IMG/VR virus record: IMGVR_UViG_3300031963_010135
Location: 1 to 54,643 of that record
Direction: 5' to 3' (one strand)
Length of the DNA: 54,643 nucleotides
From: a virus
The notes below the pieces were generated by a model, which was given only the letters and a program-made list of their open reading frames with translations, was not told where the DNA came from and did not search any database. How positions within the stretch are numbered: position 1 is the first letter of the stretch; every line of letters begins with the position of its first letter. Position numbers and translations under genes: made by a program. Below are positions 1 through 54,643 of the stretch, one piece after another.

Positions 1-197
1 TCAAAATAAGTACCACCAGATGTTACATTTGATGGATCTACAAAAGGTGTATAATTACCACCTGTTGTACCCGAAAAAAATACTACCCCGTTAAATAAGT
101 TAACCAACGGTTCACCCATTTGTACACCACTCGTAGGTAATGCACCATTATTGGTTTGGTTACTTTTTAATTTATAAATTGTCCTTCTTGTTGCCAT
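1..197 (-). CDS. Fibre-type virion protein, N-terminal part only
   Basis: The frame opens with ATG at 197-195 and runs off the left edge, so about 65 residues are visible. It begins MATRRTIYKLKSN and continues with a pattern of the form LPTSGVQMGEPLVNLFNG...VFFSG. This matches the short N-terminal module of many phage fibres and receptor-binding proteins, in which a 'P.sL..GEpa.N...g.lyf.' pattern occurs. It is the last gene of a minus-strand run that starts with neck proteins, and a promoter-like motif lies 14 nt upstream. The virion role is inferred from the module and the neighbours; the receptor-binding part is outside the window. Confidence 0.6.
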   Translation of the reverse strand, partial: MATRRTIYKLKSNQTNNGALPTSGVQMGEPLVNLFNGVVFFSGTTGGNYTPFVDPSNVTSGGTYF

Positions 198-211
198 GTT
201 TTATTTTTTTA

Positions 212-221
212 TATAAATATC
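212..221 (-). promoter_or_regulatory. Candidate late promoter motif
   Basis: On the minus strand this reads GATATTTATA and ends 14 nt before the ATG at 197. The same word recurs before several plus-strand genes at a 13-nt distance. No Shine-Dalgarno sequence precedes the start; the region between is A-rich. Confidence 0.5.
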
Positions 222-230
222 TACTTTTTA

Positions 231-674
231 TTAATAAGATCCTCCATTTAATATATCATCTTGAATTATTGAATTTTCAGCTGTTATTTCTCTAGTATTA
301 CCACTTAAATCTTGTCCTAAATTTAATATAGGCGTGTAAATTATACCAGTTGCAGTCCATACTGTTGAAGTTCCGCTAACCGTGTTCACATTTCTAAATC
401 TTCTACTAGGTGAACCAACACTGATTAAATTATCGGAAGTTGGTAAAACTTCAGTATTATAAACTGTGATTGCATTATTAATTGTAACACCACTTTCACA
501 AGCAACAATATTTTCTGTATATAAAGTACTTCCAGAACCACAATTTATAATATCACCACCTATTGTTGCATCACCAGTAATATTGATTGTTTCAGCACTA
601 AAACTAACAGTATTAGTAGGTTCTACTACGAATATTTTGGTTATATCACTATTTCCACAAAAATTATTACTCAT
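231..674 (-). CDS. Fibre or tail-associated virion protein
   Basis: This 147-residue protein is rich in Ser, Thr, Gly and Asn, with short beta-repeat stretches such as ITGDATIGGDIINCGSG. A later section, LPTSDNLISVGSPSRRFRNV followed by a TSTVWTA segment, is a pattern common in trimeric phage fibres (the 'iG...rrFrnvy' segment). No signal peptide or membrane segment is visible. It overlaps the upstream 346-residue gene by one base, which suggests translational coupling. The virion role is inferred from composition and position; the exact part is unknown. Confidence 0.55.
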   Translation of the reverse strand: MSNNFCGNSDITKIFVVEPTNTVSFSAETINITGDATIGGDIINCGSGSTLYTENIVACESGVTINNAITVYNTEVLPTSDNLISVGSPSRRFRNVNTVSGTSTVWTATGIIYTPILNLGQDLSGNTREITAENSIIQDDILNGGSY

Positions 675-1714
675 TATAATGGTACAGTTCCTCTTAATAT
701 TATTTCCGACAAGGAAGTAGAATCCGTTCTAACAACACTTATACTTATCATATCACCATCTTTCACTGAAAATGGTAATGACACTATATTGCCGTTAACT
801 CTTATTGTTGCTGCTGTTATATTTTGAATTTCTAATGTAACAAAAGTTGCCAACGTATCATTTTGAAATGTTACGGTGGTTGGTGATCCAGGTAAAAATT
901 GGAATATCGCTGTTATTGTTCTATCGTCTTTAGTTTCATCTTTGATTAACTTAACAACAGCTTTAGGACGTTTAGATTCAACCTCGTAAGATAAAATAGC
1001 CCTCTCCATACCAGGTTTTACTTCAAATTCATCTTCATCTAAAATATAAGCTTGCATTTTAAGTTCATATGTTTGAACATAGTATCTTTTACCGTCTATA
1101 TCATCTATAGTGGATTCATCCCCAATACTTTCCATTAAGATAGGGAAGAAGTGCCCCTTTATGTTTACATATGCCTGTGATGACGCAAAAGTTGTTAGAA
1201 CTTTTTGATTTAACTTATTTAACTCATTCATTCTAAAAGTGAAAAATCTAACAGTATAAGTTAAATCAACACCAACAGGTTGTGGTATCATATAAACATC
1301 AGCCCCTTTTTTATTACCATCCCATACAGGAACGGTCATATAAGGAAACTTTGCCCTTACAGGTATTTTAAAATCTGATGGATTAGTACCAGGTTGAGCA
1401 TCAGGTTTTCTAACAACAGATACAAAAGGTATTTTAATATTTTTATATTTGTCTGAAGATTGCCATGTTTTGGTAAATTCAGCCCATCTTTGTGCTGTTA
1501 AAAAACTAACAGGTACTTTTTCACCATCAATTACAATACCCAACTCATTATCGACCCATTCAACAAACCCTTTATCCAAATCGGCGTGGTCAACACCTCT
1601 GGGTAAATTGGTTTTGTTTTTATCCAAATAATCATTAATATAAGCTTTTGGGCCACCTTGTGGATCCAATTGTTTAATATTTATATCTTTTTTAAATTTT
1701 TTTGGTAGTGACAT
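674..1714 (-). CDS. Candidate gp15-like proximal tail sheath stabiliser
   Basis: 346 residues. The centre (about 90-235) contains KIPFVSVVRKP, then QPVGVDLTYTVRFFTFRMN, a helix and F.SS..YV segment, a PILMES strand and a C-terminal RYYVQTYELKMQAYI strand. That order resembles the T4-type gp15 tail completion proteins, which show a comparable 'VPi.Y', 'lsi', 'ilp.F', 'pv.l.sv', 'y.l.f....yl' pattern. The last 80 residues look like an added beta domain. It lies directly after the gp14-like gene, as in the T4 13-14-15 order. In T4, gp15 caps the tail tube and sheath and joins the head. The assignment is by pattern and gene order only. Confidence 0.45.
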   Translation of the reverse strand: MSLPKKFKKDINIKQLDPQGGPKAYINDYLDKNKTNLPRGVDHADLDKGFVEWVDNELGIVIDGEKVPVSFLTAQRWAEFTKTWQSSDKYKNIKIPFVSVVRKPDAQPGTNPSDFKIPVRAKFPYMTVPVWDGNKKGADVYMIPQPVGVDLTYTVRFFTFRMNELNKLNQKVLTTFASSQAYVNIKGHFFPILMESIGDESTIDDIDGKRYYVQTYELKMQAYILDEDEFEVKPGMERAILSYEVESKRPKAVVKLIKDETKDDRTITAIFQFLPGSPTTVTFQNDTLATFVTLEIQNITAATIRVNGNIVSLPFSVKDGDMISISVVRTDSTSLSEIILRGTVPL

Positions 1715-1717
1715 ATA

Positions 1718-2236
1718 TTAATAATTTGGTAAAAATTCGTTCATATCTGCGTTTGTGCAAGTTATTGTTCTATAATAACCTTTGTATCCTAATCTTGTGT
1801 GAGCATTATCTGAATATATCTTACCATCATTAGTCACTGTGAAGTACTTAATATTGTCTTCACGGTCTGAATAACCTATATAATCACCATAATTTATATC
1901 ACAATTTAACTCATCCAATTGCTCTTGAAAAATGGTAAAGATTAATTGACCGTAATCCATATATCTATTCATACCACCAGAATAAGATTTATTTTGAGCC
2001 TCTTCTAATTTTAATTTAACTCTAAGTTCTTTAGGTGCCTTGAATTTAATTTCATTTGCTTTAGCCTCACCATAAACATCATCAACAAGTGTATCTTTTC
2101 TATCTACTTGAAATAAAACGACCACGAGATTTAGATCTCCTTCGAGATATTCACGGGCCATTTCATTTTCGATAGAAAAATCTATCTCATCGTAAAACTT
2201 GCCCATTCTATTTACAGGAAATCTTTTCTTACTCAT
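1718..2236 (-). CDS. Candidate gp14-like neck protein
   Basis: 172 residues. Features shared with T4-type gp14 neck proteins are a hydrophobic strand ending in FQVDRKDTLVDDVYGEA, a following 'K.PKELRVKLKLEE' strand, a YGQLIFTI.Q..LDE segment and a late INYGDYIGYS segment (compare 'pr.GDlIyf' in the family). In T4, gp14 joins gp13 to close the filled head and attach the tail. This is the first gene of the minus-strand run and is followed three bases later by the gp15-like gene. A motif AATATTTATT lies 16 nt upstream. The match is by motif order; a structure-based comparison would settle it. Confidence 0.5.
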   Translation of the reverse strand: MSKKRFPVNRMGKFYDEIDFSIENEMAREYLEGDLNLVVVLFQVDRKDTLVDDVYGEAKANEIKFKAPKELRVKLKLEEAQNKSYSGGMNRYMDYGQLIFTIFQEQLDELNCDINYGDYIGYSDREDNIKYFTVTNDGKIYSDNAHTRLGYKGYYRTITCTNADMNEFLPNY

Positions 2237-2252
2237 AGCACACTTTTATTTC

Positions 2253-2262
2253 AATAAATATT
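2253..2262 (-). promoter_or_regulatory. Candidate late promoter motif
   Basis: On the minus strand this reads AATATTTATT, 16 nt before the ATG at 2236. It is a weaker match to the (G/A)ATATTTAT(A/T) form seen elsewhere, with slightly longer spacing. It would drive the minus-strand structural run. Confidence 0.4.
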
Positions 2263-2302
2263 TACTAAATATGTATTTTCTTTATTTTCCACAGTTGATT
2301 AT

Positions 2303-2312
2303 TATATTTATT
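2303..2312 (+). promoter_or_regulatory. Promoter-like motif upstream of helicase
   Basis: Reads TATATTTATT and ends 7 nt before the ATG at 2320. The spacing differs from the 13 nt typical of the other sites, so it may be chance in AT-rich DNA. The 83-nt divergent gap between 2236 and 2320 must carry promoters for both directions. Confidence 0.3.
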
Positions 2313-2319
2313 TTTCATT

Positions 2320-4149
2320 ATGGTAGATTTAACCAAATTAAAGAGTAAAACCACATTAGAGAAGATAAAAAATTATCAAGGTGGTAATGATCACATTTTA
2401 AAAATGAAAAAGAAATTAGAGGTGGAAGGCTTTTATATTTTAACCCCATCTCAAATATCTTACGTGGAGGAAAATATTGGTACAGAACCGACCAAGGTTG
2501 ATAAGGTGGTTGAAATAACTTCTTATTTAGGTGAACAATTAAAAGAAAAATATAATCTAAAAAATATACCTGAAAAAGTTTTTGTACAATCAGTTTTAGC
2601 TGAAAACGAAAAGTCATATCACGTAAGAGGTTTATTATATAAAAATCAAAAAGAACCTATTTTATTTCATATACCAAAAACACAGTTATTAACAGATATG
2701 TTTTATGAACCTTATGAGGATTTAGAAGTTGATTTCGATTCCGTTAATAAAATAAATAAAAAAGGTAGGTCATTATTTAAACACCAAGAACAGGCTGTAA
2801 AGTTTTTACTAAAGAGAAAAAAATGTATTCTTTCTGACGATATGGGTCTTGGTAAGACCAAATCGGCTATATCGGCAGCTTTATTATCAGGTGCAGAAAA
2901 AATATTGGTTATATGTCCTGCCAATGCTAAGATAAATTGGTTTCGTGAAATCACAGAATATATTGATGAGGAATATGTAACAATTGTTAAATCAGGTTTT
3001 TGGCAACCCAAATTCTTTACCATTATTAATTATGATATATTAAATAGGTTTCATGAAATTGAAGATAAACGTAAAAAGGAAGAACCTAAAAGTTATATTA
3101 ACGAAGAAAAGTTTGATTTAATTATTGTTGATGAGGCTCACATGATTAAAAATAAATCTTCTATAAGGGGTAAAATTGTTTCACAAATATCTGAGACCGT
3201 AGAAAATGTTTGGTTATTAACTGGCACACCAATAGCTAACAGACCCATGGATTATTATAATCTTTTAAAAGTTTGTGAAGTCCCCGTAGTTAGTAATTTT
3301 CAACACTTTGCTTATAGATATTGTGCCGCTAAATCATTTAACAAAAAGTTAAAATCAGGTAAGGTTAAAAGAATTTGGTTAACAGACGGTGCCTCTAACT
3401 TAGAAGAATTACACCAAAAGACTAAAAACTATATTATTAGAAGAAGAAAAGAGGATCATTTGGATTTACCACCTAAGATTATATCACCTTTTTATTTAGA
3501 TTTGGATAATAAAAAAGGTTATAAAGAGGCGTTTGATGATTATTTGTTTTGGTTAGAATTGGAAGGTAAAAAGTTGGGTGCTGGTAGACAAATGGTCGAA
3601 ATGGTTGTTTTACGAAAATTTATTTCACAAGAAAAAGTACCAATGACATTAGATATGATTAATAATTTCTTGGAACAGTCTGAGAATAAAAAAATCATAG
3701 TATTCACGGTATTCACTGAATCTTTAAAATCCATGAAAAAAGAATTAGGTGATTTAGCAGTTTGTCACAATGGTGAAATGTCAGATAAAGAAAAACAAAA
3801 ATCTATAGATGAATTTCAAAACAACCCTAATGTTAGGGTATTCATTGGTAATATTATTTCGGCTGGTTCTGCAATTACATTAACTGCTGCAGATACAACC
3901 ATCATGCATGATTTGGATTTTGTTCCGTCCAATCACCAACAAGCTGAAGATAGGGCATACCGCATCGGCCAAGACAAAACTGTTAACATTTACTACCCAA
4001 TTTTCTCTGACACAATAGAAGAAAGAATATACGAAACCCTTCAAAAGAAAAAAGAAATTATATCCACTGTAATGGGTGAAGAAAACCAATCTGTTGATAT
4101 AATGACAGATTTAGTTGAAACTTTAATTAAAAAACAAAATACACGTTAA
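2320..4149 (+). CDS. SNF2-family DEAD/DEAH-type helicase
   Basis: 609 residues with both RecA-like lobes. Walker A DMGLGKTK is at about 174-181, the DEAH box at 271-274, TGTP at 301-304 (motif III) and the arginine-finger motif QAEDRAYRIGQ at about 541-551. This set, with the RxxQ form of motif VI, is diagnostic of SNF2/SMARCAL1-like ATPases, which translocate on duplex DNA and can anneal or remodel forks. The first 150 residues are not recognised. No nuclease domain is visible. It lies between divergent neck genes and near its own promoter-like motif. A role in replication fork handling or recombination, analogous to T4 UvsW, is inferred. Confidence 0.92.
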   Translation: MVDLTKLKSKTTLEKIKNYQGGNDHILKMKKKLEVEGFYILTPSQISYVEENIGTEPTKVDKVVEITSYLGEQLKEKYNLKNIPEKVFVQSVLAENEKSYHVRGLLYKNQKEPILFHIPKTQLLTDMFYEPYEDLEVDFDSVNKINKKGRSLFKHQEQAVKFLLKRKKCILSDDMGLGKTKSAISAALLSGAEKILVICPANAKINWFREITEYIDEEYVTIVKSGFWQPKFFTIINYDILNRFHEIEDKRKKEEPKSYINEEKFDLIIVDEAHMIKNKSSIRGKIVSQISETVENVWLLTGTPIANRPMDYYNLLKVCEVPVVSNFQHFAYRYCAAKSFNKKLKSGKVKRIWLTDGASNLEELHQKTKNYIIRRRKEDHLDLPPKIISPFYLDLDNKKGYKEAFDDYLFWLELEGKKLGAGRQMVEMVVLRKFISQEKVPMTLDMINNFLEQSENKKIIVFTVFTESLKSMKKELGDLAVCHNGEMSDKEKQKSIDEFQNNPNVRVFIGNIISAGSAITLTAADTTIMHDLDFVPSNHQQAEDRAYRIGQDKTVNIYYPIFSDTIEERIYETLQKKKEIISTVMGEENQSVDIMTDLVETLIKKQNTR

Positions 4150-4160
4150 CATTATAAAGT

Positions 4161-4190
4161 TGTGGATATTTATGAAATAAAGTCCACATG
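4161..4190 (+). promoter_or_regulatory. Late promoter motif inside an inverted repeat touching the start codon
   Basis: GATATTTATG at 4165-4174 ends exactly 13 nt before the ATG at 4188. Perfect 6-bp arms TGTGGA (4161-4166) and TCCACA (4183-4188) flank it, and the right arm includes the A of the ATG. Transcripts entering from upstream could fold and hide the start, while transcripts starting at the motif would lack the left arm. Confidence 0.5.
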
Positions 4191-5333
4191 TCACTTATAA
4201 TAGAAAATGCTGAAAAACAGAAATTATTCAGACAGGTCAGACACAGATTGGGTGCTCCACTTAGAAAAATTGAGTTGGATGATGAACAAATGTGTACTTT
4301 ATTGGAAATTGCTATAGAGGACCACTCTTCATTTGTTAATGAATGGTTAATTGAAACTCAATGGTCGTCATTAGACGGTATTAATTTAAGTACGGCAGAT
4401 TTAAGTAAAGCTTTAACAACAAGAAGTTTAAACTATGAGGATTCCTTTACTTATGCCTATTCAAAAATTGTGGGTTTACAGGCAAGAGGTCCTTGGGAAT
4501 TAAAACAAGATTACGTCGTTTTAGAAAATGGTAGACAAGTTTATCAAATACCTGCGGGTAGGGAAATAAACGAAGTATTATATTTCCAACCACCCACAGT
4601 TGATTATGCGTTATACTCAAACTATGGTTTTGGTGATTACGGTTTTGGTGGTGGTGTTGCTCAATTACCGTATGGTGCTGCAGGTGGTGGGTTTGGTTAT
4701 GGTGGATTTTATTTGGCACCAGCATACGATATTGTATTAAGAAATGCTGATTATAATTTAAAACAAAGAATTGTCAGTTCTCAATTAACTTATTGGGTGA
4801 CTGGAGGACCAAACGGAACTAAATTATTACATTTATCACCACCCCCAGGTAGTAGATTATCTTTTGGTGGTGCTGGATTTGCTGGAGGTCAAAAAATAAA
4901 TGTAGGTGGTAGTAAAGTTTGGTATTGGTATTATGAAACAACCTCTGATGAAGAAAGACAAAGATGTCTTAATGCTAACAAAGATATTGTTAAATTACCT
5001 TCAGATGTTCCTGTAGATGTTGTTAACTATACAGAACTTAATTCACCATCCAAACAATGGGTTAGGGATTGGTTTACCGCTTTATGTAAAGAAACCCTAG
5101 GACGTGTTAGAGGTAAATTTGGTGGTGCTTTAGGTGTTACAGATGCTGAAGTCACCATGGATTATGAATCCTTATTAAGTGAGGCTAAAGAAGATAGAAC
5201 CGTTTTAACGGAAAGATTAACAGAAAGATTAGAAAGACTACGTCCTGAAAATATGTTAACACGTAAGGCAACTGAAGCTGAACAATTAAATAAAGCATTA
5301 CAATACAGACCTTTAGGTATTACAGTAATATAA
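4188..5333 (+). CDS. Candidate gp13-like neck protein
   Basis: 381 residues. The N-terminus (FRQVRHRLGAPLRKIELDDEQ followed by LLEIAIEDH) matches the opening of T4-type gp13 head-completion proteins, where a 'LG.P...iel.ddQ...ai..al' pattern is typical. The C-terminal half has WVRDWFTALCKETLGRVRGK and a LLSEAKEDRTVLTERL helix, again as in gp13 relatives. An insertion rich in Gly, Tyr and Phe (about residues 140-185) is unusual. In T4, gp13 and gp14 close the head portal after packaging. Here it is separated from the gp14-like gene and faces the other way. It shares the sequence TAATG with the next start. Confidence 0.55.
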   Translation: MSLIIENAEKQKLFRQVRHRLGAPLRKIELDDEQMCTLLEIAIEDHSSFVNEWLIETQWSSLDGINLSTADLSKALTTRSLNYEDSFTYAYSKIVGLQARGPWELKQDYVVLENGRQVYQIPAGREINEVLYFQPPTVDYALYSNYGFGDYGFGGGVAQLPYGAAGGGFGYGGFYLAPAYDIVLRNADYNLKQRIVSSQLTYWVTGGPNGTKLLHLSPPPGSRLSFGGAGFAGGQKINVGGSKVWYWYYETTSDEERQRCLNANKDIVKLPSDVPVDVVNYTELNSPSKQWVRDWFTALCKETLGRVRGKFGGALGVTDAEVTMDYESLLSEAKEDRTVLTERLTERLERLRPENMLTRKATEAEQLNKALQYRPLGITVI

Positions 5334-8300
5334 TGGGTAATTTTTTTACACGTCCAAATTTTGAGGATCGTCAATTGGTACAATATAGTGGTACCAGTAT
5401 TACATTATCAGGTGAAACCAATATTTATCCAACTGGGTTATTAAGAATACAAAAAAATCCAGTACCTGGTTATGTTGCCACAGCTGCAGGTTGGGATGGT
5501 GAAGTTGTTTGGGGTCCAGTTAGTGGATTAACTTGGAATTTAAGTGCTAGTTGTAATAGTATAATAAACGTAACGCAATTAGTTGCGTGTACAGACTCTG
5601 GTAGTACAATACAAATCACATCGGGTGGTTTAACATTAAATGGTGGTACGGTACAATTTTTGGATTCACTTTCAGCGGGTACAGTTAATGATTATGTATT
5701 GGTAATTGATGGTAGTGGGTATGTTAAAAGTGTACCACAATCATCTATCACACCTATTTTTACAGGTGGTACTGGTTCGTGTATTGTTGATTTATACGTA
5801 ACAAATATTCACGGGTGTTCACCAATTAATATCCAACCAACATCATCAGATAATGTTTATATGGTTATGGGTGGTGGTAATGTAATGGTTGGTGGTACTA
5901 ACCCACAAACAAAATTTCATATTAGTGGTAGTACAATGTTCAACACTGATATCATATATCAATATGAAAATGACGGTACCACAACAGCACCCACAGTAGT
6001 TTCTGGTTTTAAAGGGAATTATATAAGTATGGATTATGGTACTGTAGGTACACAAGCTGTGGGTTATGCTGCAATAAATACTAGTAGTTCAGCCACATCC
6101 GTAGTTGCTTTATATAACAATTCATCCGCATTTGCTCAACTTTTTGTTGCAGGTTCTAATCAGATTAAAGTTAACCCAGGACCTGTGGGGCCCAATTTTT
6201 ATAGAAATAAAGTAGTATTAAGAACCGGACCAAGTGGTAGTACTGCTGGTATGGTTATTAATCCTGGTTCAGCCGATCCGTCAGCAACTTTATGGTTTGA
6301 AATTGATGGTGCCGCTAATATGATATTAAAGGGTGATGGTGCATCGGGAAGTGGTAATGGGTTTTTGGGTTTAAAATTAAATCCAGATGGAACAGAAATG
6401 CCAACCGCTAATTTACAAATTGGTGGTACCGGAACTACAGGTTCTTTTAAATTCATCGATGGAAATCAACAATCAGGATATGTATTAACTTCAGATTCTG
6501 GGGGTACGGCAACTTGGCAAGCACCAACTGGTGCTTCCGTTGTACCTTCACCATATATATTTGGATCACCGACATTATCTATTATACCTTTATCTGGTAA
6601 TAACACAACTTTATCAGAAGGTAGTATAATATTAGGTGGCACTGGTAACACAATAAGTGATGATAGTTCCCCACTATCAACAATTGTTAATGGTTTTTTT
6701 AATGATATATACGATTCCGATTATTCATTAATAAATGGTGGTTTGATTAACGTAATATCTGGACAATCTTACAATGTTATAACTAATGGTAGACAAAATA
6801 AAATTATATCTAGATCCACACTCACAAATCTTTCAGGTTGGAAAACAATTACTAACGGTCTACAAAACACAATTAATATAATATCTGGTGAAACTGGACA
6901 TGAAACCATAATAAATGGTAGACAAAACAATATATTAGGGACATCAACAAAATACTCAACAATAATAAACGGTGACAAAAACGTTATTAGTGGATCTTCA
7001 AGTGGTAACAAACACAATATAATATTAAACGGTGAAACCAACTCAATAAATGAAGGTAATTTTAACTTTATTACCGGTCAAAATAACAGATTAAATGAAA
7101 GTGGTCTTTCTGCAGCTTTTGGTGAATCGAATTTTATAAACAATAGTGACTATAGTTTTATATTTGGTTTTAACAATAAAATATTAGACGCCAATAATGG
7201 TGTTGGGAATTCGAGGATTATATTAGGATCCAATTCATTAATTAGTGGTCAAACAAGTAGTGTTGTTATATTAGGTGATAACATAACAGGAAACTCATCT
7301 AATACCGTTTATGTACCTTATTTAAACATTAAAAATATTGGTACAGGTTCTATTGTTTTTGGTTTAGGATTAGACGCAAATGGTAATGTTGTATCTGGTA
7401 ATACTGGTGGTAGTGGGGCCTTTACTGGTAACACTTCAGCTAGTTGTATTACGGATTTATGGGTTACAAATATTCATGGGTGTTCACCTATAACTATATG
7501 GGATCAGTTACAATATAATGGTAGCACAGCATCTACACAATATAGTACAGCTTTTGGTTTAAATACCTTATCTAGTGGAAATGGTAGTCATTCTCAAGGT
7601 TACCAAACAATAGCTAGTGGTGATTATTCACATGCAAGTGGTAGTGGTTCTACCGCTAGTGGTATTTATTCATTTGTACACGGTAACAATTCTATAGCCA
7701 GTGGTAATACAACAATTGTTTTAGGTTCAGGAATTATTGGTACTGAAGACAATACAGTTTATGTTAATAAATTAAATGTTAAAAATATTGGTACAGGTCC
7801 TACTATTTTTAGTTTAGGATTAGACACAAATGGTAATGTTGTATCTGGTAGTACAGTAGATAATGACGGTAGTAGAAATGTTTATTATGTCCCTAGTGGG
7901 GAAACATTTAATATTCCATTTGGAAAACAGGCTTTAGTTGTTGGTGATTTATTAGTAGATGGTGAAATAACAAATTCAGGTCAACTAGTGTTTGTTAATG
8001 GTTCTATTATATTATCGGGTGGAACTTATACTGATAATGGTGGTGATTTAATAAATTATGAATTTGAAGATGGTTCGGGAAATTCTTTATTAAATATAGC
8101 TAGTTTACAAGGTGTTAATTTTACGGGTATAAACACTGGTGATACTATTGTTTGGAATGGTACTAATTTTGTACCACAAGTATATTCACAGGCTACACCT
8201 TTTACTGGTAACACTTCAGCTAGTTGTATTACAGATTTATGGGTTAGTAACATTTATGGTTGTAACAATAATTTAAACATTACTGGTGACACATATATTG

Positions 8301-8647
8301 CTGGTACGTTATATGCGACATCAAAATCATTCGCAATACCACACCCAACTGAAAAAGGTAAACAATTAATTTATGGTTCATTAGAAGGTCCTGAAAATGG
8401 TGTATACCATAGAGGAAAGTTAGTTGGTTCTAATATAATTAATTTACCTGATTATTGGTCGTCATTAGTTGATGTAGACACTATAACAGTTACACTAACA
8501 CCAAACGGAAGTTATCAAAAACTTTATGTTGCATCAATTTTAGATAATAGTGTTACTGTAGGTTCTGAAGATGATGTAACAATAAACTGTTTTTACACAG
8601 TGTATGGTGAAAGAAAAGATATAAAAAAATTAGAAACTGAAATATGA
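5333..8647 (+). CDS. Large fibre protein with YadA-like head repeats and conserved C-terminal domain
   Basis: 1104 residues, almost entirely Gly/Ser/Thr/Asn-rich beta structure. Residues about 440-690 hold degenerate repeats with periodic N and G and a recurring 'IINGR.N.I' unit. Residues about 735-800 hold YadA/Hep_Hag-like repeats (AFGLNTLSSGNGSHSQGY, SHASGSGSTASG, FVHGNNSIASG), a left-handed beta-roll in trimeric adhesins. The module 'C..DLWVTNIHGCSPI' occurs three times (near 5780, 7440 and 8220). The last ~105 residues (FAIPHPTEKGKQLIYGSLEG then PENGVYHRG) match a C-terminal domain shared by many phage fibres. It starts inside the stop of the gp13-like gene. A trimeric host-recognition fibre is the best reading. 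Confidence 0.75.
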   Translation: MGNFFTRPNFEDRQLVQYSGTSITLSGETNIYPTGLLRIQKNPVPGYVATAAGWDGEVVWGPVSGLTWNLSASCNSIINVTQLVACTDSGSTIQITSGGLTLNGGTVQFLDSLSAGTVNDYVLVIDGSGYVKSVPQSSITPIFTGGTGSCIVDLYVTNIHGCSPINIQPTSSDNVYMVMGGGNVMVGGTNPQTKFHISGSTMFNTDIIYQYENDGTTTAPTVVSGFKGNYISMDYGTVGTQAVGYAAINTSSSATSVVALYNNSSAFAQLFVAGSNQIKVNPGPVGPNFYRNKVVLRTGPSGSTAGMVINPGSADPSATLWFEIDGAANMILKGDGASGSGNGFLGLKLNPDGTEMPTANLQIGGTGTTGSFKFIDGNQQSGYVLTSDSGGTATWQAPTGASVVPSPYIFGSPTLSIIPLSGNNTTLSEGSIILGGTGNTISDDSSPLSTIVNGFFNDIYDSDYSLINGGLINVISGQSYNVITNGRQNKIISRSTLTNLSGWKTITNGLQNTINIISGETGHETIINGRQNNILGTSTKYSTIINGDKNVISGSSSGNKHNIILNGETNSINEGNFNFITGQNNRLNESGLSAAFGESNFINNSDYSFIFGFNNKILDANNGVGNSRIILGSNSLISGQTSSVVILGDNITGNSSNTVYVPYLNIKNIGTGSIVFGLGLDANGNVVSGNTGGSGAFTGNTSASCITDLWVTNIHGCSPITIWDQLQYNGSTASTQYSTAFGLNTLSSGNGSHSQGYQTIASGDYSHASGSGSTASGIYSFVHGNNSIASGNTTIVLGSGIIGTEDNTVYVNKLNVKNIGTGPTIFSLGLDTNGNVVSGSTVDNDGSRNVYYVPSGETFNIPFGKQALVVGDLLVDGEITNSGQLVFVNGSIILSGGTYTDNGGDLINYEFEDGSGNSLLNIASLQGVNFTGINTGDTIVWNGTNFVPQVYSQATPFTGNTSASCITDLWVSNIYGCNNNLNITGDTYIAGTLYATSKSFAIPHPTEKGKQLIYGSLEGPENGVYHRGKLVGSNIINLPDYWSSLVDVDTITVTLTPNGSYQKLYVASILDNSVTVGSEDDVTINCFYTVYGERKDIKKLETEI
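7421..7466 (+). repeat. Direct repeat within fibre gene, copy A
   Basis: This 46-nt block recurs at 8201-8246 with one mismatch, exactly 780 nt (260 codons) later. It encodes the TGNTSASCITDLWV module. A more diverged relative lies near 5765-5825. Such in-frame repeats can support module exchange by recombination. Confidence 0.85.
8201..8246 (+). repeat. Direct repeat within fibre gene, copy B
   Basis: Second copy of the 7421-7466 block, with one mismatch and in the same reading frame. It sits just before the conserved C-terminal domain of the fibre. Confidence 0.85.
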
Positions 8648-8658
8648 TAGTTAATTCT

Positions 8659-8698
8659 ATTTTATTTTAAAGAATATTTATTATAAAACAATAAAATG
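8659..8698 (+). promoter_or_regulatory. Late promoter motif with weak flanking inverted repeat
   Basis: AATATTTATT at 8673-8682 ends 13 nt before the ATG at 8696. Arms ATTTTATT (8659-8666) and AATAAAAT (8690-8697) are exact complements, and the right arm runs into the start codon. The arms are all A/T, so this hairpin could be chance. It supports a separate late promoter for the second fibre gene. Confidence 0.4.
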
Positions 8699-10165
8699 GG
8701 TAGAGATATTATAATAAAACCAAACAGAAACACCACGGGTGCTGGTTTAGAACCAGTAATATATTTTAGTGGTGAAACAAATGCTACCATATCCTTAAAA
8801 GTTAATGATGACGGTTCTGTGGTATTTGGTAGTAGTAATGGTGATATTTTAAATATCGGTAACTCTAGTTTATTTGTTGGTGGTTCTATAAATGGAATAC
8901 CAAACGATATTAAATTTGTTGTGACAGGAAATTCTGTTTTTTTTGGTTCTGTTTCAGCCACAACTTTTTATTATGGAGATGGTTCAAAACTAACAGGTAT
9001 TAGTTTAACAGGTATCACAGGTTTACAAAGTGCTTTAGATTTAAAAACAGATTTAACACTTTTTAATTCTCATACTGCAAACACAAGTAATCCTCATCAG
9101 ACTAGTTTTAGTCAGTTAATCACTACAGCTCACACTCACAGTATCTCTGATATAACAAATTTACAAAATGATTTAGATTTAAAAACAGATTTAACACTTT
9201 TTACATCTCATACCGCAAATACAAGCAATCCTCACCAAACTAGTTTTTATCAATTAACAAGTACTGCTCACACTCACAGTATATCAGATATCACGGACTT
9301 AAGTACCCAATTAAATTCTAAATTTAGTATATCTGGTGGTACTGTTAATGGTGATGTTTTAGTATTAGGTAATGTAACAATTTTAGGTTCGGCAACAACC
9401 ATTAATACCGCCACTTTAAGTGTTGCTGACAATGTTGTTACACTAAATTCTAATATAACTGGTGGTACACCATTTCCAGGTCATTCTGGTATTGAAGTTT
9501 TACGTGGTTCAGGAACAACAGCAGCTTTATTATGGGAGGAACAAAACTCACAGTGGGAAGCTGGTTTACATGGAACAACAAAAAGAATTATACTAAAAGG
9601 TGATAGTTTAGCTTTATTAACTTCAGGACATACACACCCCACATCTGAAATTACAGGCTTACAAAGTGCTTTAGATAGTAAACTTAACACTTCTGGTGGT
9701 ACTATAAATGGTGATATTTTAGTTACAGGTTCAGTATCGGCAACAACTTATTATGGTAATGGACAATATTTAACAGGTTTAGTAACTAGTGATTTTTATG
9801 TAACAGGTGGTACATTTAGTAGTGGTACTCTAACCCTTAATAGACAGAATGGTTTGGTAATTGTTACCGGTTTTACTTCTGGTGATACATTTGTTACCGG
9901 TTTTACTTACTCTAATAATAACATAATTTTATCACAAAACCAAGGACAAACACCATTGTCTGTTAACATATCAGTAATGACAGGTTTAACTGTTACAGGT
10001 ATTATTTCCGCAACAACTGTTTATGGTGACGCAACAAATATGACGGCGGGTGATCAACCACCGCTTAGTAATAACAATAAAATAGCTAATACAAATTATG
10101 TTGATTTAGCTGTAGGTACTATATCAGCAACACAAAATTTATTTAATTATTATAATTTCATTTAA
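8696..10165 (+). CDS. Tail fibre protein with HxH repeats
   Basis: 489 residues. Two tandem 46-residue units (from about residue 114) each carry a 'HTANTSNPHQTSF' segment and an AHTHSISDIT segment. A third HTHPTSEITGLQSALDSK unit follows near residue 317. HxH motifs in T4-type fibres bind metal ions along the trimer axis. 'SATTYYGNGQYLTGL' and 'SATTFYYGDGSKLTGIS' segments are common in phage fibre shafts. The C-terminal part has a PPLSNNNKIANTNYVD segment, found in fibres as '.n.iatt.YV...'. No chaperone domain is evident. Host recognition as a homotrimer is inferred. Confidence 0.75.
   Translation: MGRDIIIKPNRNTTGAGLEPVIYFSGETNATISLKVNDDGSVVFGSSNGDILNIGNSSLFVGGSINGIPNDIKFVVTGNSVFFGSVSATTFYYGDGSKLTGISLTGITGLQSALDLKTDLTLFNSHTANTSNPHQTSFSQLITTAHTHSISDITNLQNDLDLKTDLTLFTSHTANTSNPHQTSFYQLTSTAHTHSISDITDLSTQLNSKFSISGGTVNGDVLVLGNVTILGSATTINTATLSVADNVVTLNSNITGGTPFPGHSGIEVLRGSGTTAALLWEEQNSQWEAGLHGTTKRIILKGDSLALLTSGHTHPTSEITGLQSALDSKLNTSGGTINGDILVTGSVSATTYYGNGQYLTGLVTSDFYVTGGTFSSGTLTLNRQNGLVIVTGFTSGDTFVTGFTYSNNNIILSQNQGQTPLSVNISVMTGLTVTGIISATTVYGDATNMTAGDQPPLSNNNKIANTNYVDLAVGTISATQNLFNYYNFI
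9035..9310 (+). repeat. Tandem repeat, two units of 138 nt, in fibre gene
   Basis: Unit 1 (9035-9172) and unit 2 (9173-9310) encode the same 46-residue module with NPHQ and HTH motifs. They differ mostly at synonymous or conservative positions. The period is a multiple of three, so copy number changes would keep the frame. Confidence 0.8.
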
Positions 10166-10177
10166 AAAATATAAATT

Positions 10178-10615
10178 ATGCCAAATACATCACCAATATT
10201 TATTTTAACCCCAAATAGAGGAATAAATGGGGGAGCCAGAATTACAGGAATTAATACAACAAGAGATTTATCTGTAACAACTAACGCAGTAATATTATTA
10301 TCTGGTGGTACAGATGGTAGTAGAATAGATGCAATCGACTGGGTGCACTCTTCTACAGGTGTAACAGCATCAGTAGCAACAATAGGTAGATTGTTTCAGT
10401 GTTCTGATACTAATTTTAGTAATCCTAGATTATTAAGAGAAGTTTCATTACCGGCAATAACGCCAAATCAGACTGCAACAGTTGGTCAAACACAGACTAT
10501 GACTTTTACTTCTCCTATAATATTACCAGCGGGTTTTTCACTTGTTGTAACAATAGGTACAGCACAAAGTGCTGGTAACTATTATGATGTTATAGCCTAT
10601 GGTGGTAATTACTAA
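10178..10615 (+). CDS. Small virion-type protein in fibre cluster
   Basis: 145 residues, beginning MPNTSPIFILTPNRGINGG. It alternates hydrophobic and Thr/Ser residues, including VTTNAVILLSGGTDGSRIDAI and a late PAGFSLVVTIGT strand, consistent with an all-beta single domain. No Cys pair, signal peptide or membrane segment is obvious. It starts 12 nt after the fibre gene, preceded by an A-rich TATAAATT stretch and no Shine-Dalgarno sequence. It may be a fibre accessory or decoration protein; the family was not recognised. Confidence 0.5.
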   Translation: MPNTSPIFILTPNRGINGGARITGINTTRDLSVTTNAVILLSGGTDGSRIDAIDWVHSSTGVTASVATIGRLFQCSDTNFSNPRLLREVSLPAITPNQTATVGQTQTMTFTSPIILPAGFSLVVTIGTAQSAGNYYDVIAYGGNY

Positions 10616-10635
10616 CAAAAGTAAAAAAATAAATT

Positions 10636-10875
10636 ATGACATACAAAATTTTAAGTACTAGAACATTTAATGAAATACTTTTTACAGAAGTTGAGTATGA
10701 TTTTGACGGAACTATTGTAAAGGTAGAAGTGGCACATTCTATGCCAGGAACATCACAAGATGTTATTAACGGTATTATAAATAGAGCTTCAGCAGAACAG
10801 GCAAAACTTAGTATTATTGCGGCGTTACCTGATGTGATAAATGATTTACCAATTAATCAAACACAAAACATTTAA
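10636..10875 (+). CDS. Small protein of unknown function in fibre cluster
   Basis: 79 residues. The first half, MTYKILSTRTFNEILFTEVE followed by YDFDGTIVKVEVAHSMP, looks like three beta strands. The second half (VINGIINRASAEQAKL) is helical. It lies 20 nt after the previous gene and 6 nt before a large adhesin, so it is probably co-transcribed and virion-related. No family is recognised. Confidence 0.45.
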   Translation: MTYKILSTRTFNEILFTEVEYDFDGTIVKVEVAHSMPGTSQDVINGIINRASAEQAKLSIIAALPDVINDLPINQTQNI

Positions 10876-10881
10876 AAAAAC

Positions 10882-13800
10882 ATGCCTACAAGAACTTGGA
10901 GAGGAACAATTGATAGTAATTGGGGAACTGCTGGTAATTGGTTAGAAGGTGCAGTACCAACATCTGCTGATGATGTTGTTTTTGATGTGTCATCTTCCGC
11001 TTGTACGGTCAACGCATCAGCAAGATCTTGTTTAACAATTAATTTTTCTGCTTACACCAATACAATTACAATGAGTAATACTATCACCGTTGGTGGTGAT
11101 GTTACCCTAGGTTCAAGTATGATTATAAGTGGAAGTAGTGCTTTAATAGTAAATGCTAACGCCACACTTAGAAGTAATGGTAGGGTTTGGAGTAATCCTT
11201 TAACGTTATCCGGAACTTCCCGAACTTATACATTAGCAGACAATTGGACAGTCTCAAATGTATTAACTTTAAATGGAACAACTTCTCAAATAATAAATGG
11301 TAGTACAATTTATTCTTCAGGTAATCTAACAAGTAACACTACCGCAATTACATCAGGAACTACAAATATAGAATTAAATGGTGGTACTTGGAGTAATAGT
11401 TCTACGGGCGTGTTAAGAAATAATTTAACTTTCAACGGAAATGTATCTGTAAATGGAAATGTTTATTATAATACTGGAACTTTAACATATACAGGTGGTA
11501 CTGTAACTACAACAGGTAGTACATTAAACATAGGTGCTTCAACCACACTTAATACAAGTGGTATGAGTTGGAATAACATAACATTAACTACTACTGGGGG
11601 AGTTCCTACTATTACAAACAATAGTGTTATTACAATAAATGGAACATTTAGTATAGGAAATGTTAAATTAGATGGAAGTGATTTTAATTGTTTTGGAAAT
11701 GTAACACACAATGCTTCACAAACAATTAATGGAACAGCTACCATCTATTTTAAAGGAAATGTAAACTATTTTCAAGGAAATAACCCACCATATTCATTTA
11801 GAAATAACTTGGTTCTTGATAGTGGGGTTAATACAATTACTTTTACAGGTTTAGTTGGATTTGATAATATTACTGTAACTCATAGTGGTGGAACTGTAAA
11901 CGCAAGTGGCTCAACAATAAATGTGAATAGAAATACTGTTGGTTTAAGTACGTTTAATACAAGTAGTGTAAATTGGGGAAATATTGAATTATGGGGTGGA
12001 ACTCTTGTTTTATCAAGTGATTTAAATATAAATGGATTACTTACTATGATTGGTTCAAGTACTACTGTAAACGGAAGTTTTAATATAAATGCAAATGGTG
12101 GAACGACATTAAATGGTGTTACAATTGCAAAAGGAACAGGAACGCCAAGATTATATTTTAAAGGTGGTACTGTTCAATCATCAAATACATTAGGAAGAAT
12201 AAGTATGGATAGTTATATAGATGGAAATATAACAATAGGAACTTTACTTATTATTGGAGATAATGGTTCAATAAATTATGTTAGTGGAGTAGTAACTAAT
12301 ACTACTAATAATACTGTTTCATTTGCTAATTTGAATGTTAGTATTAATTTAGCCGGAGTAACATTAAATAATGTAAATTTTACATCTGCTACAAATAACT
12401 ATACAATTACTTTATTATCTAATTTAAACATAAATGGTTTATTAACTACAACTGGTGGTTCTATAAGTGGAAGTTTTAATATAAATGTATCTGGTGGAGT
12501 AACAGTTATAAATAATGGGATTTTTGCACAAGGTACTGGGACAACTGTATTAAATTTATTAGGAGGTACTTGGAGTATAACTGGTACAGGAGTTATTAGA
12601 TTAAACACAGTTATAAACGGAAACATAACCATAAGTGGAAATGTTTATTATAATACTGGAACTTTAACCCATAGTGGTGGGACGGTGACCTCAACGGGTA
12701 GTACGATGAATATTGGTGCCGCAACAACTATCACGGTCAATAATACAGGATTTACACTTAATAATATAAATACATCAGCAAATGTGACATTTGCTGGAAC
12801 AAATGGGTTTCCAATTAACGGAACTTATACATGTACAACACCAGGAACAACTCATACATTTGTATCTACACAAACATATAGTATTAATTCTTTAAATATA
12901 GCAGGAACAAACGCCTCAAGAGTTACATTAAGGTCGAGTAGTAGTGGATCTAAAGCTATTATCAATTTAAATTCTGTTCAGTCAGAATATTATTTAAATG
13001 TAACAGATATAGATGGTAGTGGAGGAGCTACCGGATGGACATTTGGTGGTACTGTAACAAATAGTGATAATTGGAACGCAAGTACAACTTTATACTATGT
13101 AGGGGCTTCAAATTTTAGTGCAACAGGTTCTTGGGCACCTTATTCTGGTGGTGTACCAATAGGTTCTATTTCAGCACCAGCATCAACTGATGATACAGCT
13201 TTTGATGTTAATTCGGTTAATAATTGTAATATGAATGCAGCAGGTACTTGTAAATCTGTAAATTTTAGTGGATATACAGCAACACTTACAATGACTAATA
13301 CCATGACTGTTAGTGGTAATGTTACTTTAGCTTCAGGTATGAGTATAAGTGGAAGTAGTGCTTTAATAGTAAATGCAACTCATACATTTACAAGTAATGG
13401 AAAAACTTGGCCAAACGCTTTGACTTTTAGTCAATCAATAACGATTACTTTAACTGATGACTTAAATGTAAACGGGTTACTTACAATAGGAACATTAAGT
13501 AATCAAATACAAACATTTAATGGAACTTTTAACATAAATTGTAGTGGTGGACTAACTGTAAATTCAACTTTTAACCAACAAGGAATTGGGACAACAACAG
13601 TAAATATATTAGGTGGAACTTTTAGCGGTGGTGGACATAGGTTAAATACAAACATAAATGGAAATGTAACTATAAACACAATTGGTTTTGGTGTAGGTAT
13701 TTTAACATACATTTCGGGAAATGTAACAGTAATAGGAACTTGTAGTTTAAGTGGAACATTAAATGTTGCTCCTATTATTTGGAATGATGTGAATGTGGGT

Positions 13801-14538
13801 ACTACAACATTATTATCTGACTTAAATGTAAATGGAAGAGTTTCTGGTTTTAATGTGTCTTTTAATGGAGCATTTAATGTAAATGTAAGAAATGGGTTAT
13901 CAATAGGGAATTTTTTATCGAGTGGTTCTAATACTAATATTAATATATTAGGAGGTATATTAAGTGTTATTCAGTCAATATCAAATACAGTTAATATTAA
14001 TGGAGATGTAACAATATCTAATTACTTTTTAGATGGCGGCACTATGAATTATTTAGGTGGCAATGTTACAATTTTAGCATATACTCACGGAACGGGAACT
14101 GCGAATTATTTAGGTGGAAAAGTTAAATGTACTGGAGTTTACAGTATAATATCTAATGGTACTTTTATAAATTTTGACAAGGTAAATTTAATAACAGTTA
14201 CAATTACCGCAGGAAGAACAATCACTATGAATAGGTTTTTTAACGGTACTGCTTCTAACCCAACAAGAATACAATGTGCAACCGCTGGAGCTAATTATTC
14301 CGTAACTTTTCAAGATACATTTGAAAAAATAGCAAATAACGTAAAGGTATCGGGGTGTATAGCATCAAGACCCGGACAATTATTATTAACTGGTGCTAAT
14401 AGCAACAAAGGTACAAACACAGGGATAAGATATATTAACAACGTACCAAATGGTATTGCCAGAAATCAGGCACCAATATCCAATCAAATGATGTTTGGTA
14501 TCGGTAACATCTCCGACCCTAGTTTTGTCGCAAATTAA
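10882..14538 (+). CDS. Giant repetitive beta-helix adhesin-like protein
   Basis: 1218 residues with no Shine-Dalgarno sequence and an A-run before the ATG. The N-terminal module (TWRGTIDSNWGTAGNWLEGA, then VPTSADDVVFD) resembles the W.....W....NW.....P...D.v.i module that opens many bacterial and phage surface proteins. A second copy starts near residue 735 (YYVGASNFSATGSWAPYSGG, then STDDTAFDV), so the protein is an internal duplication. The rest is short repeats such as INGTFNINVSGG and 'LSDLNVNGLLT', typical of a right-handed parallel beta helix. Two 33-nt exact in-frame repeats occur within it. A virion adhesin or fibre is likely. Confidence 0.65.
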   Translation: MPTRTWRGTIDSNWGTAGNWLEGAVPTSADDVVFDVSSSACTVNASARSCLTINFSAYTNTITMSNTITVGGDVTLGSSMIISGSSALIVNANATLRSNGRVWSNPLTLSGTSRTYTLADNWTVSNVLTLNGTTSQIINGSTIYSSGNLTSNTTAITSGTTNIELNGGTWSNSSTGVLRNNLTFNGNVSVNGNVYYNTGTLTYTGGTVTTTGSTLNIGASTTLNTSGMSWNNITLTTTGGVPTITNNSVITINGTFSIGNVKLDGSDFNCFGNVTHNASQTINGTATIYFKGNVNYFQGNNPPYSFRNNLVLDSGVNTITFTGLVGFDNITVTHSGGTVNASGSTINVNRNTVGLSTFNTSSVNWGNIELWGGTLVLSSDLNINGLLTMIGSSTTVNGSFNINANGGTTLNGVTIAKGTGTPRLYFKGGTVQSSNTLGRISMDSYIDGNITIGTLLIIGDNGSINYVSGVVTNTTNNTVSFANLNVSINLAGVTLNNVNFTSATNNYTITLLSNLNINGLLTTTGGSISGSFNINVSGGVTVINNGIFAQGTGTTVLNLLGGTWSITGTGVIRLNTVINGNITISGNVYYNTGTLTHSGGTVTSTGSTMNIGAATTITVNNTGFTLNNINTSANVTFAGTNGFPINGTYTCTTPGTTHTFVSTQTYSINSLNIAGTNASRVTLRSSSSGSKAIINLNSVQSEYYLNVTDIDGSGGATGWTFGGTVTNSDNWNASTTLYYVGASNFSATGSWAPYSGGVPIGSISAPASTDDTAFDVNSVNNCNMNAAGTCKSVNFSGYTATLTMTNTMTVSGNVTLASGMSISGSSALIVNATHTFTSNGKTWPNALTFSQSITITLTDDLNVNGLLTIGTLSNQIQTFNGTFNINCSGGLTVNSTFNQQGIGTTTVNILGGTFSGGGHRLNTNINGNVTINTIGFGVGILTYISGNVTVIGTCSLSGTLNVAPIIWNDVNVGTTTLLSDLNVNGRVSGFNVSFNGAFNVNVRNGLSIGNFLSSGSNTNINILGGILSVIQSISNTVNINGDVTISNYFLDGGTMNYLGGNVTILAYTHGTGTANYLGGKVKCTGVYSIISNGTFINFDKVNLITVTITAGRTITMNRFFNGTASNPTRIQCATAGANYSVTFQDTFEKIANNVKVSGCIASRPGQLLLTGANSNKGTNTGIRYINNVPNGIARNQAPISNQMMFGIGNISDPSFVAN
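11124..11156 (+). repeat. 33-nt exact in-frame repeat, copy 1
   Basis: Identical to 13344-13376, which lies 2220 nt (740 codons) downstream. It encodes the ISGSSALIVNA part of the duplicated N-terminal module. Identity is higher here than in the flanking sequence, suggesting recent gene conversion or constraint. Confidence 0.85.
11454..11486 (+). repeat. 33-nt exact in-frame repeat pair in adhesin
   Basis: Identical to 12636-12668, offset by 1182 nt (394 codons). Both encode a GNVYYNTGTLT unit followed by a GGTVT segment. The copy lies in the middle of the beta-helix region. Confidence 0.85.
12636..12668 (+). repeat. Second copy of the 33-nt repeat at 11454
   Basis: Exact match to 11454-11486 in the same frame. 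It is followed by a similar but diverged Gly/Thr segment. Confidence 0.85.
13344..13376 (+). repeat. 33-nt exact in-frame repeat, copy 2
   Basis: Exact match to 11124-11156 in the same frame, within the second copy of the adhesin's opening module. Confidence 0.85.
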
Positions 14539-14551
14539 TTTATATATTAAC

Positions 14552-14591
14552 CTTATTTCATATATTTATAAGTAAAATAAGAGATTTTTTT
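14552..14591 (+). terminator. Inverted repeat with T-run; also holds a promoter-like motif
   Basis: Arms CTTATTT (14552-14558) and AAATAAG (14575-14581) are followed by seven T residues (14585-14591), which looks like a weak intrinsic terminator for the adhesin gene. The loop contains TATATTTATA (14561-14570), a relative of the late promoter motif. The next gene starts 53-70 nt further on, so promoter use is uncertain. Confidence 0.4.
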
Positions 14592-14640
14592 GTAAATAAA
14601 AATTACCAAAAATCATTTAAATTAATGGCTAAACATTTTA

Positions 14641-16395
14641 ATGGACATCAAAAATAATTACTTTTTTAAAAATTTTGAGGCAATTAATATTGTTTACAAT
14701 GAGTATTGGGATTTTAATTTATCTTCAGATAGATTAGGTGATTATCTTGATTATGCAACAAACTGTAAAAATTCTTGTAATTATACAGTAATAACTGATG
14801 GTTTAGTTGTTTGGTTTGATATTAATGAAAGTAATACAACAACAGATGGTTCATCTTTAACTTCTTTAATTACATGGTCTGGTAGTACCATAATTCCGTC
14901 TACTGGTTTTACTTTAAATGATTGGGGTTTAACAGGTGTTGATAATGGTAGAACTTATTGTTTATCAGGTGAAACATTAGTTATCACACCTACAGATACA
15001 AAATTAGTGTTATATCCAGTCACAGGTTTAACTGTTGTATTTGATAGTACAGGTTGTACAACAACTAAAGGTCTTTATGATTATCCTTGGTCTTTTCATT
15101 CTAATACAACAACAACCGATGGTTGTATTGTTGGAGATACCATTTGTTTAAACGGAGGTTTTTATCAAGGGTTTTTTAAATTAGATACAGATAGACCAGC
15201 ACCAACTTCTGTTATGGATGTTGACGCATGTAATAATACAGGTTATACATTAACCACAACTTCAGCGACAACAAAATGGGAAATAATGCCAACGGAATTT
15301 CCTGTTGGTTGGTCGATGGAAACTTGGGTTAACGCTTCCAATGGTTATTGTTTAAATTTAACAGGAAATACTTTAAATGAACTATACCCAAACAATAAAG
15401 GATTTTTCTTTTATATTGGTACAAGGTCTGAAAATAAATTTTGGAATACTTTTTCTGGTGAATCTGGTTATAAAACAACAACAGGAATTCCTTTATCAAA
15501 CGACGAAGAAAAATTGTGGGATCAAAATTTACAAGGTCCTAATGACGGACAATCTTGGTTTACGGTAAAAGGAAGTACATTTTCTTGTTGTTGTGATGCT
15601 TGTGGTAATACAACAACTTATACCGATCCTAATATTATAACAGGTGGTCAAAATTGGTTTCAATACCAAGGTAGTGGGTTTTGTTGTCAAACTTGTAGTG
15701 CAACAACTACAACTGTTGTAACAGGTCATTCTTATTCTTATTGTGACCAATTATCAGAAAACGCTTTAGGTTTTAGAATTACAGATGACGGTAGAATAGG
15801 TTATCGTAAATTAACTGTTACAGGTGGGTGTTATAATAATGAATATAGAATAACTGGAACTGTAATGGAAGAAGGTTATTCCGAACCAAACATTATACCA
15901 TCTGGTAATACTTGGAATCATATTGTCGTAACATACACAGCTGGTGGTGGTTTTAAAAATGATTTACCTTCTGGTACACTTAAATTTTGGGTTAACGGAT
16001 TGGTTAAATATTCGGTTAAAGATTTTATCGGTTTACAACTTAGAGCTTTGGACGAATGGAGTGATAAACAAATAGGCGTACCGTTCAACATAAGTTGGGG
16101 TGGTGGTACACAAGGTTTATTGGAAAGTCAAACTTTTAACGGTCCTGATTACGCGGATAGAAATTTATTAATTCAAGAAAATTTTGCTGGCACTTTTGAG
16201 GGTGAATTATCACAATTAAGATTTTATGAAAAACCTTTAAATGTTTTAGAAGTTAGAAATAACTTTTTTATTGATTGTAAAAGATATTGTAAACCAAACA
16301 ATTTTGGTGGAGCACAAATTGTACAACCAAATAATAATAATTGTAGTGGTTGTAAAAGTCCATTACCACCGTATATTTTTATACCGTGTGATTGA
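14641..16395 (+). CDS. Cys-rich adhesin with a LamG/concanavalin-like domain
   Basis: 584 residues. The C-terminal third has the pattern of a laminin-G or concanavalin A-like domain: GNTWNHIVVTYT, GTLKFWVNGLVKYSV, then GELSQLRFYEKPLNVLEVRN. Such domains bind carbohydrates. An insertion near residues 315-375 is unusually Cys-rich (CCCDAC, FCCQTCS), and the C-terminus has further Cys residues (CNNNCSGCK-like spacing), suggesting metal binding or disulfides. The start at 14641 is the first ATG in frame. A ten-codon frame beginning at 14624 overlaps it. A virion receptor-binding protein is inferred. Confidence 0.6.
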   Translation: MDIKNNYFFKNFEAINIVYNEYWDFNLSSDRLGDYLDYATNCKNSCNYTVITDGLVVWFDINESNTTTDGSSLTSLITWSGSTIIPSTGFTLNDWGLTGVDNGRTYCLSGETLVITPTDTKLVLYPVTGLTVVFDSTGCTTTKGLYDYPWSFHSNTTTTDGCIVGDTICLNGGFYQGFFKLDTDRPAPTSVMDVDACNNTGYTLTTTSATTKWEIMPTEFPVGWSMETWVNASNGYCLNLTGNTLNELYPNNKGFFFYIGTRSENKFWNTFSGESGYKTTTGIPLSNDEEKLWDQNLQGPNDGQSWFTVKGSTFSCCCDACGNTTTYTDPNIITGGQNWFQYQGSGFCCQTCSATTTTVVTGHSYSYCDQLSENALGFRITDDGRIGYRKLTVTGGCYNNEYRITGTVMEEGYSEPNIIPSGNTWNHIVVTYTAGGGFKNDLPSGTLKFWVNGLVKYSVKDFIGLQLRALDEWSDKQIGVPFNISWGGGTQGLLESQTFNGPDYADRNLLIQENFAGTFEGELSQLRFYEKPLNVLEVRNNFFIDCKRYCKPNNFGGAQIVQPNNNNCSGCKSPLPPYIFIPCD

Positions 16396-16403
16396 TATTT
16401 ATA
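16394..16403 (+). promoter_or_regulatory. Promoter-like motif at shortened spacing
   Basis: GATATTTATA matches the late motif exactly but ends only 6 nt before the ATG at 16410. It overlaps the stop codon of the LamG-type gene. The shorter spacing makes it less certain than the 13-nt sites. Confidence 0.35.
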
Positions 16404-16409
16404 TATGAT

Positions 16410-16799
16410 ATGGCACAAAACTTCTTCATAAGAAAAAACTCCAATTTACCATTATTAAAGTTAAAATTAATCAACGACGGTAGATTAACATATAGAACCA
16501 TTTATGACCGTTTAGAGAACGCGGCCATAACATTTTCCATGATGGATGATAAAGGTATTTACAAAGTATTTAACAAACAAGGTTTGTTAATACCTGTGGA
16601 TAAAGAAATTTGTCCTGAAGATGGTGAGTATTATTTAGGTTATGAATTTGATTTAAAAGATACTAATGTCGCCGGAGTATTCAAGGCAGAATTTAAAGTT
16701 GATTTTTTAGATAATGGGGAATCCCTTATTGTACCAATTCGTGAAGATTTATATGTTACGGTATTGGATAGCTTTACTAAGAGTAAAATAGTTTGTTAA
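16410..16799 (+). CDS. Small beta-domain virion-type protein
   Basis: 129 residues from ATG 16410; an upstream in-frame TTG at 16392 is less likely because the motif GATATTTATA covers it. It has the form of an Ig-like or tail-associated beta sandwich: LLKLKLINDGRLTYRTIYDR, AAITFSMMDDKGIYKV, then YYLGYEFDLKDTNVAGVFKA and a final VPIREDLYVTVLDS strand. Similar small proteins near fibre genes describe 'linear combinations of loading' domains, but the family is not recognised. The stop TAA overlaps the next ATG (TAATG), so the two genes are coupled. Confidence 0.5.
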   Translation: MAQNFFIRKNSNLPLLKLKLINDGRLTYRTIYDRLENAAITFSMMDDKGIYKVFNKQGLLIPVDKEICPEDGEYYLGYEFDLKDTNVAGVFKAEFKVDFLDNGESLIVPIREDLYVTVLDSFTKSKIVC

Positions 16800-17137
16800 T
16801 GGATATAAGAAAATTAATAAAAGAAGAATTAGAAAATAGTGAAAGTTTTAAAACTTTTGCTGAAAAAAGATTAGCTGGAGCTGAAAAAATCACAAACAAT
16901 GCTAAAGAAAAAGGTGGCCCAGCGATGTTAACTTACCATCACTTTAGGGTTAAACTTCCTTACTATAAAAAAGCTATGGAAGGTAAGTTAGATATTGAAA
17001 AAACAAAAAAAGAATTTAAAGAAAAATTAGACCAATTATGTGAATTATCTGAAAATGTTGAAATGTCACAAGTTGAATTTCAAAAATTGGTTGGTCTGAT
17101 AGAAGTTTTAGGTGAATTAATTATTAAACAAAAATAA
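16799..17137 (+). CDS. Small helical protein of unknown function
   Basis: 112 residues from the ATG overlapping the upstream stop codon. It opens MDIRKLIKEELENSES, a short helix that recurs in the phage's other small proteins, and continues with charged helices (KTKKEFKEKLDQLCELSENV, FQKLVGLIEVLGELI). It has the look of a small assembly or scaffold-type factor. No motif gives a function. It is the last gene before a 92-nt leader and the DNA polymerase. Confidence 0.45.
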   Translation: MDIRKLIKEELENSESFKTFAEKRLAGAEKITNNAKEKGGPAMLTYHHFRVKLPYYKKAMEGKLDIEKTKKEFKEKLDQLCELSENVEMSQVEFQKLVGLIEVLGELIIKQK

Positions 17138-17195
17138 TATTCACAATATCATTTTATTTATATAAATTTTATTAGTTATTAATTTATAAACGAGA

Positions 17196-17209
17196 GGTTA
17201 TCTGTAACC
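17196..17209 (+). promoter_or_regulatory. Leader hairpin before DNA polymerase
   Basis: A 5-bp stem GGTTA/TAACC closes a TCTG loop, ending 20 nt before the ATG at 17230. The surrounding leader (17138-17229) is otherwise A/T-rich, so this GC-containing segment with CGAGAGG and CCCGTCCC stands out. In T4 and RB69, gp43 represses its own mRNA through a leader hairpin. This may be an analogous operator, but the distance and loop differ. Confidence 0.35.
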
Positions 17210-17229
17210 CGTCCCAAACAGAGTTTTAT

Positions 17230-20088
17230 ATGAGTAAAAAAGAAATTAAACAAGCAACACCCGAAGATATTAAGGTGTTTCTAGAAGGCCAAGACCCTGA
17301 AAAATATATTGTAGCCGTAGAGTTACCCCAAACTGGGGACTGGTCGGTAGATGAAACCGATAGAGTTTACACATTTATCGATGACCCTAAAAAGGGTAAA
17401 ATGATAAAAACCCAAAAATTTACACCTTTCTTATGGACAAAATCACTTAGAGGCAGTGGTTTCTATGGTGATGACATGGATAGAATGCGTGCTGAAGCCA
17501 AAAAATTCGGTATTTTCACAGAGAAACTTAGAACTGACGGTGATGAACGTTTAGAAGATGGTTTTAAATTTATTGTTAAAACTTCTGGTACATATAGAGA
17601 ATTAATAAACTTCTTTAAAAAAGGTGGTTTAGACCCTTGGAAAAGAAAAGACCTAATTCAAATGGTACAACCCATCGAACAGTTTATGATACAAACGGGT
17701 AAACGTTTATTTAAAGGTTTTGATGATTATACTGAGGTTCATAAGTTAGTATTTGATATTGAGACCACCTCATTAGATCCTGAAGATGGTCACATATTTT
17801 TGATTGGGATTAAAGACAATCGTGGTTTTCGTAAGATTATTGACTCCTATGATGAAAGTGGTAATTGGAGTGAAGAAACTGAACGTAGAATGTTAAAAGA
17901 ATTTTTTAACATTTTACATGAACGTAATGCTTCTATTATTACAGGTTATAATTCAGAAAACTTTGACTGGAAGTATATCTTAGGTAGAATGAGAATCTTA
18001 GGTATTAGTAATGAAGCTTTTGTTATTAGTAAGATAGGTGATAAAACAACCACAATAAACACTAAAGGTATTATTAAAACAAGACATCCTGAAATACCTA
18101 TGTATCGTAAAACAGCGTCCCTTAAGTTAGGTGCTGAATTAGAAAAATATGAACAAACAGTTATGTGGGGTATTAACATTTTAGATACTTTACATAGGGT
18201 TAGACAGGCACAGGCATTAAATTCAAACTTAAAAGAGGCAGGTTTAAAATATATCGCTAAAGAAGCCAAAGTAGAAAGACCTAATCGTGTTTATGTGGAC
18301 GGGGGTCAATTAGGTAGAATGTGGGTTCAGAATAAAAAATATTGGTACAACCCAACTAGTGGTCAATGGTATGATTTAGATGGTATTAAACCTGAACCTA
18401 AATTATTTGAAGATAAAAAAGGTGAGATGGTTGTTATTGATGGTTATGAAGATAAGTGGGAAGAGGTTGACGGTAGATTTTTAATTACAGAATATCTTAC
18501 GGATGACTTGTTGGAAACTGAGCAAGTAGATGATATTTACACACAAGCAGGTTTTTTAACGGCAGCTTTAGTACCAACAACATTTAACCGTTCAATAACT
18601 ATGGGTACGGCAACAATGTGGAAATTATTAATGATGTCTTGGTCTTATGAAAATGGTTTGGCATTACCTGATATACTACCCAAAAGAGATTTCACAGGTG
18701 GTTTATCGAGGTTATTACACTTAGGGTATAGTAAGAAGGTGGCTAAATTTGACTACGCATCACTTTATCCGTCCATACAATTAACACATGAAGTATTCCC
18801 AAGTTGTGACATTACAGGAGCTTTGAGAGCCATGTTAAAATATCTTTCTGATACTCGTAATAAGTATAAAAAATTAATGAATGACGAGGCAGCAAAAGGT
18901 AATATGAAATTATCATCTATGTATGACAAAAAACAATTACCTATTAAAATTTTAAATAACTCAGCTTTTGGTTCTATTTCAGCACCTTATATTTTTCCTT
19001 GGGGTGATATTGATATAGGTGAAATGATTACTTGTACAGGTAGACAATACCTTCGTTTAATGATTAAATTTTTCATGGATAGAGGTTATACACCTTTAGT
19101 GTTAGATACTGATGGTGTTAACTTTTCATGTCCTGAAGATGTTGAAAATAGAACGTATAATGGTAAGGGTTTACATCGTTTTGTTAAAAAAGATGAGGTT
19201 TATACAGGTATAGATGCAGATGTTGCTGAATATAATGAAAGATATATGTTTGGTGCTATGGGTCTTGATATCGATGATATTATGGACGCTACCATTAACT
19301 TGTCTAGAAAGAATTATGCCATTCTAAAACCAAGTGGTAAAGTTAAATTAACAGGTAATACTATTAAGGGTAAAACAATACCTAAATATATTGAGAAATT
19401 CTTAGCTAAGGCTATTAGATTATTATTGGATGGTAAAGGTAAAGAATTTGTTGATTTTTATTATGGGTATTTAGAAAAAATTTATAATAAACAAATACCT
19501 TTAGTTGATATAGCTAACAAATCTAAAGTTAAAAAAACCGTTCAATCGTACCTTAAAAGAGGTTTGGATAAAAATGGTAGAGACTTACCAAGACAGGCCC
19601 ACATGGAATTAATAATTCGTGATAACATTCATGTTAATTTAGGTGATACTTTGTATTATGTTAATAACGGTAGTCGTAAATCACATGCCGATATTTCTTT
19701 CAGTAAGACTAAAAAAACACCTGAAGGTGAACTTAAATTTAACTGTTATTTAATTACAGAAGACCAAATTAAGAAAAATCCCGATTTGACTGGTGATTAT
19801 AATGTACCAAAATACATTGAAGCTTTTAATAAAAAAGTTGAGCCACTTTTAGTTGTATTCCCATTACATATTAGAGAGTCGTTAATTATAGATAACCCTG
19901 AAAATAAACAATTTTTCACATCTAAGGAATTAGAACTAATAGGTGGTGTAGCAACTAACCCTGAAGACCAAGATACATTGGAGGAACTTATGACTATGAG
20001 TGATAGTGAGATTAAATTTTGGGATTTAAATGGTAAACCTTCAAATTATATGATAAAGGATCGTTTTGAAGAATTACAAGAAAATTAG
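17230..20088 (+). CDS. Family B DNA polymerase, T4 gp43 type
   Basis: 952 residues with both the proofreading and polymerase parts. Exo I is FDIETT with D176 and E178. Exo II is the TGYNSENFDWKYI segment near 238-250. Exo III lies near LTDDLLETEQVDDIY (about 420-435). Motif A is DYASLYPS with D508. Motif B is KILNNSAFGSI around S578, with Ala-Phe in place of the more usual Leu-Tyr. Motif C is DTDG at 626-629. No intein or intron is visible. It is the replicative polymerase of the phage, and no sliding clamp or clamp loader lies nearby. A hairpin precedes it and a strong inverted repeat follows. Confidence 0.95.
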   Translation: MSKKEIKQATPEDIKVFLEGQDPEKYIVAVELPQTGDWSVDETDRVYTFIDDPKKGKMIKTQKFTPFLWTKSLRGSGFYGDDMDRMRAEAKKFGIFTEKLRTDGDERLEDGFKFIVKTSGTYRELINFFKKGGLDPWKRKDLIQMVQPIEQFMIQTGKRLFKGFDDYTEVHKLVFDIETTSLDPEDGHIFLIGIKDNRGFRKIIDSYDESGNWSEETERRMLKEFFNILHERNASIITGYNSENFDWKYILGRMRILGISNEAFVISKIGDKTTTINTKGIIKTRHPEIPMYRKTASLKLGAELEKYEQTVMWGINILDTLHRVRQAQALNSNLKEAGLKYIAKEAKVERPNRVYVDGGQLGRMWVQNKKYWYNPTSGQWYDLDGIKPEPKLFEDKKGEMVVIDGYEDKWEEVDGRFLITEYLTDDLLETEQVDDIYTQAGFLTAALVPTTFNRSITMGTATMWKLLMMSWSYENGLALPDILPKRDFTGGLSRLLHLGYSKKVAKFDYASLYPSIQLTHEVFPSCDITGALRAMLKYLSDTRNKYKKLMNDEAAKGNMKLSSMYDKKQLPIKILNNSAFGSISAPYIFPWGDIDIGEMITCTGRQYLRLMIKFFMDRGYTPLVLDTDGVNFSCPEDVENRTYNGKGLHRFVKKDEVYTGIDADVAEYNERYMFGAMGLDIDDIMDATINLSRKNYAILKPSGKVKLTGNTIKGKTIPKYIEKFLAKAIRLLLDGKGKEFVDFYYGYLEKIYNKQIPLVDIANKSKVKKTVQSYLKRGLDKNGRDLPRQAHMELIIRDNIHVNLGDTLYYVNNGSRKSHADISFSKTKKTPEGELKFNCYLITEDQIKKNPDLTGDYNVPKYIEAFNKKVEPLLVVFPLHIRESLIIDNPENKQFFTSKELELIGGVATNPEDQDTLEELMTMSDSEIKFWDLNGKPSNYMIKDRFEELQEN

Positions 20089-20093
20089 GAATA

Positions 20094-20130
20094 TTTAAGT
20101 TTTCTTTGATATTTATAAAGAAAACTTAAA
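20094..20130 (+). promoter_or_regulatory. Late promoter motif in the loop of a 14-bp perfect inverted repeat
   Basis: Arms at 20094-20107 (TTTAAGTTTTCTTT) and 20117-20130 (AAAGAAAACTTAAA) are exact complements. The 9-nt loop is GATATTTAT, the core of the late motif. The right arm ends one base before the ATG at 20131, and the 10-nt motif (20108-20117) is again 13 nt from the start. No T-run follows, so this is not a standard terminator. It is the clearest case of the hairpin-plus-motif arrangement in the window. Confidence 0.7.
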
Positions 20131-20790
20131 ATGTTTATATCTAAGAAAATAATACAAGAATTGGTTAATAAAGACGGCGGTAAGTTAGGTAGTGACAATG
20201 TCAAATTAAGTGTAGACAATTCTAAATCGGCCTCCAATAGTACCATGGATCCTATGTTTGATCCTAAAGATGGTGACCAAATAAAAAACTCATCAATACA
20301 AAGTACAAGACAACAAGGTTATAGAGGGTGGTACTCTCTTGTACCTATGCCTGCTGTTAAAACACCTATGAGAAATAGTATAGATGTTGATGATAATATT
20401 AGTTACATGGATGACGAAAAAGAAAAAACTTGTAAACATTGTAAAGGTGAAGGTTGTAAAATATGTGCAAAAAATAAACTAAAAGAATCTTCTAAGAAAA
20501 AAATGGAAGAATATGTTGAGGATATTGTTTCTAAAAAAATATCTAAAGACGTTTTAGATAAAGTTAGAAAAGACGGAGATATTAGAAAAAATGGTATTCC
20601 TGACATTGATATTATTGCGGAAGAAAATCCGGTTTTGGTTAGAAAAACCAAAAATCTTATTGACGCCATTAAAACCAATTTGGCAACAGGTGAAGAAAAA
20701 GGTGTTATATTAAACTTCTTAATAACCAATATAGATACCATGGATATTCCAACAGAATATAAACAAGAAATGTTAAAAAAATTAAGATAA
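20131..20790 (+). CDS. Small protein with CxxC-type zinc knuckle, unknown function
   Basis: 219 residues. The first 90 residues are polar and low in complexity, with SLVPMPAVKTPMRNS. A short CKHCKGEGCKIC motif (about 98-109) looks like a zinc knuckle of the DnaJ-like CxxCxGxGC type, but only one unit is present. The C-terminal half is helical and Lys-rich, ending EYKQEMLKKLR. It is the first gene after the 14-bp inverted repeat, so it is probably expressed late. Start codons and stops overlap with the following gene. Role unknown; scaffold or virion is plausible. Confidence 0.5.
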   Translation: MFISKKIIQELVNKDGGKLGSDNVKLSVDNSKSASNSTMDPMFDPKDGDQIKNSSIQSTRQQGYRGWYSLVPMPAVKTPMRNSIDVDDNISYMDDEKEKTCKHCKGEGCKICAKNKLKESSKKKMEEYVEDIVSKKISKDVLDKVRKDGDIRKNGIPDIDIIAEENPVLVRKTKNLIDAIKTNLATGEEKGVILNFLITNIDTMDIPTEYKQEMLKKLR

Positions 20791-21347
20791 TGGCAAATTC
20801 TTCATTACAAGGACACACATGGGATTTACCGCAAGAGTTATGTAATCATCTTAAAAGGATACATAGGGCCTATAAAGGTGATAAGAATGTTGAAGGTTAT
20901 GGTAGATTGGATAATCTAATTAAAAACCCTAAAATGAGTTATGAACAATTAAAAAGAATTAAAAACTTTTTTGATACTCACCAAACATCCAATACTGATT
21001 ATATGGATGATAAGAAACAAGATACACAATTTATATTAAATGGTGGTTCTAAAATGAGATATTGGGTTGATAAAACTTTGGAAGATGCTAGATCAGGCGT
21101 TAAAAACCCTAAAGAGTTGAAAAAAGATGTTGGTATGATGAACCAGTTTCAAAAAGACAGACTTAGTCATACAAAAGGTTTATCTAAAAATCCAACAAAA
21201 GTTGATGGTAATAAAGAATTAAAAGAACAAAAACAAATAAATAAAGATATTTATATAAAGAAGGAGATGGCTTTAATGGAATCTCTGATAAACATTTTTG
21301 ATAAAAACAAAGAAATATGCCAGCACAAACAATCTCTCCAATCTTAA
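20790..21347 (+). CDS. Small helical late protein, unknown function
   Basis: 185 residues. The N-terminal ~105 residues form a pattern LPQELCNHLKRIHRAYKGDK, GYGRLDNLIKNPKMSYEQL, GGSKMRYWVDKTLEDAR that resembles a small all-helical domain. The C-terminus is Lys-rich with a KKEMALMESLINI helix. An AAGGAG run directly precedes an internal Met codon at 21267, and a GATATTTATA word lies at 21246-21255, so a short internal product is possible. It overlaps the next gene by 31 nt. Function is not recognised. Confidence 0.5.
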   Translation: MANSSLQGHTWDLPQELCNHLKRIHRAYKGDKNVEGYGRLDNLIKNPKMSYEQLKRIKNFFDTHQTSNTDYMDDKKQDTQFILNGGSKMRYWVDKTLEDARSGVKNPKELKKDVGMMNQFQKDRLSHTKGLSKNPTKVDGNKELKEQKQINKDIYIKKEMALMESLINIFDKNKEICQHKQSLQS

Positions 21348-21670
21348 CTGACGCTAACAGTGTTCAGGATATGGGACCAGGTGGTGTCTTAAACCAATTA
21401 CCTAGTTTAAAAGCTACAGCTGATAGTGAAAGAGTAAAATTAACTGTCTTAAATGATTACAAAGATAATAATAATGACAGATATAATGCACAACACCCTA
21501 ATGCTTTAAGTGATATGGATGAAAAAGGTCGTGGTGAAACTAACAACCAAGTAGGTACTAAAACAGACATTATGACCAAAAATACTTTATTATACTCATC
21601 AGGTAATAAGTACAAACCTGGTAACGGAAATGGGTATAATAACATATCATACCCAGAGCAACATTGGTAA
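21317..21670 (+). CDS. Small virion-type protein, unknown function
   Basis: 117 residues, polar, with few hydrophobic stretches: PILTDANSVQDMGPGGVLNQ, then DYKDNNNDRYNAQHPNALS and a Gly/Asn-rich end (GNKYKPGNGNGYNNI). No domain or motif is recognised. It starts inside the preceding gene and ends 19 nt before the endonuclease-like gene's Met, so the insertion did not cut it. Composition suggests a structural or scaffold component. Confidence 0.4.
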   Translation: MPAQTISPILTDANSVQDMGPGGVLNQLPSLKATADSERVKLTVLNDYKDNNNDRYNAQHPNALSDMDEKGRGETNNQVGTKTDIMTKNTLLYSSGNKYKPGNGNGYNNISYPEQHW

Positions 21671-21689
21671 AATAGCACCCAAATTAATT

Positions 21690-22793
21690 ATGAACACAAA
21701 AACATATGATTTTATTAGTAAATCAAAAATAATACATAACTCAAGTTATGATTATTCTTTAGTAGAATATTATAATAATTATACTAAAGTTAAAATTATA
21801 TGTCCAAGTCACGGTGTTTTTGAGTGTACACCCAATAATCATTTAAGTAAGAAAAGTGCTTGTCCATCTTGTGCTAAAAATAAATTATCAAAGTTATTTG
21901 CTAATAGTAAAGAAAATGTGATAAACGGGTTTAAAAAAATACACGGTTATAAGTATGATTACTCTTTAGTTAATTATATAAACACAAACACAAATGTAGA
22001 TATCATATGTCCAATACACGGTAAATTTTCACAAAAACCAAAGTTACATTTAAAAGGTTGTGAATGCCCTAAATGTTCAGATACCAGATCCTCTAAAGAA
22101 ATTTTTATAAATAAAGCAACATCAAAACATGGGTCTAGATATGATTATTCAATGGTTAATTATGTGAACAACTACACCAAAGTAGATATACTATGTAACC
22201 AACACGGTGTTTTTAAACAAAAACCAACTAGCCATATAAACGGTTGTGGGTGTCCTATATGTTATAAAGAAAGTTTATTTCATACTACAGAAGTTTTTAT
22301 TGAATTAGCCAAAAAAGTCCATAAAAACAAATACGATTATAAATACCTTAAATATGTGGATTCAAAAACAAAAGTGGTTATCACATGTCCTAAACACGGT
22401 GAATTCAATCAAAAACCAAATAACCATTTAAACGGTTCTGGTTGCCCAAGTTGTAACACATCTAAAGGTGAATTAATGATTAAGGGTTTTTTAGATGATA
22501 ATTTGATTAATTATATACAACAACACAGTTTTCCTAATTGTAGGTATAAATTACCTTTAAAATTTGATTTTTACTTACCGGATTATAATACATGTATTGA
22601 ATACGATGGTGTACAACACTTTAGACCACATAACTTAGATAAAAGTGGTATCGAGTTCGAAAGGACTAAAAAATGTGACGAAATTAAAGATAATTATTGT
22701 AAAAAAAATAATATAAAACTGATACGTATTAAATATAATGATAATTATGATTTATATGAACTATTTATTAAAAACAATATATCGGTAAGATGA
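21690..22793 (+). CDS. Homing-endonuclease-like protein, four DUF723-type repeats plus PD-(D/E)xK-like domain
   Basis: 367 residues from ATG 21690; longer in-frame starts overlap the previous gene. Four ~60-residue repeats share F..K....H...YDYS.V.Y.N...KV.I.CP.HG.F.Q.P..HL, then C..C. The Cys/His spacing suggests zinc-binding DNA contacts. The C-terminal ~100 residues have KGELMIKGFLDDNLI, KLPLKFDFYLPDYNTCIEYD and GVQHF, then IKLIRI, a layout like the Vsr/PD-(D/E)xK nucleases used by some free-standing homing endonucleases. A second copy is at 48674. It ends in ATGA overlap with the next gene. Mobility is inferred. Confidence 0.75.
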   Translation: MNTKTYDFISKSKIIHNSSYDYSLVEYYNNYTKVKIICPSHGVFECTPNNHLSKKSACPSCAKNKLSKLFANSKENVINGFKKIHGYKYDYSLVNYINTNTNVDIICPIHGKFSQKPKLHLKGCECPKCSDTRSSKEIFINKATSKHGSRYDYSMVNYVNNYTKVDILCNQHGVFKQKPTSHINGCGCPICYKESLFHTTEVFIELAKKVHKNKYDYKYLKYVDSKTKVVITCPKHGEFNQKPNNHLNGSGCPSCNTSKGELMIKGFLDDNLINYIQQHSFPNCRYKLPLKFDFYLPDYNTCIEYDGVQHFRPHNLDKSGIEFERTKKCDEIKDNYCKKNNIKLIRIKYNDNYDLYELFIKNNISVR

Positions 22794-23173
22794 AGCTTTA
22801 CAATCTCCTAAAAGAAATTATTGTAGAAGAAGCTAGTAGGAATGAAGTTGAAAAGGCTATCACAAATCATGATTTAATTGAAATTTATTATGAGGGTGAT
22901 GAAACAATCAACCCAGGTCGACGTAGTATTGAACCTTACGTGTTAGGTGTCTCTCCTAGAGAAAATTTAATATTACGTGCATATCAATATGCAGGTGTTA
23001 CTGATACCGAACAACCAGGTTGGAAAACTTTTAGATTGGATAAAATAAGAGATTGGCAAGAATTGGGTCGAACTTTTAACACACCAATTTCAGATAGAAT
23101 TTCAAATATACCAAAATATAACCCTAATGGGGATAGAAGTATGATAACAATATTTAAACAGGCAAAATTTTAA
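22790..23173 (+). CDS. WYL-domain protein
   Basis: 127 residues. After a helical start (MKLYNLLKEIIVEEASRNEV), the centre shows a WYL-like beta fold: LIEIYYEGDETINPGRRSIE, PYVLGVSPRENLILRAYQY, then a GWKTFRLDKIRDWQEL segment. The RxxxPY.LG and F.LD.I elements are characteristic of WYL domains, which sense ligands in transcription factors and defence regulators. No helix-turn-helix is visible, so this is a stand-alone WYL domain. It follows the endonuclease-like gene by a four-base overlap. Its role in the phage is unknown. Confidence 0.7.
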   Translation: MKLYNLLKEIIVEEASRNEVEKAITNHDLIEIYYEGDETINPGRRSIEPYVLGVSPRENLILRAYQYAGVTDTEQPGWKTFRLDKIRDWQELGRTFNTPISDRISNIPKYNPNGDRSMITIFKQAKF

Positions 23174-23174
23174 T

Positions 23175-23801
23175 ATGGAAATGAACCCACAAATGATAGA
23201 AATCTTGAAAAAGGCTAAAGCTATCGATAAAGCAGCAAGAAAATTTGATACTGGTGCACCAAAAAAACCACAATCTGGCGGTTTGTTGGATCAGATGGGT
23301 GGTTATGGTGACACAACGATGATGAGTGAATCCACACCATCAATTAAAAAAGATATTGGTAGTGAAAATTACAGACAAGCTGTGACGAACTCTAAACTAC
23401 CACCAGCAATACAAAAAGCTATGTTGGAAAATCCAATACCACAAGCCGAGTTTGTTAGTGTGGATCAAGAGGCTATTAGACAACTTAGAGAAATGGATGA
23501 ACCTGTAAATACATATAGTGAAGAAGATGAAATTGATATGTATGAAAAACCGGTAAGAAGGTACGAAACTCAACAAAAGAGACCAATCAAAGAAAATGTG
23601 GAATCTAAATCTGTAGATATTAATGAATCTTATTTACGTAAATTAATAGCTTCTGAAATATCAAAAGCTTTACCTAAAATAGTTGAAGATTATTTTGATA
23701 AACGTTTAGTTAAAGAAAACGTGCAATTTAAGGCAGGTAACACTATCTTTTCCGGTACCGTAATGCCAATGCCAAAGTTAAAAGGAAAGAATAACATTTA
23801 A
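23175..23801 (+). CDS. Polar helical protein, unknown function
   Basis: 208 residues. Highly charged and Met-rich: MEMNPQMIEILKKAKAIDKA, GGLLDQMGGYGD, then a Gln/Pro-rich linker (SVDQEAIRQLREMDEPVNTY) and a helix SYLRKLIASEISKALPKIVE. It ends with a short beta-like VQFKAGNTIFSGTV segment and basic tail. This resembles scaffold or prohead-core proteins in composition, but no family signature was seen. It starts two bases after the WYL gene's stop and belongs to the same operon. Confidence 0.45.
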   Translation: MEMNPQMIEILKKAKAIDKAARKFDTGAPKKPQSGGLLDQMGGYGDTTMMSESTPSIKKDIGSENYRQAVTNSKLPPAIQKAMLENPIPQAEFVSVDQEAIRQLREMDEPVNTYSEEDEIDMYEKPVRRYETQQKRPIKENVESKSVDINESYLRKLIASEISKALPKIVEDYFDKRLVKENVQFKAGNTIFSGTVMPMPKLKGKNNI

Positions 23802-23819
23802 CATTAAAAAAAATACAAC

Positions 23820-23882
23820 ATGACGACTAAAGGATGTGGTTGTAAAGGCAACAAAGGTACACCAAAAGGTAATAAGAAGTAA
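23820..23882 (+). CDS. 20-residue Cys/Lys/Gly microprotein
   Basis: A 21-codon frame from ATG 23820 encodes a 20-residue peptide with two Cys residues in a CGC arrangement and six Lys residues. It lies at the end of the operon, 18 nt after the previous stop, with an A-rich leader like neighbouring genes, and 26 nt before the terminator. Similar small Cys/Lys proteins occur in T4-like genomes, but the evidence here is only frame, start context and position. Confidence 0.4.
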   Translation: MTTKGCGCKGNKGTPKGNKK

Positions 23883-23908
23883 TTCGTAACCTTTACAAAA
23901 AGTGATTG

Positions 23909-23940
23909 AAACCCCATTATTATATGGGGTTTTTTATTTT
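23909..23940 (+). terminator. Intrinsic terminator before the glycan island
   Basis: Stem AAACCCCAT (23909-23917) pairs perfectly with ATGGGGTTT (23924-23932) around a TATTAT loop, followed by a T-rich tract (TTTTATTTT to 23940). It closes the 20131-23882 operon and separates it from the glycan genes. Confidence 0.85.
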
Positions 23941-23969
23941 ATACCCATAATATTTTTAATATATACATA

Positions 23970-25292
23970 ATGAGTCAAATTAAAGTACTGGTAATACCTT
24001 CGGACCGTTCAGGTGTTAGTAAATTTCGTTCAGTGGATCCACACATAAAATTACAAGAATTATTCCCTAAAGAATTTTTTGTTGATATTGTAACAGCTGG
24101 TACTGACGGTATCGACTGGAACGATGAAAATTATCTCAAACAATTTAACATAATACATTTTCATAGAACAATTAGTGATGTTGTTGATGGTAGGTTACAA
24201 CCTGTTTACGGTGAAAAAGTTAAAAACGTTTTTGATAGGTTAAAAAAATATGGCATTATAACCATAATGGATTTAGATGATTATTGGATGCCAGGTCCAG
24301 AACACCCAGTACACGTTATGTTAAAACAAATGAAAATGGACGAATTAATAAAATCCAATTTTGCCGTAGTAGATTATGTTACAACCACAACATCAATATT
24401 TGCCGAAGAAATTAAAAAATACAACAAAAATGTTGTTGTTTTACCAAACGCTATAGACCCTTCAGAACCACAATTTCAAAAGAAAAAAATTAAATCCGAT
24501 AAAAAACTTAGATTTGGTTGGTTAGGTGGTTCTTCTCATTTACATGATTTAGAAATTCTTAGACAAGGTTTAAATATTTGGACTGGCAGTGAAGAAGGAA
24601 AAAATTCTCAATTAGTTTTATGTGGTTTTGATTTACGTGGTAATGTTACAGAAACAAACCCTAATACAGGTGAACAAAAAACAAGAAAAATTTTACCACA
24701 TGAAAGTGTATGGTGCAGATATGAAGAAATTTTTACAAATCATTATAATTCATTATCTAATGATTATAAAAAACATTTATTAAAATATAATCAAGATGAG
24801 GATAATGATTATTCAGATAGTAATGAAACTTACAGAAGAGTATGGACCAAACCTATTACCACATATGCCTCTAATTATAACATGTTTGATGTGTCTTTGG
24901 CTCCTTTAAAAGAAACTTTATTTAATAAAGTAAAATCACAATTAAAGGTTATTGAAGCTGGTTTTCATAAAAAGGCTTTGATAGCTCAAAATTTTGGTCC
25001 TTACACAATTGACTTGGTTAATGTAATTGAATATGGTGGGAAAATTAATGAAAATGGAAACGCTATATTAATCGACTCCAACAAAAACCATAAGGATTGG
25101 TTAAAAGCTATTAAATTTTTATACAATAACCCAGAAATGGTTGATAAAATGGGTGAAAACCTTTATAATACAGTTGTAAAAAGATACCATATCGATGTTG
25201 TTACAAAGTTGAGAGCTGAATTTTATTCCTCAATAGTGAATGGTAAAGAAAAAGAAGTTAAACAATTAGTAAAAGAAACAAATGAAATTTAA
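23970..25292 (+). CDS. GT-B glycosyltransferase, GT4-like
   Basis: 440 residues. Two Rossmann-like halves are visible: an N-terminal half with IHFHRT and TIMDLDDYW segments, and a C-terminal half with LRFGWLGGSSHLHDLEIL, DVSLAPLKETLFNKVKSQLK and VIEAG. The last stretch matches the donor-binding E-x(7)-E region of GT4 enzymes (F.a..sg.kviEag..g). It probably moves a sugar from a nucleotide donor. The region 260-285 is polar and unique. It opens the island without a clear promoter and overlaps the exonuclease by 11 nt. Confidence 0.8.
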   Translation: MSQIKVLVIPSDRSGVSKFRSVDPHIKLQELFPKEFFVDIVTAGTDGIDWNDENYLKQFNIIHFHRTISDVVDGRLQPVYGEKVKNVFDRLKKYGIITIMDLDDYWMPGPEHPVHVMLKQMKMDELIKSNFAVVDYVTTTTSIFAEEIKKYNKNVVVLPNAIDPSEPQFQKKKIKSDKKLRFGWLGGSSHLHDLEILRQGLNIWTGSEEGKNSQLVLCGFDLRGNVTETNPNTGEQKTRKILPHESVWCRYEEIFTNHYNSLSNDYKKHLLKYNQDEDNDYSDSNETYRRVWTKPITTYASNYNMFDVSLAPLKETLFNKVKSQLKVIEAGFHKKALIAQNFGPYTIDLVNVIEYGGKINENGNAILIDSNKNHKDWLKAIKFLYNNPEMVDKMGENLYNTVVKRYHIDVVTKLRAEFYSSIVNGKEKEVKQLVKETNEI

Positions 25293-25992
25293 CATTGAAA
25301 AACTATTATTCTTTGATGTTGAAACTGTATCCAAATATCAAAGTCTTTATGACATGATAGATATTGAATTGGACATGTGGATGAGATATTATGAGTCATC
25401 TAGAAAAAAAGTTACAGATGAGACTAAACTAGATGGTTTAAAAGAAGGTTCAAAAGAGTATTACAATGAAGTTTACAGACAAACAGCGGCATTCTTCCCA
25501 GAATTTGGGAAGGTTGCCTGTGTGTCAATGGCTTTCGTAAATAAAGGTAAAACTAAATTTGATTCTTATTACGGTAAGGATGAATTAGAAATATTAAAAA
25601 ATGTTAGAAATATATTTGACAAAGTAGATAAATTAGATTTCTCACTTTGTGGTCATAGTATTAAAGTTTTTGATATACCGTTTTTAGGTAAAAGATATTT
25701 CATAAACGGTTTAAGACCACCCACAATATTCCCTAATCATGATACTAAACCTTGGGAACTTAAAGTTTTAGATACTAAGGATATTTGGCAATTTGGCAAT
25801 AATTGGTCCTTAGGTTCTTTAGATTTAATATGTTCAGCACTTAATATAGAGTCACCAAAAAATGGTGATGTTAAAGGTGACAATGTAACATCAAGCTATT
25901 GGCTTGATAAACATGAAGAAATAAAAGAATATTGTGAAAGAGATACCAAATCTTTGGTAGATATTATTACGAAATTAAACAATTTACAATAA
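25282..25992 (+). CDS. DnaQ-like DEDDy 3'-5' exonuclease
   Basis: 236 residues. Exo I is FFDVETV (D and E at about 11 and 13), Exo II is LCGHSIKVFDIPFL and Exo III is EYCERDTKSL with the Tyr of the DEDDy class. It resembles ribonuclease-H-fold exonucleases of phage and bacterial repair. It overlaps the glycosyltransferase at its start and touches the dUTPase at its stop, so it is co-expressed with nucleotide metabolism genes. Substrate is not shown by sequence; single-stranded DNA is typical. Confidence 0.85.
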   Translation: MKFNIEKLLFFDVETVSKYQSLYDMIDIELDMWMRYYESSRKKVTDETKLDGLKEGSKEYYNEVYRQTAAFFPEFGKVACVSMAFVNKGKTKFDSYYGKDELEILKNVRNIFDKVDKLDFSLCGHSIKVFDIPFLGKRYFINGLRPPTIFPNHDTKPWELKVLDTKDIWQFGNNWSLGSLDLICSALNIESPKNGDVKGDNVTSSYWLDKHEEIKEYCERDTKSLVDIITKLNNLQ

Positions 25993-26639
25993 TGAGTAAC
26001 GAAATTGAAAATTACATTAAAGAATTATTACACCTTAAAAGTTTAGGTTTGGTAGTTGGTGAAGATGCTGAAGAATTAGATGGTTTAATAGAAAAATTAA
26101 ACCATATAGATGTCGATGAAGAAAATTTAAACCCCAACAATCAGGAATTTAACATACCAATAAAATTTGTTAATACATCTAATAATCCTGATCCTGTTTA
26201 CGCAAAAGACGGTGATTCTGGTTTTGATTTAAGAGCTAACTTTACTAGAACCATTTTTAAAAATGGTCAAAATATAGAGGTTAATCACGAATATGTTATG
26301 AAACCTTTTGAGAGGTCTTTAATACCTACAGGTTTGTTTTTTGAGTTACCTTACGGTTATGAATTACAAATTAGACCAAGAAGTGGTCATTCATTTAAGA
26401 CTGGTTTAATGGCAATTCTAGGTACTGTAGACCGTGATTATAGAGGTGAGGTAAAAGTTATACTTATTAATTTATCTGATAAAGACGTTACGATAGAACA
26501 TGGTGAAAGAATAGCCCAAGGAGTTGTAGCGCCTAGAGTTAGTACAGAATTAGGTAAGTTAGTTAAATTAACATCGGTGGAACAATTAAGTGAAACTGAT
26601 CGTGGTGTAAGTGGTTTTGGCTCAACAGGTAATAAATAA
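25992..26639 (+). CDS. dut: dUTPase with N-terminal extension
   Basis: 215 residues. All five trimeric dUTPase motifs are present: DSGFDLRAN (motif 1), RPRSGHSFKTGL (motif 2/3 with the catalytic region), GTVDRDYRGEVKV (motif 3), GERIAQGVV (motif 4) and RGVSGFGSTG (motif 5). Residues 1-50 are an acidic helical extension not needed for the fold. It hydrolyses dUTP to dUMP and so keeps uracil out of phage DNA and supplies dTMP synthesis. It shares the TAATG junction with the exonuclease. Confidence 0.93.
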   Translation: MSNEIENYIKELLHLKSLGLVVGEDAEELDGLIEKLNHIDVDEENLNPNNQEFNIPIKFVNTSNNPDPVYAKDGDSGFDLRANFTRTIFKNGQNIEVNHEYVMKPFERSLIPTGLFFELPYGYELQIRPRSGHSFKTGLMAILGTVDRDYRGEVKVILINLSDKDVTIEHGERIAQGVVAPRVSTELGKLVKLTSVEQLSETDRGVSGFGSTGNK

Positions 26640-26642
26640 AAT

Positions 26643-27137
26643 ATGTCGGTAGTAGCGGTAAAAATAGGTAAAAATAAAATAACCATAGGTGCTGATAGTA
26701 TATTAGTTAATGGTTATACACAGGAAAAAGATAAACTAGCCAAACTTTTCAAAAACGAATGGATGGTGGTTGGTGATGTTGGTGAAGCACAAGAAGGAGC
26801 TTTATTCCAAATTTTTTCTAAGACAAGGAAACCTAGGGAGGCCTCGGTAGAAGCTATAACAGAATATTTATTCGATTTTTTTCAATGGAAAAGGGAAAAA
26901 ACTGATGCCGATAAATTAGAAAATAGTTATATTATTATATTTGAAAGTAAGGCATTTTTAGTAGAAGGTTTTTATGTTAAAGAAATAACAGATTATGCCG
27001 CAATTGGTGCGGGTATGGATTTTGCTTTGGCCGCTTTATATTTAGGTTCTTCAGTTAGTGACGCCATTAAAACAGCATGTCATTTATCAATACTTTGTGA
27101 AGAACCAATAAACATAATAGAAGTAGAAAAGAAATGA
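26643..27137 (+). CDS. HslV-like proteasome-family peptidase with Ser as the N-terminal nucleophile
   Basis: 164 residues. The start SVVAVKIGKNKITIGADS, then KDKLAKLF, matches the opening of HslV (TTIVAVR...GGD...K..KV..L). Numbering from Ser after Met removal gives Ser1, Asp17 and Lys33, the HslV catalytic positions with Thr1 replaced by Ser. The segment AIGAGMDFALAALYLG matches the HslV 'GSGG.fAlaAA' signature. No HslU partner is in the window. It could form a ring peptidase acting in prohead maturation or protein turnover; this is inference. It overlaps the next gene by four bases. Confidence 0.8.
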   Translation: MSVVAVKIGKNKITIGADSILVNGYTQEKDKLAKLFKNEWMVVGDVGEAQEGALFQIFSKTRKPREASVEAITEYLFDFFQWKREKTDADKLENSYIIIFESKAFLVEGFYVKEITDYAAIGAGMDFALAALYLGSSVSDAIKTACHLSILCEEPINIIEVEKK

Positions 27138-28690
27138 TTAGCATAGTATACTCAACAAGGACCCCAAATAAACAATTCCAAGACCATATTAAGAAAACGA
27201 TAGGTGTTAAAGATTATGAGATTGTTGAAATTGTTAATAACGGTGAAAAATCACTAACCCAATGTTACAACCACGGTTTAGATGTTACAAAAAATAATAT
27301 AACCGTATTCTGCCATGATGATATTATATTAAGTGATAATTGGGGTAAGAAGGTGGTTAAACATTTTGAAAATACTGATTTCGGTATTTTAGGTAAAGCA
27401 GGTACAACTGATATACCTAGTATTGGTAGGTGGTGGGAAGATACGACTAAAATGATAGGTATTGTTTCACACTCACATGAAGGTAGAACTTGGGAAAATA
27501 GATACTCTTCTAATTTTGAGGGTGATGTGATAGAAACTGTAATGTTAGATGGTCTTTTCTTTGTAGTACATAAAGAACGTATTAAGGAAAGATTTGATGA
27601 GAATATTAAAGGTTTCCATTTTTATGATATAGATTTCACGTTTAATAACCACTTAAATGGTGTTAAAGTTGGTGTTATGTTTGATTTCAAGATAACACAT
27701 AAATCTATAGGTATGACTAATGATGAGTGGGAAAAAAACAGATTACAGTTTGCTGAAAAATATAAGGATAAATTACCATACAATATCGTACCTGAAATAA
27801 AGGTAGACTTTAAAGAGGTAAAACTAAAAGAAACACCTAAGATTAGTGTTATTATACCAACAAAAGGTAATGTCCATCTACTTAAACAATGTATAAATTC
27901 TATAGTAGAACAAAACCCATATGATAATTTAAAAGTATATATAGCCGATACAGGATCTACCCCAGAAGAAAAGGAAGAAATAAAATCAACTTATGGTATT
28001 TTCAATAAAATAAAATTGATTGAGTATGATTTTTATAATTTCGCTGTTATCAATAATGACGTTGTGGAAAACCACGTAGATAAAGACACTGAATTGTTGT
28101 TGTTCTGTAACAATGACATAAAGGTTATAAACAACGCTATATCCAAAATGGTTGATGTTTATTTAAAGAATAAAAAAACTGTTGGGACTATTGGTGCTAG
28201 GTTACATTTCGGTGATAATACAATACAACATTCAGGTATAATAATGTTCTTAGACCAAAACAGACAAATAAGATTGTCACACCATGGATTAAGGTCTTAT
28301 TATTCATACCATAAAGAAATGACTAGGGATGTTTTTGGTAATACAGCAGCGTTTATGATGATGAGTAAGAAACTATTTGACGATATTGGTGGTTTTAACA
28401 CATCTTATAGGGAATGTTTTGAAGACGTTGAATTAAATATAGAGTGTATTAATAGAGGTAAAGAAAATATTTTTGTTGGTGACGCTGTTTGTTATCATTA
28501 TGAAAGTCAGACTAGAAATAAGAGTGAAGAAAAACTTAAAAAAGAAGGTGAAGACTACACAAAAAGGTTAATACCTTTTATTATTAACAATAAGAAAAGT
28601 TATAATTATTTTAACAACGTTAAAGCCAAAGACTTTGAAATGTTGTTACAACAAGCAATGAAAAATAATGAAGTTAGGAATTTCGTATAA
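27134..28690 (+). CDS. Two-domain GT2-type glycosyltransferase
   Basis: 518 residues. The first domain (1-~225) has ISIVYSTRTPNKQF, TVFCHDDIIL and FHFYDIDF, like the family 2-related domains that act on capsule or teichoic acid. The second (from about 236) has ISVIIPTKGNVHLLKQCINS, ADTGS and LLFCNNDIKV with a DxD-like NND, then FEDVELNIE near the acceptor end. Two active sites could add successive sugars. The genes on either side overlap it, so it is translationally coupled to the peptidase and the next transferase. Confidence 0.8.
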   Translation: MISIVYSTRTPNKQFQDHIKKTIGVKDYEIVEIVNNGEKSLTQCYNHGLDVTKNNITVFCHDDIILSDNWGKKVVKHFENTDFGILGKAGTTDIPSIGRWWEDTTKMIGIVSHSHEGRTWENRYSSNFEGDVIETVMLDGLFFVVHKERIKERFDENIKGFHFYDIDFTFNNHLNGVKVGVMFDFKITHKSIGMTNDEWEKNRLQFAEKYKDKLPYNIVPEIKVDFKEVKLKETPKISVIIPTKGNVHLLKQCINSIVEQNPYDNLKVYIADTGSTPEEKEEIKSTYGIFNKIKLIEYDFYNFAVINNDVVENHVDKDTELLLFCNNDIKVINNAISKMVDVYLKNKKTVGTIGARLHFGDNTIQHSGIIMFLDQNRQIRLSHHGLRSYYSYHKEMTRDVFGNTAAFMMMSKKLFDDIGGFNTSYRECFEDVELNIECINRGKENIFVGDAVCYHYESQTRNKSEEKLKKEGEDYTKRLIPFIINNKKSYNYFNNVKAKDFEMLLQQAMKNNEVRNFV

Positions 28691-29450
28691 TATTTGGGAC
28701 GGGGAAGAATTACTAGAAGGTTCAATAAAACAAATTAGAAACCTAGTAGATTACGTAAGTGTTGTATATCAAACAACATCTAACTTTGGTAATCCATGTG
28801 ACTCAGGGTTGGTACCATTATTGGAAAGATTAAAATCAGAGGGATTAGTCGATGAATTATTCGAATACTCACCAAAAGTTAATAAAGGTGGTCACTCTAA
28901 TGAAACACATAAAAGAAACATAGGTTTAGCCTTATCACAGGGAGCAGGGTGTACACATCACATGTCTATGGATTCCGATGAGTATTATTTACCGTCAGAG
29001 TTCGAATATATGAAAAATAAAATGATAGAGGGTGATTATGATTCATCATATTGTCAAATGCAGACTTACTATAAGTCTTGGGAATACTCTCTGAACCCAC
29101 CTGAAGAATATTATGTTTCACTTATTTTTAAAATTAAACAAGATTCTTCCTATATTATAGGTGCACCAGCCCCGGTATTAGTTGACCCAACTAGAAGGAT
29201 GTCACCTAGTAATAACCCTTTAATATTAAAAAGAGGAGAAATACAAATGCATCATGGATCATACATTAGAGATAATATACGAACAAAACTAACAAATAGT
29301 TCAGCCTCTGTCAACTTTAATAAGGATATTGATAGAATCGTTGAACATTACAATACTTGGTCCTACCCGAATAAAGTATTATGGGGAGGACTACCAAGTA
29401 CATTACATAACGTAAAACAAGTTAAAAACCTATTCAATGAAAATAAATGA
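28668..29450 (+). CDS. GT-A-type glycosyltransferase (GT2/GT92-like)
   Basis: 260 residues. It begins LGISYNIWDGEELLEGSI, a nucleotide-sugar-binding opening, and has HMSMDSDEYYLP, a DxD-like metal-binding site. A later HHGSYIRDN segment carries a His near the acceptor region. The gene overlaps the previous one by 23 nt and the next by 14 nt. It probably acts on the same glycan as its neighbours. The exact family assignment is not certain from motifs alone. Confidence 0.65.
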   Translation: MKLGISYNIWDGEELLEGSIKQIRNLVDYVSVVYQTTSNFGNPCDSGLVPLLERLKSEGLVDELFEYSPKVNKGGHSNETHKRNIGLALSQGAGCTHHMSMDSDEYYLPSEFEYMKNKMIEGDYDSSYCQMQTYYKSWEYSLNPPEEYYVSLIFKIKQDSSYIIGAPAPVLVDPTRRMSPSNNPLILKRGEIQMHHGSYIRDNIRTKLTNSSASVNFNKDIDRIVEHYNTWSYPNKVLWGGLPSTLHNVKQVKNLFNENK

Positions 29451-30087
29451 GTTTTTTGATAAAGTTTATTGTATAAATATAGACAGAAGAAATGATAGAT
29501 GGGACTCGTGTTTAAAAGAATTTGATAAACACGGAATTACTGTTGAAAGATTTTCGGCAGTAGATGGGGACACCCAAAATTACAATTTAGGTTACCCATA
29601 TGACAACGAATTAGCTGGTGCTATTAGTCATTTAAACGTTATTAAAAAAGCTAAAGAATTAGGTTTAAAAAACGTTCTTATTTTAGAAGATGATGTAGTT
29701 TTTCATGATGATGTGGATTATTTATTTGGTGAGTTTGTTAAACAATTACCTGACAATTGGGAGTGTTTCCTTTTTGGTGGTAACCATGTTGGTGGTAGAA
29801 TACAAATATCTTCTAACATTAGTAAGGTTAATAGGTCTTACGCTTTACACGCCTACGGTTTAAACGAAAAATCTTATGACTATATTATTAACTACATGGA
29901 ACATAAAATAAATAGAGTTATAAAAGAAGGTAGGGGTGTGATAAGATCATCTGTGGCTGCAGATTTTTTCATGGCTGATACACAACAAGTATTGAATTGG
30001 TATTGTTTTACACCACATCTGGCTTGGCAAAAAGAAGATTTTTCTGATATACAAAAGAATAAGGTAAATTACGATTTTTTAAAATAA
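29437..30087 (+). CDS. Family 25 glycosyltransferase
   Basis: 216 residues. It opens with the GT25 signature: VYCINIDRRNDRWDSCLKEF, then RFSAVDGD, GAISHLNVIKKAKELGLKNV and LILEDDVVF. In GT25 members such as LOS galactosyltransferases and collagen galactosyltransferases these elements bind UDP-sugar and metal. The C-terminal half, with SYDYIINYM and a DFFMADTQQV segment, is as expected. It uses its own ATG inside the previous gene. Confidence 0.88.
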   Translation: MKINEFFDKVYCINIDRRNDRWDSCLKEFDKHGITVERFSAVDGDTQNYNLGYPYDNELAGAISHLNVIKKAKELGLKNVLILEDDVVFHDDVDYLFGEFVKQLPDNWECFLFGGNHVGGRIQISSNISKVNRSYALHAYGLNEKSYDYIINYMEHKINRVIKEGRGVIRSSVAADFFMADTQQVLNWYCFTPHLAWQKEDFSDIQKNKVNYDFLK

Positions 30088-30093
30088 AAGAAA

Positions 30094-30909
30094 ATGAAAA
30101 GAAAAAAAATAAAAATTTTTGATAGTATTTTTTCACACAATCCATACAGTTGTTTTAACTGTGATTCTGACTATATGGAATGGGACGTTAACCCAACAGA
30201 AATAAAAGATGGGGATACTGTCTTTTTTACTGAACATGATTTAGAAAAAGTTTTAAACTATAAAGACAAAAATATTAAATGTGTAGGTTGGTTATTAGAA
30301 TCACCCGCTATTATAAATCAAAATAAAATATTTGACTATATTGATTATTTTGATGAGGTGTACACATGTAGAGAGGATTTTTTAAATTTTTCACCTAAAT
30401 TTAAATTTTTACCTGTTTGGTGTACATGGATATCTGAAAAAGAAAGAAAAATATATAAAAAAAACAAAACAATCTCAATAATAGCATCCTTTAAAAGACA
30501 AACAGAAGGTCATAGATTAAGACACAATGTTATACATGCTTTTAATGATAAAATGGATGTTTATGGAAACGGTTATAGAGCTATTGAAAATAAACTTACG
30601 GGATTAAGTGATTATAGATTTTCTATTGTGATAGAAAACACTAAACAAAATTTTTATTTTACCGAAAAATTATTAGACTGTTTTGTGACAGGTACAGTAC
30701 CAATTTACTGGGGATGTCCCTCTATTGATAAATTTTTTGATAAAAATGGTATTATTTCTTTTAATAATATGGATGATTTAAATGATATATTAAATAATAT
30801 AACAGAAGAAACATATTTAAAAATGATAAAATCCGTAGAAAATAACTTCAACATTTCTATGAAATATAAAACAGCTGAAGACTATTTAATAAATTATAAC
30901 ATATTTTAA
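30094..30909 (+). CDS. GT10-type glycosyltransferase (fucosyltransferase-like)
   Basis: 271 residues. The C-terminal half contains the GT10 signature: SDYRFSIVIENTKQNFYFTE, KLLDCFVTGTVPIYWGCP and IISFNNMDDL. GT10 enzymes use GDP-fucose and a conserved E in 'YFTEKL' and 'GT.PIYWG'. The N-terminal half has KCVGWLLESPAII. The true donor could be GDP-fucose or a similar sugar. No GDP-fucose biosynthesis genes are visible in the window, so the sugar would come from the host or elsewhere. Confidence 0.85.
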   Translation: MKRKKIKIFDSIFSHNPYSCFNCDSDYMEWDVNPTEIKDGDTVFFTEHDLEKVLNYKDKNIKCVGWLLESPAIINQNKIFDYIDYFDEVYTCREDFLNFSPKFKFLPVWCTWISEKERKIYKKNKTISIIASFKRQTEGHRLRHNVIHAFNDKMDVYGNGYRAIENKLTGLSDYRFSIVIENTKQNFYFTEKLLDCFVTGTVPIYWGCPSIDKFFDKNGIISFNNMDDLNDILNNITEETYLKMIKSVENNFNISMKYKTAEDYLINYNIF

Positions 30910-30912
30910 TTT

Positions 30913-31650
30913 ATGACGACATCCGTTTTTATACCTACCACACCAAGTCATTTATTTTTTTTAGATAATATATTAAATTTATTTTTAAATAAATCTACAA
31001 TAAAACCTAACCAAATTGTGGTATCAATTTCTGACGGTAAAAATATTAACCATACAGAATTAAATATTTTACGTGAAAAATTTAAGGATGTTGAATTTGT
31101 AATACATGAAAATATATTATTAGCAGGACCTAACAGGCAGGTATCAAAAGACTATTGTCATTCTGATATAATAATATACCAAGACTCAGACGATTTACCA
31201 CATAAACAGAGGATTGAAGTCATTCTACATGTGTTTAAAAATAACGATATTGTACATTTAAATCATTCATATCAAAATCTAAACACCAACATCAATTCTT
31301 TAGACATAGAAAATTTGATGGGAAACGATTTTATAGATTTAAGTAATATAAATTATGTGTATAATGAAGAAATACGTAAATTTATGTTACCCAATAATGA
31401 TTTAAATGAATGTATACGATTAAGTAATCATTATGGTCTTAAATATCCTACACATGCCGGAGCTGTTAGTATTAAAAAAGAGGTTTTAAATGATATAAAA
31501 TGGAAGAATAGAGATGAATTAAGGTTTTCACCTAGATGGTTCGATTCATCTTATAAAGGCGCTGAAGATTATGAGTTTTGTGTTGAATGTCTAAAAAACT
31601 ATAATAAATCTATGATTATAGATTCTAAAATATACTACTATTACGGTTAA
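30913..31650 (+). CDS. GT2-like glycosyltransferase
   Basis: 245 residues. MTTSVFIPTTPSHLFFLDNI, then QIVVSISDGKN and IIIYQDSDDLPHKQRIEVI with a DSDD site fit the GT-A fold of family 2. The EDYEFCVE motif near the end matches the acceptor-side ED. It is short compared with most GT2 enzymes but has the key parts. It follows the GT10 gene by three bases. Confidence 0.75.
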   Translation: MTTSVFIPTTPSHLFFLDNILNLFLNKSTIKPNQIVVSISDGKNINHTELNILREKFKDVEFVIHENILLAGPNRQVSKDYCHSDIIIYQDSDDLPHKQRIEVILHVFKNNDIVHLNHSYQNLNTNINSLDIENLMGNDFIDLSNINYVYNEEIRKFMLPNNDLNECIRLSNHYGLKYPTHAGAVSIKKEVLNDIKWKNRDELRFSPRWFDSSYKGAEDYEFCVECLKNYNKSMIIDSKIYYYYG

Positions 31651-32342
31651 TGGGAAAATTTTTTATAAAACAACACTTGGGTATGGGTGATAATATAGTC
31701 CATAATGGTATGATTAGAAAACTGTCATTGGATAACCCAAACTATGATATATATGTACCTTCTAAAACACATAATTTTAATAACGTTAAATTTATGTTTA
31801 GAGATACCGAAAAAATTAAAGTTGTGGATATTATTAACGATGAAGGTATGTTTAACCATATAGAGCAAAATCATTATGACCATGTAGTATCTTCATATCT
31901 GATAGGTCAAACCCAGTTTGATTACGGACAGTATTTTGATGATACTTTTTATTTAAAAGTGGGTATGGATCCTAAAGTTAAAAAAGAATTTTTTAAAATA
32001 GAACGTGATCTTATTAAAGAAAATATTGTTTATGAAAAAATAATTAGTATTGTGGGGTCAGAAAAGTTTAACCTGATACATGAGGATGTAGAGACCAATA
32101 GGGTTATAGATAGAGGTAAAATATCTAATAATTTACCAAATTTCGTAATAACCAAAGACTTCAATTTTTTTGATTTATTATATACTATAGAAATGTGTAG
32201 TGAGTTTCATATAATAAGTAGTTCATTTTTATCATTATCTATGTGTAAAAAATTTAATGAAAACACTTTTGCACACATGTATAGTGGTAGAATGGAGTTA
32301 ACTAATTACATATCACAGAATGGTATAAATATTATAGTATAA
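31650..32342 (+). CDS. Probable GT-B-type transferase (heptosyltransferase-like), low certainty
   Basis: 230 residues. It opens FFIKQHLGMGDNIVHNGMIR, recalling the GLGD...PALR start of GT9/ADP-heptose-type enzymes. The C-terminal part (FVITKDFNFFDLLYTIEMCS, EFHIISSSFLSLSM) resembles the 'l..l...a...i..dsg..h' donor site. The length is well below a full GT-B enzyme, so it may be a single-lobe relative. It starts inside the previous stop. Confidence 0.5.
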   Translation: MGKFFIKQHLGMGDNIVHNGMIRKLSLDNPNYDIYVPSKTHNFNNVKFMFRDTEKIKVVDIINDEGMFNHIEQNHYDHVVSSYLIGQTQFDYGQYFDDTFYLKVGMDPKVKKEFFKIERDLIKENIVYEKIISIVGSEKFNLIHEDVETNRVIDRGKISNNLPNFVITKDFNFFDLLYTIEMCSEFHIISSSFLSLSMCKKFNENTFAHMYSGRMELTNYISQNGINIIV

Positions 32343-32343
32343 T

Positions 32344-32976
32344 ATGGAAGATATTTACATAATAGGTTCTGGTGGTTTTGCTAAAGAAGTTTATTTTCTA
32401 ATTAAAGAAACTAATCTCTATGAATTTAAAGGATTCGTTGATTATAAACCAAAAAACACTACCTTAACAATAGGTGTGGAATCATTTCCAATTATTGATG
32501 AAGATGAGTTTTTAAACGGGTATGAATCGTCAAATATAGTCATAGGTGTTGGACGACCACATTTATTAAAAATGTTGTCAGAAAAATTTAAAAATTTTAA
32601 CAAACCAAATATAATTCACCCTAGCTTTATTTCAGATAGTAAAAATATAATAATGGGTGTTGGTAACATAATAACCGCTGGTGTTATTTTTACAACAAAT
32701 ATAACAATAGGGTCCTTCAATGTTTTTAATTTAAACATGACAATAGGACATGATTCAATGATAGGTAACCATAATGTTTTTAACCCATCTACAAATATAT
32801 CTGGAAACAACAAGATAGGTAATGGTAATTTATTTGGTGTTGGTTCTATTAGTTTAGAAAACATGGAAATAGGTAATAACAACGTTATTGGTGCTTCAGC
32901 TCTTTTAACTAAAAATATAAACAATGATGGTGTATACGTAGGTATCCCAGCTAAAATAATGAAAAATAACAATTAA
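32344..32976 (+). CDS. PglD/NeuD-like sugar O- or N-acyltransferase
   Basis: 210 residues. A Rossmann-like N-terminus (YIIGSGGFAKEVYFLIKET) and a C-terminal left-handed beta helix of hexapeptide repeats (for example ITIGSFNVFNLNMTIGHDSM, IGNHNVFNPSTNISG, IGNGNLFGVGS, IGNNNVIGAS). His in TIGHDSM corresponds to the PglD catalytic His region. PglD-type enzymes acetylate an amino-sugar made by a DegT aminotransferase, and such an aminotransferase is encoded 460 nt downstream. Confidence 0.85.
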   Translation: MEDIYIIGSGGFAKEVYFLIKETNLYEFKGFVDYKPKNTTLTIGVESFPIIDEDEFLNGYESSNIVIGVGRPHLLKMLSEKFKNFNKPNIIHPSFISDSKNIIMGVGNIITAGVIFTTNITIGSFNVFNLNMTIGHDSMIGNHNVFNPSTNISGNNKIGNGNLFGVGSISLENMEIGNNNVIGASALLTKNINNDGVYVGIPAKIMKNNN

Positions 32977-32990
32977 CAAAAAACAAAAAA

Positions 32991-33299
32991 ATGGCAGATA
33001 CACTAGGAACTTTAGTCGATAAATTAACAACGGTTGATTTAAAAATGTGGAATAATCAAGAACTTCTTTATGAAATCAGAAGAATGAGCTTTGAGGAATA
33101 TAAAGAAAAATATTTTGACACCACAGATGGTGCGGAAAGACTTTGGGACTGTTTAAAAAAGGCTTGTGACTTAAACGTACAAAGAAATCATTTGATAAAT
33201 GAAATCGATGAAAAAATAATAGAAATTGTTAACGCCAAATTGAATGGTGAAGACTTGGATAATGGTAAATTTCTACAAAGAACTCATAAAACGTATTAA
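32991..33299 (+). CDS. DUF4254-like small protein
   Basis: 102 residues, all-helical: DTLGTLVDKLTTVDLKMWNN, QELLYEIRR, DCLKKACDLNVQRNHLINEI, DEKIIEIV. This pattern resembles DUF4254 proteins, which are found in sugar and LPS gene sets with unknown function. It has an A-rich leader (ACAAAAAACAAAAA) and no Shine-Dalgarno sequence. The family call is by eye and moderate. Confidence 0.5.
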   Translation: MADTLGTLVDKLTTVDLKMWNNQELLYEIRRMSFEEYKEKYFDTTDGAERLWDCLKKACDLNVQRNHLINEIDEKIIEIVNAKLNGEDLDNGKFLQRTHKTY

Positions 33300-33301
33300 T
33301 T

Positions 33302-33454
33302 ATGAATGATTGGTCAGTTGTTGGTGGTAGTGGTAGTTTCATTAAAATGTATTTAGAAGATACGAATAATAAAAACTTTGAGATTATTAATGTTATAGAA
33401 GAATCTACTGGGTTTGCTCAATTAAAAAAAAAATTAAATGATACCTATTTATAA
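33302..33454 (+). CDS. Small protein overlapping the aminotransferase start
   Basis: A 51-codon frame starts with ATG at 33302 and ends at 33454, overlapping the DegT-type gene start at 33438 by 17 nt. The 50-residue product (MNDWSVVGGSGSFIKMYLED...) may be a remnant or a small accessory. The upstream gene ends only three bases earlier. No family is recognised; the case is based on spacing and frame. Confidence 0.35.
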   Translation: MNDWSVVGGSGSFIKMYLEDTNNKNFEIINVIEESTGFAQLKKKLNDTYL

Positions 33455-34544
33455 ACCATATTTTAATAAACAAAATTTAAGTTACGCACATGAAGCAATT
33501 GATTCAGGTTGGGTCTCATCACAAGGTGAGTATTTGGATTTAGTTAAAAATGAGTTAAAAACAATGTTGGATTGTAAAAAAATAATTTTAACTAACAATG
33601 GTACCACCGCGACACATTTGTTATCCTTAGCTCTAAAATTTAAGCACCCAAATATCAATAAAATTATAGTACCAAATAACGTATATGTTGCAGCTTGGAA
33701 CTCTTTTTTATTTGATAAGAACTACCGTTTGATACCTATAGATTGTGATTTAAACACTTGGAATTTTGATATTGATAAAATTAAAGAAAATTTAGATGAA
33801 AATACGGCAATATTAGTTGTACATAATATCGGTAATGTTGTAAATGTACCTAAATTGAAAAGAAAGTTCCCAAACACAGTTATTTTAGAAGATAATTGTG
33901 AGGGGTTTTTAGGTCAATATGAAGATAAACCTACTGGAACAGAAAGTTTTGCTTCTTCTATATCTTTTTTCGGTAATAAAACACTAACAAGTGGGGAAGG
34001 TGGTGCTTTTATAACTAACGATGATGAAGTGTTCGAATACATAAATTGTGTTAAAAATCAAGGACAATCTGACGTAAAATTTATCCATAAATTTTTAGGT
34101 TATAATTATAGAATGACTAATATACAAGCGGCATTATTGTATGGTCAAATAAAAGATTATGATTTTATAATCAAAAATAAAAATAGGGTTTTTATGAGAT
34201 ATAAAGAAATTTTTAATACAAATAAAAATATTTTAACACAAAAAATAGAAAAAAATACTAAACATTCTAATTGGATGTTTGGTATTAGGTTTGAAGGTAT
34301 TTCAGTTGAGATGAAAAAAAATTTAGAAAATTATTTGTTTCAAAACGGTATTGACACAAGACCTATGTTTTACAATATAAATAAACATGAATATTTAAAA
34401 AATATTGACTCATCAAACATTAATGCAGACATTTTACAAAAAGAATGTCTAATACTACCTAGTTTTCCAGACTTAAAAGATGGTCAAATTGATTTTATTT
34501 CAAATAAAATTTTAAAATATTTACTAATTAACACACATACTTAA
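33438..34544 (+). CDS. DegT/DnrJ/EryC1/StrS-type aminotransferase
   Basis: 368 residues, full length for the family. IPIYKPYFNKQNLSYAHEAI, the GWVSSQGEY segment, TNNGTTATHLLSLALK and the PLP-site SISFFGNKTLTSGEGG with Lys181 are all present. Such enzymes transfer an amino group to a keto-sugar nucleotide (perosamine- or viosamine-type). The neighbouring PglD-like enzyme would then acylate it. No dehydratase making the keto-sugar is visible here; the host could supply it. Confidence 0.92.
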   Translation: MIPIYKPYFNKQNLSYAHEAIDSGWVSSQGEYLDLVKNELKTMLDCKKIILTNNGTTATHLLSLALKFKHPNINKIIVPNNVYVAAWNSFLFDKNYRLIPIDCDLNTWNFDIDKIKENLDENTAILVVHNIGNVVNVPKLKRKFPNTVILEDNCEGFLGQYEDKPTGTESFASSISFFGNKTLTSGEGGAFITNDDEVFEYINCVKNQGQSDVKFIHKFLGYNYRMTNIQAALLYGQIKDYDFIIKNKNRVFMRYKEIFNTNKNILTQKIEKNTKHSNWMFGIRFEGISVEMKKNLENYLFQNGIDTRPMFYNINKHEYLKNIDSSNINADILQKECLILPSFPDLKDGQIDFISNKILKYLLINTHT

Positions 34545-34556
34545 AAATTATTTACT

Positions 34557-35282
34557 ATGAAAATAATATCTTTTTGTTTATATGGTGATGACCCTTTATA
34601 TTCTGTTGGGGCCATTAAAAATGCGAAAGCGGTAAAAGAACTTTTACCTGATTGGAATTCTATGTTTTTTTGTGCTGATAATGTTAATAAAAATATTATT
34701 GAACAAATAGAAAAAAACGGTGGCATAATAAAAATTATGGACCATAATGAGAGCTTTACAGGGATGTTTTGGAGGTTTTTACCAATATCTTATGATAACG
34801 TATCTATAATGATGTCTAGAGATTGTGATTCTAGAGTTTTTGAAAGAGATGTTATAGCAATAAGAGAGTTTGAAAATTCAAATTATAATTACTCTATAAT
34901 TAGAGACCACCCTATAGGTCATCATTACAGAATTAATGGTGGTATGTGGGGGGCAAAAAAAACCGAATTTATAAAAAAAATAAATGTTTACATTGATGAA
35001 TTTTTAAAAAATAAATTTAATCATATTTATAACACACCAGAATCAAAAAAAGATAGTATAAGAAACCAAGACCAAATATTTCTTGGTCAGGTTATTTATC
35101 CAAATATTGTAAATGATGCGTTAATACACGACGAGTATTTTAGATACGAACCAAATTGTGTAAAACTAAATCATGACAGAAAATCTTGTGATTTTGCTTT
35201 TATTGGTGAATCTATAGATATAAATGATGAATCTAGAGATGCTCCTTTACAAAGATTACCTACAAAAGAAAAATATAAATAA
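34557..35282 (+). CDS. GT-A-like transferase of capsule type
   Basis: 241 residues. MKIISFCLYGDDPLYSVGAI, the RDCDSRVFERD segment with a DxD site, and DHPIGHHYRINGGMWGAKK with a His/Gly acceptor-side motif fit a GT8-related or capsular polysaccharide fold. A later NQDQIFLGQVIYP segment follows the pattern expected for GT8-type enzymes. The exact family is uncertain. It is 12 nt downstream of the aminotransferase gene. Confidence 0.6.
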   Translation: MKIISFCLYGDDPLYSVGAIKNAKAVKELLPDWNSMFFCADNVNKNIIEQIEKNGGIIKIMDHNESFTGMFWRFLPISYDNVSIMMSRDCDSRVFERDVIAIREFENSNYNYSIIRDHPIGHHYRINGGMWGAKKTEFIKKINVYIDEFLKNKFNHIYNTPESKKDSIRNQDQIFLGQVIYPNIVNDALIHDEYFRYEPNCVKLNHDRKSCDFAFIGESIDINDESRDAPLQRLPTKEKYK

Positions 35283-35283
35283 T

Positions 35284-36093
35284 ATGGAGTTAACTTATGT
35301 AATATACTCACACACAGAGTTTTTAGATTTACTAAAAATAACTTACGACTATTTAGAAAATGTTGATAATAAAATACTTTTGATAAATAAAAGTAATCAT
35401 GAACATGATATATATTCTAAATTTAAAAAAGTTTTATTTTATGACGATTCTCTGCCTTACACCAATAAAGTTTCTGAGGCTTTAAGTAAAATAGACTCTA
35501 AATATATATTATTCACACATGAAGTTGATGTCCCTTTAAAACGTGACGAATCTATTTTAGATAAATTTATCCAATTAATGGAATTAGAATCTATTGATAG
35601 GATTGATTTACAACCAAATGGGGGTCAATCAGGTAGGTTTATAAAAATTTTAAAAGATAAAAAAGTTGAAGAATGGCCTCATATTGAGTTTAATGAAATA
35701 GATAATGATGATATGTGTTTAGGGTTACATACAAATCCCGATACTTATATTTATAATGTTAACCCATCTATATGGAATAGAAATTCACTTATTGAAGTAT
35801 TTGAAACATTTAAGGGTAGGACTTATAGAGATATAGAATATGGTGATGTACAAAATTATTGTACAAAATTTAAGATTTATAATTTATATTCAGTAAACCA
35901 CACATTACGTTGTGGTTATATGAATAGTTTACCTTTTTACAAATACATACACATAACACATTATCGTAGATTGTTGAGATTTGATGGTACATGGAAATGT
36001 GAGTTTGGTCACACATATATTGATGCAGCTGAAGAGTATACAGAAATAGTTAACAAATATAATCTAAGAAATTGTGGTAGACCATTTAGTTAA
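35284..36093 (+). CDS. Probable glycosyltransferase-like protein, family unclear
   Basis: 269 residues from ATG 35284; the 60-nt-longer in-frame start at 35224 overlaps the previous gene. MELTYVIYSHTEFLDLLKIT, then DSKYILFTHEVDVPLKRDES and IDLQPNGGQSGRF suggest a GT-A-like core with a metal-site-like EVD. The end has RLLRFDGTWKCEF. No close family was recognised, but neighbours argue for a sugar-related role. Confidence 0.5.
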   Translation: MELTYVIYSHTEFLDLLKITYDYLENVDNKILLINKSNHEHDIYSKFKKVLFYDDSLPYTNKVSEALSKIDSKYILFTHEVDVPLKRDESILDKFIQLMELESIDRIDLQPNGGQSGRFIKILKDKKVEEWPHIEFNEIDNDDMCLGLHTNPDTYIYNVNPSIWNRNSLIEVFETFKGRTYRDIEYGDVQNYCTKFKIYNLYSVNHTLRCGYMNSLPFYKYIHITHYRRLLRFDGTWKCEFGHTYIDAAEEYTEIVNKYNLRNCGRPFS

Positions 36094-36096
36094 TAC

Positions 36097-37515
36097 ATGA
36101 AAGTTGCTCTATTAATTTCTGGATACTTAAGAAGTTTTAAAAACAACATACCCAATATCAAGGAAAAAATTATTGATAAATTTGACAGGGTAGATGTTTA
36201 TATGCATATAACTAAAAATGAATCAGAAGAGGACAAATATTTAAACAACATAAACGAATCACAAGAGATAGGTTACATTTCTAAAATGTTGAACCCTATA
36301 GCTTTAATATATGAACCAAATATAGAATGGTTTGAAGATAAAGAGAAAAATAGTTTATATAATAAGTGGTTCAAATTTTTCAAACTTAACCAAATTAAAA
36401 TAGATAATGAAACTAAATTTGGTGACTATGATTTGGTTATAAAATATAGACCAGATTTGGATTTAATATCTGATGGATTAATAATAGATGATCCATTGAA
36501 AGATGTTGTTTACATACCTAAGGACAGTAAGATAGATAAAAATAAATTAACTAAAATAGATGACAAATATCTATGTGATATAATAGCTTACGGTAACTCT
36601 AAAGTTATGAATGAATATTTTTCTTTATATACTCATTTAGATTATATGACAAAAAAATATGGTAATGTGTCTGAAACATTATTATATTGGTATTTGGTGG
36701 AATATGGTATAAAGTACAAAGAATTACATATAGATTATATGGTTATTTTATCTATGTGTAATGTTTTCGCCATTGCTGGTGATTCTGGTTCTGGTAAGAC
36801 TACACTAGGTAATTTACTAAAAAAATATTTTTCAAATTCTCTAATGTTGGAGTGTGATAGATATCATAAATGGGAAAGGGGTCATGATAAATGGAAAGAC
36901 TTAACACATTTAAACCCAGAAGCTAATTTCATCACCAAAATGAACGACGACATCTTTGATTTAAAAATAGGTAAAGACATATATCAAGTTGATTATGATC
37001 ACAAAACAGGTAAGTTTACAGAAAAAGAGTATATAGAATCATCCGATAATATAATAGTTTGTGGTTTACACAGTTTATATGTACAAAATGATAGTATATA
37101 CAATTTAAAAATATTCATAGATACTGATAGTGAACTTAAAAAAAAGTGGAAAATACAAAGAGATGTTGTAGAACGTGGTTATAGTATGGATAAAGTTTTA
37201 AAACAGATTGAGGGTAGACGTGTAGATTATGAAAAATACATTCTACCACAGAAAGATTTATCTGATATTATAATAAATTTTCATGAAAATGATGGTCTGA
37301 AATTGAAATTATGTATAAATAAAAAATACAACATAGATAAAGTGGTAGATGAATTGATGGGTGATGGTATACCATTTATTAGGGAAACAAATATTAAATT
37401 TAATGTACTAACATTCGATACTTATTGTGGGTTTAAAAACTTAAAACCACATTTTAAGGTCGGTAATTACTACGATTATATACTTTATTTTATAATGAAC
37501 GTTAATTATAATTAG
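36097..37515 (+). CDS. Fusion of glycosyltransferase-like and uridine-kinase-like domains
   Basis: 472 residues. The first ~225 residues start LLISGYLRSFKNNIPNIKEK and resemble the small transferases that precede it. From about 228 a P-loop kinase begins: VFAIAGDSGSGKTTLGNLLK (Walker A), then LMLECDRYHKWERG (the D..H of uridine kinase), VCGLHSLYV, IFIDTDSELKKKWKIQRDVV and ILPQKDLSDIIINF, the pattern of uridine kinase/phosphoribulokinase enzymes. The two parts may work on one substrate, for example phosphorylating and transferring a sugar. The join is unusual. Confidence 0.75.
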   Translation: MKVALLISGYLRSFKNNIPNIKEKIIDKFDRVDVYMHITKNESEEDKYLNNINESQEIGYISKMLNPIALIYEPNIEWFEDKEKNSLYNKWFKFFKLNQIKIDNETKFGDYDLVIKYRPDLDLISDGLIIDDPLKDVVYIPKDSKIDKNKLTKIDDKYLCDIIAYGNSKVMNEYFSLYTHLDYMTKKYGNVSETLLYWYLVEYGIKYKELHIDYMVILSMCNVFAIAGDSGSGKTTLGNLLKKYFSNSLMLECDRYHKWERGHDKWKDLTHLNPEANFITKMNDDIFDLKIGKDIYQVDYDHKTGKFTEKEYIESSDNIIVCGLHSLYVQNDSIYNLKIFIDTDSELKKKWKIQRDVVERGYSMDKVLKQIEGRRVDYEKYILPQKDLSDIIINFHENDGLKLKLCINKKYNIDKVVDELMGDGIPFIRETNIKFNVLTFDTYCGFKNLKPHFKVGNYYDYILYFIMNVNYN

Positions 37516-37518
37516 AGT

Positions 37519-38253
37519 ATGAAAGATGCCGTAATATTCGCGACCTATGTACCTACAGTTGATAGGTTACACATTGGTATAGAAATGTTAGATAAAATAT
37601 GTGAACATTTTAAAGATTGTGATATTTTCATAGGGATTAATCCATCTTGTAGAGAGTGGGTTGAAACCATAGAATCTTATAAAGATAGATTGAATATATA
37701 TTATGAAATCACAGAAGATGATAAGGTGATCAAATCAGACGCCTCCGCATATCAAACGGCTTTAAAATTATACAAAAAAATTGGTTTAGAACATAAATTA
37801 TTATGGTTTATGCATACAAAAGGTGTCACATCTGGTAGTACGTTAAGAAGTTCAGTATATAAAATATTCCACTCAAAAAGAAAGGATATAGAAACTTTAT
37901 TTGATAATAATGATCGTTTAGGTTTATTTATGCCTTGGATGATAAGGCAACTACCTAAGAATAAAGATTATGTTGAAAATAATTTAAAACACATATTAAT
38001 TGGTAATCATTTTAATAGATGTTCAGATTTAACTGGTCATTATACTTTTTACACAATAAAAGGTTCTATTATAAAAAATTTCCTAAATGATGTTATTGAA
38101 GACTTTTTTCAAAAAAATCTACTTACATTAGGTGTTGAACATAAATTTGATTTATATTTTTTTGAACGTGATTTCCCTATGATTGTAGAGAAATATGGTT
38201 ATACGTCATACCCAAACGATCATTCTTGGGCTTTAAAATACGAACACTCTTAA
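37519..38253 (+). CDS. Glycan-island protein of rhamnan/WFMHTKG type
   Basis: 244 residues. The WFMHTKGVTSGSTLRSSVYK segment recalls the 'HTK.D.......W..Y' core of rhamnan-synthesis F-type glycosyltransferases, which lack classical DxD sites. Other features are DIFIGINPSCREWVE and LGLFMPWMIRQL. Function as a transferase is inferred from this and from its neighbours. Confidence 0.5.
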   Translation: MKDAVIFATYVPTVDRLHIGIEMLDKICEHFKDCDIFIGINPSCREWVETIESYKDRLNIYYEITEDDKVIKSDASAYQTALKLYKKIGLEHKLLWFMHTKGVTSGSTLRSSVYKIFHSKRKDIETLFDNNDRLGLFMPWMIRQLPKNKDYVENNLKHILIGNHFNRCSDLTGHYTFYTIKGSIIKNFLNDVIEDFFQKNLLTLGVEHKFDLYFFERDFPMIVEKYGYTSYPNDHSWALKYEHS

Positions 38254-38266
38254 TAAAAAAAACAAT

Positions 38267-38992
38267 ATGACAATAGACGAATTAGCTGTTAAACACAATA
38301 CTGATAAAAGTAGTTTAGATCATCAGTATACCCAACATTATCAAAAATATTTTGATAAGTATATTAAGTCCCCAAATAAAATATTAGAACTTGGAATTTA
38401 TTCTACTACAGCAGTTCCACAAATAGATACTTGTGGTGCCTCATTAAGAACTTGGTCGGAATATTACCCCGATGCAACAATATATGGGTTAGATTTAGTA
38501 GACCACACTGTTTTGGATAGACATTATAAAAATATAAAAACTACTTGTTGTAATTGTGAAATAAGAACAAGCAGTGATTTTCAAAACTATGAAAATACTT
38601 TTTTAAAAAATATCCACACCAACATGGAAGGGGGAAAAATAGGGTTAGACCATGTAATAAATACATTTGGCTCTGACTATGATATTATAATTGATGACGG
38701 TCCACATACTATGGCAGGGCAACAAATTTTTTTAGGTTTTATGTTTAAACATTTAAAATCTGGTGGATTATTTGTAATTGAAGATTTATTTACATCAAGA
38801 GATGGAAGGTATAATCAGGGTCCTAGTACAGATAAAACTACTTTATGGATGGCAGAAAATTACCTAAAGACTGGTAAGATAGAATCAGATTTTATGGCAA
38901 AAGATGAGATCGAATATTTAAATGATAACATATTAGAATTTAATTTAGAAAAAGGTCGATATTCAGAAATAATTTTTATTATAAAAAAATAA
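38267..38992 (+). CDS. Class I SAM methyltransferase, macrolide/sugar O-methyltransferase type
   Basis: 241 residues. It starts HNTDKSSLDHQYTQHYQKYF, then ILELGIYSTT with GASLRTWSEYYPDATIYGLD, and DIIIDDGPHTMAGQQ and GGLFVIEDLF. This is the fold and order of the demethylmacrocin/sugar O-methyltransferase and cephalosporin hydroxylase-like family, with the SAM site near GxSLxTW and an acidic catalytic region DDGPH. It probably methylates a hydroxyl on the glycan. It overlaps no neighbour and is 14 nt after the previous stop. Confidence 0.8.
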   Translation: MTIDELAVKHNTDKSSLDHQYTQHYQKYFDKYIKSPNKILELGIYSTTAVPQIDTCGASLRTWSEYYPDATIYGLDLVDHTVLDRHYKNIKTTCCNCEIRTSSDFQNYENTFLKNIHTNMEGGKIGLDHVINTFGSDYDIIIDDGPHTMAGQQIFLGFMFKHLKSGGLFVIEDLFTSRDGRYNQGPSTDKTTLWMAENYLKTGKIESDFMAKDEIEYLNDNILEFNLEKGRYSEIIFIIKK

Positions 38993-38993
38993 T

Positions 38994-39722
38994 ATGAAAA
39001 ATACGATAATAGATATAACAAATAAGAATACAAAAAATAACCCAAAAGATGAAATTTATAAATCATTTAATGATTTTATATTTTCAGAAGATACTAAGCT
39101 AGTTGGTAAACTGTTACATAGATTCCAACACTTTTTAAATATTAAAGATATTCCTGGTGATATAGTAGAGGTAGGGGTGTTTAAAGGTTCGGGTATTGCC
39201 ACATTTTCAAAATTTATAGAAGTTTATTGCCCAAACTCAAATAAAAAAGTATTAGGATTTGATATTTTTGGTACTGTTGAGGCCGATGAAATTTTAAATA
39301 AAGATAGTAAATTAGATAAAGAATCTATGAATATAGTATACAATAGAGTTAATGTAGATGACCTATCTTTGGAATCAGTGAAAGGTAGATTATTGGGTAC
39401 TAAAATATCTACCGATAAATACGAATTAATAAAAGGTGATGTAGAGACATCAATACCAAGATTTTTAGAAGAAAATCCTGGTTTTAGAATTTCAATGTTA
39501 TATATAGATGTTGATTTAGATAGACCCACTTATTTTGCTTTAAAATATCTTTGGGACAGAATTTTACCTGGTGGCGTAATTTTGTTTGATGAATTTGAAT
39601 ACCATAAATTCACGGAAAGTAAAGGTGTAGAGAAGTTTTTAAAAGAAAAAGGTATAGATTTTAGTTTAAAAAGTACAAACTGGATTGCACCCACAGCTTA
39701 TATGTATAAAAAGGGTTTCTAA
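38994..39722 (+). CDS. TylF/MycF-type sugar O-methyltransferase
   Basis: 242 residues. DIVEVGVFKGSGIATFSKFI and KKVLGFDIFGT form the SAM site, YIDVDLDRPTYFALKYLWDR and GGVILFDEFE hold the catalytic region, as in TylF and MycF (macrolide sugar O-methyltransferases). The D-x-D metal site lies in IDVDLD. A second O-methyltransferase type beside the gene above suggests two methylated positions. Confidence 0.88.
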   Translation: MKNTIIDITNKNTKNNPKDEIYKSFNDFIFSEDTKLVGKLLHRFQHFLNIKDIPGDIVEVGVFKGSGIATFSKFIEVYCPNSNKKVLGFDIFGTVEADEILNKDSKLDKESMNIVYNRVNVDDLSLESVKGRLLGTKISTDKYELIKGDVETSIPRFLEENPGFRISMLYIDVDLDRPTYFALKYLWDRILPGGVILFDEFEYHKFTESKGVEKFLKEKGIDFSLKSTNWIAPTAYMYKKGF

Positions 39723-40945
39723 TGTTTTTAGATAGTAATTTTTTATATAAAAACATTCACAAAAAAGACCGTAACAATAGGGAAATTAATTTATATAAAA
39801 TAACGGATGTAAGTTTAATCGGACAAAACCTTTACTACCCTAATTGTTTATTAAAAAAAGAAAGTAATGTAATAAACCCAATGGATGAGAAGATAATGTC
39901 TCTAAAAGATGTTACCACCCAAGAGAACTACAGTATAAATGACACCGTAAAAACCACCGTACTTAATACACCTGTTTTTTATTTTGTATATAATACAGAT
40001 AATTACTACCATTTTATATATGATACTTTACCTTATTTAATGAGTTATAAATTTATTAAAAAAGAAATACCCAGTATAAAATTATTAATGAACTACCCCG
40101 CTGAAAATAATAATAAATTTTACCCATTTGTTTTAGAATTTTTAAATTTATTAGATATTGATGTTGTGGGGGATGTAGTTATTTGTGATTCAAACACTGT
40201 CTATAAAGAAATTTACATATCAAATTCATATACTCACGGTATAGATTCAAATCTACCACCAAGGTATGAAGTTTACCAATTATATAAACACATAGTAGGT
40301 AAAGTCACCAAATCCGTTGTGGATTATAATAATCAACCTAAAAAAATATATGTATCTAGAAGAAGTTGGATGCATAACGACTTCACCAATATAGGTACTA
40401 ATTATACCACAAGAAGGAAATTAATCAATGAGGATGAGTTAGTAGAGTCTCTAGTTAAACAAGGATTTGTAGAGGTTTTCACCGAAAATTTAACTACCGT
40501 TGAGAAGATATTGTTATTTTCACAAGTAGAATATGTGGTTGGTTCAATTGGTGGTGGTATGTGTAACGTTCTATTTTCTAAACCACAAACAAAAGTATTA
40601 TCAATAATATCACCAACATTCTTAGACGTTAATAACAGGTTTAAATACTCATTCAGTAATGTTAATGTGTCATATTTCACAGAAACATCACATGTATCTA
40701 ACGATTTATTTAAAAAATATATGAGAGTTAAGTGTAATGATGTTATTGGTGAAATTATTGATGTATCTGAAGATGAACTAACTATAAGTTATTCTAAAAA
40801 TTTTGTAGCAGGGTGGAATAATCAAACAAAATATGAAAATAAAATTTTAAATAAAAAATATTGTAAACCATTAGATAACGGTTTAAATTCTGAATGGACT
40901 CTTAATGTTAAAGATTTAATCACAACTATTTACAATGGTGAATGA
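39722..40945 (+). CDS. GT61-type glycosyltransferase (DUF563)
   Basis: 407 residues. The DUF563/GT61 signature is clear: YYHFIYDTLPYLMSYKFIKK, KIYVSRRSWMHNDFTNIG, RRKLINEDELVESL and YVVGSIGGGMCNVLFSKPQT. These segments build the GT-B fold. Eukaryotic relatives transfer xylose or GlcNAc. The start ATG overlaps the previous stop (TAATG). Confidence 0.87.
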   Translation: MFLDSNFLYKNIHKKDRNNREINLYKITDVSLIGQNLYYPNCLLKKESNVINPMDEKIMSLKDVTTQENYSINDTVKTTVLNTPVFYFVYNTDNYYHFIYDTLPYLMSYKFIKKEIPSIKLLMNYPAENNNKFYPFVLEFLNLLDIDVVGDVVICDSNTVYKEIYISNSYTHGIDSNLPPRYEVYQLYKHIVGKVTKSVVDYNNQPKKIYVSRRSWMHNDFTNIGTNYTTRRKLINEDELVESLVKQGFVEVFTENLTTVEKILLFSQVEYVVGSIGGGMCNVLFSKPQTKVLSIISPTFLDVNNRFKYSFSNVNVSYFTETSHVSNDLFKKYMRVKCNDVIGEIIDVSEDELTISYSKNFVAGWNNQTKYENKILNKKYCKPLDNGLNSEWTLNVKDLITTIYNGE

Positions 40946-41640
40946 AATTGGTAATATTTGGTATGTTTGAGAATAAAATAAAATTGTTAGAATTGTCTAA
41001 AAAAGTATCTAAGTTTTGTGTAGGTGTCGAAGGAAACGTTTCAACCAAGATAAAAACACCACAAAATTATTTGATAGTGATAAAAGCTAGTGGCACTAAA
41101 CTATCTAATTTGTCTGAGGATGATTTAGTTGATTTCGACTCAGAAGGTAAACAAATATCTAATTTAAATAAAAAAGGTAGTATGGAGTTAGGTTTCCATA
41201 CATACTTGTTGAGTTTTGATGATATTAATTTTGTATCACACACTCACCCGGTAAATACATTAAAAATATTATGTAGTACACACTCTGAAACATTTGCTAA
41301 ATATAGATTATTTCCAGATCAGGTAGTATTTAACGGTGGTAAATCTTGTTTAATACCATACGTTAAACCTGGTGATGAATTAACCATAATGGTTAAAAAA
41401 TATGTCGAGAACTTCATTAAAAAGGAGGGATATTTCCCAAAACTCATATTGTTACAAAATCACGGCATAATCACTTGTGGTAAAAACATCGAAGAGTGTT
41501 TAATATCATCAGAAATTTGTGAAAAATCTGCCGAGGTTTTTATACAAAACACCAATTATTCTAATTTTTTAACAAAAAAACAGGTTATAGATTTATTGAA
41601 GGATAAGCAAGAAAAATATAGACAAGAAAATTTAACATGA
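40942..41640 (+). CDS. Class II aldolase/adducin-family protein
   Basis: 232 residues. CVGVEGNVSTKI, IVIKASGTKLSNL, ELGFHTYLL, FVSHTHPVNTLKIL and LILLQNHGIITCG match the class II aldolase fold, with the zinc ligands in SHTHP and QNHG. Family members cleave or epimerise phosphorylated sugars such as fuculose-1-P or ribulose-5-P. It starts four bases inside the previous gene and ends in ATGA overlap with the HAD gene, so it belongs to a sugar-forming sub-operon. Confidence 0.85.
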   Translation: MKLVIFGMFENKIKLLELSKKVSKFCVGVEGNVSTKIKTPQNYLIVIKASGTKLSNLSEDDLVDFDSEGKQISNLNKKGSMELGFHTYLLSFDDINFVSHTHPVNTLKILCSTHSETFAKYRLFPDQVVFNGGKSCLIPYVKPGDELTIMVKKYVENFIKKEGYFPKLILLQNHGIITCGKNIEECLISSEICEKSAEVFIQNTNYSNFLTKKQVIDLLKDKQEKYRQENLT

Positions 41641-41930
41641 AAGTTATATACGTGGATATAGATGAAACTATTTGTGAGACACCCTCACCAAGAAATTATT
41701 TCAACGCAAAACCAATAACAGAAAATATAGATAAGATTAATAAATTATATGATAAAGGTTATACTATAGTTTATTGGACAGCACGTGGTAGTAGAACACA
41801 AATAAATTGGTATGAATTAACTAAAAAACAATTATTAGAATGGGGTGCTAAACACCACGAATTGAATGTTAATAAACCTTATTACGATTTGTTTATCGAT
41901 GATAAAACATTAAGAATAGAAGAAATATGA
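41637..41930 (+). CDS. Small HAD-superfamily phosphatase
   Basis: 97 residues. MKVIYVDIDETICETPSPRN carries the HAD motif I DxDET, GYTIVYWTARGSR is motif II, and FIDDKTLRIEE has the acidic motif IV. It lacks a large cap and resembles phosphatases that act on sugar phosphates or phosphonates. It overlaps both neighbours by four bases. Confidence 0.85.
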   Translation: MKVIYVDIDETICETPSPRNYFNAKPITENIDKINKLYDKGYTIVYWTARGSRTQINWYELTKKQLLEWGAKHHELNVNKPYYDLFIDDKTLRIEEI

Positions 41931-42403
41931 AGTTAATTTCTCATAGGGGTAATATACAAGGACCAAAGATAGATAGAGAAAACTCACCGTCTTATATAGA
42001 TACAGCCATTTCTGCTGGTTATGAGGTTGAAATTGATTTAAGATATATCTGTGATAAATTTTATTTGGGTCATGACACCCCAGATTATGAAGTGTCAGAA
42101 ACATGGTTGAAATTGAGAAAAGAAAAATTATGGATTCATTGTAAAGATTTAGATTCAGCCAATAAATTAATAGAAATTGGTGGTTTTATGTTTTTTTGTC
42201 ATAATTCAGATCCTTATGTTTTGACTAGTAATAAATTTATATGGGTACATGATTTAACTAGGAACTTATCTAGTAAATCGACAATAATACCACTTTTAAA
42301 TATTCAAGACATAGATGATTATAACAAAGATGTTGTATACGCTGTTTGTTCCGATTATGTATTACATGCTGAAAATCAATTAAAAAAGAAGGGGTTATGT
42401 TAA
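41927..42403 (+). CDS. Glycerophosphodiester phosphodiesterase-like protein
   Basis: 158 residues. MKLISHRGNIQGPKIDRENS, AGYEVEIDLRYICDKFYLGHD and LWIHCKDL match the start of the GDPD TIM barrel, including the catalytic HRG and EIDLR and the GHD of the family. It is shorter than full GDPD enzymes and lacks the later strands, so it may have a reduced barrel. It may release or transfer a phosphoglycerol-like group. Confidence 0.7.
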   Translation: MKLISHRGNIQGPKIDRENSPSYIDTAISAGYEVEIDLRYICDKFYLGHDTPDYEVSETWLKLRKEKLWIHCKDLDSANKLIEIGGFMFFCHNSDPYVLTSNKFIWVHDLTRNLSSKSTIIPLLNIQDIDDYNKDVVYAVCSDYVLHAENQLKKKGLC

Positions 42404-43971
42404 CAAAAAAACCACAAATAATAATACCCATGTCTGGTATTGGTAAAAGATTTATTGAGGCCGGTTATTTAGAACCAAAACCATTAATAGTTGTTGACGG
42501 TAAACCAATAATTCAACATGTTGTAGAATTATTCGATAACCCAGAAGATGTTATTTTTATATGTAATAAAAAACATTTGTCTGAAACTAATACGTCAAAC
42601 ATACTTAAGAGCATATCACCAAATTGTAAAATATATGAAGTATCTATAGAAGATAGGAAAGGCCCTGTTGATGCTATAAACCAAATTGTGGATTTTTTAC
42701 ATTTAGAGAATGATAGGGATATAATTGTTAGTTATTGTGATTACGGTACTGTATGGGATTATAATAAATTTTTGAATGATGTTAGAAATAACAACTATGA
42801 CGGTGCTATACCTTGTTATACAGGATTTCACCCACATATGTTAGGTAATGATAATTATGCCTTTTGTAAAACTAACAAAAAAAATGAATTATTAGAGATA
42901 AAAGAAAAGGAACCATTCACCAATAATAAAATGAATGAATATGCCTCTAACGGAACCTATTATTTTAAGAATTTAAATATCTTAAAAAAATATTTCAAAG
43001 AATTAGTCGATTTAAATGTGAATATAAAAGGTGAGTTCTATGTTAGTTTGGTTTATAATCTGTTAGTTCGTGATGGTTTATCTGTTTTAATATTTGAAAT
43101 AAACAAAATGTTACAATGGGGGACACCTTATGATTTGGAAACATATAATAGTTGGTCCGATTTCTTCAAAAAACCTAAGATGAAAAACATATCTTGTCCA
43201 AAGAATACCACGTTAATATTACCAATGGCTGGTAACGGTAGTAGGTTCAGTGAGGAGGGTTATGGTTTGCCAAAACCACTTATAACTGTAGATAATAAAC
43301 CTATGGTCATAAAGGCAATAGAAAACTTACCTAACTGTGATAAAAATGTTTTCATAGTAAGAAATGAACATATACAAGAATATGGTATAGATGAGGTTTT
43401 GAAAAATTTTAACAGGTATTCTGATGTTATAGGTATTGATGGTGTTACTGAAGGTCAGGCTTGTACTTGTGAAATAGGTCTTAAAGATGTTAATTTAGAT
43501 AACCCTATATTAATATCTGCGTGTGATAATGGTATATATTATAACACAGAAATATGTAATGAGATGTTAAAAGATGAAACCATAGACATTATAGTTTGGT
43601 CTTTTAGAAACAATCAAACAAGTAAGGTAAATCCTAACGCATACGCTTGGTTGGATGTAGATGATAATAATAATATAAAACATGTGTCATGTAAAAAATT
43701 TATATATGATAATCCTTTAAAAACACACGCTATAATAGGTACTATGTTTTTCAGGAAGGCTAAATATTTTATAGATGGTTTACATAAGAATTATAAAGAA
43801 AATGTTAGAACTAACGGTGAGTTCTATGTTGACGATATATTGAACCAAAATATTAACGATAATTTAAACGTAAAAGTATTTGAGGTTGAGGATTATATTT
43901 GTTGGGGCACACCTAACGATTTAAAAACATATAACTATTGGTTAGATTACCACTTAAATAATAATAAATAA
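42397..43971 (+). CDS. Tandem nucleotidyltransferase
   Basis: 524 residues, two fused nucleotidyltransferase domains. Domain 1 (from about 5) has IIIPMSGIGKRFIEAGYLEP then KPLIVVDGKPIIQHV. Domain 2 (from about 270) has LILPMAGNGSRFSEEGYGLP then KPLITVDNKPMVIKAI. Each has the pyrophosphorylase signature G.G.RF...KPL. A family member with paired domains could activate one sugar twice or be an inactive/active pair. It ends the island and is followed by PhoH. Confidence 0.88.
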   Translation: MLTKKPQIIIPMSGIGKRFIEAGYLEPKPLIVVDGKPIIQHVVELFDNPEDVIFICNKKHLSETNTSNILKSISPNCKIYEVSIEDRKGPVDAINQIVDFLHLENDRDIIVSYCDYGTVWDYNKFLNDVRNNNYDGAIPCYTGFHPHMLGNDNYAFCKTNKKNELLEIKEKEPFTNNKMNEYASNGTYYFKNLNILKKYFKELVDLNVNIKGEFYVSLVYNLLVRDGLSVLIFEINKMLQWGTPYDLETYNSWSDFFKKPKMKNISCPKNTTLILPMAGNGSRFSEEGYGLPKPLITVDNKPMVIKAIENLPNCDKNVFIVRNEHIQEYGIDEVLKNFNRYSDVIGIDGVTEGQACTCEIGLKDVNLDNPILISACDNGIYYNTEICNEMLKDETIDIIVWSFRNNQTSKVNPNAYAWLDVDDNNNIKHVSCKKFIYDNPLKTHAIIGTMFFRKAKYFIDGLHKNYKENVRTNGEFYVDDILNQNINDNLNVKVFEVEDYICWGTPNDLKTYNYWLDYHLNNNK

Positions 43972-43974
43972 AAT

Positions 43975-44763
43975 ATGACTAAAAGAAGAACTAAAAAACT
44001 TTCAGAAGAAGAAATATTAGAAGTAGAAAATAGCACCAACTATAATCGAAATGGTGATAATTTTTTTACACAAATTAAGGTTGACGTAAAACCAAAAACT
44101 GAAAATCAAAAAAAACTTTTACAAGCAATAAAAGAAAATGAAATTACCATAGCTTCTGGGCTACCAGGAACCGGAAAAACTTTCTTGGCCTGTGCCGAAG
44201 CTTTAAAACTACTAAAAAACCCTGAAACTGCCTATCAAAAAATCATATTAGTTAAATCTGTAACCACATTAAAAGATGAGGAAATAGGTTTTTTAAAAGG
44301 TACTATGGAAGAAAAAATGGAACCTTTTATGGATTCTTTTATTGATAATTTTAGTAAAATTATAGGAGAAGGTTTAACTAACAGACTTAAAGAAATGAAG
44401 TTGATTGAAATTAAGCCTATAGCTTATGTTCGTGGTAGGAGTATTGATAAATCCATTATCATCATTGATGAGGCTCAAAACATATCCTTGGATAATATGA
44501 GGACGCTAATGACACGTATCGGTGAAAATTCAAAACTAATAATATTAGGTGATGTTAAACAGAAAGACATACGTAATAAAAAAGAAAGTTCTTTAGAAGT
44601 TGTCATAGAACGTTTTAAAGATAAAAAAGGTTTCGGTACTGTAGAATTAAGAAATGAAGAAGATATCGTTAGAAACCCAATTATTAAGGTAATAGAGGAT
44701 ATATTTGACCAACTAGAGGAAGAGAAATCTAATAACGGTAAAAAACAAATTCTAAAAGACTAA
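43975..44763 (+). CDS. phoH: PhoH-family ATPase
   Basis: 262 residues. Walker A GLPGTGKTFLACAEAL (about 62-77), an SVTTLKDEEIGFLKGT segment, Walker B SIIIIDEAQNISLDNMRTLM and ILGDVKQKDIR are the PhoH core. A 45-residue basic N-terminal tail precedes it. PhoH is widespread in marine and T4-like phages; it has RNA-related ATPase features but its role remains unclear. Confidence 0.93.
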   Translation: MTKRRTKKLSEEEILEVENSTNYNRNGDNFFTQIKVDVKPKTENQKKLLQAIKENEITIASGLPGTGKTFLACAEALKLLKNPETAYQKIILVKSVTTLKDEEIGFLKGTMEEKMEPFMDSFIDNFSKIIGEGLTNRLKEMKLIEIKPIAYVRGRSIDKSIIIIDEAQNISLDNMRTLMTRIGENSKLIILGDVKQKDIRNKKESSLEVVIERFKDKKGFGTVELRNEEDIVRNPIIKVIEDIFDQLEEEKSNNGKKQILKD

Positions 44764-44767
44764 AAAT

Positions 44768-45433
44768 ATGAAAATAGGTGTTTCAATTAATGGGGTTTTA
44801 CGTGATTTTTTCGGGAAGATTGAGAAAACACATACAAAATATTTTAATCCAAAGGATGGTGAAGAAATATTCATACAAGACTACGATTTAGAAAAATGGA
44901 TTAAGTTCCCTGAAGAAGAAATTGTAAGGAATGAAATAGAATTCAACCCCAACTTCAATGAAAAGGAGTTTGTAAAATCTGAAGCAACATTCGAACTTAC
45001 TGAGGTTAAGGAAGAACCAATTACTGTAGAAGAATTTATATACGATAAATGTTGTTTAGAGATTTTTGGTTATTCTGACGAAGTTATAGACGGTGCTGTA
45101 CAATCTATAAATGATTTAAATTTACATTTAAAAGATAATGGAAAAAAACATGATATTATTATAACAAGTCGTGAAGTGGGTAGGAGTATTCCTGCCACAC
45201 TATTTTTCCTATCTAAAACAGGTTGTATGATACAAGACATTAAATTTACGGTAAATACAACAGACTGTTGGCAACATGTTGATTGTATGATTACAGATCA
45301 CCCAGAAATTTTAAACTCCAAACCTAAAGGTAAAATTGTTATTAAAATCGAAAAAACATATAACAAAGATATACCTTCAGAATATACAATCAAAACAGTT
45401 AAAGAACTTATAGGATTAGATTTATTTAATTAA
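44768..45433 (+). CDS. Degenerate HAD-like protein
   Basis: 221 residues. The frame resembles phage HAD or 5'-nucleotidase-like proteins: KIGVSINGVLRDFFGKI at the start (motif I), KHDIIITSREVGRSIPA with a motif II-like Ser/Thr, and DCMITDHPEILN in the motif IV region. The usual DxD of motif I is SxN here, so catalysis by the standard route looks lost. A 55-residue acidic insert follows motif I. It is 4 nt after phoH. It could be a binding protein or inhibitor. Confidence 0.55.
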   Translation: MKIGVSINGVLRDFFGKIEKTHTKYFNPKDGEEIFIQDYDLEKWIKFPEEEIVRNEIEFNPNFNEKEFVKSEATFELTEVKEEPITVEEFIYDKCCLEIFGYSDEVIDGAVQSINDLNLHLKDNGKKHDIIITSREVGRSIPATLFFLSKTGCMIQDIKFTVNTTDCWQHVDCMITDHPEILNSKPKGKIVIKIEKTYNKDIPSEYTIKTVKELIGLDLFN

Positions 45434-45477
45434 TCTTTTAAAGTTTACTTATTACAATTATTAATTAAATCTATTTT

Positions 45478-45861
45478 ATGAACAAATTTAAAAATACGGA
45501 TAATAAATCTTCATTGTTTGCGATAGCCGGAAATGAATTTTATTTTGATTTAGAAACTTTAAGTCAATTTGTACGTTTAGATAATTCTGAAAGTATAGAA
45601 GATATTTTAGGTGAGGCCAAAAAAGAAATGGAATCCGAAAAAAACAATGAAACGGATGATGTTGTAGATTACACTCAAATAGTAGATTTAACCAAATGGG
45701 AAACTACCAAAGCTTTAATGGATGTAATTTTAAACGAAAATTCAATCGTTGATGAAGCTATGGGTAGAACTAAATTAGGTGAACAATTATCAATACCCTT
45801 TAGATTATCATTTAACACATTATTAAAACATAATATAATAAAAGAAAACAATGGAAGATAA
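45478..45861 (+). CDS. Small acidic protein of unknown function
   Basis: 127 residues. FAIAGNEFYFDLETLSQFVR is followed by an acidic section (EDILGEAKKEMESEKNNETD) and WETTKALMDVILNENSIVDE. The final SIPFRLSFNTLLKHNIIKEN looks like a helix-rich C-terminus. It lies two genes upstream of the gp55-like gene; T4's gp33 co-activator is also small and acidic, but no specific match was seen. It is 44 nt after the HAD-like gene and overlaps the next one by 11 nt. Confidence 0.4.
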   Translation: MNKFKNTDNKSSLFAIAGNEFYFDLETLSQFVRLDNSESIEDILGEAKKEMESEKNNETDDVVDYTQIVDLTKWETTKALMDVILNENSIVDEAMGRTKLGEQLSIPFRLSFNTLLKHNIIKENNGR

Positions 45862-46924
45862 CACTAAACAAGTCGTTAAGAACGCAATCTCTAATTTAGA
45901 GAACAAACAATTTAAAATTTATTTTTTTACAATGGACACCAAAGGTAATCCAATCGCTAGTTTGGCCAACATTTATGATCATGCTAAAATATTACGTGAT
46001 TTAGGTTATGACGCTCAAATTTTACATGAAAAAAATGATTACGTTTCAGTAGCCAACACATTAGGTGAAGTTTACGCTGAAATACCACACGTGTCAATTG
46101 AAGCTCAACAATTAAAAGTTAATCCACAAGATTTTATAATCATACCTGAAGTATTTTCAAATGTAATGGAACAAACTTTAAATTTACCTTCTAAGAGAAT
46201 AGTATTTTCACAATCTTACGATTACATTTTTGAAATGTTAATGCCAGGTAAAAGTTGGTCTGATTACGGTATTACAGAAGTTATTACAACAAGTGAGAAA
46301 CAAAAAGAATATCTTGAAAATTTGTTTTCTAAAAAAATTAAAGCCGAAGTAGTTCCTGTAAGTATACCAAAATACTTCAAACCCTCAGATAAACCAAAAA
46401 AACCAATAATAGCGATTTCAACTCGTGACCAAAGGGATTTAGTTAAACTTTACAAGGCATTTTATTTAAAATACCCTCATTTAAAATGGGTTTCTTTCCG
46501 CGACATGAGAGGTTTACCTAGAGAAACTTTTGCTAAATCTTTATCAGAATCCTGTTTAGCTATTTGGATTGATAAGGATTCCTCTTTTGGTACATTTCCG
46601 TTAGAAGCTATGAAATGTAATGTACCCGTTTTAGGGTTAGTACCAAACATGGTACCTGAATGGATGTCAGATAAAAACGGTCTTTGGACACATGACCCAT
46701 TGATGATTGTTGATTTAATAGCTAACTATTTTCAAGCTTGGTTAGAAGATGGTGAACCTTCTGAATTATATGAAGAAATGTCTAAACAAAAAGATACTTA
46801 CTCTTATGAAGAACAAAAATCAAAAATAAAAGAAGTTTATGAAAAATTCTTTACAAATAGAATTAATGAATTAAAATCTTCACTACCGTTAGAAGTGGAA
46901 AATAATGTAGAAACAGAAAAATAA
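45851..46924 (+). CDS. GT-B glycosyltransferase, GT4-like
   Basis: 357 residues. KIYFFTMDTKGNPIASLANI, HAKILRDLGYDAQILHE and then CLAIWIDKDSSFGTFPLEAM followed by KCNVPVLG match GT4 enzymes, with an E-x(7)-type donor region around FPLEAMKC. It lies outside the main island, beside the late sigma gene and the GT2-type gene after it. Co-transcription would couple glycan transfer to late expression. Confidence 0.78.
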   Translation: MEDNTKQVVKNAISNLENKQFKIYFFTMDTKGNPIASLANIYDHAKILRDLGYDAQILHEKNDYVSVANTLGEVYAEIPHVSIEAQQLKVNPQDFIIIPEVFSNVMEQTLNLPSKRIVFSQSYDYIFEMLMPGKSWSDYGITEVITTSEKQKEYLENLFSKKIKAEVVPVSIPKYFKPSDKPKKPIIAISTRDQRDLVKLYKAFYLKYPHLKWVSFRDMRGLPRETFAKSLSESCLAIWIDKDSSFGTFPLEAMKCNVPVLGLVPNMVPEWMSDKNGLWTHDPLMIVDLIANYFQAWLEDGEPSELYEEMSKQKDTYSYEEQKSKIKEVYEKFFTNRINELKSSLPLEVENNVETEK

Positions 46925-46932
46925 TTTAAAAA

Positions 46933-47733
46933 ATGGCAGAAAATAAAACAACAATTATAATTCCAATCCATAAAATGGATGACACTCTAAGTTCTTATTT
47001 TGAAAAGGCTATAAAAAGTGTTGAAAATCAAAAAATTAACCCAGAAGAAGTTATTATTGTAACAGCAAAAGGTGTTAAAATTAATGAAGAATATTTAAAA
47101 AACGTAAATTATAGAATAGTAGTTAATGAAGGTAATACTGATTTTTGTTCACAAATTAATTTTGGTGTTGAACAAGTTAAAACCACTTTCTTTTCTATAT
47201 TAGAAGTTGATGACGAGTATTCAAAAATATGGTTTGATAATGTTAACAAATATGTAGAGGCTTACGATGAAACAGATGTTTTCTTACCAATTGTTTTAGA
47301 TGTAAGTCCTGAAGGTCGTTTTTTACATTTTAGTAATGAACCTGTATGGGCTAAAGACTTTTCTGATAAATTAGGGTTTTTAGACAATGATGCTTTATTG
47401 AACTTCCCCAACTTTCAATTGTCGGGTGCTGTTATTAAGGTAGACGCTTTCAAAGCCGTGGGTGGTTTAAAACCTAGTATTAAACTTCACTTTATATATG
47501 AGTTTTTATTAAGAATGACTTATTATGATAAAAAAATAATGACCATCCCTAAATTAGGGTATAAAAAAGTTAATATGAGACCAGATTCTTTATTTTTTAA
47601 TTATCAAAATAAAGAAACGGATAAAATCGATGTTATTGAGGCCAGATTTTGGTTTAGTACTTCCCGTAAGGAATGTTATTTTAAAGCCGATAGAAACATA
47701 AAGTTTGATAGAGAGATTTCTACAATAGTATAA
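46933..47733 (+). CDS. GT2-like glycosyltransferase
   Basis: 266 residues. TIIIPIHKMDDTLSSYFEKA, then FSILEVDDEYSKIW (VDDE as the metal site) and QLSGAVIKVDAFKAVGGLK show the GT2 core. It has a short C-terminus with FWFSTSRKECYF. It is co-transcribed with the gene before it and touches the sigma-factor gene (TAATG). Confidence 0.75.
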   Translation: MAENKTTIIIPIHKMDDTLSSYFEKAIKSVENQKINPEEVIIVTAKGVKINEEYLKNVNYRIVVNEGNTDFCSQINFGVEQVKTTFFSILEVDDEYSKIWFDNVNKYVEAYDETDVFLPIVLDVSPEGRFLHFSNEPVWAKDFSDKLGFLDNDALLNFPNFQLSGAVIKVDAFKAVGGLKPSIKLHFIYEFLLRMTYYDKKIMTIPKLGYKKVNMRPDSLFFNYQNKETDKIDVIEARFWFSTSRKECYFKADRNIKFDREISTIV

Positions 47734-48506
47734 TGTCCACAGAAAGAAAAAGAGGAAGAAAACCGTCAAAAGATCCTTATTTTGGACATGTAGAAGAATT
47801 AGCTGTTAAAGAATTTTTATCTTTAGGTAGTTTAATACATGATTCAAAATCATTAGAGGGATACAGATGGACTGGTAGTACAAAAGATGAATTTAGAAGA
47901 AATGAAATTTATCGCCAACACTTACAAGCTCCATTAAATAAAATGATAGAAAGTATCATTAGAAGATATAAGTTATATTCTAAAAGTATGACTTTTGAAG
48001 ATTTACATTCTGATACACTATCATTTTTAATGATGAAATTTCATAAATTTAAACCATCAAAAGGTAAAAAATCATATTCTTATTATGGTACTGTTTGTAA
48101 ACATTATTTATTAGGTAAACTAATAAAAGATGATAAAAAACTAAAAACTTTGATATCATATGAAGATATCGCCCCAGATTTAGAAGAAAATGAAGAATAC
48201 TCTTATGAGATAGATAATCAAGAACTAGATTTAACTTTATTAATAGATGAAATATCAACTTCAATTAAAGAAGAATTACAAAATAAAATTTTAACCGAAA
48301 ATGAAATAAAAGTTGGTAACGCTTTGGTTTCTATTTTGGAAAATTGGGAAAATGTTTTTGAGGGTAAGGAAGCGACTAATAAGTATAATAAAAATTTAAT
48401 TCTTTATTATATGAGAGAAATGACATCACTAAGTACCAAAGATATTAGAAACGCAATGAAAAGATATCGTGGTATTTATAAGTTTATAAAAGATGGTGGT
48501 TTGTAA
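47733..48506 (+). CDS. Candidate gp55-like late sigma factor
   Basis: 257 residues. LNKMIESIIRRYKLYSKSMT, then FEDLHSDTLSFLMMKFHKFK, PSKGKKSYSYYGTVCKHYLL and GKLIKDDKK resemble sigma region 2 and the gp55 family core (the '.dl..da...l...f.kFdp.kg..f.sy......' pattern). The N-terminus is basic and the C-terminus (MREMTSLSTKDIRNAMKRYR) may be a DNA- or clamp-contacting helix. In T4, gp55 directs host RNA polymerase to late promoters. This is the likely reader of the GATATTTATA sites. A terminator overlaps its stop. Confidence 0.75.
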   Translation: MSTERKRGRKPSKDPYFGHVEELAVKEFLSLGSLIHDSKSLEGYRWTGSTKDEFRRNEIYRQHLQAPLNKMIESIIRRYKLYSKSMTFEDLHSDTLSFLMMKFHKFKPSKGKKSYSYYGTVCKHYLLGKLIKDDKKLKTLISYEDIAPDLEENEEYSYEIDNQELDLTLLIDEISTSIKEELQNKILTENEIKVGNALVSILENWENVFEGKEATNKYNKNLILYYMREMTSLSTKDIRNAMKRYRGIYKFIKDGGL

Positions 48507-48519
48507 AAACCACCATTTT
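48493..48519 (+). terminator. Intrinsic terminator overlapping the sigma gene stop
   Basis: Stem ATGGTGGTTT (48493-48502) pairs exactly with AAACCACCAT (48507-48516) around a GTAA loop. Four T residues follow (48516-48519). The stop codon TAA (48504-48506) lies in the loop. Directly downstream is a GATATTTATA late motif. Confidence 0.8.
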
Positions 48520-48529
48520 GATATTTATA
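48520..48529 (+). promoter_or_regulatory. Late promoter motif
   Basis: GATATTTATA, exactly 13 nt before the ATG at 48543. It follows the terminator at once, so a new transcript would begin here for the next module. The overlapping word TATAAATA (48526-48533) also equals the T4 late box on the same strand. Confidence 0.55.
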
Positions 48530-48542
48530 AATAAAAGAAATC

Positions 48543-48644
48543 ATGGGAAGACCACAAAAAAAACAAGTTAAATTAAATACCGAAAGTTTTTTAGGCATAA
48601 CTCAGGAAAGTTATAGTACAAATAAAATTGGGTTATGGTGGTAA
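48543..48644 (+). pseudogene. Truncated N-terminal paralogue of the 49549 gene
   Basis: A 33-residue frame opening MGRPQKKQVKLNTESF aligns without gaps to the start of the 49549 gene (MARPTKKKIELTKQSF): 11 of the first 24 residues are the same, including Gln-Glu-x-Tyr near position 21. It then ends in a divergent tail and a stop. The copy retains a late promoter motif. It looks like a remnant left after the second endonuclease-like gene entered. Confidence 0.65.
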
Positions 48645-48658
48645 AAAACCATTTACCT

Positions 48659-48668
48659 TATATTTATA
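48659..48668 (+). promoter_or_regulatory. Promoter-like motif before the second endonuclease-like gene
   Basis: TATATTTATA lies 5 nt before the ATG at 48674 and touches an alternative ATG at 48668. The spacing is not the usual 13 nt, so the site is only a possible promoter. Confidence 0.25.
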
Positions 48669-48673
48669 TGTAT

Positions 48674-49576
48674 ATGCCTAAAAAATTAACAACATATGAT
48701 TTCATAAATAAGGCAAATAAAATACACCATAATGTGTATGATTATTCTTTAGTTGATTACGTTAACACAAATACTAAAGTTAAAATAATATGTAACATTC
48801 ATGGTGTTTTCGAACAACGTCCATGTTCACATATAAAACAAAAACACGGATGTCCTTATTGTGCTAAAAATAAAAAGTTATCTACAGAGGTTTTTATCCG
48901 TGAGGCTAAAAAAATACATAAAAATAAGTACGATTATTCTTTATCTGAATATGTTGATTGTTGTTCTACTAAAATAAAAATTATATGCCCAAATCATGGT
49001 ATTTTTGAACAAAGATCGTGTGATCATCTATTGAAAAAATGTGGGTGCCCACATTGTAGTAATAACCAAAAACTAACAACTAATATTTTCATAGATAGAG
49101 CAAATAAAATACATAATAATAAATTTGACTATTCATTAGTGGATTATGTGAATTCACATAAAAAAGTATTTATTATATGCCCAAATCATGGTATTTTTGA
49201 ACAAAAACCATATAGCCATTTACAGGGTTTTGGATGTAAAATGTGTAATGTATCTAAGGGTGAACTGAGGATTAAAAAAATTTTAGAAGAAGAAAAAATT
49301 AAATATATACAACAACACAGTTTTCCTGATTGTAAAAATAAATTCCCTCTAAAGTTCGATTTTTATCTACCAAAACTCAACGTATGTATTGAATATGATG
49401 GGTATCAACATTTTCAACCTCATTGGGGTGATCATAGTGGTAAAAATTTTATTAAAACCAAAGAAAGGGATGAAATTAAAAATAAATACTGTACAGAAAA
49501 TAATATTAAATTAATTAGAATTACTGATACGAATATAAATAACGAATTATGGCTAGACCAACTAAGAAAAAAATAG
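48674..49576 (+). CDS. Homing-endonuclease-like protein, three DUF723-type repeats plus PD-(D/E)xK-like domain
   Basis: 300 residues from ATG 48674. Three ~60-residue repeats show F..KA.KIH...YDYS.VDYVN...KV.IIC..HG.F.Q.P..H followed by a C..C pair. The C-terminal domain (KGELRIKKILEEEKI, KFPLKFDFYLPKLNVCIEYD, GYQHFQP, KLIRI) closely parallels the 21690 protein, and the stretch encoding 'YIQQHSFPDC' is nearly identical at DNA level. It has one repeat fewer than the first copy. It overlaps the next gene by 28 nt, so it sits directly at that gene's start. Confidence 0.75.
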   Translation: MPKKLTTYDFINKANKIHHNVYDYSLVDYVNTNTKVKIICNIHGVFEQRPCSHIKQKHGCPYCAKNKKLSTEVFIREAKKIHKNKYDYSLSEYVDCCSTKIKIICPNHGIFEQRSCDHLLKKCGCPHCSNNQKLTTNIFIDRANKIHNNKFDYSLVDYVNSHKKVFIICPNHGIFEQKPYSHLQGFGCKMCNVSKGELRIKKILEEEKIKYIQQHSFPDCKNKFPLKFDFYLPKLNVCIEYDGYQHFQPHWGDHSGKNFIKTKERDEIKNKYCTENNIKLIRITDTNINNELWLDQLRKK

Positions 49577-49944
49577 AGTTAACTAAACAAAGTTTTCAAA
49601 TTGTGGCTCAGGAGGCCTACAATGAACTTGTAGAACAAAGAAGTACATGTATTAGGACAATTAACGAAAACAAAAACAAAGTTAATGTTGAAGATATGCA
49701 TGATTTAACCAATTTAAACAAAGCTAATACTGACCTTCTTAAAATTATTGATTCTACCATTGATAAAAAAATATCCTTGGTTAAACTAATGAGCCAACTA
49801 ATTTTTAAAGGTGGTGAATCCGATACTGGTGGAAATGGAAATGGTTCTTTAACACCTGAAGATATGGCTTTATTACGTAATATTTTTAATGAAGGTGACG
49901 ATAAAGAGGGTGGGAATGATAAAAAAAACTATAACATTAAATAA
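49549..49944 (+). CDS. Small coiled-coil protein, possible terminase small subunit or assembly factor
   Basis: 131 residues. MARPTKKKIELTKQSFQIVA, YNELVEQRSTCIRTINENKN, then a helix LTNLNKANTDLLKIIDSTID and LTPEDMALLRNIFNEG. The short basic start and long coiled-coil resemble small terminase subunits, but no large terminase is near, so this stays a guess. Its N-terminus matches the 48543 remnant. It ends one base inside the next ATG. Confidence 0.4.
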   Translation: MARPTKKKIELTKQSFQIVAQEAYNELVEQRSTCIRTINENKNKVNVEDMHDLTNLNKANTDLLKIIDSTIDKKISLVKLMSQLIFKGGESDTGGNGNGSLTPEDMALLRNIFNEGDDKEGGNDKKNYNIK

Positions 49945-51389
49945 TGGGGTTTATTGACGATAAAACACAATCTATTAATAATGTGGCTTTATTAGAAGTG
50001 TTAAACAACTTGCCAAAAAGTAAAGTAACATCTTCATTGGAGTCTGTGAACTCAAAAAGTAAAAATTTATTACCTTTTTTATTAGATTTATTAAGTACTA
50101 CTTGTAAAGATAAAGATAAAAATAATAGAGCAAAATGTGAGGCAACAAGTATATTAACTGATATTTTGGTTGAATTTTATCCGGTGTTAATTAGAATTCT
50201 AAAAGATGGTATTAATAAAGGTATAAAATCTTGTTTAGCCTGTGGTGTAGATTTTAAAATACCAAGCAATAATCCACCATCTATTAGGGTTAAAGTAAAT
50301 AATATTGATTTTGGTGATTTATTAAAAATTAACCCAAATAGTAAAATAGGTTCTATGTTTTATAATAAAAGTCCTAATGAAGATTTTAATTGGTTTTTAT
50401 ATAATTTAATACAAACAGGTGGTTCTGGTAGTTGGAAAAATATTGACGGTGTTAATATTGTAGATGTTACTTATTTTAATACCAGTCAAGAATTTGAAAT
50501 GTCTGTCAGTCAACCTTATCATGGCAAATCTTTTAATAAATTTTTGTTTGATTATACAAACTCTATCGATTTAATACCATTACAAAACATGTTACCTAAA
50601 ATTAATGATATGATGACAGGATCACTAACATCAAATTTGGAAGGTATAAATTTTAGTTTGGATAAATTAATTAGTATTGAAAAAATTAATGTTTTACAAG
50701 ATAAAATAAATAATTCAGATCCTTGTAAAGAGGAATATACTTACGATGATAGTTATTTTTCATTTACGAATGAAGAAAATTTTGAAGTGGAAAATACGTC
50801 AAACCAAAAAAAAGTTGGTGTTGTTTACTTGGATTTGGGTTGTGGTACCTTACCAGTAACATCTTCACCAGATGTTATGAAAAATATTTCTGACAACATA
50901 TTAAATACACCAGTTTCTAAAGTAGATGTCGTAATAAAACAATCAATTAATTTAATGAACGATAATTTGACTATTAACGTCCCAGATGAGGATAGAACTG
51001 TAGCTAAACAATCATTAAATTTAAAAATGATTGAATCTTTACCTAAAGTATTTACTAGTGTTATTTTGGAACCTAAAATAGTATCACTATATCAACTATC
51101 TTCAAAAACTGTTAACGATACAACAGTAGATGAAACAAATGGTTTTGATTTTGTTAAAATAACTAGAGTTTTTTTTGAATACGTAACTAGAGAAAGTCTA
51201 GCTGCCTTAGTTGAGATTGTTTTTAAAAGAGTTAAAAAAGAAATATTAGCCTTAGTTGAAGAAATAACTTTAAAAATAGTTAAGGAAAAAGTTAAAATAA
51301 GAATAAAATCAATAAATAGTATAATATCAGGGGCTTCAAATGGTTTATTAAATACCATACCAACACCCAACTCATCAAAATATATTTAA
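49944..51389 (+). CDS. Large structural-type protein, unknown function
   Basis: 481 residues. The first ~100 residues are helical with Cys residues (LLPFLLDLLSTTCKDKDKNN, KSCLACGVDF). The centre has a beta-rich section (SIRVKVNNIDFGDLLKIN, VGVVYLDLGCGTLPV). The C-terminus is helical (LVEIVFKRVKKEILALVEEI, TLKIVKEK). Position before a gp5-like spike gene points to a baseplate or tail part. No family is recognised. Confidence 0.45.
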   Translation: MGFIDDKTQSINNVALLEVLNNLPKSKVTSSLESVNSKSKNLLPFLLDLLSTTCKDKDKNNRAKCEATSILTDILVEFYPVLIRILKDGINKGIKSCLACGVDFKIPSNNPPSIRVKVNNIDFGDLLKINPNSKIGSMFYNKSPNEDFNWFLYNLIQTGGSGSWKNIDGVNIVDVTYFNTSQEFEMSVSQPYHGKSFNKFLFDYTNSIDLIPLQNMLPKINDMMTGSLTSNLEGINFSLDKLISIEKINVLQDKINNSDPCKEEYTYDDSYFSFTNEENFEVENTSNQKKVGVVYLDLGCGTLPVTSSPDVMKNISDNILNTPVSKVDVVIKQSINLMNDNLTINVPDEDRTVAKQSLNLKMIESLPKVFTSVILEPKIVSLYQLSSKTVNDTTVDETNGFDFVKITRVFFEYVTRESLAALVEIVFKRVKKEILALVEEITLKIVKEKVKIRIKSINSIISGASNGLLNTIPTPNSSKYI

Positions 51390-51390
51390 T

Positions 51391-51819
51391 ATGGCAAAGT
51401 GTAAAGATATAGATCCAAACAAAACCGACTTTAAAAATCCCAACTCGGTTTTAAACTCACTTTTAAATTTATTTAAAATAGCCTCTACTAGATCAAGAGC
51501 CATCCCCAACCCTTTAATACTGGCCTCAAAAGCCAGACCAGGATTAAGCCCTTCAAAAATTGCAGCAAAAATAATACAAAGACAAGCTGAAGCCGGTATA
51601 CCAGTAGGTCCATTACCGAGTGGTGAAATTTCACCTGACGAAATTATGGAAAAAATTAGAGTAGAAGAAATAGTCAATGCTATAACATCAGAAATGGTGA
51701 TAGATGTTGCCATACAACCAGGTACTATTATACAAGGTACTGGTGGTAATGCAGGGGGGCCGGTACAAGTTGCCGGTACTGTTGTTGGTATAGCTTCTGG
51801 TAACGCTACAGCTAGATAG
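51391..51819 (+). CDS. Small virion-type protein, unknown function
   Basis: 142 residues. FKNPNSVLNSLLNLFKIAST, PSKIAAKIIQRQAEAGIPVG, then a Gly/Val/Ala-rich end (IIQGTGGNAGGPVQVAGTVV). It lies one base after the previous gene's stop and two bases before the next, in a tight baseplate-type run. It may be a tail-tube or baseplate component; no family signature is seen. Confidence 0.4.
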   Translation: MAKCKDIDPNKTDFKNPNSVLNSLLNLFKIASTRSRAIPNPLILASKARPGLSPSKIAAKIIQRQAEAGIPVGPLPSGEISPDEIMEKIRVEEIVNAITSEMVIDVAIQPGTIIQGTGGNAGGPVQVAGTVVGIASGNATAR

Positions 51820-51821
51820 TT

Positions 51822-52004
51822 ATGGAAAAAATTAAAAATAAAAGTAATGCCGAACTTATTGAAATGCAAAAAAAATTAAAAGATGAGTTTGAAAAAGTTA
51901 GAATTGATTTGGTCAAAATCTATGATTATTGGTCTTTAATCGAAAAAAAATATAATGAAATAAATAATGAATTAAACGATAGATTTGGAATTAACAACAA
52001 ATGA
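51822..52004 (+). CDS. 60-residue coiled-coil protein
   Basis: Almost all Lys/Glu/Asn/Leu with heptad-like spacing: NAELIEMQKKLKDEFEKVRI, DLVKIYDYWSLIEKKYNEIN. The stop overlaps the next start (ATGA). It is probably a small chaperone or baseplate helper, by position only. Confidence 0.45.
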   Translation: MEKIKNKSNAELIEMQKKLKDEFEKVRIDLVKIYDYWSLIEKKYNEINNELNDRFGINNK

Positions 52005-53092
52005 GTGACGAAAGAAGATACGACCTTGGTTATGCGGATTCAAGATTGGATAAAATGTCATTTCCGTTATGGTATTACGGTGTAGTAATAAGAATTGATG
52101 ATCCTTACGATGCGGGACGTATTAAGGTTAGACTTGAGGGTGTTGATAAAAACATTGTTTTACAAGGTGGTGGCAATAGTAAACAACAAAATCAAAACTT
52201 GGGTAATAACGAAACTGATGCTTATTTGCCTTGGTGTGAACCTTTATTACCTAAATTTCTTAACATGATACCTAAAGTCGGTGAAATGGTTAAGGTGGCT
52301 GTTTTTGATTATCGTAATAAACAACAAAGAAGGCAATATATTGGTCCTGTTATTGGACAAGAAAACCCTTTAGATTACCAACAAAGTAATTACAATGTAG
52401 CTAAAATACAAGTAGAAAATTCTGGTTATAACCCTGCTATAAGTAAATGGCCAGATTCTAAACAAGGTGTTTGGGGGGTATATCCTAATAAAAGTGATAT
52501 AGCTTTATTAGGTAGAAGAAATACTGATTTAATATTAAGAAATAAATCTAATTATGATGAAATAATATTAAGATCAGGTAAGATTGATTATAGAAATTTA
52601 AATCAACCTTATCCGGTAAGTTTAAACAAAAAAAACCCTGCTTATGTAACAATTAACCATACTTTTCCTAAAAAAAATAAAACAACAACACAAATAGGAT
52701 TAGGTTTGAATGATGATAGGACACATGTTAATTTAGTTGCTGATAAATTAAATTTAATAAGTCATATGGGATCATCTTCTAAAGGTAAATCTCCGGCTAT
52801 ATTAAATGGTGATAACATAGATTTACAAATTATTACCGAAAACAGTAAATTACACCCAGTTATCTATGGTGACCTTATTTGGGATATGTTGGAAAAATTA
52901 AGGGCTTATGTTGAGGGTCACATTCATAAAGCTTCTAGGAGAGAACCTGATGGTGATAAAACAAAAAACGATTTAATAAAATGGTTTAACCAAAACATGG
53001 GTACAAGAAAAACAAAGTTAAACCCAGATGGTACCTCTTATATAGATTATGAAAACTGTAAGTTCTTAAGTAAAGGTGTTAAAACAAATTAA
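52001..53092 (+). CDS. gp5-like baseplate hub/spike protein with OB fold
   Basis: 363 residues. The N-terminal OB domain is recognised by WYYGVVIRIDDPYDAGRIKV, RLEGVD, then LPWCEPLLPKFLNMIPKVGE followed by MVKVAVFD and IGPVIGQ. In T4-type gp5, this OB fold sits on the gp27 hub and carries the spike. The middle has a short YVTINHTFPKK region, and no lysozyme domain is visible here, unlike T4 gp5. The C-terminus (WDMLEKLRAYVEGHIHKASR) is helical. A baseplate spike with the cell-wall-degrading domain elsewhere is likely. Confidence 0.75.
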   Translation: MSDERRYDLGYADSRLDKMSFPLWYYGVVIRIDDPYDAGRIKVRLEGVDKNIVLQGGGNSKQQNQNLGNNETDAYLPWCEPLLPKFLNMIPKVGEMVKVAVFDYRNKQQRRQYIGPVIGQENPLDYQQSNYNVAKIQVENSGYNPAISKWPDSKQGVWGVYPNKSDIALLGRRNTDLILRNKSNYDEIILRSGKIDYRNLNQPYPVSLNKKNPAYVTINHTFPKKNKTTTQIGLGLNDDRTHVNLVADKLNLISHMGSSSKGKSPAILNGDNIDLQIITENSKLHPVIYGDLIWDMLEKLRAYVEGHIHKASRREPDGDKTKNDLIKWFNQNMGTRKTKLNPDGTSYIDYENCKFLSKGVKTN

Positions 53093-53132
53093 TTCCCGAT
53101 GATATTTATAGTAAAAAAGATTAATGGGAATT
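53091..53132 (+). promoter_or_regulatory. Late promoter motif inside an inverted repeat covering the start codon
   Basis: GATATTTATA at 53101-53110 ends 13 nt before the ATG at 53124. Arms AATTCCC (53091-53097) and GGGAATT (53126-53132) are exact complements; the G of the ATG is inside the right arm. Read-through mRNA from the spike gene could hide the start, while mRNA starting at the motif would not. Confidence 0.5.
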
Positions 53133-54643
53133 TTAAGAACATATTTCGATAAAGACACCACTTTAATTAGGGATTCTTATGTTAACACAGGTAGAAACCC
53201 TATTGTAGAATTATTTCATGGTGGATCATTAAAAGCGGAGGAAGTAAAATATTCAAGATATATATTTGATTTAAATTTTAATGAGATATTAAAAAGGGTT
53301 AATTCTAAAGATATACCTTACGTAAGTGGAATGACCCATACTTTAAAAATGACCAACACATCTTGTTTTGACCAAGAACAATTGTGTAAAACAGTTTCGT
53401 CATGCGTAGGTGACATTAAAAGAGCCACTTGTTTCGAGTTAATATTGTTTGAAGTTCCAGAATCATGGTGTGAAGGAAATGGTTATGATTATACACAAAC
53501 TATTGTTTCTTGTGCTGAAGGTGATAAGGTATATTGTGAAGGACCTGCAAATTGGTTTGTTAGGGGTGACGTTACAACATGTTGGTCCAATGAAGGTGTT
53601 TATGCCACAGACCCAAGTAATTGGTGTGCGTCAGCAACCACTAGTGGTACCTCTGGTACTACAATATGTAGCGGTGGTACAAATTTAATTATTGCGACAC
53701 AACATTTTAATTTTGGTAACGAAAATGTATGTATTGATATTACAGATTATATTAACGGTTTAATTTTAAGTGGTTATACAGGTTTAACTTATGGTTTAGG
53801 TTTAGCATTTAAACCATCTTTAGAACAGGCTCCATTAGAAGACGCTGAATATGTAGGTTTCTTTAGTAGGGAAACTAATACGGTGTTTGAACCGTTCTTA
53901 GAAACTAAATGGAATGATAGAATTAGTGATGATAGAAATAAATTTTATTTAAATAAATCAAACAATATTTGTTTATATGTTAACGCTGGTGGACAAAACA
54001 CTAATGCAACGTTTAGTGGTGTAGATGTCTATGACCAAAACGACGACTTATTTACAACAATACCTTCATCAGGTATTACCCAAATAACTAGGGGTGTTTA
54101 TTGTATTAATTTAACGGTTGACGATAACCCGACATCAGGATATTGTGGTAACATACAATTCCGTGATGTATGGAAAGACGTTACCGTTGGTACTAAGAAT
54201 TTAGGCAACGTAGAATTAGATTTTATTGTATTAGACGATACAGATTACTATAGAATTGGATCCACTAACAGTGCAAATGCCAATGGGTTAGGTGTGGGTT
54301 CAGCAAGTAACATGTCAATATATGATTACGACTTTAATGTTGTTGGAATAAAAAGAAAAGAAAAAATCAAAAGAGGTGACACTAGACGTGTAAACGTTAA
54401 TGTACGTATACCTTATACATACGACCAAACAGCTTTATTAGATAAGGTTTATTATAGAATATTCATCAAAGAAGGTGGTCACATACAAATAGATTACATA
54501 GATTGGCAAGAAGTTAGTAGAACACCTGATGGTAATTTCTTCTTAGTTGATACGTCTTGGTTCATACCTAATGATTATTTTATAGAAATTAAGATAGAAT
54601 CTGGTGGGGAAGTTAGGACTTATGGTGATATAATACCTTTTGA
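53124..54643 (+). CDS. Structural or adhesin-type protein, C-terminus outside window
   Basis: The frame from ATG 53124 stays open to the window end: 506 codons with no stop. It begins MGILRTYFDKDTTLIRDSY, TGRNPIVELFHGG and has a Cys-rich insert (about residues 90-200) with many Trp and Cys residues (CEGPANWF, CWSNEG, NWCASATT). Further on is VFEPFLETKWNDRISDDRNK, common in T4-like virion proteins of this type (the 'epYle..y.d.i.Ddr..f' pattern). A baseplate or tail-tip adhesin is likely. A late promoter motif lies 13 nt upstream. Confidence 0.55.
   Translation, partial: MGILRTYFDKDTTLIRDSYVNTGRNPIVELFHGGSLKAEEVKYSRYIFDLNFNEILKRVNSKDIPYVSGMTHTLKMTNTSCFDQEQLCKTVSSCVGDIKRATCFELILFEVPESWCEGNGYDYTQTIVSCAEGDKVYCEGPANWFVRGDVTTCWSNEGVYATDPSNWCASATTSGTSGTTICSGGTNLIIATQHFNFGNENVCIDITDYINGLILSGYTGLTYGLGLAFKPSLEQAPLEDAEYVGFFSRETNTVFEPFLETKWNDRISDDRNKFYLNKSNNICLYVNAGGQNTNATFSGVDVYDQNDDLFTTIPSSGITQITRGVYCINLTVDDNPTSGYCGNIQFRDVWKDVTVGTKNLGNVELDFIVLDDTDYYRIGSTNSANANGLGVGSASNMSIYDYDFNVVGIKRKEKIKRGDTRRVNVNVRIPYTYDQTALLDKVYYRIFIKEGGHIQIDYIDWQEVSRTPDGNFFLVDTSWFIPNDYFIEIKIESGGEVRTYGDIIPF

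Follow-up and report, generated by a model that had tools for sequence, protein, structure and literature searches.

A promoter-like motif within start-codon hairpins of a giant phage and its probable role in gating some late genes

In a 54.6-kb viral fragment (IMG/VR record IMGVR_UViG_3300031963_010135, positions 1 to 54,643, referred to here as the window; G+C 29.6 %), the motif GATATTTAT lies at several positions between the arms of an inverted repeat that reaches a start codon. An earlier note, made from the letters alone, had located four such repeats (20094–20130, 4161–4188, 53091–53132 and 8659–8697), and all four were confirmed at these positions. The note proposed that they act as in phage T4, where read-through RNA folds over the start of a late gene and RNA begun at a promoter inside the hairpin does not. 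The question addressed here is at which of these sites the pairing is maintained, and what the motif between the arms may do.

The source of the DNA and the motif upstream of its genes

The proteins of the window genes starting at 4188, 17230, 20131 and 53124 are 100 % identical to proteins of IMGVR_UViG_3300027793_000052, a 318-kb IMG/VR record (G002), and the window is therefore part of a giant phage. The host is probably a Bacteroidetes species. This is based on the ribosomal protein bS21 encoded by G002, on the nearest DNA polymerases from isolates, which are mostly those of Salinibacter phages, and on the near absence of Shine-Dalgarno sites, as AGGA is present within 20 nt upstream of only 7 of 307 ORFs. 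Freshwater phages of up to 331 kb that are predicted to infect Bacteroidetes also encode bS21 (PMC9723584). Neither a megablast search of phage records nor a search of Rfam gave a match.

There are seven copies of GATATTTAT in the window, compared to 2.6 expected, and seven were reached in 1 of 100 shuffles. Most of them are upstream of ORFs on the same strand. In five genomes, the spacing between motif and ORF start falls into two discrete classes, 3–8 nt (64 sites) and 12–24 nt (79 sites), with few sites in between. Sites of the short-spacing class have a T-tract 13–17 nt before the motif, and those of the long-spacing class have an A-run 13–15 nt after the first motif base. Short-class sites were found at 2303, 16394 and 48659 in the window, as well as in G002 and relatives, and the genes concerned are mostly of unknown function but include a helicase gene and the bS21 gene.

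The sigma-ABfr promoter of Bacteroidetes has the −33/−7 sequences TTTG/TAHHTTTG, and the −7 element spans −12 (the T of TA) to −5 (the G) (PMC6847099). The phage motif resembles this promoter in AHHTTT and in the AT-rich upstream positions. However, A stands in place of the last G and the first T is frequently G. The strict −7 consensus is thus not matched, and a different sigma factor or one of the phage may read the motif. When aligned with the motif, the −7 consensus predicts a transcription start approximately 12 nt past the first motif base. On this prediction, mRNAs of the short class would be leaderless, and those of the long class would have a leader of several to about 12 nt. At 48492–48528 (+ strand), the motif (48520–48528) directly follows a terminator-like hairpin, GATGGTGGTTTGTAAAAACCACCATTTT, a promoter-after-terminator placement, and motifs directly after terminators were also found in L189, L194 and L198. 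From the likeness to the −7 element, the fixed distances to the ATG and the position after terminators, we infer that GATATTTAT is a promoter sequence and represents the −7-like element of late promoters in this phage. Read on the other strand, the core TATTTATA gives the T4 late promoter TATAAATA, but the orientation relative to the genes indicates that GATATTTAT is the sense reading here. Divergent back-to-back copies, in which one short palindromic stretch serves genes on both strands, are present at 118047/118051, 30598/30603 and 99356/99371 in G002.

Conservation of the motif, and its place in a hairpin loop near the ATG at some sites, could also mean that it is an RNA site, presented by the hairpin, for a translational repressor of the phage resembling RegA. 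We regard this as very improbable, because the motif is equally conserved where there is no hairpin, directly after terminators and 4–8 nt before other ATGs, all of which suits a promoter.

G002 encodes, at 302809–303636 (L043:2809–3636), a clear sigma-70 factor in which regions 1.2, 2 and 4 are all present, and this protein is a candidate reader of the motif. No match to an RNA polymerase beta-subunit domain was found in G002. A search for a late sigma factor of the T4 type returned one strong sigma-70 in G002 and otherwise only a match below threshold, to the window ORF 47733–48506 (257 aa; Sigma70 region 2 at E 2e-4 when the genome was searched, but no hit in a Pfam scan), which is possibly a divergent late sigma factor. 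At 27134–47733 of the window, a number of enzymes predicted to act on sugars (glycosyltransferases, nucleotidyltransferase) are encoded in one co-directional block, together with a protein of the phosphoribulokinase/uridine kinase family.

Inverted repeats that end at start codons

The longest of the four repeats (+ strand) consists of a left arm, TTTAAGTTTTCTTT (20094–20107), the motif as loop (20108–20116) and a right arm, AAAGAAAACTTAAA (20117–20130), and forms a perfect 14-bp stem directly before the ATG at 20131. The RNA fold has an energy of −14.6 kcal/mol (z −3.7). The putatively gated gene (20131–20790, 219 aa) has no Pfam match and only a weak PHROG match of unknown function. A family B DNA polymerase gene (17230–20088) is located upstream in the same direction and ends 19 nt before the motif. 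With transcription predicted to start near 20120, the left arm would be present in read-through RNA only. Both pairing and motif are kept in six distinct upstream sequences of this gene. The arms covary (TTTAAG.../...CTTAAA, TTTGAG.../...CTCAAA, ATCG.../...TGAT and others), including a change of AAG/CTT to GAG/CTC. The arms of this gene pair better with each other than with arms swapped between orthologues (−10.7 versus −7.2 kcal/mol, p=0.008). A short way downstream, at 21630–22793, there is a homing/HNH endonuclease-like gene (phrog_559).

The second repeat (+ strand) has a stem of 6 bp, and its fold alone is less striking (z −1.8). The left arm TGTGGA (4161–4166) shares its last two bases with the beginning of the motif (4165–4173, predicted start near 4177), and the right arm TCCACA (4183–4188) covers the A of the ATG. 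The putatively gated gene (4188–5333, 381 aa) has a partial match to head-tail adaptor Ad2 (phrog_211). A co-directional SNF2-type helicase gene (2320–4149) ends 15 nt before the motif, and its own motif is of the short-spacing class, ending 8 nt before the ATG. The motif was found in 43 of 45 distinct leaders of the 381-aa gene (80 loci fetched). In close relatives the arms differ in sequence yet remain complementary, and orthologues carry CGTTGTTG/CAACAATG, ATTGTTG/CAACGAT or TTCGGC/GTCGAA in place of TGTGGA/TCCACA. Own arms again outperform swapped arms (−5.3 versus −2.8 kcal/mol, p<5e-5). The same result was obtained over 43 leaders of this gene, also within the set with <60 % identity (p=0.0004).

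According to the earlier note, retention of the motif without the pairing in related phages would speak against a gate. At the 381-aa gene, pairing is kept in the close clade but is often absent in more distant relatives. Among the latter, L121, L123 and L130 have strong hairpins of another sequence and many others have none. In approximately half of the distant orthologues the motif is retained but strong pairing is not, and L114, L119, L131 and L138, where the motif is kept and the pairing is not, count against a gate. As read from these leaders, the putative gate at this gene is a common feature of the close clade but is not found throughout.

A third case is the gene for the terminase large subunit, named from PHROGs, which lies outside the window (G002 126549–129704) and is split by an intein that carries a LAGLIDADG domain. 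In relatives with at least 80 % identity, 12 distinct leaders form a stem that extends to the ATG with its right arm, and own arms pair at −10.6 kcal/mol compared to −7.0 for arms swapped between orthologues (p<5e-5). For pair counts the arms were registered by hand, and MAFFT alignments A2–A4 were not used because gaps fell inside the arms. In eight sequences in fixed register, 93 of 96 cells are paired (87 Watson-Crick and 6 G.U), both sides have changed at 4 of the 12 pairs, and 0.18 % of arm permutations pair as well. On the sense strand there are 6 G.U pairs but 1 A.C, which fits an RNA of that strand, although this is supporting evidence only as the sequences are related.

Perfect dyad symmetry around a promoter is also what would be seen if the repeat were a DNA operator, with a dimeric repressor or activator controlling the promoter between the half-sites. 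An operator would conserve the sequence of its half-sites, whereas the arms vary among sites and among orthologues. Changes in one arm are compensated in the other, G.U pairs and bulges of one base occur, and the stems range from 6 to 14 bp. We therefore consider an operator quite unlikely. The compensatory changes and the advantage of own over swapped arms at all three genes instead bear out the proposal that structure rather than arm sequence is kept, and the covarying arms that the note had suggested looking for in related phages were seen at the 20131 and 4188 genes.

In a genome of 30 % G+C, palindromes can also arise by chance. Raw duplex energies looked equal at promoter sites and at random motif copies, but composition differs between the two, and the comparison of own with swapped arms was used for that reason. 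At 162 motif copies that have no ORF start downstream, pairing is no better with own than with swapped arms (−4.07 versus −4.02 kcal/mol, p=0.38), and random copies therefore show no excess pairing. For 132 promoter-type sites the values are −4.07 and −3.23 kcal/mol (z −5.7), in a set that includes orthologues and is not fully independent. The 15 sites of G008 alone show no excess pairing (p=0.42), though covarying orthologues exist. G002 contains only 13 perfect inverted repeats of at least 12 bp (loop 3–24); two of these end at the ATG of an ORF, each with the motif in its loop. In all strong cases the right arm ends within ATG−2 to +3. The swapped-arm tests, the random-copy control, this census and the compensatory changes at the 20131, 4188 and terminase genes make chance an extremely improbable source of these hairpins as a whole.

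Chance does account for the repeat at 8659–8697 (+ strand; ATTTTATT/AATAAAAT), which consists only of A and T around the motif AATATTTAT (8673–8681) and looks like chance level (z −0.1), and perhaps for that at 53091–53132 (+ strand; z −2.1). The latter is a candidate hairpin with a 7-bp stem, AATTCCC/GGGAATT, the motif at 53101–53109, the ATG at 53124 and a right arm that lies in the coding sequence behind the ATG. Relatives of 95 % identity retain the pairing, whereas L215 shows one mismatch and L214 no longer pairs. Of the four repeats proposed as gates of the T4 type, those at 20094 and 4161 are thus backed by covariation, as is the terminase site of relatives.

A putative gate on translation

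We think it likely, on sequence evidence, that a promoter in the loop of a start-codon hairpin gates a subset of late genes, such that read-through RNA is silent and late mRNA is translated. The gated sites would be some of the late genes that come directly after a co-directional early-type gene, and possibly some endonuclease genes. There the promoter is in the loop, and the stem extends to the ATG. RNA reading through from the upstream gene would contain both arms and fold, which would bury approximately the last 10 nt of the leader and in many cases part of the AUG as well. RNA started at the promoter would begin about 12–13 nt downstream of the first motif base and lack the left arm, and its A-rich leader would be single-stranded and translated. 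Initiation in Flavobacterium relies on adenines at −3, −6, −12 and −13 and low structure from −20 to +20 (PMC6847099), which is the stretch occupied by the right arm. The note's statement that there is no Shine-Dalgarno site to hide holds for the 20131, 4188 and terminase sites.

The predicted unpaired probability at −10 to +3 rises between the long and the promoter-started RNA from 0.09 to 0.70 at the 20131 gene, from 0.25 to 0.82 at the 4188 gene and from 0.19 to 0.55 at the terminase gene (mostly from 0.11–0.38 to about 0.5 in its relatives), a gain that is partly generic as hairpin-free sites also gain once the leader is shortened. Hairpin, covariation, ATG register, motif conservation and near absence of Shine-Dalgarno sites are features of the sequence, and the loss of the fold is computed; we infer promoter activity, start site, early or late timing and translational repression. 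The labels early and late are based on gene function and promoter class. At the best sites the upstream genes are co-directional and close, namely the DNA polymerase gene, the helicase gene and, 40 nt before the terminase motif in G002, a 923-aa gene that has a short-class motif like the helicase gene. These few sites hint at a possible association with early-to-late junctions. The proposal of repeated use stands for several genes, but use appears selective; gating of all motif sites was rejected, as most have no hairpin.

An alternative is that the hairpin acts as an intrinsic terminator. Read-through would then end immediately ahead of the transcript made from the promoter, and the insulation would be transcriptional. 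In distant relatives there are terminators before the same motif, and at two endonuclease genes (G002 25863 and G008 7993) TTTTT follows the stem before the ATG. The arms at the 20131, 4188 and terminase genes, however, are A/T-rich and are followed at once by the ATG with no long T-run, and we consider termination unlikely there. A strict rule that either a terminator or a hairpin is present was rejected. The terminase relatives L171, L179, L181 and L184 have both, and read-through may be low in these.

Comparison with T4 and endonuclease genes

In T4, the long early RNAs of e, soc, 49 and I-TevI fold and are silent, and the short late RNAs are open (PMC3014915, PMC2988022). The putative gates resemble those of e (lysozyme) and soc (PMC3014915) in that a late gene lies downstream of early transcription, a long RNA would fold and prevent initiation, and RNA from the late promoter would be without the stem's 5′ strand. 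As in T4, there is a stem across the start region, with compensatory change, at the 20131, 4188 and terminase genes. Motif position and −7 consensus predict a start that leaves out the 5′ arm. They differ in that T4 hides the Shine-Dalgarno site and/or the AUG, whereas here only an A-rich leader and the AUG can be hidden, and in that the T4 promoter TATAAATA is in the region encoding the 5′ strand, whereas GATATTTAT is in the loop. The genes are also different, a terminase, a putative head-tail adaptor and an unknown protein rather than lysozyme and Soc. With other genes, no TATAAATA on the sense strand and no sequestered Shine-Dalgarno site, the arrangement is not a T4 element by descent; it is very similar as a predicted mechanism but a separate variant.

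We give about even weight to the broader reading that giant, probably Bacteroidetes-infecting phages independently evolved a loop-promoter gate that hides only an A-rich leader and the start codon, and use it for packaging and structural genes and possibly for mobile endonucleases. If this is true, the way in which T4 deals with early read-through evolved a second time, with another promoter and without Shine-Dalgarno sites, and one promoter core serves two layouts, leaderless early-type mRNAs and short-leader late mRNAs, some of them gated. The hairpins would be natural test cases, backed by covariation, for control of Bacteroidetes initiation by structure near the AUG, and the sequence signature may help to tell early and late genes apart in giant phages that have not been cultured.

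In homing-endonuclease genes of T4 (I-TevI/II/III, segB) and Aeh1 (mobE), a hairpin covers the start region and a promoter is present (PMC2988022). Endonuclease genes are likewise among the best-scoring sites in G002 and G008, but the endonuclease families and the promoter are different and two of the stems are terminator-like. Candidate start hairpins may be present at several endonuclease genes of G002 (25863, 15463, 93267 and 108897), which are of the long-spacing class with good hairpin scores. The G008 7993 gene has a DUF559 domain and a terminator-like stem around the motif. At G002 15434–15493, an HNH endonuclease gene is preceded by a tRNA-like 3′ end (ARAGORN calls none) and by a rare Shine-Dalgarno-like AGGAGG that could pair with the tRNA-like stretch.

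Follow-up and report, generated by a model that had tools for sequence, protein, structure and literature searches.

A gene in the window, the whole 54,643-nucleotide stretch of phage DNA analyzed here, encodes a protein with a confidently predicted proteasome-beta fold in which residue 1 is serine and alanine occupies the position of proteasome Ser129. We propose, with a probability of about 0.6, that its product is a proteasome-like N-terminal serine peptidase that acts during infection without a dedicated ATPase, probably as a ring. The fold, the Ser1-Asp17-Lys33 triad, and the oxyanion glycine place the protein among the proteasome-like Ntn hydrolases in the broad sense of Fuchs, Alva and Lupas 2021 (PMC8665760), whose family definition requires neither peptidase activity nor ring assembly. 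Because phage proteasome homologs and Ser1 have both already been published, neither is new; a fixed Ser1 together with the loss of the Ser129 equivalent in a large-phage lineage was not found in the literature examined.

The gene, its relatives, and profile searches

The open reading frame (ORF) at positions 26643 to 27137 (plus strand) is real, and it encodes 164 amino acids, or 163 after Met removal. The stop codon of the dUTPase gene, a TAA at 26637 to 26639 (plus strand), lies in the frame of this ORF two codons before the ATG, with AAT as the sole codon between them. A longer N terminus or a propeptide is therefore impossible, and the ATG at 26643 is the earliest possible start, so that the serine encoded at 26646 to 26648, the predicted nucleophile, would be mature residue 1 if Met is removed. 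In this numbering Asp17 (26694 to 26696) and Lys33 (26742 to 26744) fall on the catalytic positions, where the original prediction had placed them from the DNA, and alignment puts Gly46 (26781 to 26783) at the position of proteasome Gly47 in the oxyanion hole; all four codons are on the plus strand.

A scan of viral contigs yielded 32 loci, 30 of which were translated to give 20 distinct proteins with identities down to 49%. The original prediction had staked itself on conservation of the triad in close relatives; Ser1, Asp17, and Lys33, together with Gly43 and Gly46, are invariant in the alignment of all 20. These proteins, referred to here as the Ser1 clade, begin with MSVVA throughout and share a signature near the C terminus, CEEP[IV]NI (27096 to 27116, plus strand). 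Two of the loci (L041 and L052) encode a one-residue insertion and retain Lys33 once aligned. When the alignment is widened to 52 phage sequences, Asp17, Lys33, Gly43, Gly121, and Gly123 are still invariant, with Asp17 and Lys33 unchanged across all sequences compared, and Gly46 is invariant in the Ser1 clade, the PPH-like rows, and Escherichia coli HslV. Among relatives of the gene, pS was 0.50 to 0.75 versus a pN of 0.014 to 0.23, which indicates strong purifying selection. Across 13 relatives, the window protein (median identity of 68%) is conserved to about the same degree as the DNA polymerase (69%) and more so than the adjacent dUTPase (49%).

The PHROG 1040 profile, “peptidase HslV family,” matched the window protein over its full length (E value of 8.7e-19) as well as 14 of 14 relatives tested. 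By the curated HslV model TIGR03692, however, the protein does not class as HslV, scoring 15.6 bits against a cutoff of 157.75. A profile of the clade compared with E. coli HslV alone gave a probability of only 4.9%, and the link to HslV therefore rests on the fold and the PHROG match. A Pfam search with the window protein returned zero matches, including to the gp21 prohead protease family, PF03420. Matches in a sequence search of the PDB were attributable to chance and were mostly to designed repeat proteins, and those to NCBIfam acyl-CoA ligases covered short stretches far below the cutoffs; both were set aside. In GTDB genome contigs, searched with the clade alignment and the 49%-identical relative, no cellular homolog was confirmed. 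The PHROG 1040 match, the invariant residues, the fold, and the purifying selection together exclude a family resemblance by chance.

Predicted fold and a missing relay serine

The Ntn-hydrolase fold that the original prediction supposed was borne out by an AlphaFold2 model built from 52 sequences (mean pLDDT of 93.6, pTM of 0.89), which superseded a shallower first model (pLDDT of 79). Foldseek matched this model to 1,118 PDB chains at an E value of ≤0.001, the best 50 of which were BPH, proteasome subunits, and HslV. BPH held the top ranks (TM of 0.85 to 0.87, E value of 3e-11), followed by proteasome subunits and HslV, with HslV chains at a TM of about 0.67 to 0.75. The description “HslV-like” thus holds in the sense of a proteasome/HslV-type Ntn hydrolase and fails in the narrower one, as the protein falls short of the curated HslV model and its closest solved fold is BPH. 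Helices are modeled at residues 49 to 58 and 69 to 86, and the next strand begins at 95, leaving an H2-S7 loop of only about 8 residues. Both helix pairs used by proteasome-type rings are present in the model, which, with the BPH-like fold, suggests ring assembly.

The original prediction had also likened one segment to the GSGG region of HslV. The segment, AIGAGMDFALAA, does align with that region; its motif serine, however, is alanine in every clade member. This residue, Ala122 (27009 to 27011, plus strand; Ala in 20 of 20), occupies the position of proteasome Ser129 and of the HslV GSGG serine. Outside the clade the aligned position holds Cys, Ser, or Thr, with other residues rare, and one MTCI-type sequence (L182) likewise reads GAG.

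The replacement of Thr by Ser at residue 1, a further claim of the original prediction, extends to the whole clade, although it is precedented: Ser1 has been reported in one Anbu, in Bacillus subtilis CodW, and in every BPH from outside Betaproteobacteria (PMC5777263). Among the other phage proteins translated, residue 1 was Thr in all 67 distinct MTCI-type proteins, for which the search pattern left the N terminus untouched, and in all 63 distinct PPH-like proteins, for which the search partly used an MTTIA pattern and so favors Thr. In a maximum-likelihood tree of phage homologs, built without BPH sequences, the Ser1 clade formed one group (support of 100/98) adjoining the MTCI group (98/93). 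The homolog of Tenacibaculum phage pT24, which has Ser1, lay on a long branch inside the Thr1 MTCI group (96/94), implying that Thr and Ser have been exchanged at least twice. At the Ala46 position, the Ser1 clade has Val, Cys, or Ser, most PPH-like proteins have Ala, and most MTCI-type proteins have Thr; as a speculation, Val might fill the space of the absent Thr methyl group.

In the mechanism that we infer, from Met removal and activity to ring assembly, ATP independence, and substrate, a methionine aminopeptidase would take off Met1 and expose Ser1. Lys33, held by Asp17, would deprotonate the Ser1 hydroxyl, which would then attack the scissile peptide bond, with the Gly46 region providing the oxyanion hole. 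Subunits would most likely form a BPH-like ring. Such a Ser1 is chemically competent, since yeast proteasomes carrying beta5-T1S retain about 55 to 60% of wild-type activity (PMC4792962). In the proteasome, a second relay, Ser129/Asp166, protonates the N-terminal amine (PMC4792962); because this relay lacks its Ser here, slow turnover or a specialized enzyme would be expected, and its loss could mean weak or nonpeptidase chemistry.

An intact active site is no guarantee of proteolysis, because BPH was inert on standard substrates, even though its Thr1 reacted with epoxomicin (PMC5777263), and no peptidase activity was detectable for Yersinia bercovieri Anbu. These inactive relatives, along with the missing relay serine, would fit a relic that has lost catalysis and serves a structural or regulatory role. 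We regard such a relic as very improbable, as the nucleophile, the Asp, the Lys, and the oxyanion Gly are all invariant under strong purifying selection. A specialized amidohydrolase or acyl-transfer enzyme built on the proteasome-beta fold, rather than a protease, deserves more weight and is still rather unlikely. Connectase, a protein ligase, illustrates that the fold can be turned to ligation (PMC8665760); both Ser1 and the Ala that replaces the GSGG Ser are fixed in the clade, which suggests altered chemistry; and the adjoining genes encode nucleotide and sugar enzymes. Against it, the Asp17-Lys33 pair and the oxyanion glycine are intact, and the model has both ring helix pairs while lacking the S3/S4 insertion of connectase, with only a short hairpin at that site.

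Gene neighborhood and other proteases of the phage

The original prediction described a run with exonuclease, dUTPase, and glycosyltransferase genes, and Pfam matches and synteny confirm it. Upstream lie the DNA polymerase gene, a 3′-5′ exonuclease gene (DNA_pol_B_exo2; 25282 to 25992, plus strand; PF10108, E value of 4.1e-10), a neighbor conserved by synteny, and the dUTPase gene (25992 to 26639, plus strand; PF00692, E value of 2.2e-25), present in 31 of the 32 loci. Downstream is a glycosyltransferase block, the first gene of which (27134 to 28690, plus strand; PF13712 and PF00535; downstream in 30 of 32 loci) overlaps the stop of the peptidase gene by 4 bp. The gene marks the boundary between a conserved block and a variable sugar block. 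Synteny was retained in 31 of 32 loci; at the exception, L051, the gene adjoins a MazG-like gene (8507 to 8914), recognized by eye.

Several further features of these loci were observed. As an anecdotal pattern, proteasome-like phage genes repeatedly lie near genes of nucleotide metabolism: dUTPase in the window, MazG-like in L051 and Ochrobactrum phage OC, dCMP deaminase in SCTP-2, and thymidylate synthase in EPS7. Within the glycosyltransferase block, conservation is highest in a protein with no Pfam match (28668 to 29450 of the window), which occurs in 8 of 13 relatives at a median identity of 81%. Another window ORF, at 21630 to 22793, had no match in the 13 relatives at 60% coverage and is likely a recent insertion; its CPxHG motifs recur and resemble those of the HNH/homing endonuclease encoded at 48635 to 49576. 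In Vibrio phage henriette (L072, 133 to 630), a peptide deformylase gene lies three genes before the proteasome-like gene; the removal of Met that exposes residue 1 requires prior deformylation. Two different proteasome-like genes stand in tandem in Aeromonas phage 2L372D (L111; 601 to 1152 and from 1170): an MTCI-type gene and a PPH-like gene whose product is extended at its C terminus.

The window is identical to a 318-kb contig, G001, over 16,492, 14,884, and 14,760 bases, that is, across all three long stretches compared, with about 8.5 kb of the window outside the comparison; we therefore treat the two as the same phage. The phage has no close isolate, as the nearest DNA polymerases of cultured phages (Salinibacter, Nostoc, and Anabaena phages) are only about 24 to 30% identical. 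G001 encodes a gp21-type PF03420 protease separate from the window gene, a ClpC-like ATPase of 842 amino acids with the loop TGVGYGTK, and ClpP. Among ten records of the lineage, PF03420 was found in seven, ClpP in seven, and a ClpC-like protein in five. The Clp genes lie at about 110.5 to 115 kb and 227.5 to 230 kb of G001:C1 (L280 and L282) and are likewise present in G002 to G004 and G006; the ClpC-like ATPases of the lineage, 826 to 845 amino acids long, form with ClpP a complete-looking Clp protease. Escherichia phage 121Q (L115), a jumbo phage with both kinds of protease, has a ClpP-like gene two genes before its HslV-like gene.

These genes bear on two other roles. The original prediction had offered the window protein as a possible prohead protease for capsid maturation, and it is indeed a predicted peptidase, encoded by a phage as a core gene of the lineage. 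The separate gp21-type protease in the same phage, the occurrence of PF03420 in most of the lineage records, and the position of the gene among replication and nucleotide genes, away from the head genes, leave this role with almost no probability. The protein might instead supply the peptidase to an ATP-dependent machine, recruiting the host HslU or the ClpC-like unfoldase that the phage itself encodes, much as CodW, the Ser1 HslV of B. subtilis, depends on its ATPase, CodX, for activity (PMC5777263). No HslU scored over the curated cutoff in any of the ten lineage records, in agreement with the original prediction that no HslU-type ATPase is nearby, and the low score against the HslV model also argues against such a partnership. 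General AAA searches of five lineage genomes gave the ClpC-like protein as the only evident unfoldase, the rest being weak matches. The ClpC-like proteins carry a V-G-Y/F loop of the ClpP-binding kind; with such a loop and with ClpP encoded alongside, ClpC already has a partner. An ATP-dependent machine thus appears unlikely, though still a serious alternative.

With a prohead protease and a ClpC/ClpP pair both encoded separately, the window protein most likely has another role, and because no dedicated unfoldase is visible in the phage, the proposed serine peptidase would probably cleave peptides, unstructured proteins, or specific proteins independently of ATP. More tentatively, a Ser1 ring that lacks the Ser129 relay and is kept as a core gene beside the phage's own ClpC/ClpP and gp21 might have moved past general proteolysis to specific cleavage, deamidation, or ligation on one infection-specific target, an idea that we consider improbable as it stands.

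The use of threonine instead of serine by true proteasomes has long called for an explanation. The Ser1 clade amounts to a natural experiment on this question, in which phages already equipped with ClpC, ClpP, and a prohead protease have fixed both Ser1 and Ala122 under strong selection. The yeast T1S mutant is active yet falls short of wild-type efficiency (PMC4792962), with the Ser129/Asp166 relay presumed to contribute. The phage gene offers a small protein for direct tests of Thr versus Ser and of whether the second relay is needed; it also points to a conserved yet unexplained step of large-phage infection.

Comparison with known systems

Fuchs, Alva and Lupas 2021 described the phage proteasome homologs PPH, AAH, and CPH, named the triad Thr1/Ser1-Asp17-Lys33, and found no AAA+ partner (PMC8665760). 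HslV and CodW share with the window protein the fold, the triad, and an AIG-x-G segment, and CodW also shares Ser1 (PMC5777263). They differ in that the window protein falls far below the HslV model cutoff, has Ala in GSGG, and comes from a phage with no HslU over the cutoff. PPH-like proteins are likewise phage encoded and have a similar AIG(S)G..YALAAMY segment (profile E value of 4.5e-10 over 122 columns). PPH, however, is about 140 amino acids long and lacks helix H2 (PMC8665760), whereas the window protein has two long helices there, and PPH-like proteins have Thr1 where the Ser1 clade has Ser.

The MTCI phage proteins (for example, those of T5-like EPS7, 121Q, and Vibrio phage henriette; about 175 to 200 amino acids; PHROG 1040) probably correspond to the AAH proteins of Fuchs, Alva and Lupas 2021. 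They resemble the window protein in fold family, length class, and Asp17/Lys33, with a full-length profile match (E value of 1e-15). In contrast to their Thr1-Cys2 start, the Ser1 clade has Ser1-Val2 throughout and forms a separate, well-supported clade; the GSGG position in MTCI-type proteins is mostly Cys or Ser, and the Gly46 position is mostly Ser or Thr. The pT24 homolog (L116), the sole other Ser1 phage homolog encountered, begins with MSTII; unlike the window protein, it retains GSG and has 198 amino acids.

BPH (Thiobacillus and Cupriavidus; PDB 5OVS, 5OVT, and 5OVU) differs from the window protein in retaining a GSGG-type Ser139 where the latter has Ala122 and in its pore loop, which joins H2 and S7 and is long and acidic rather than short (PMC5777263), and the two are only about 14 to 19% identical. 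BPH is nevertheless the best structural match (TM of 0.87), and it shares with the window protein the lack of a dedicated unfoldase and, outside Betaproteobacteria, Ser1 (PMC5777263).
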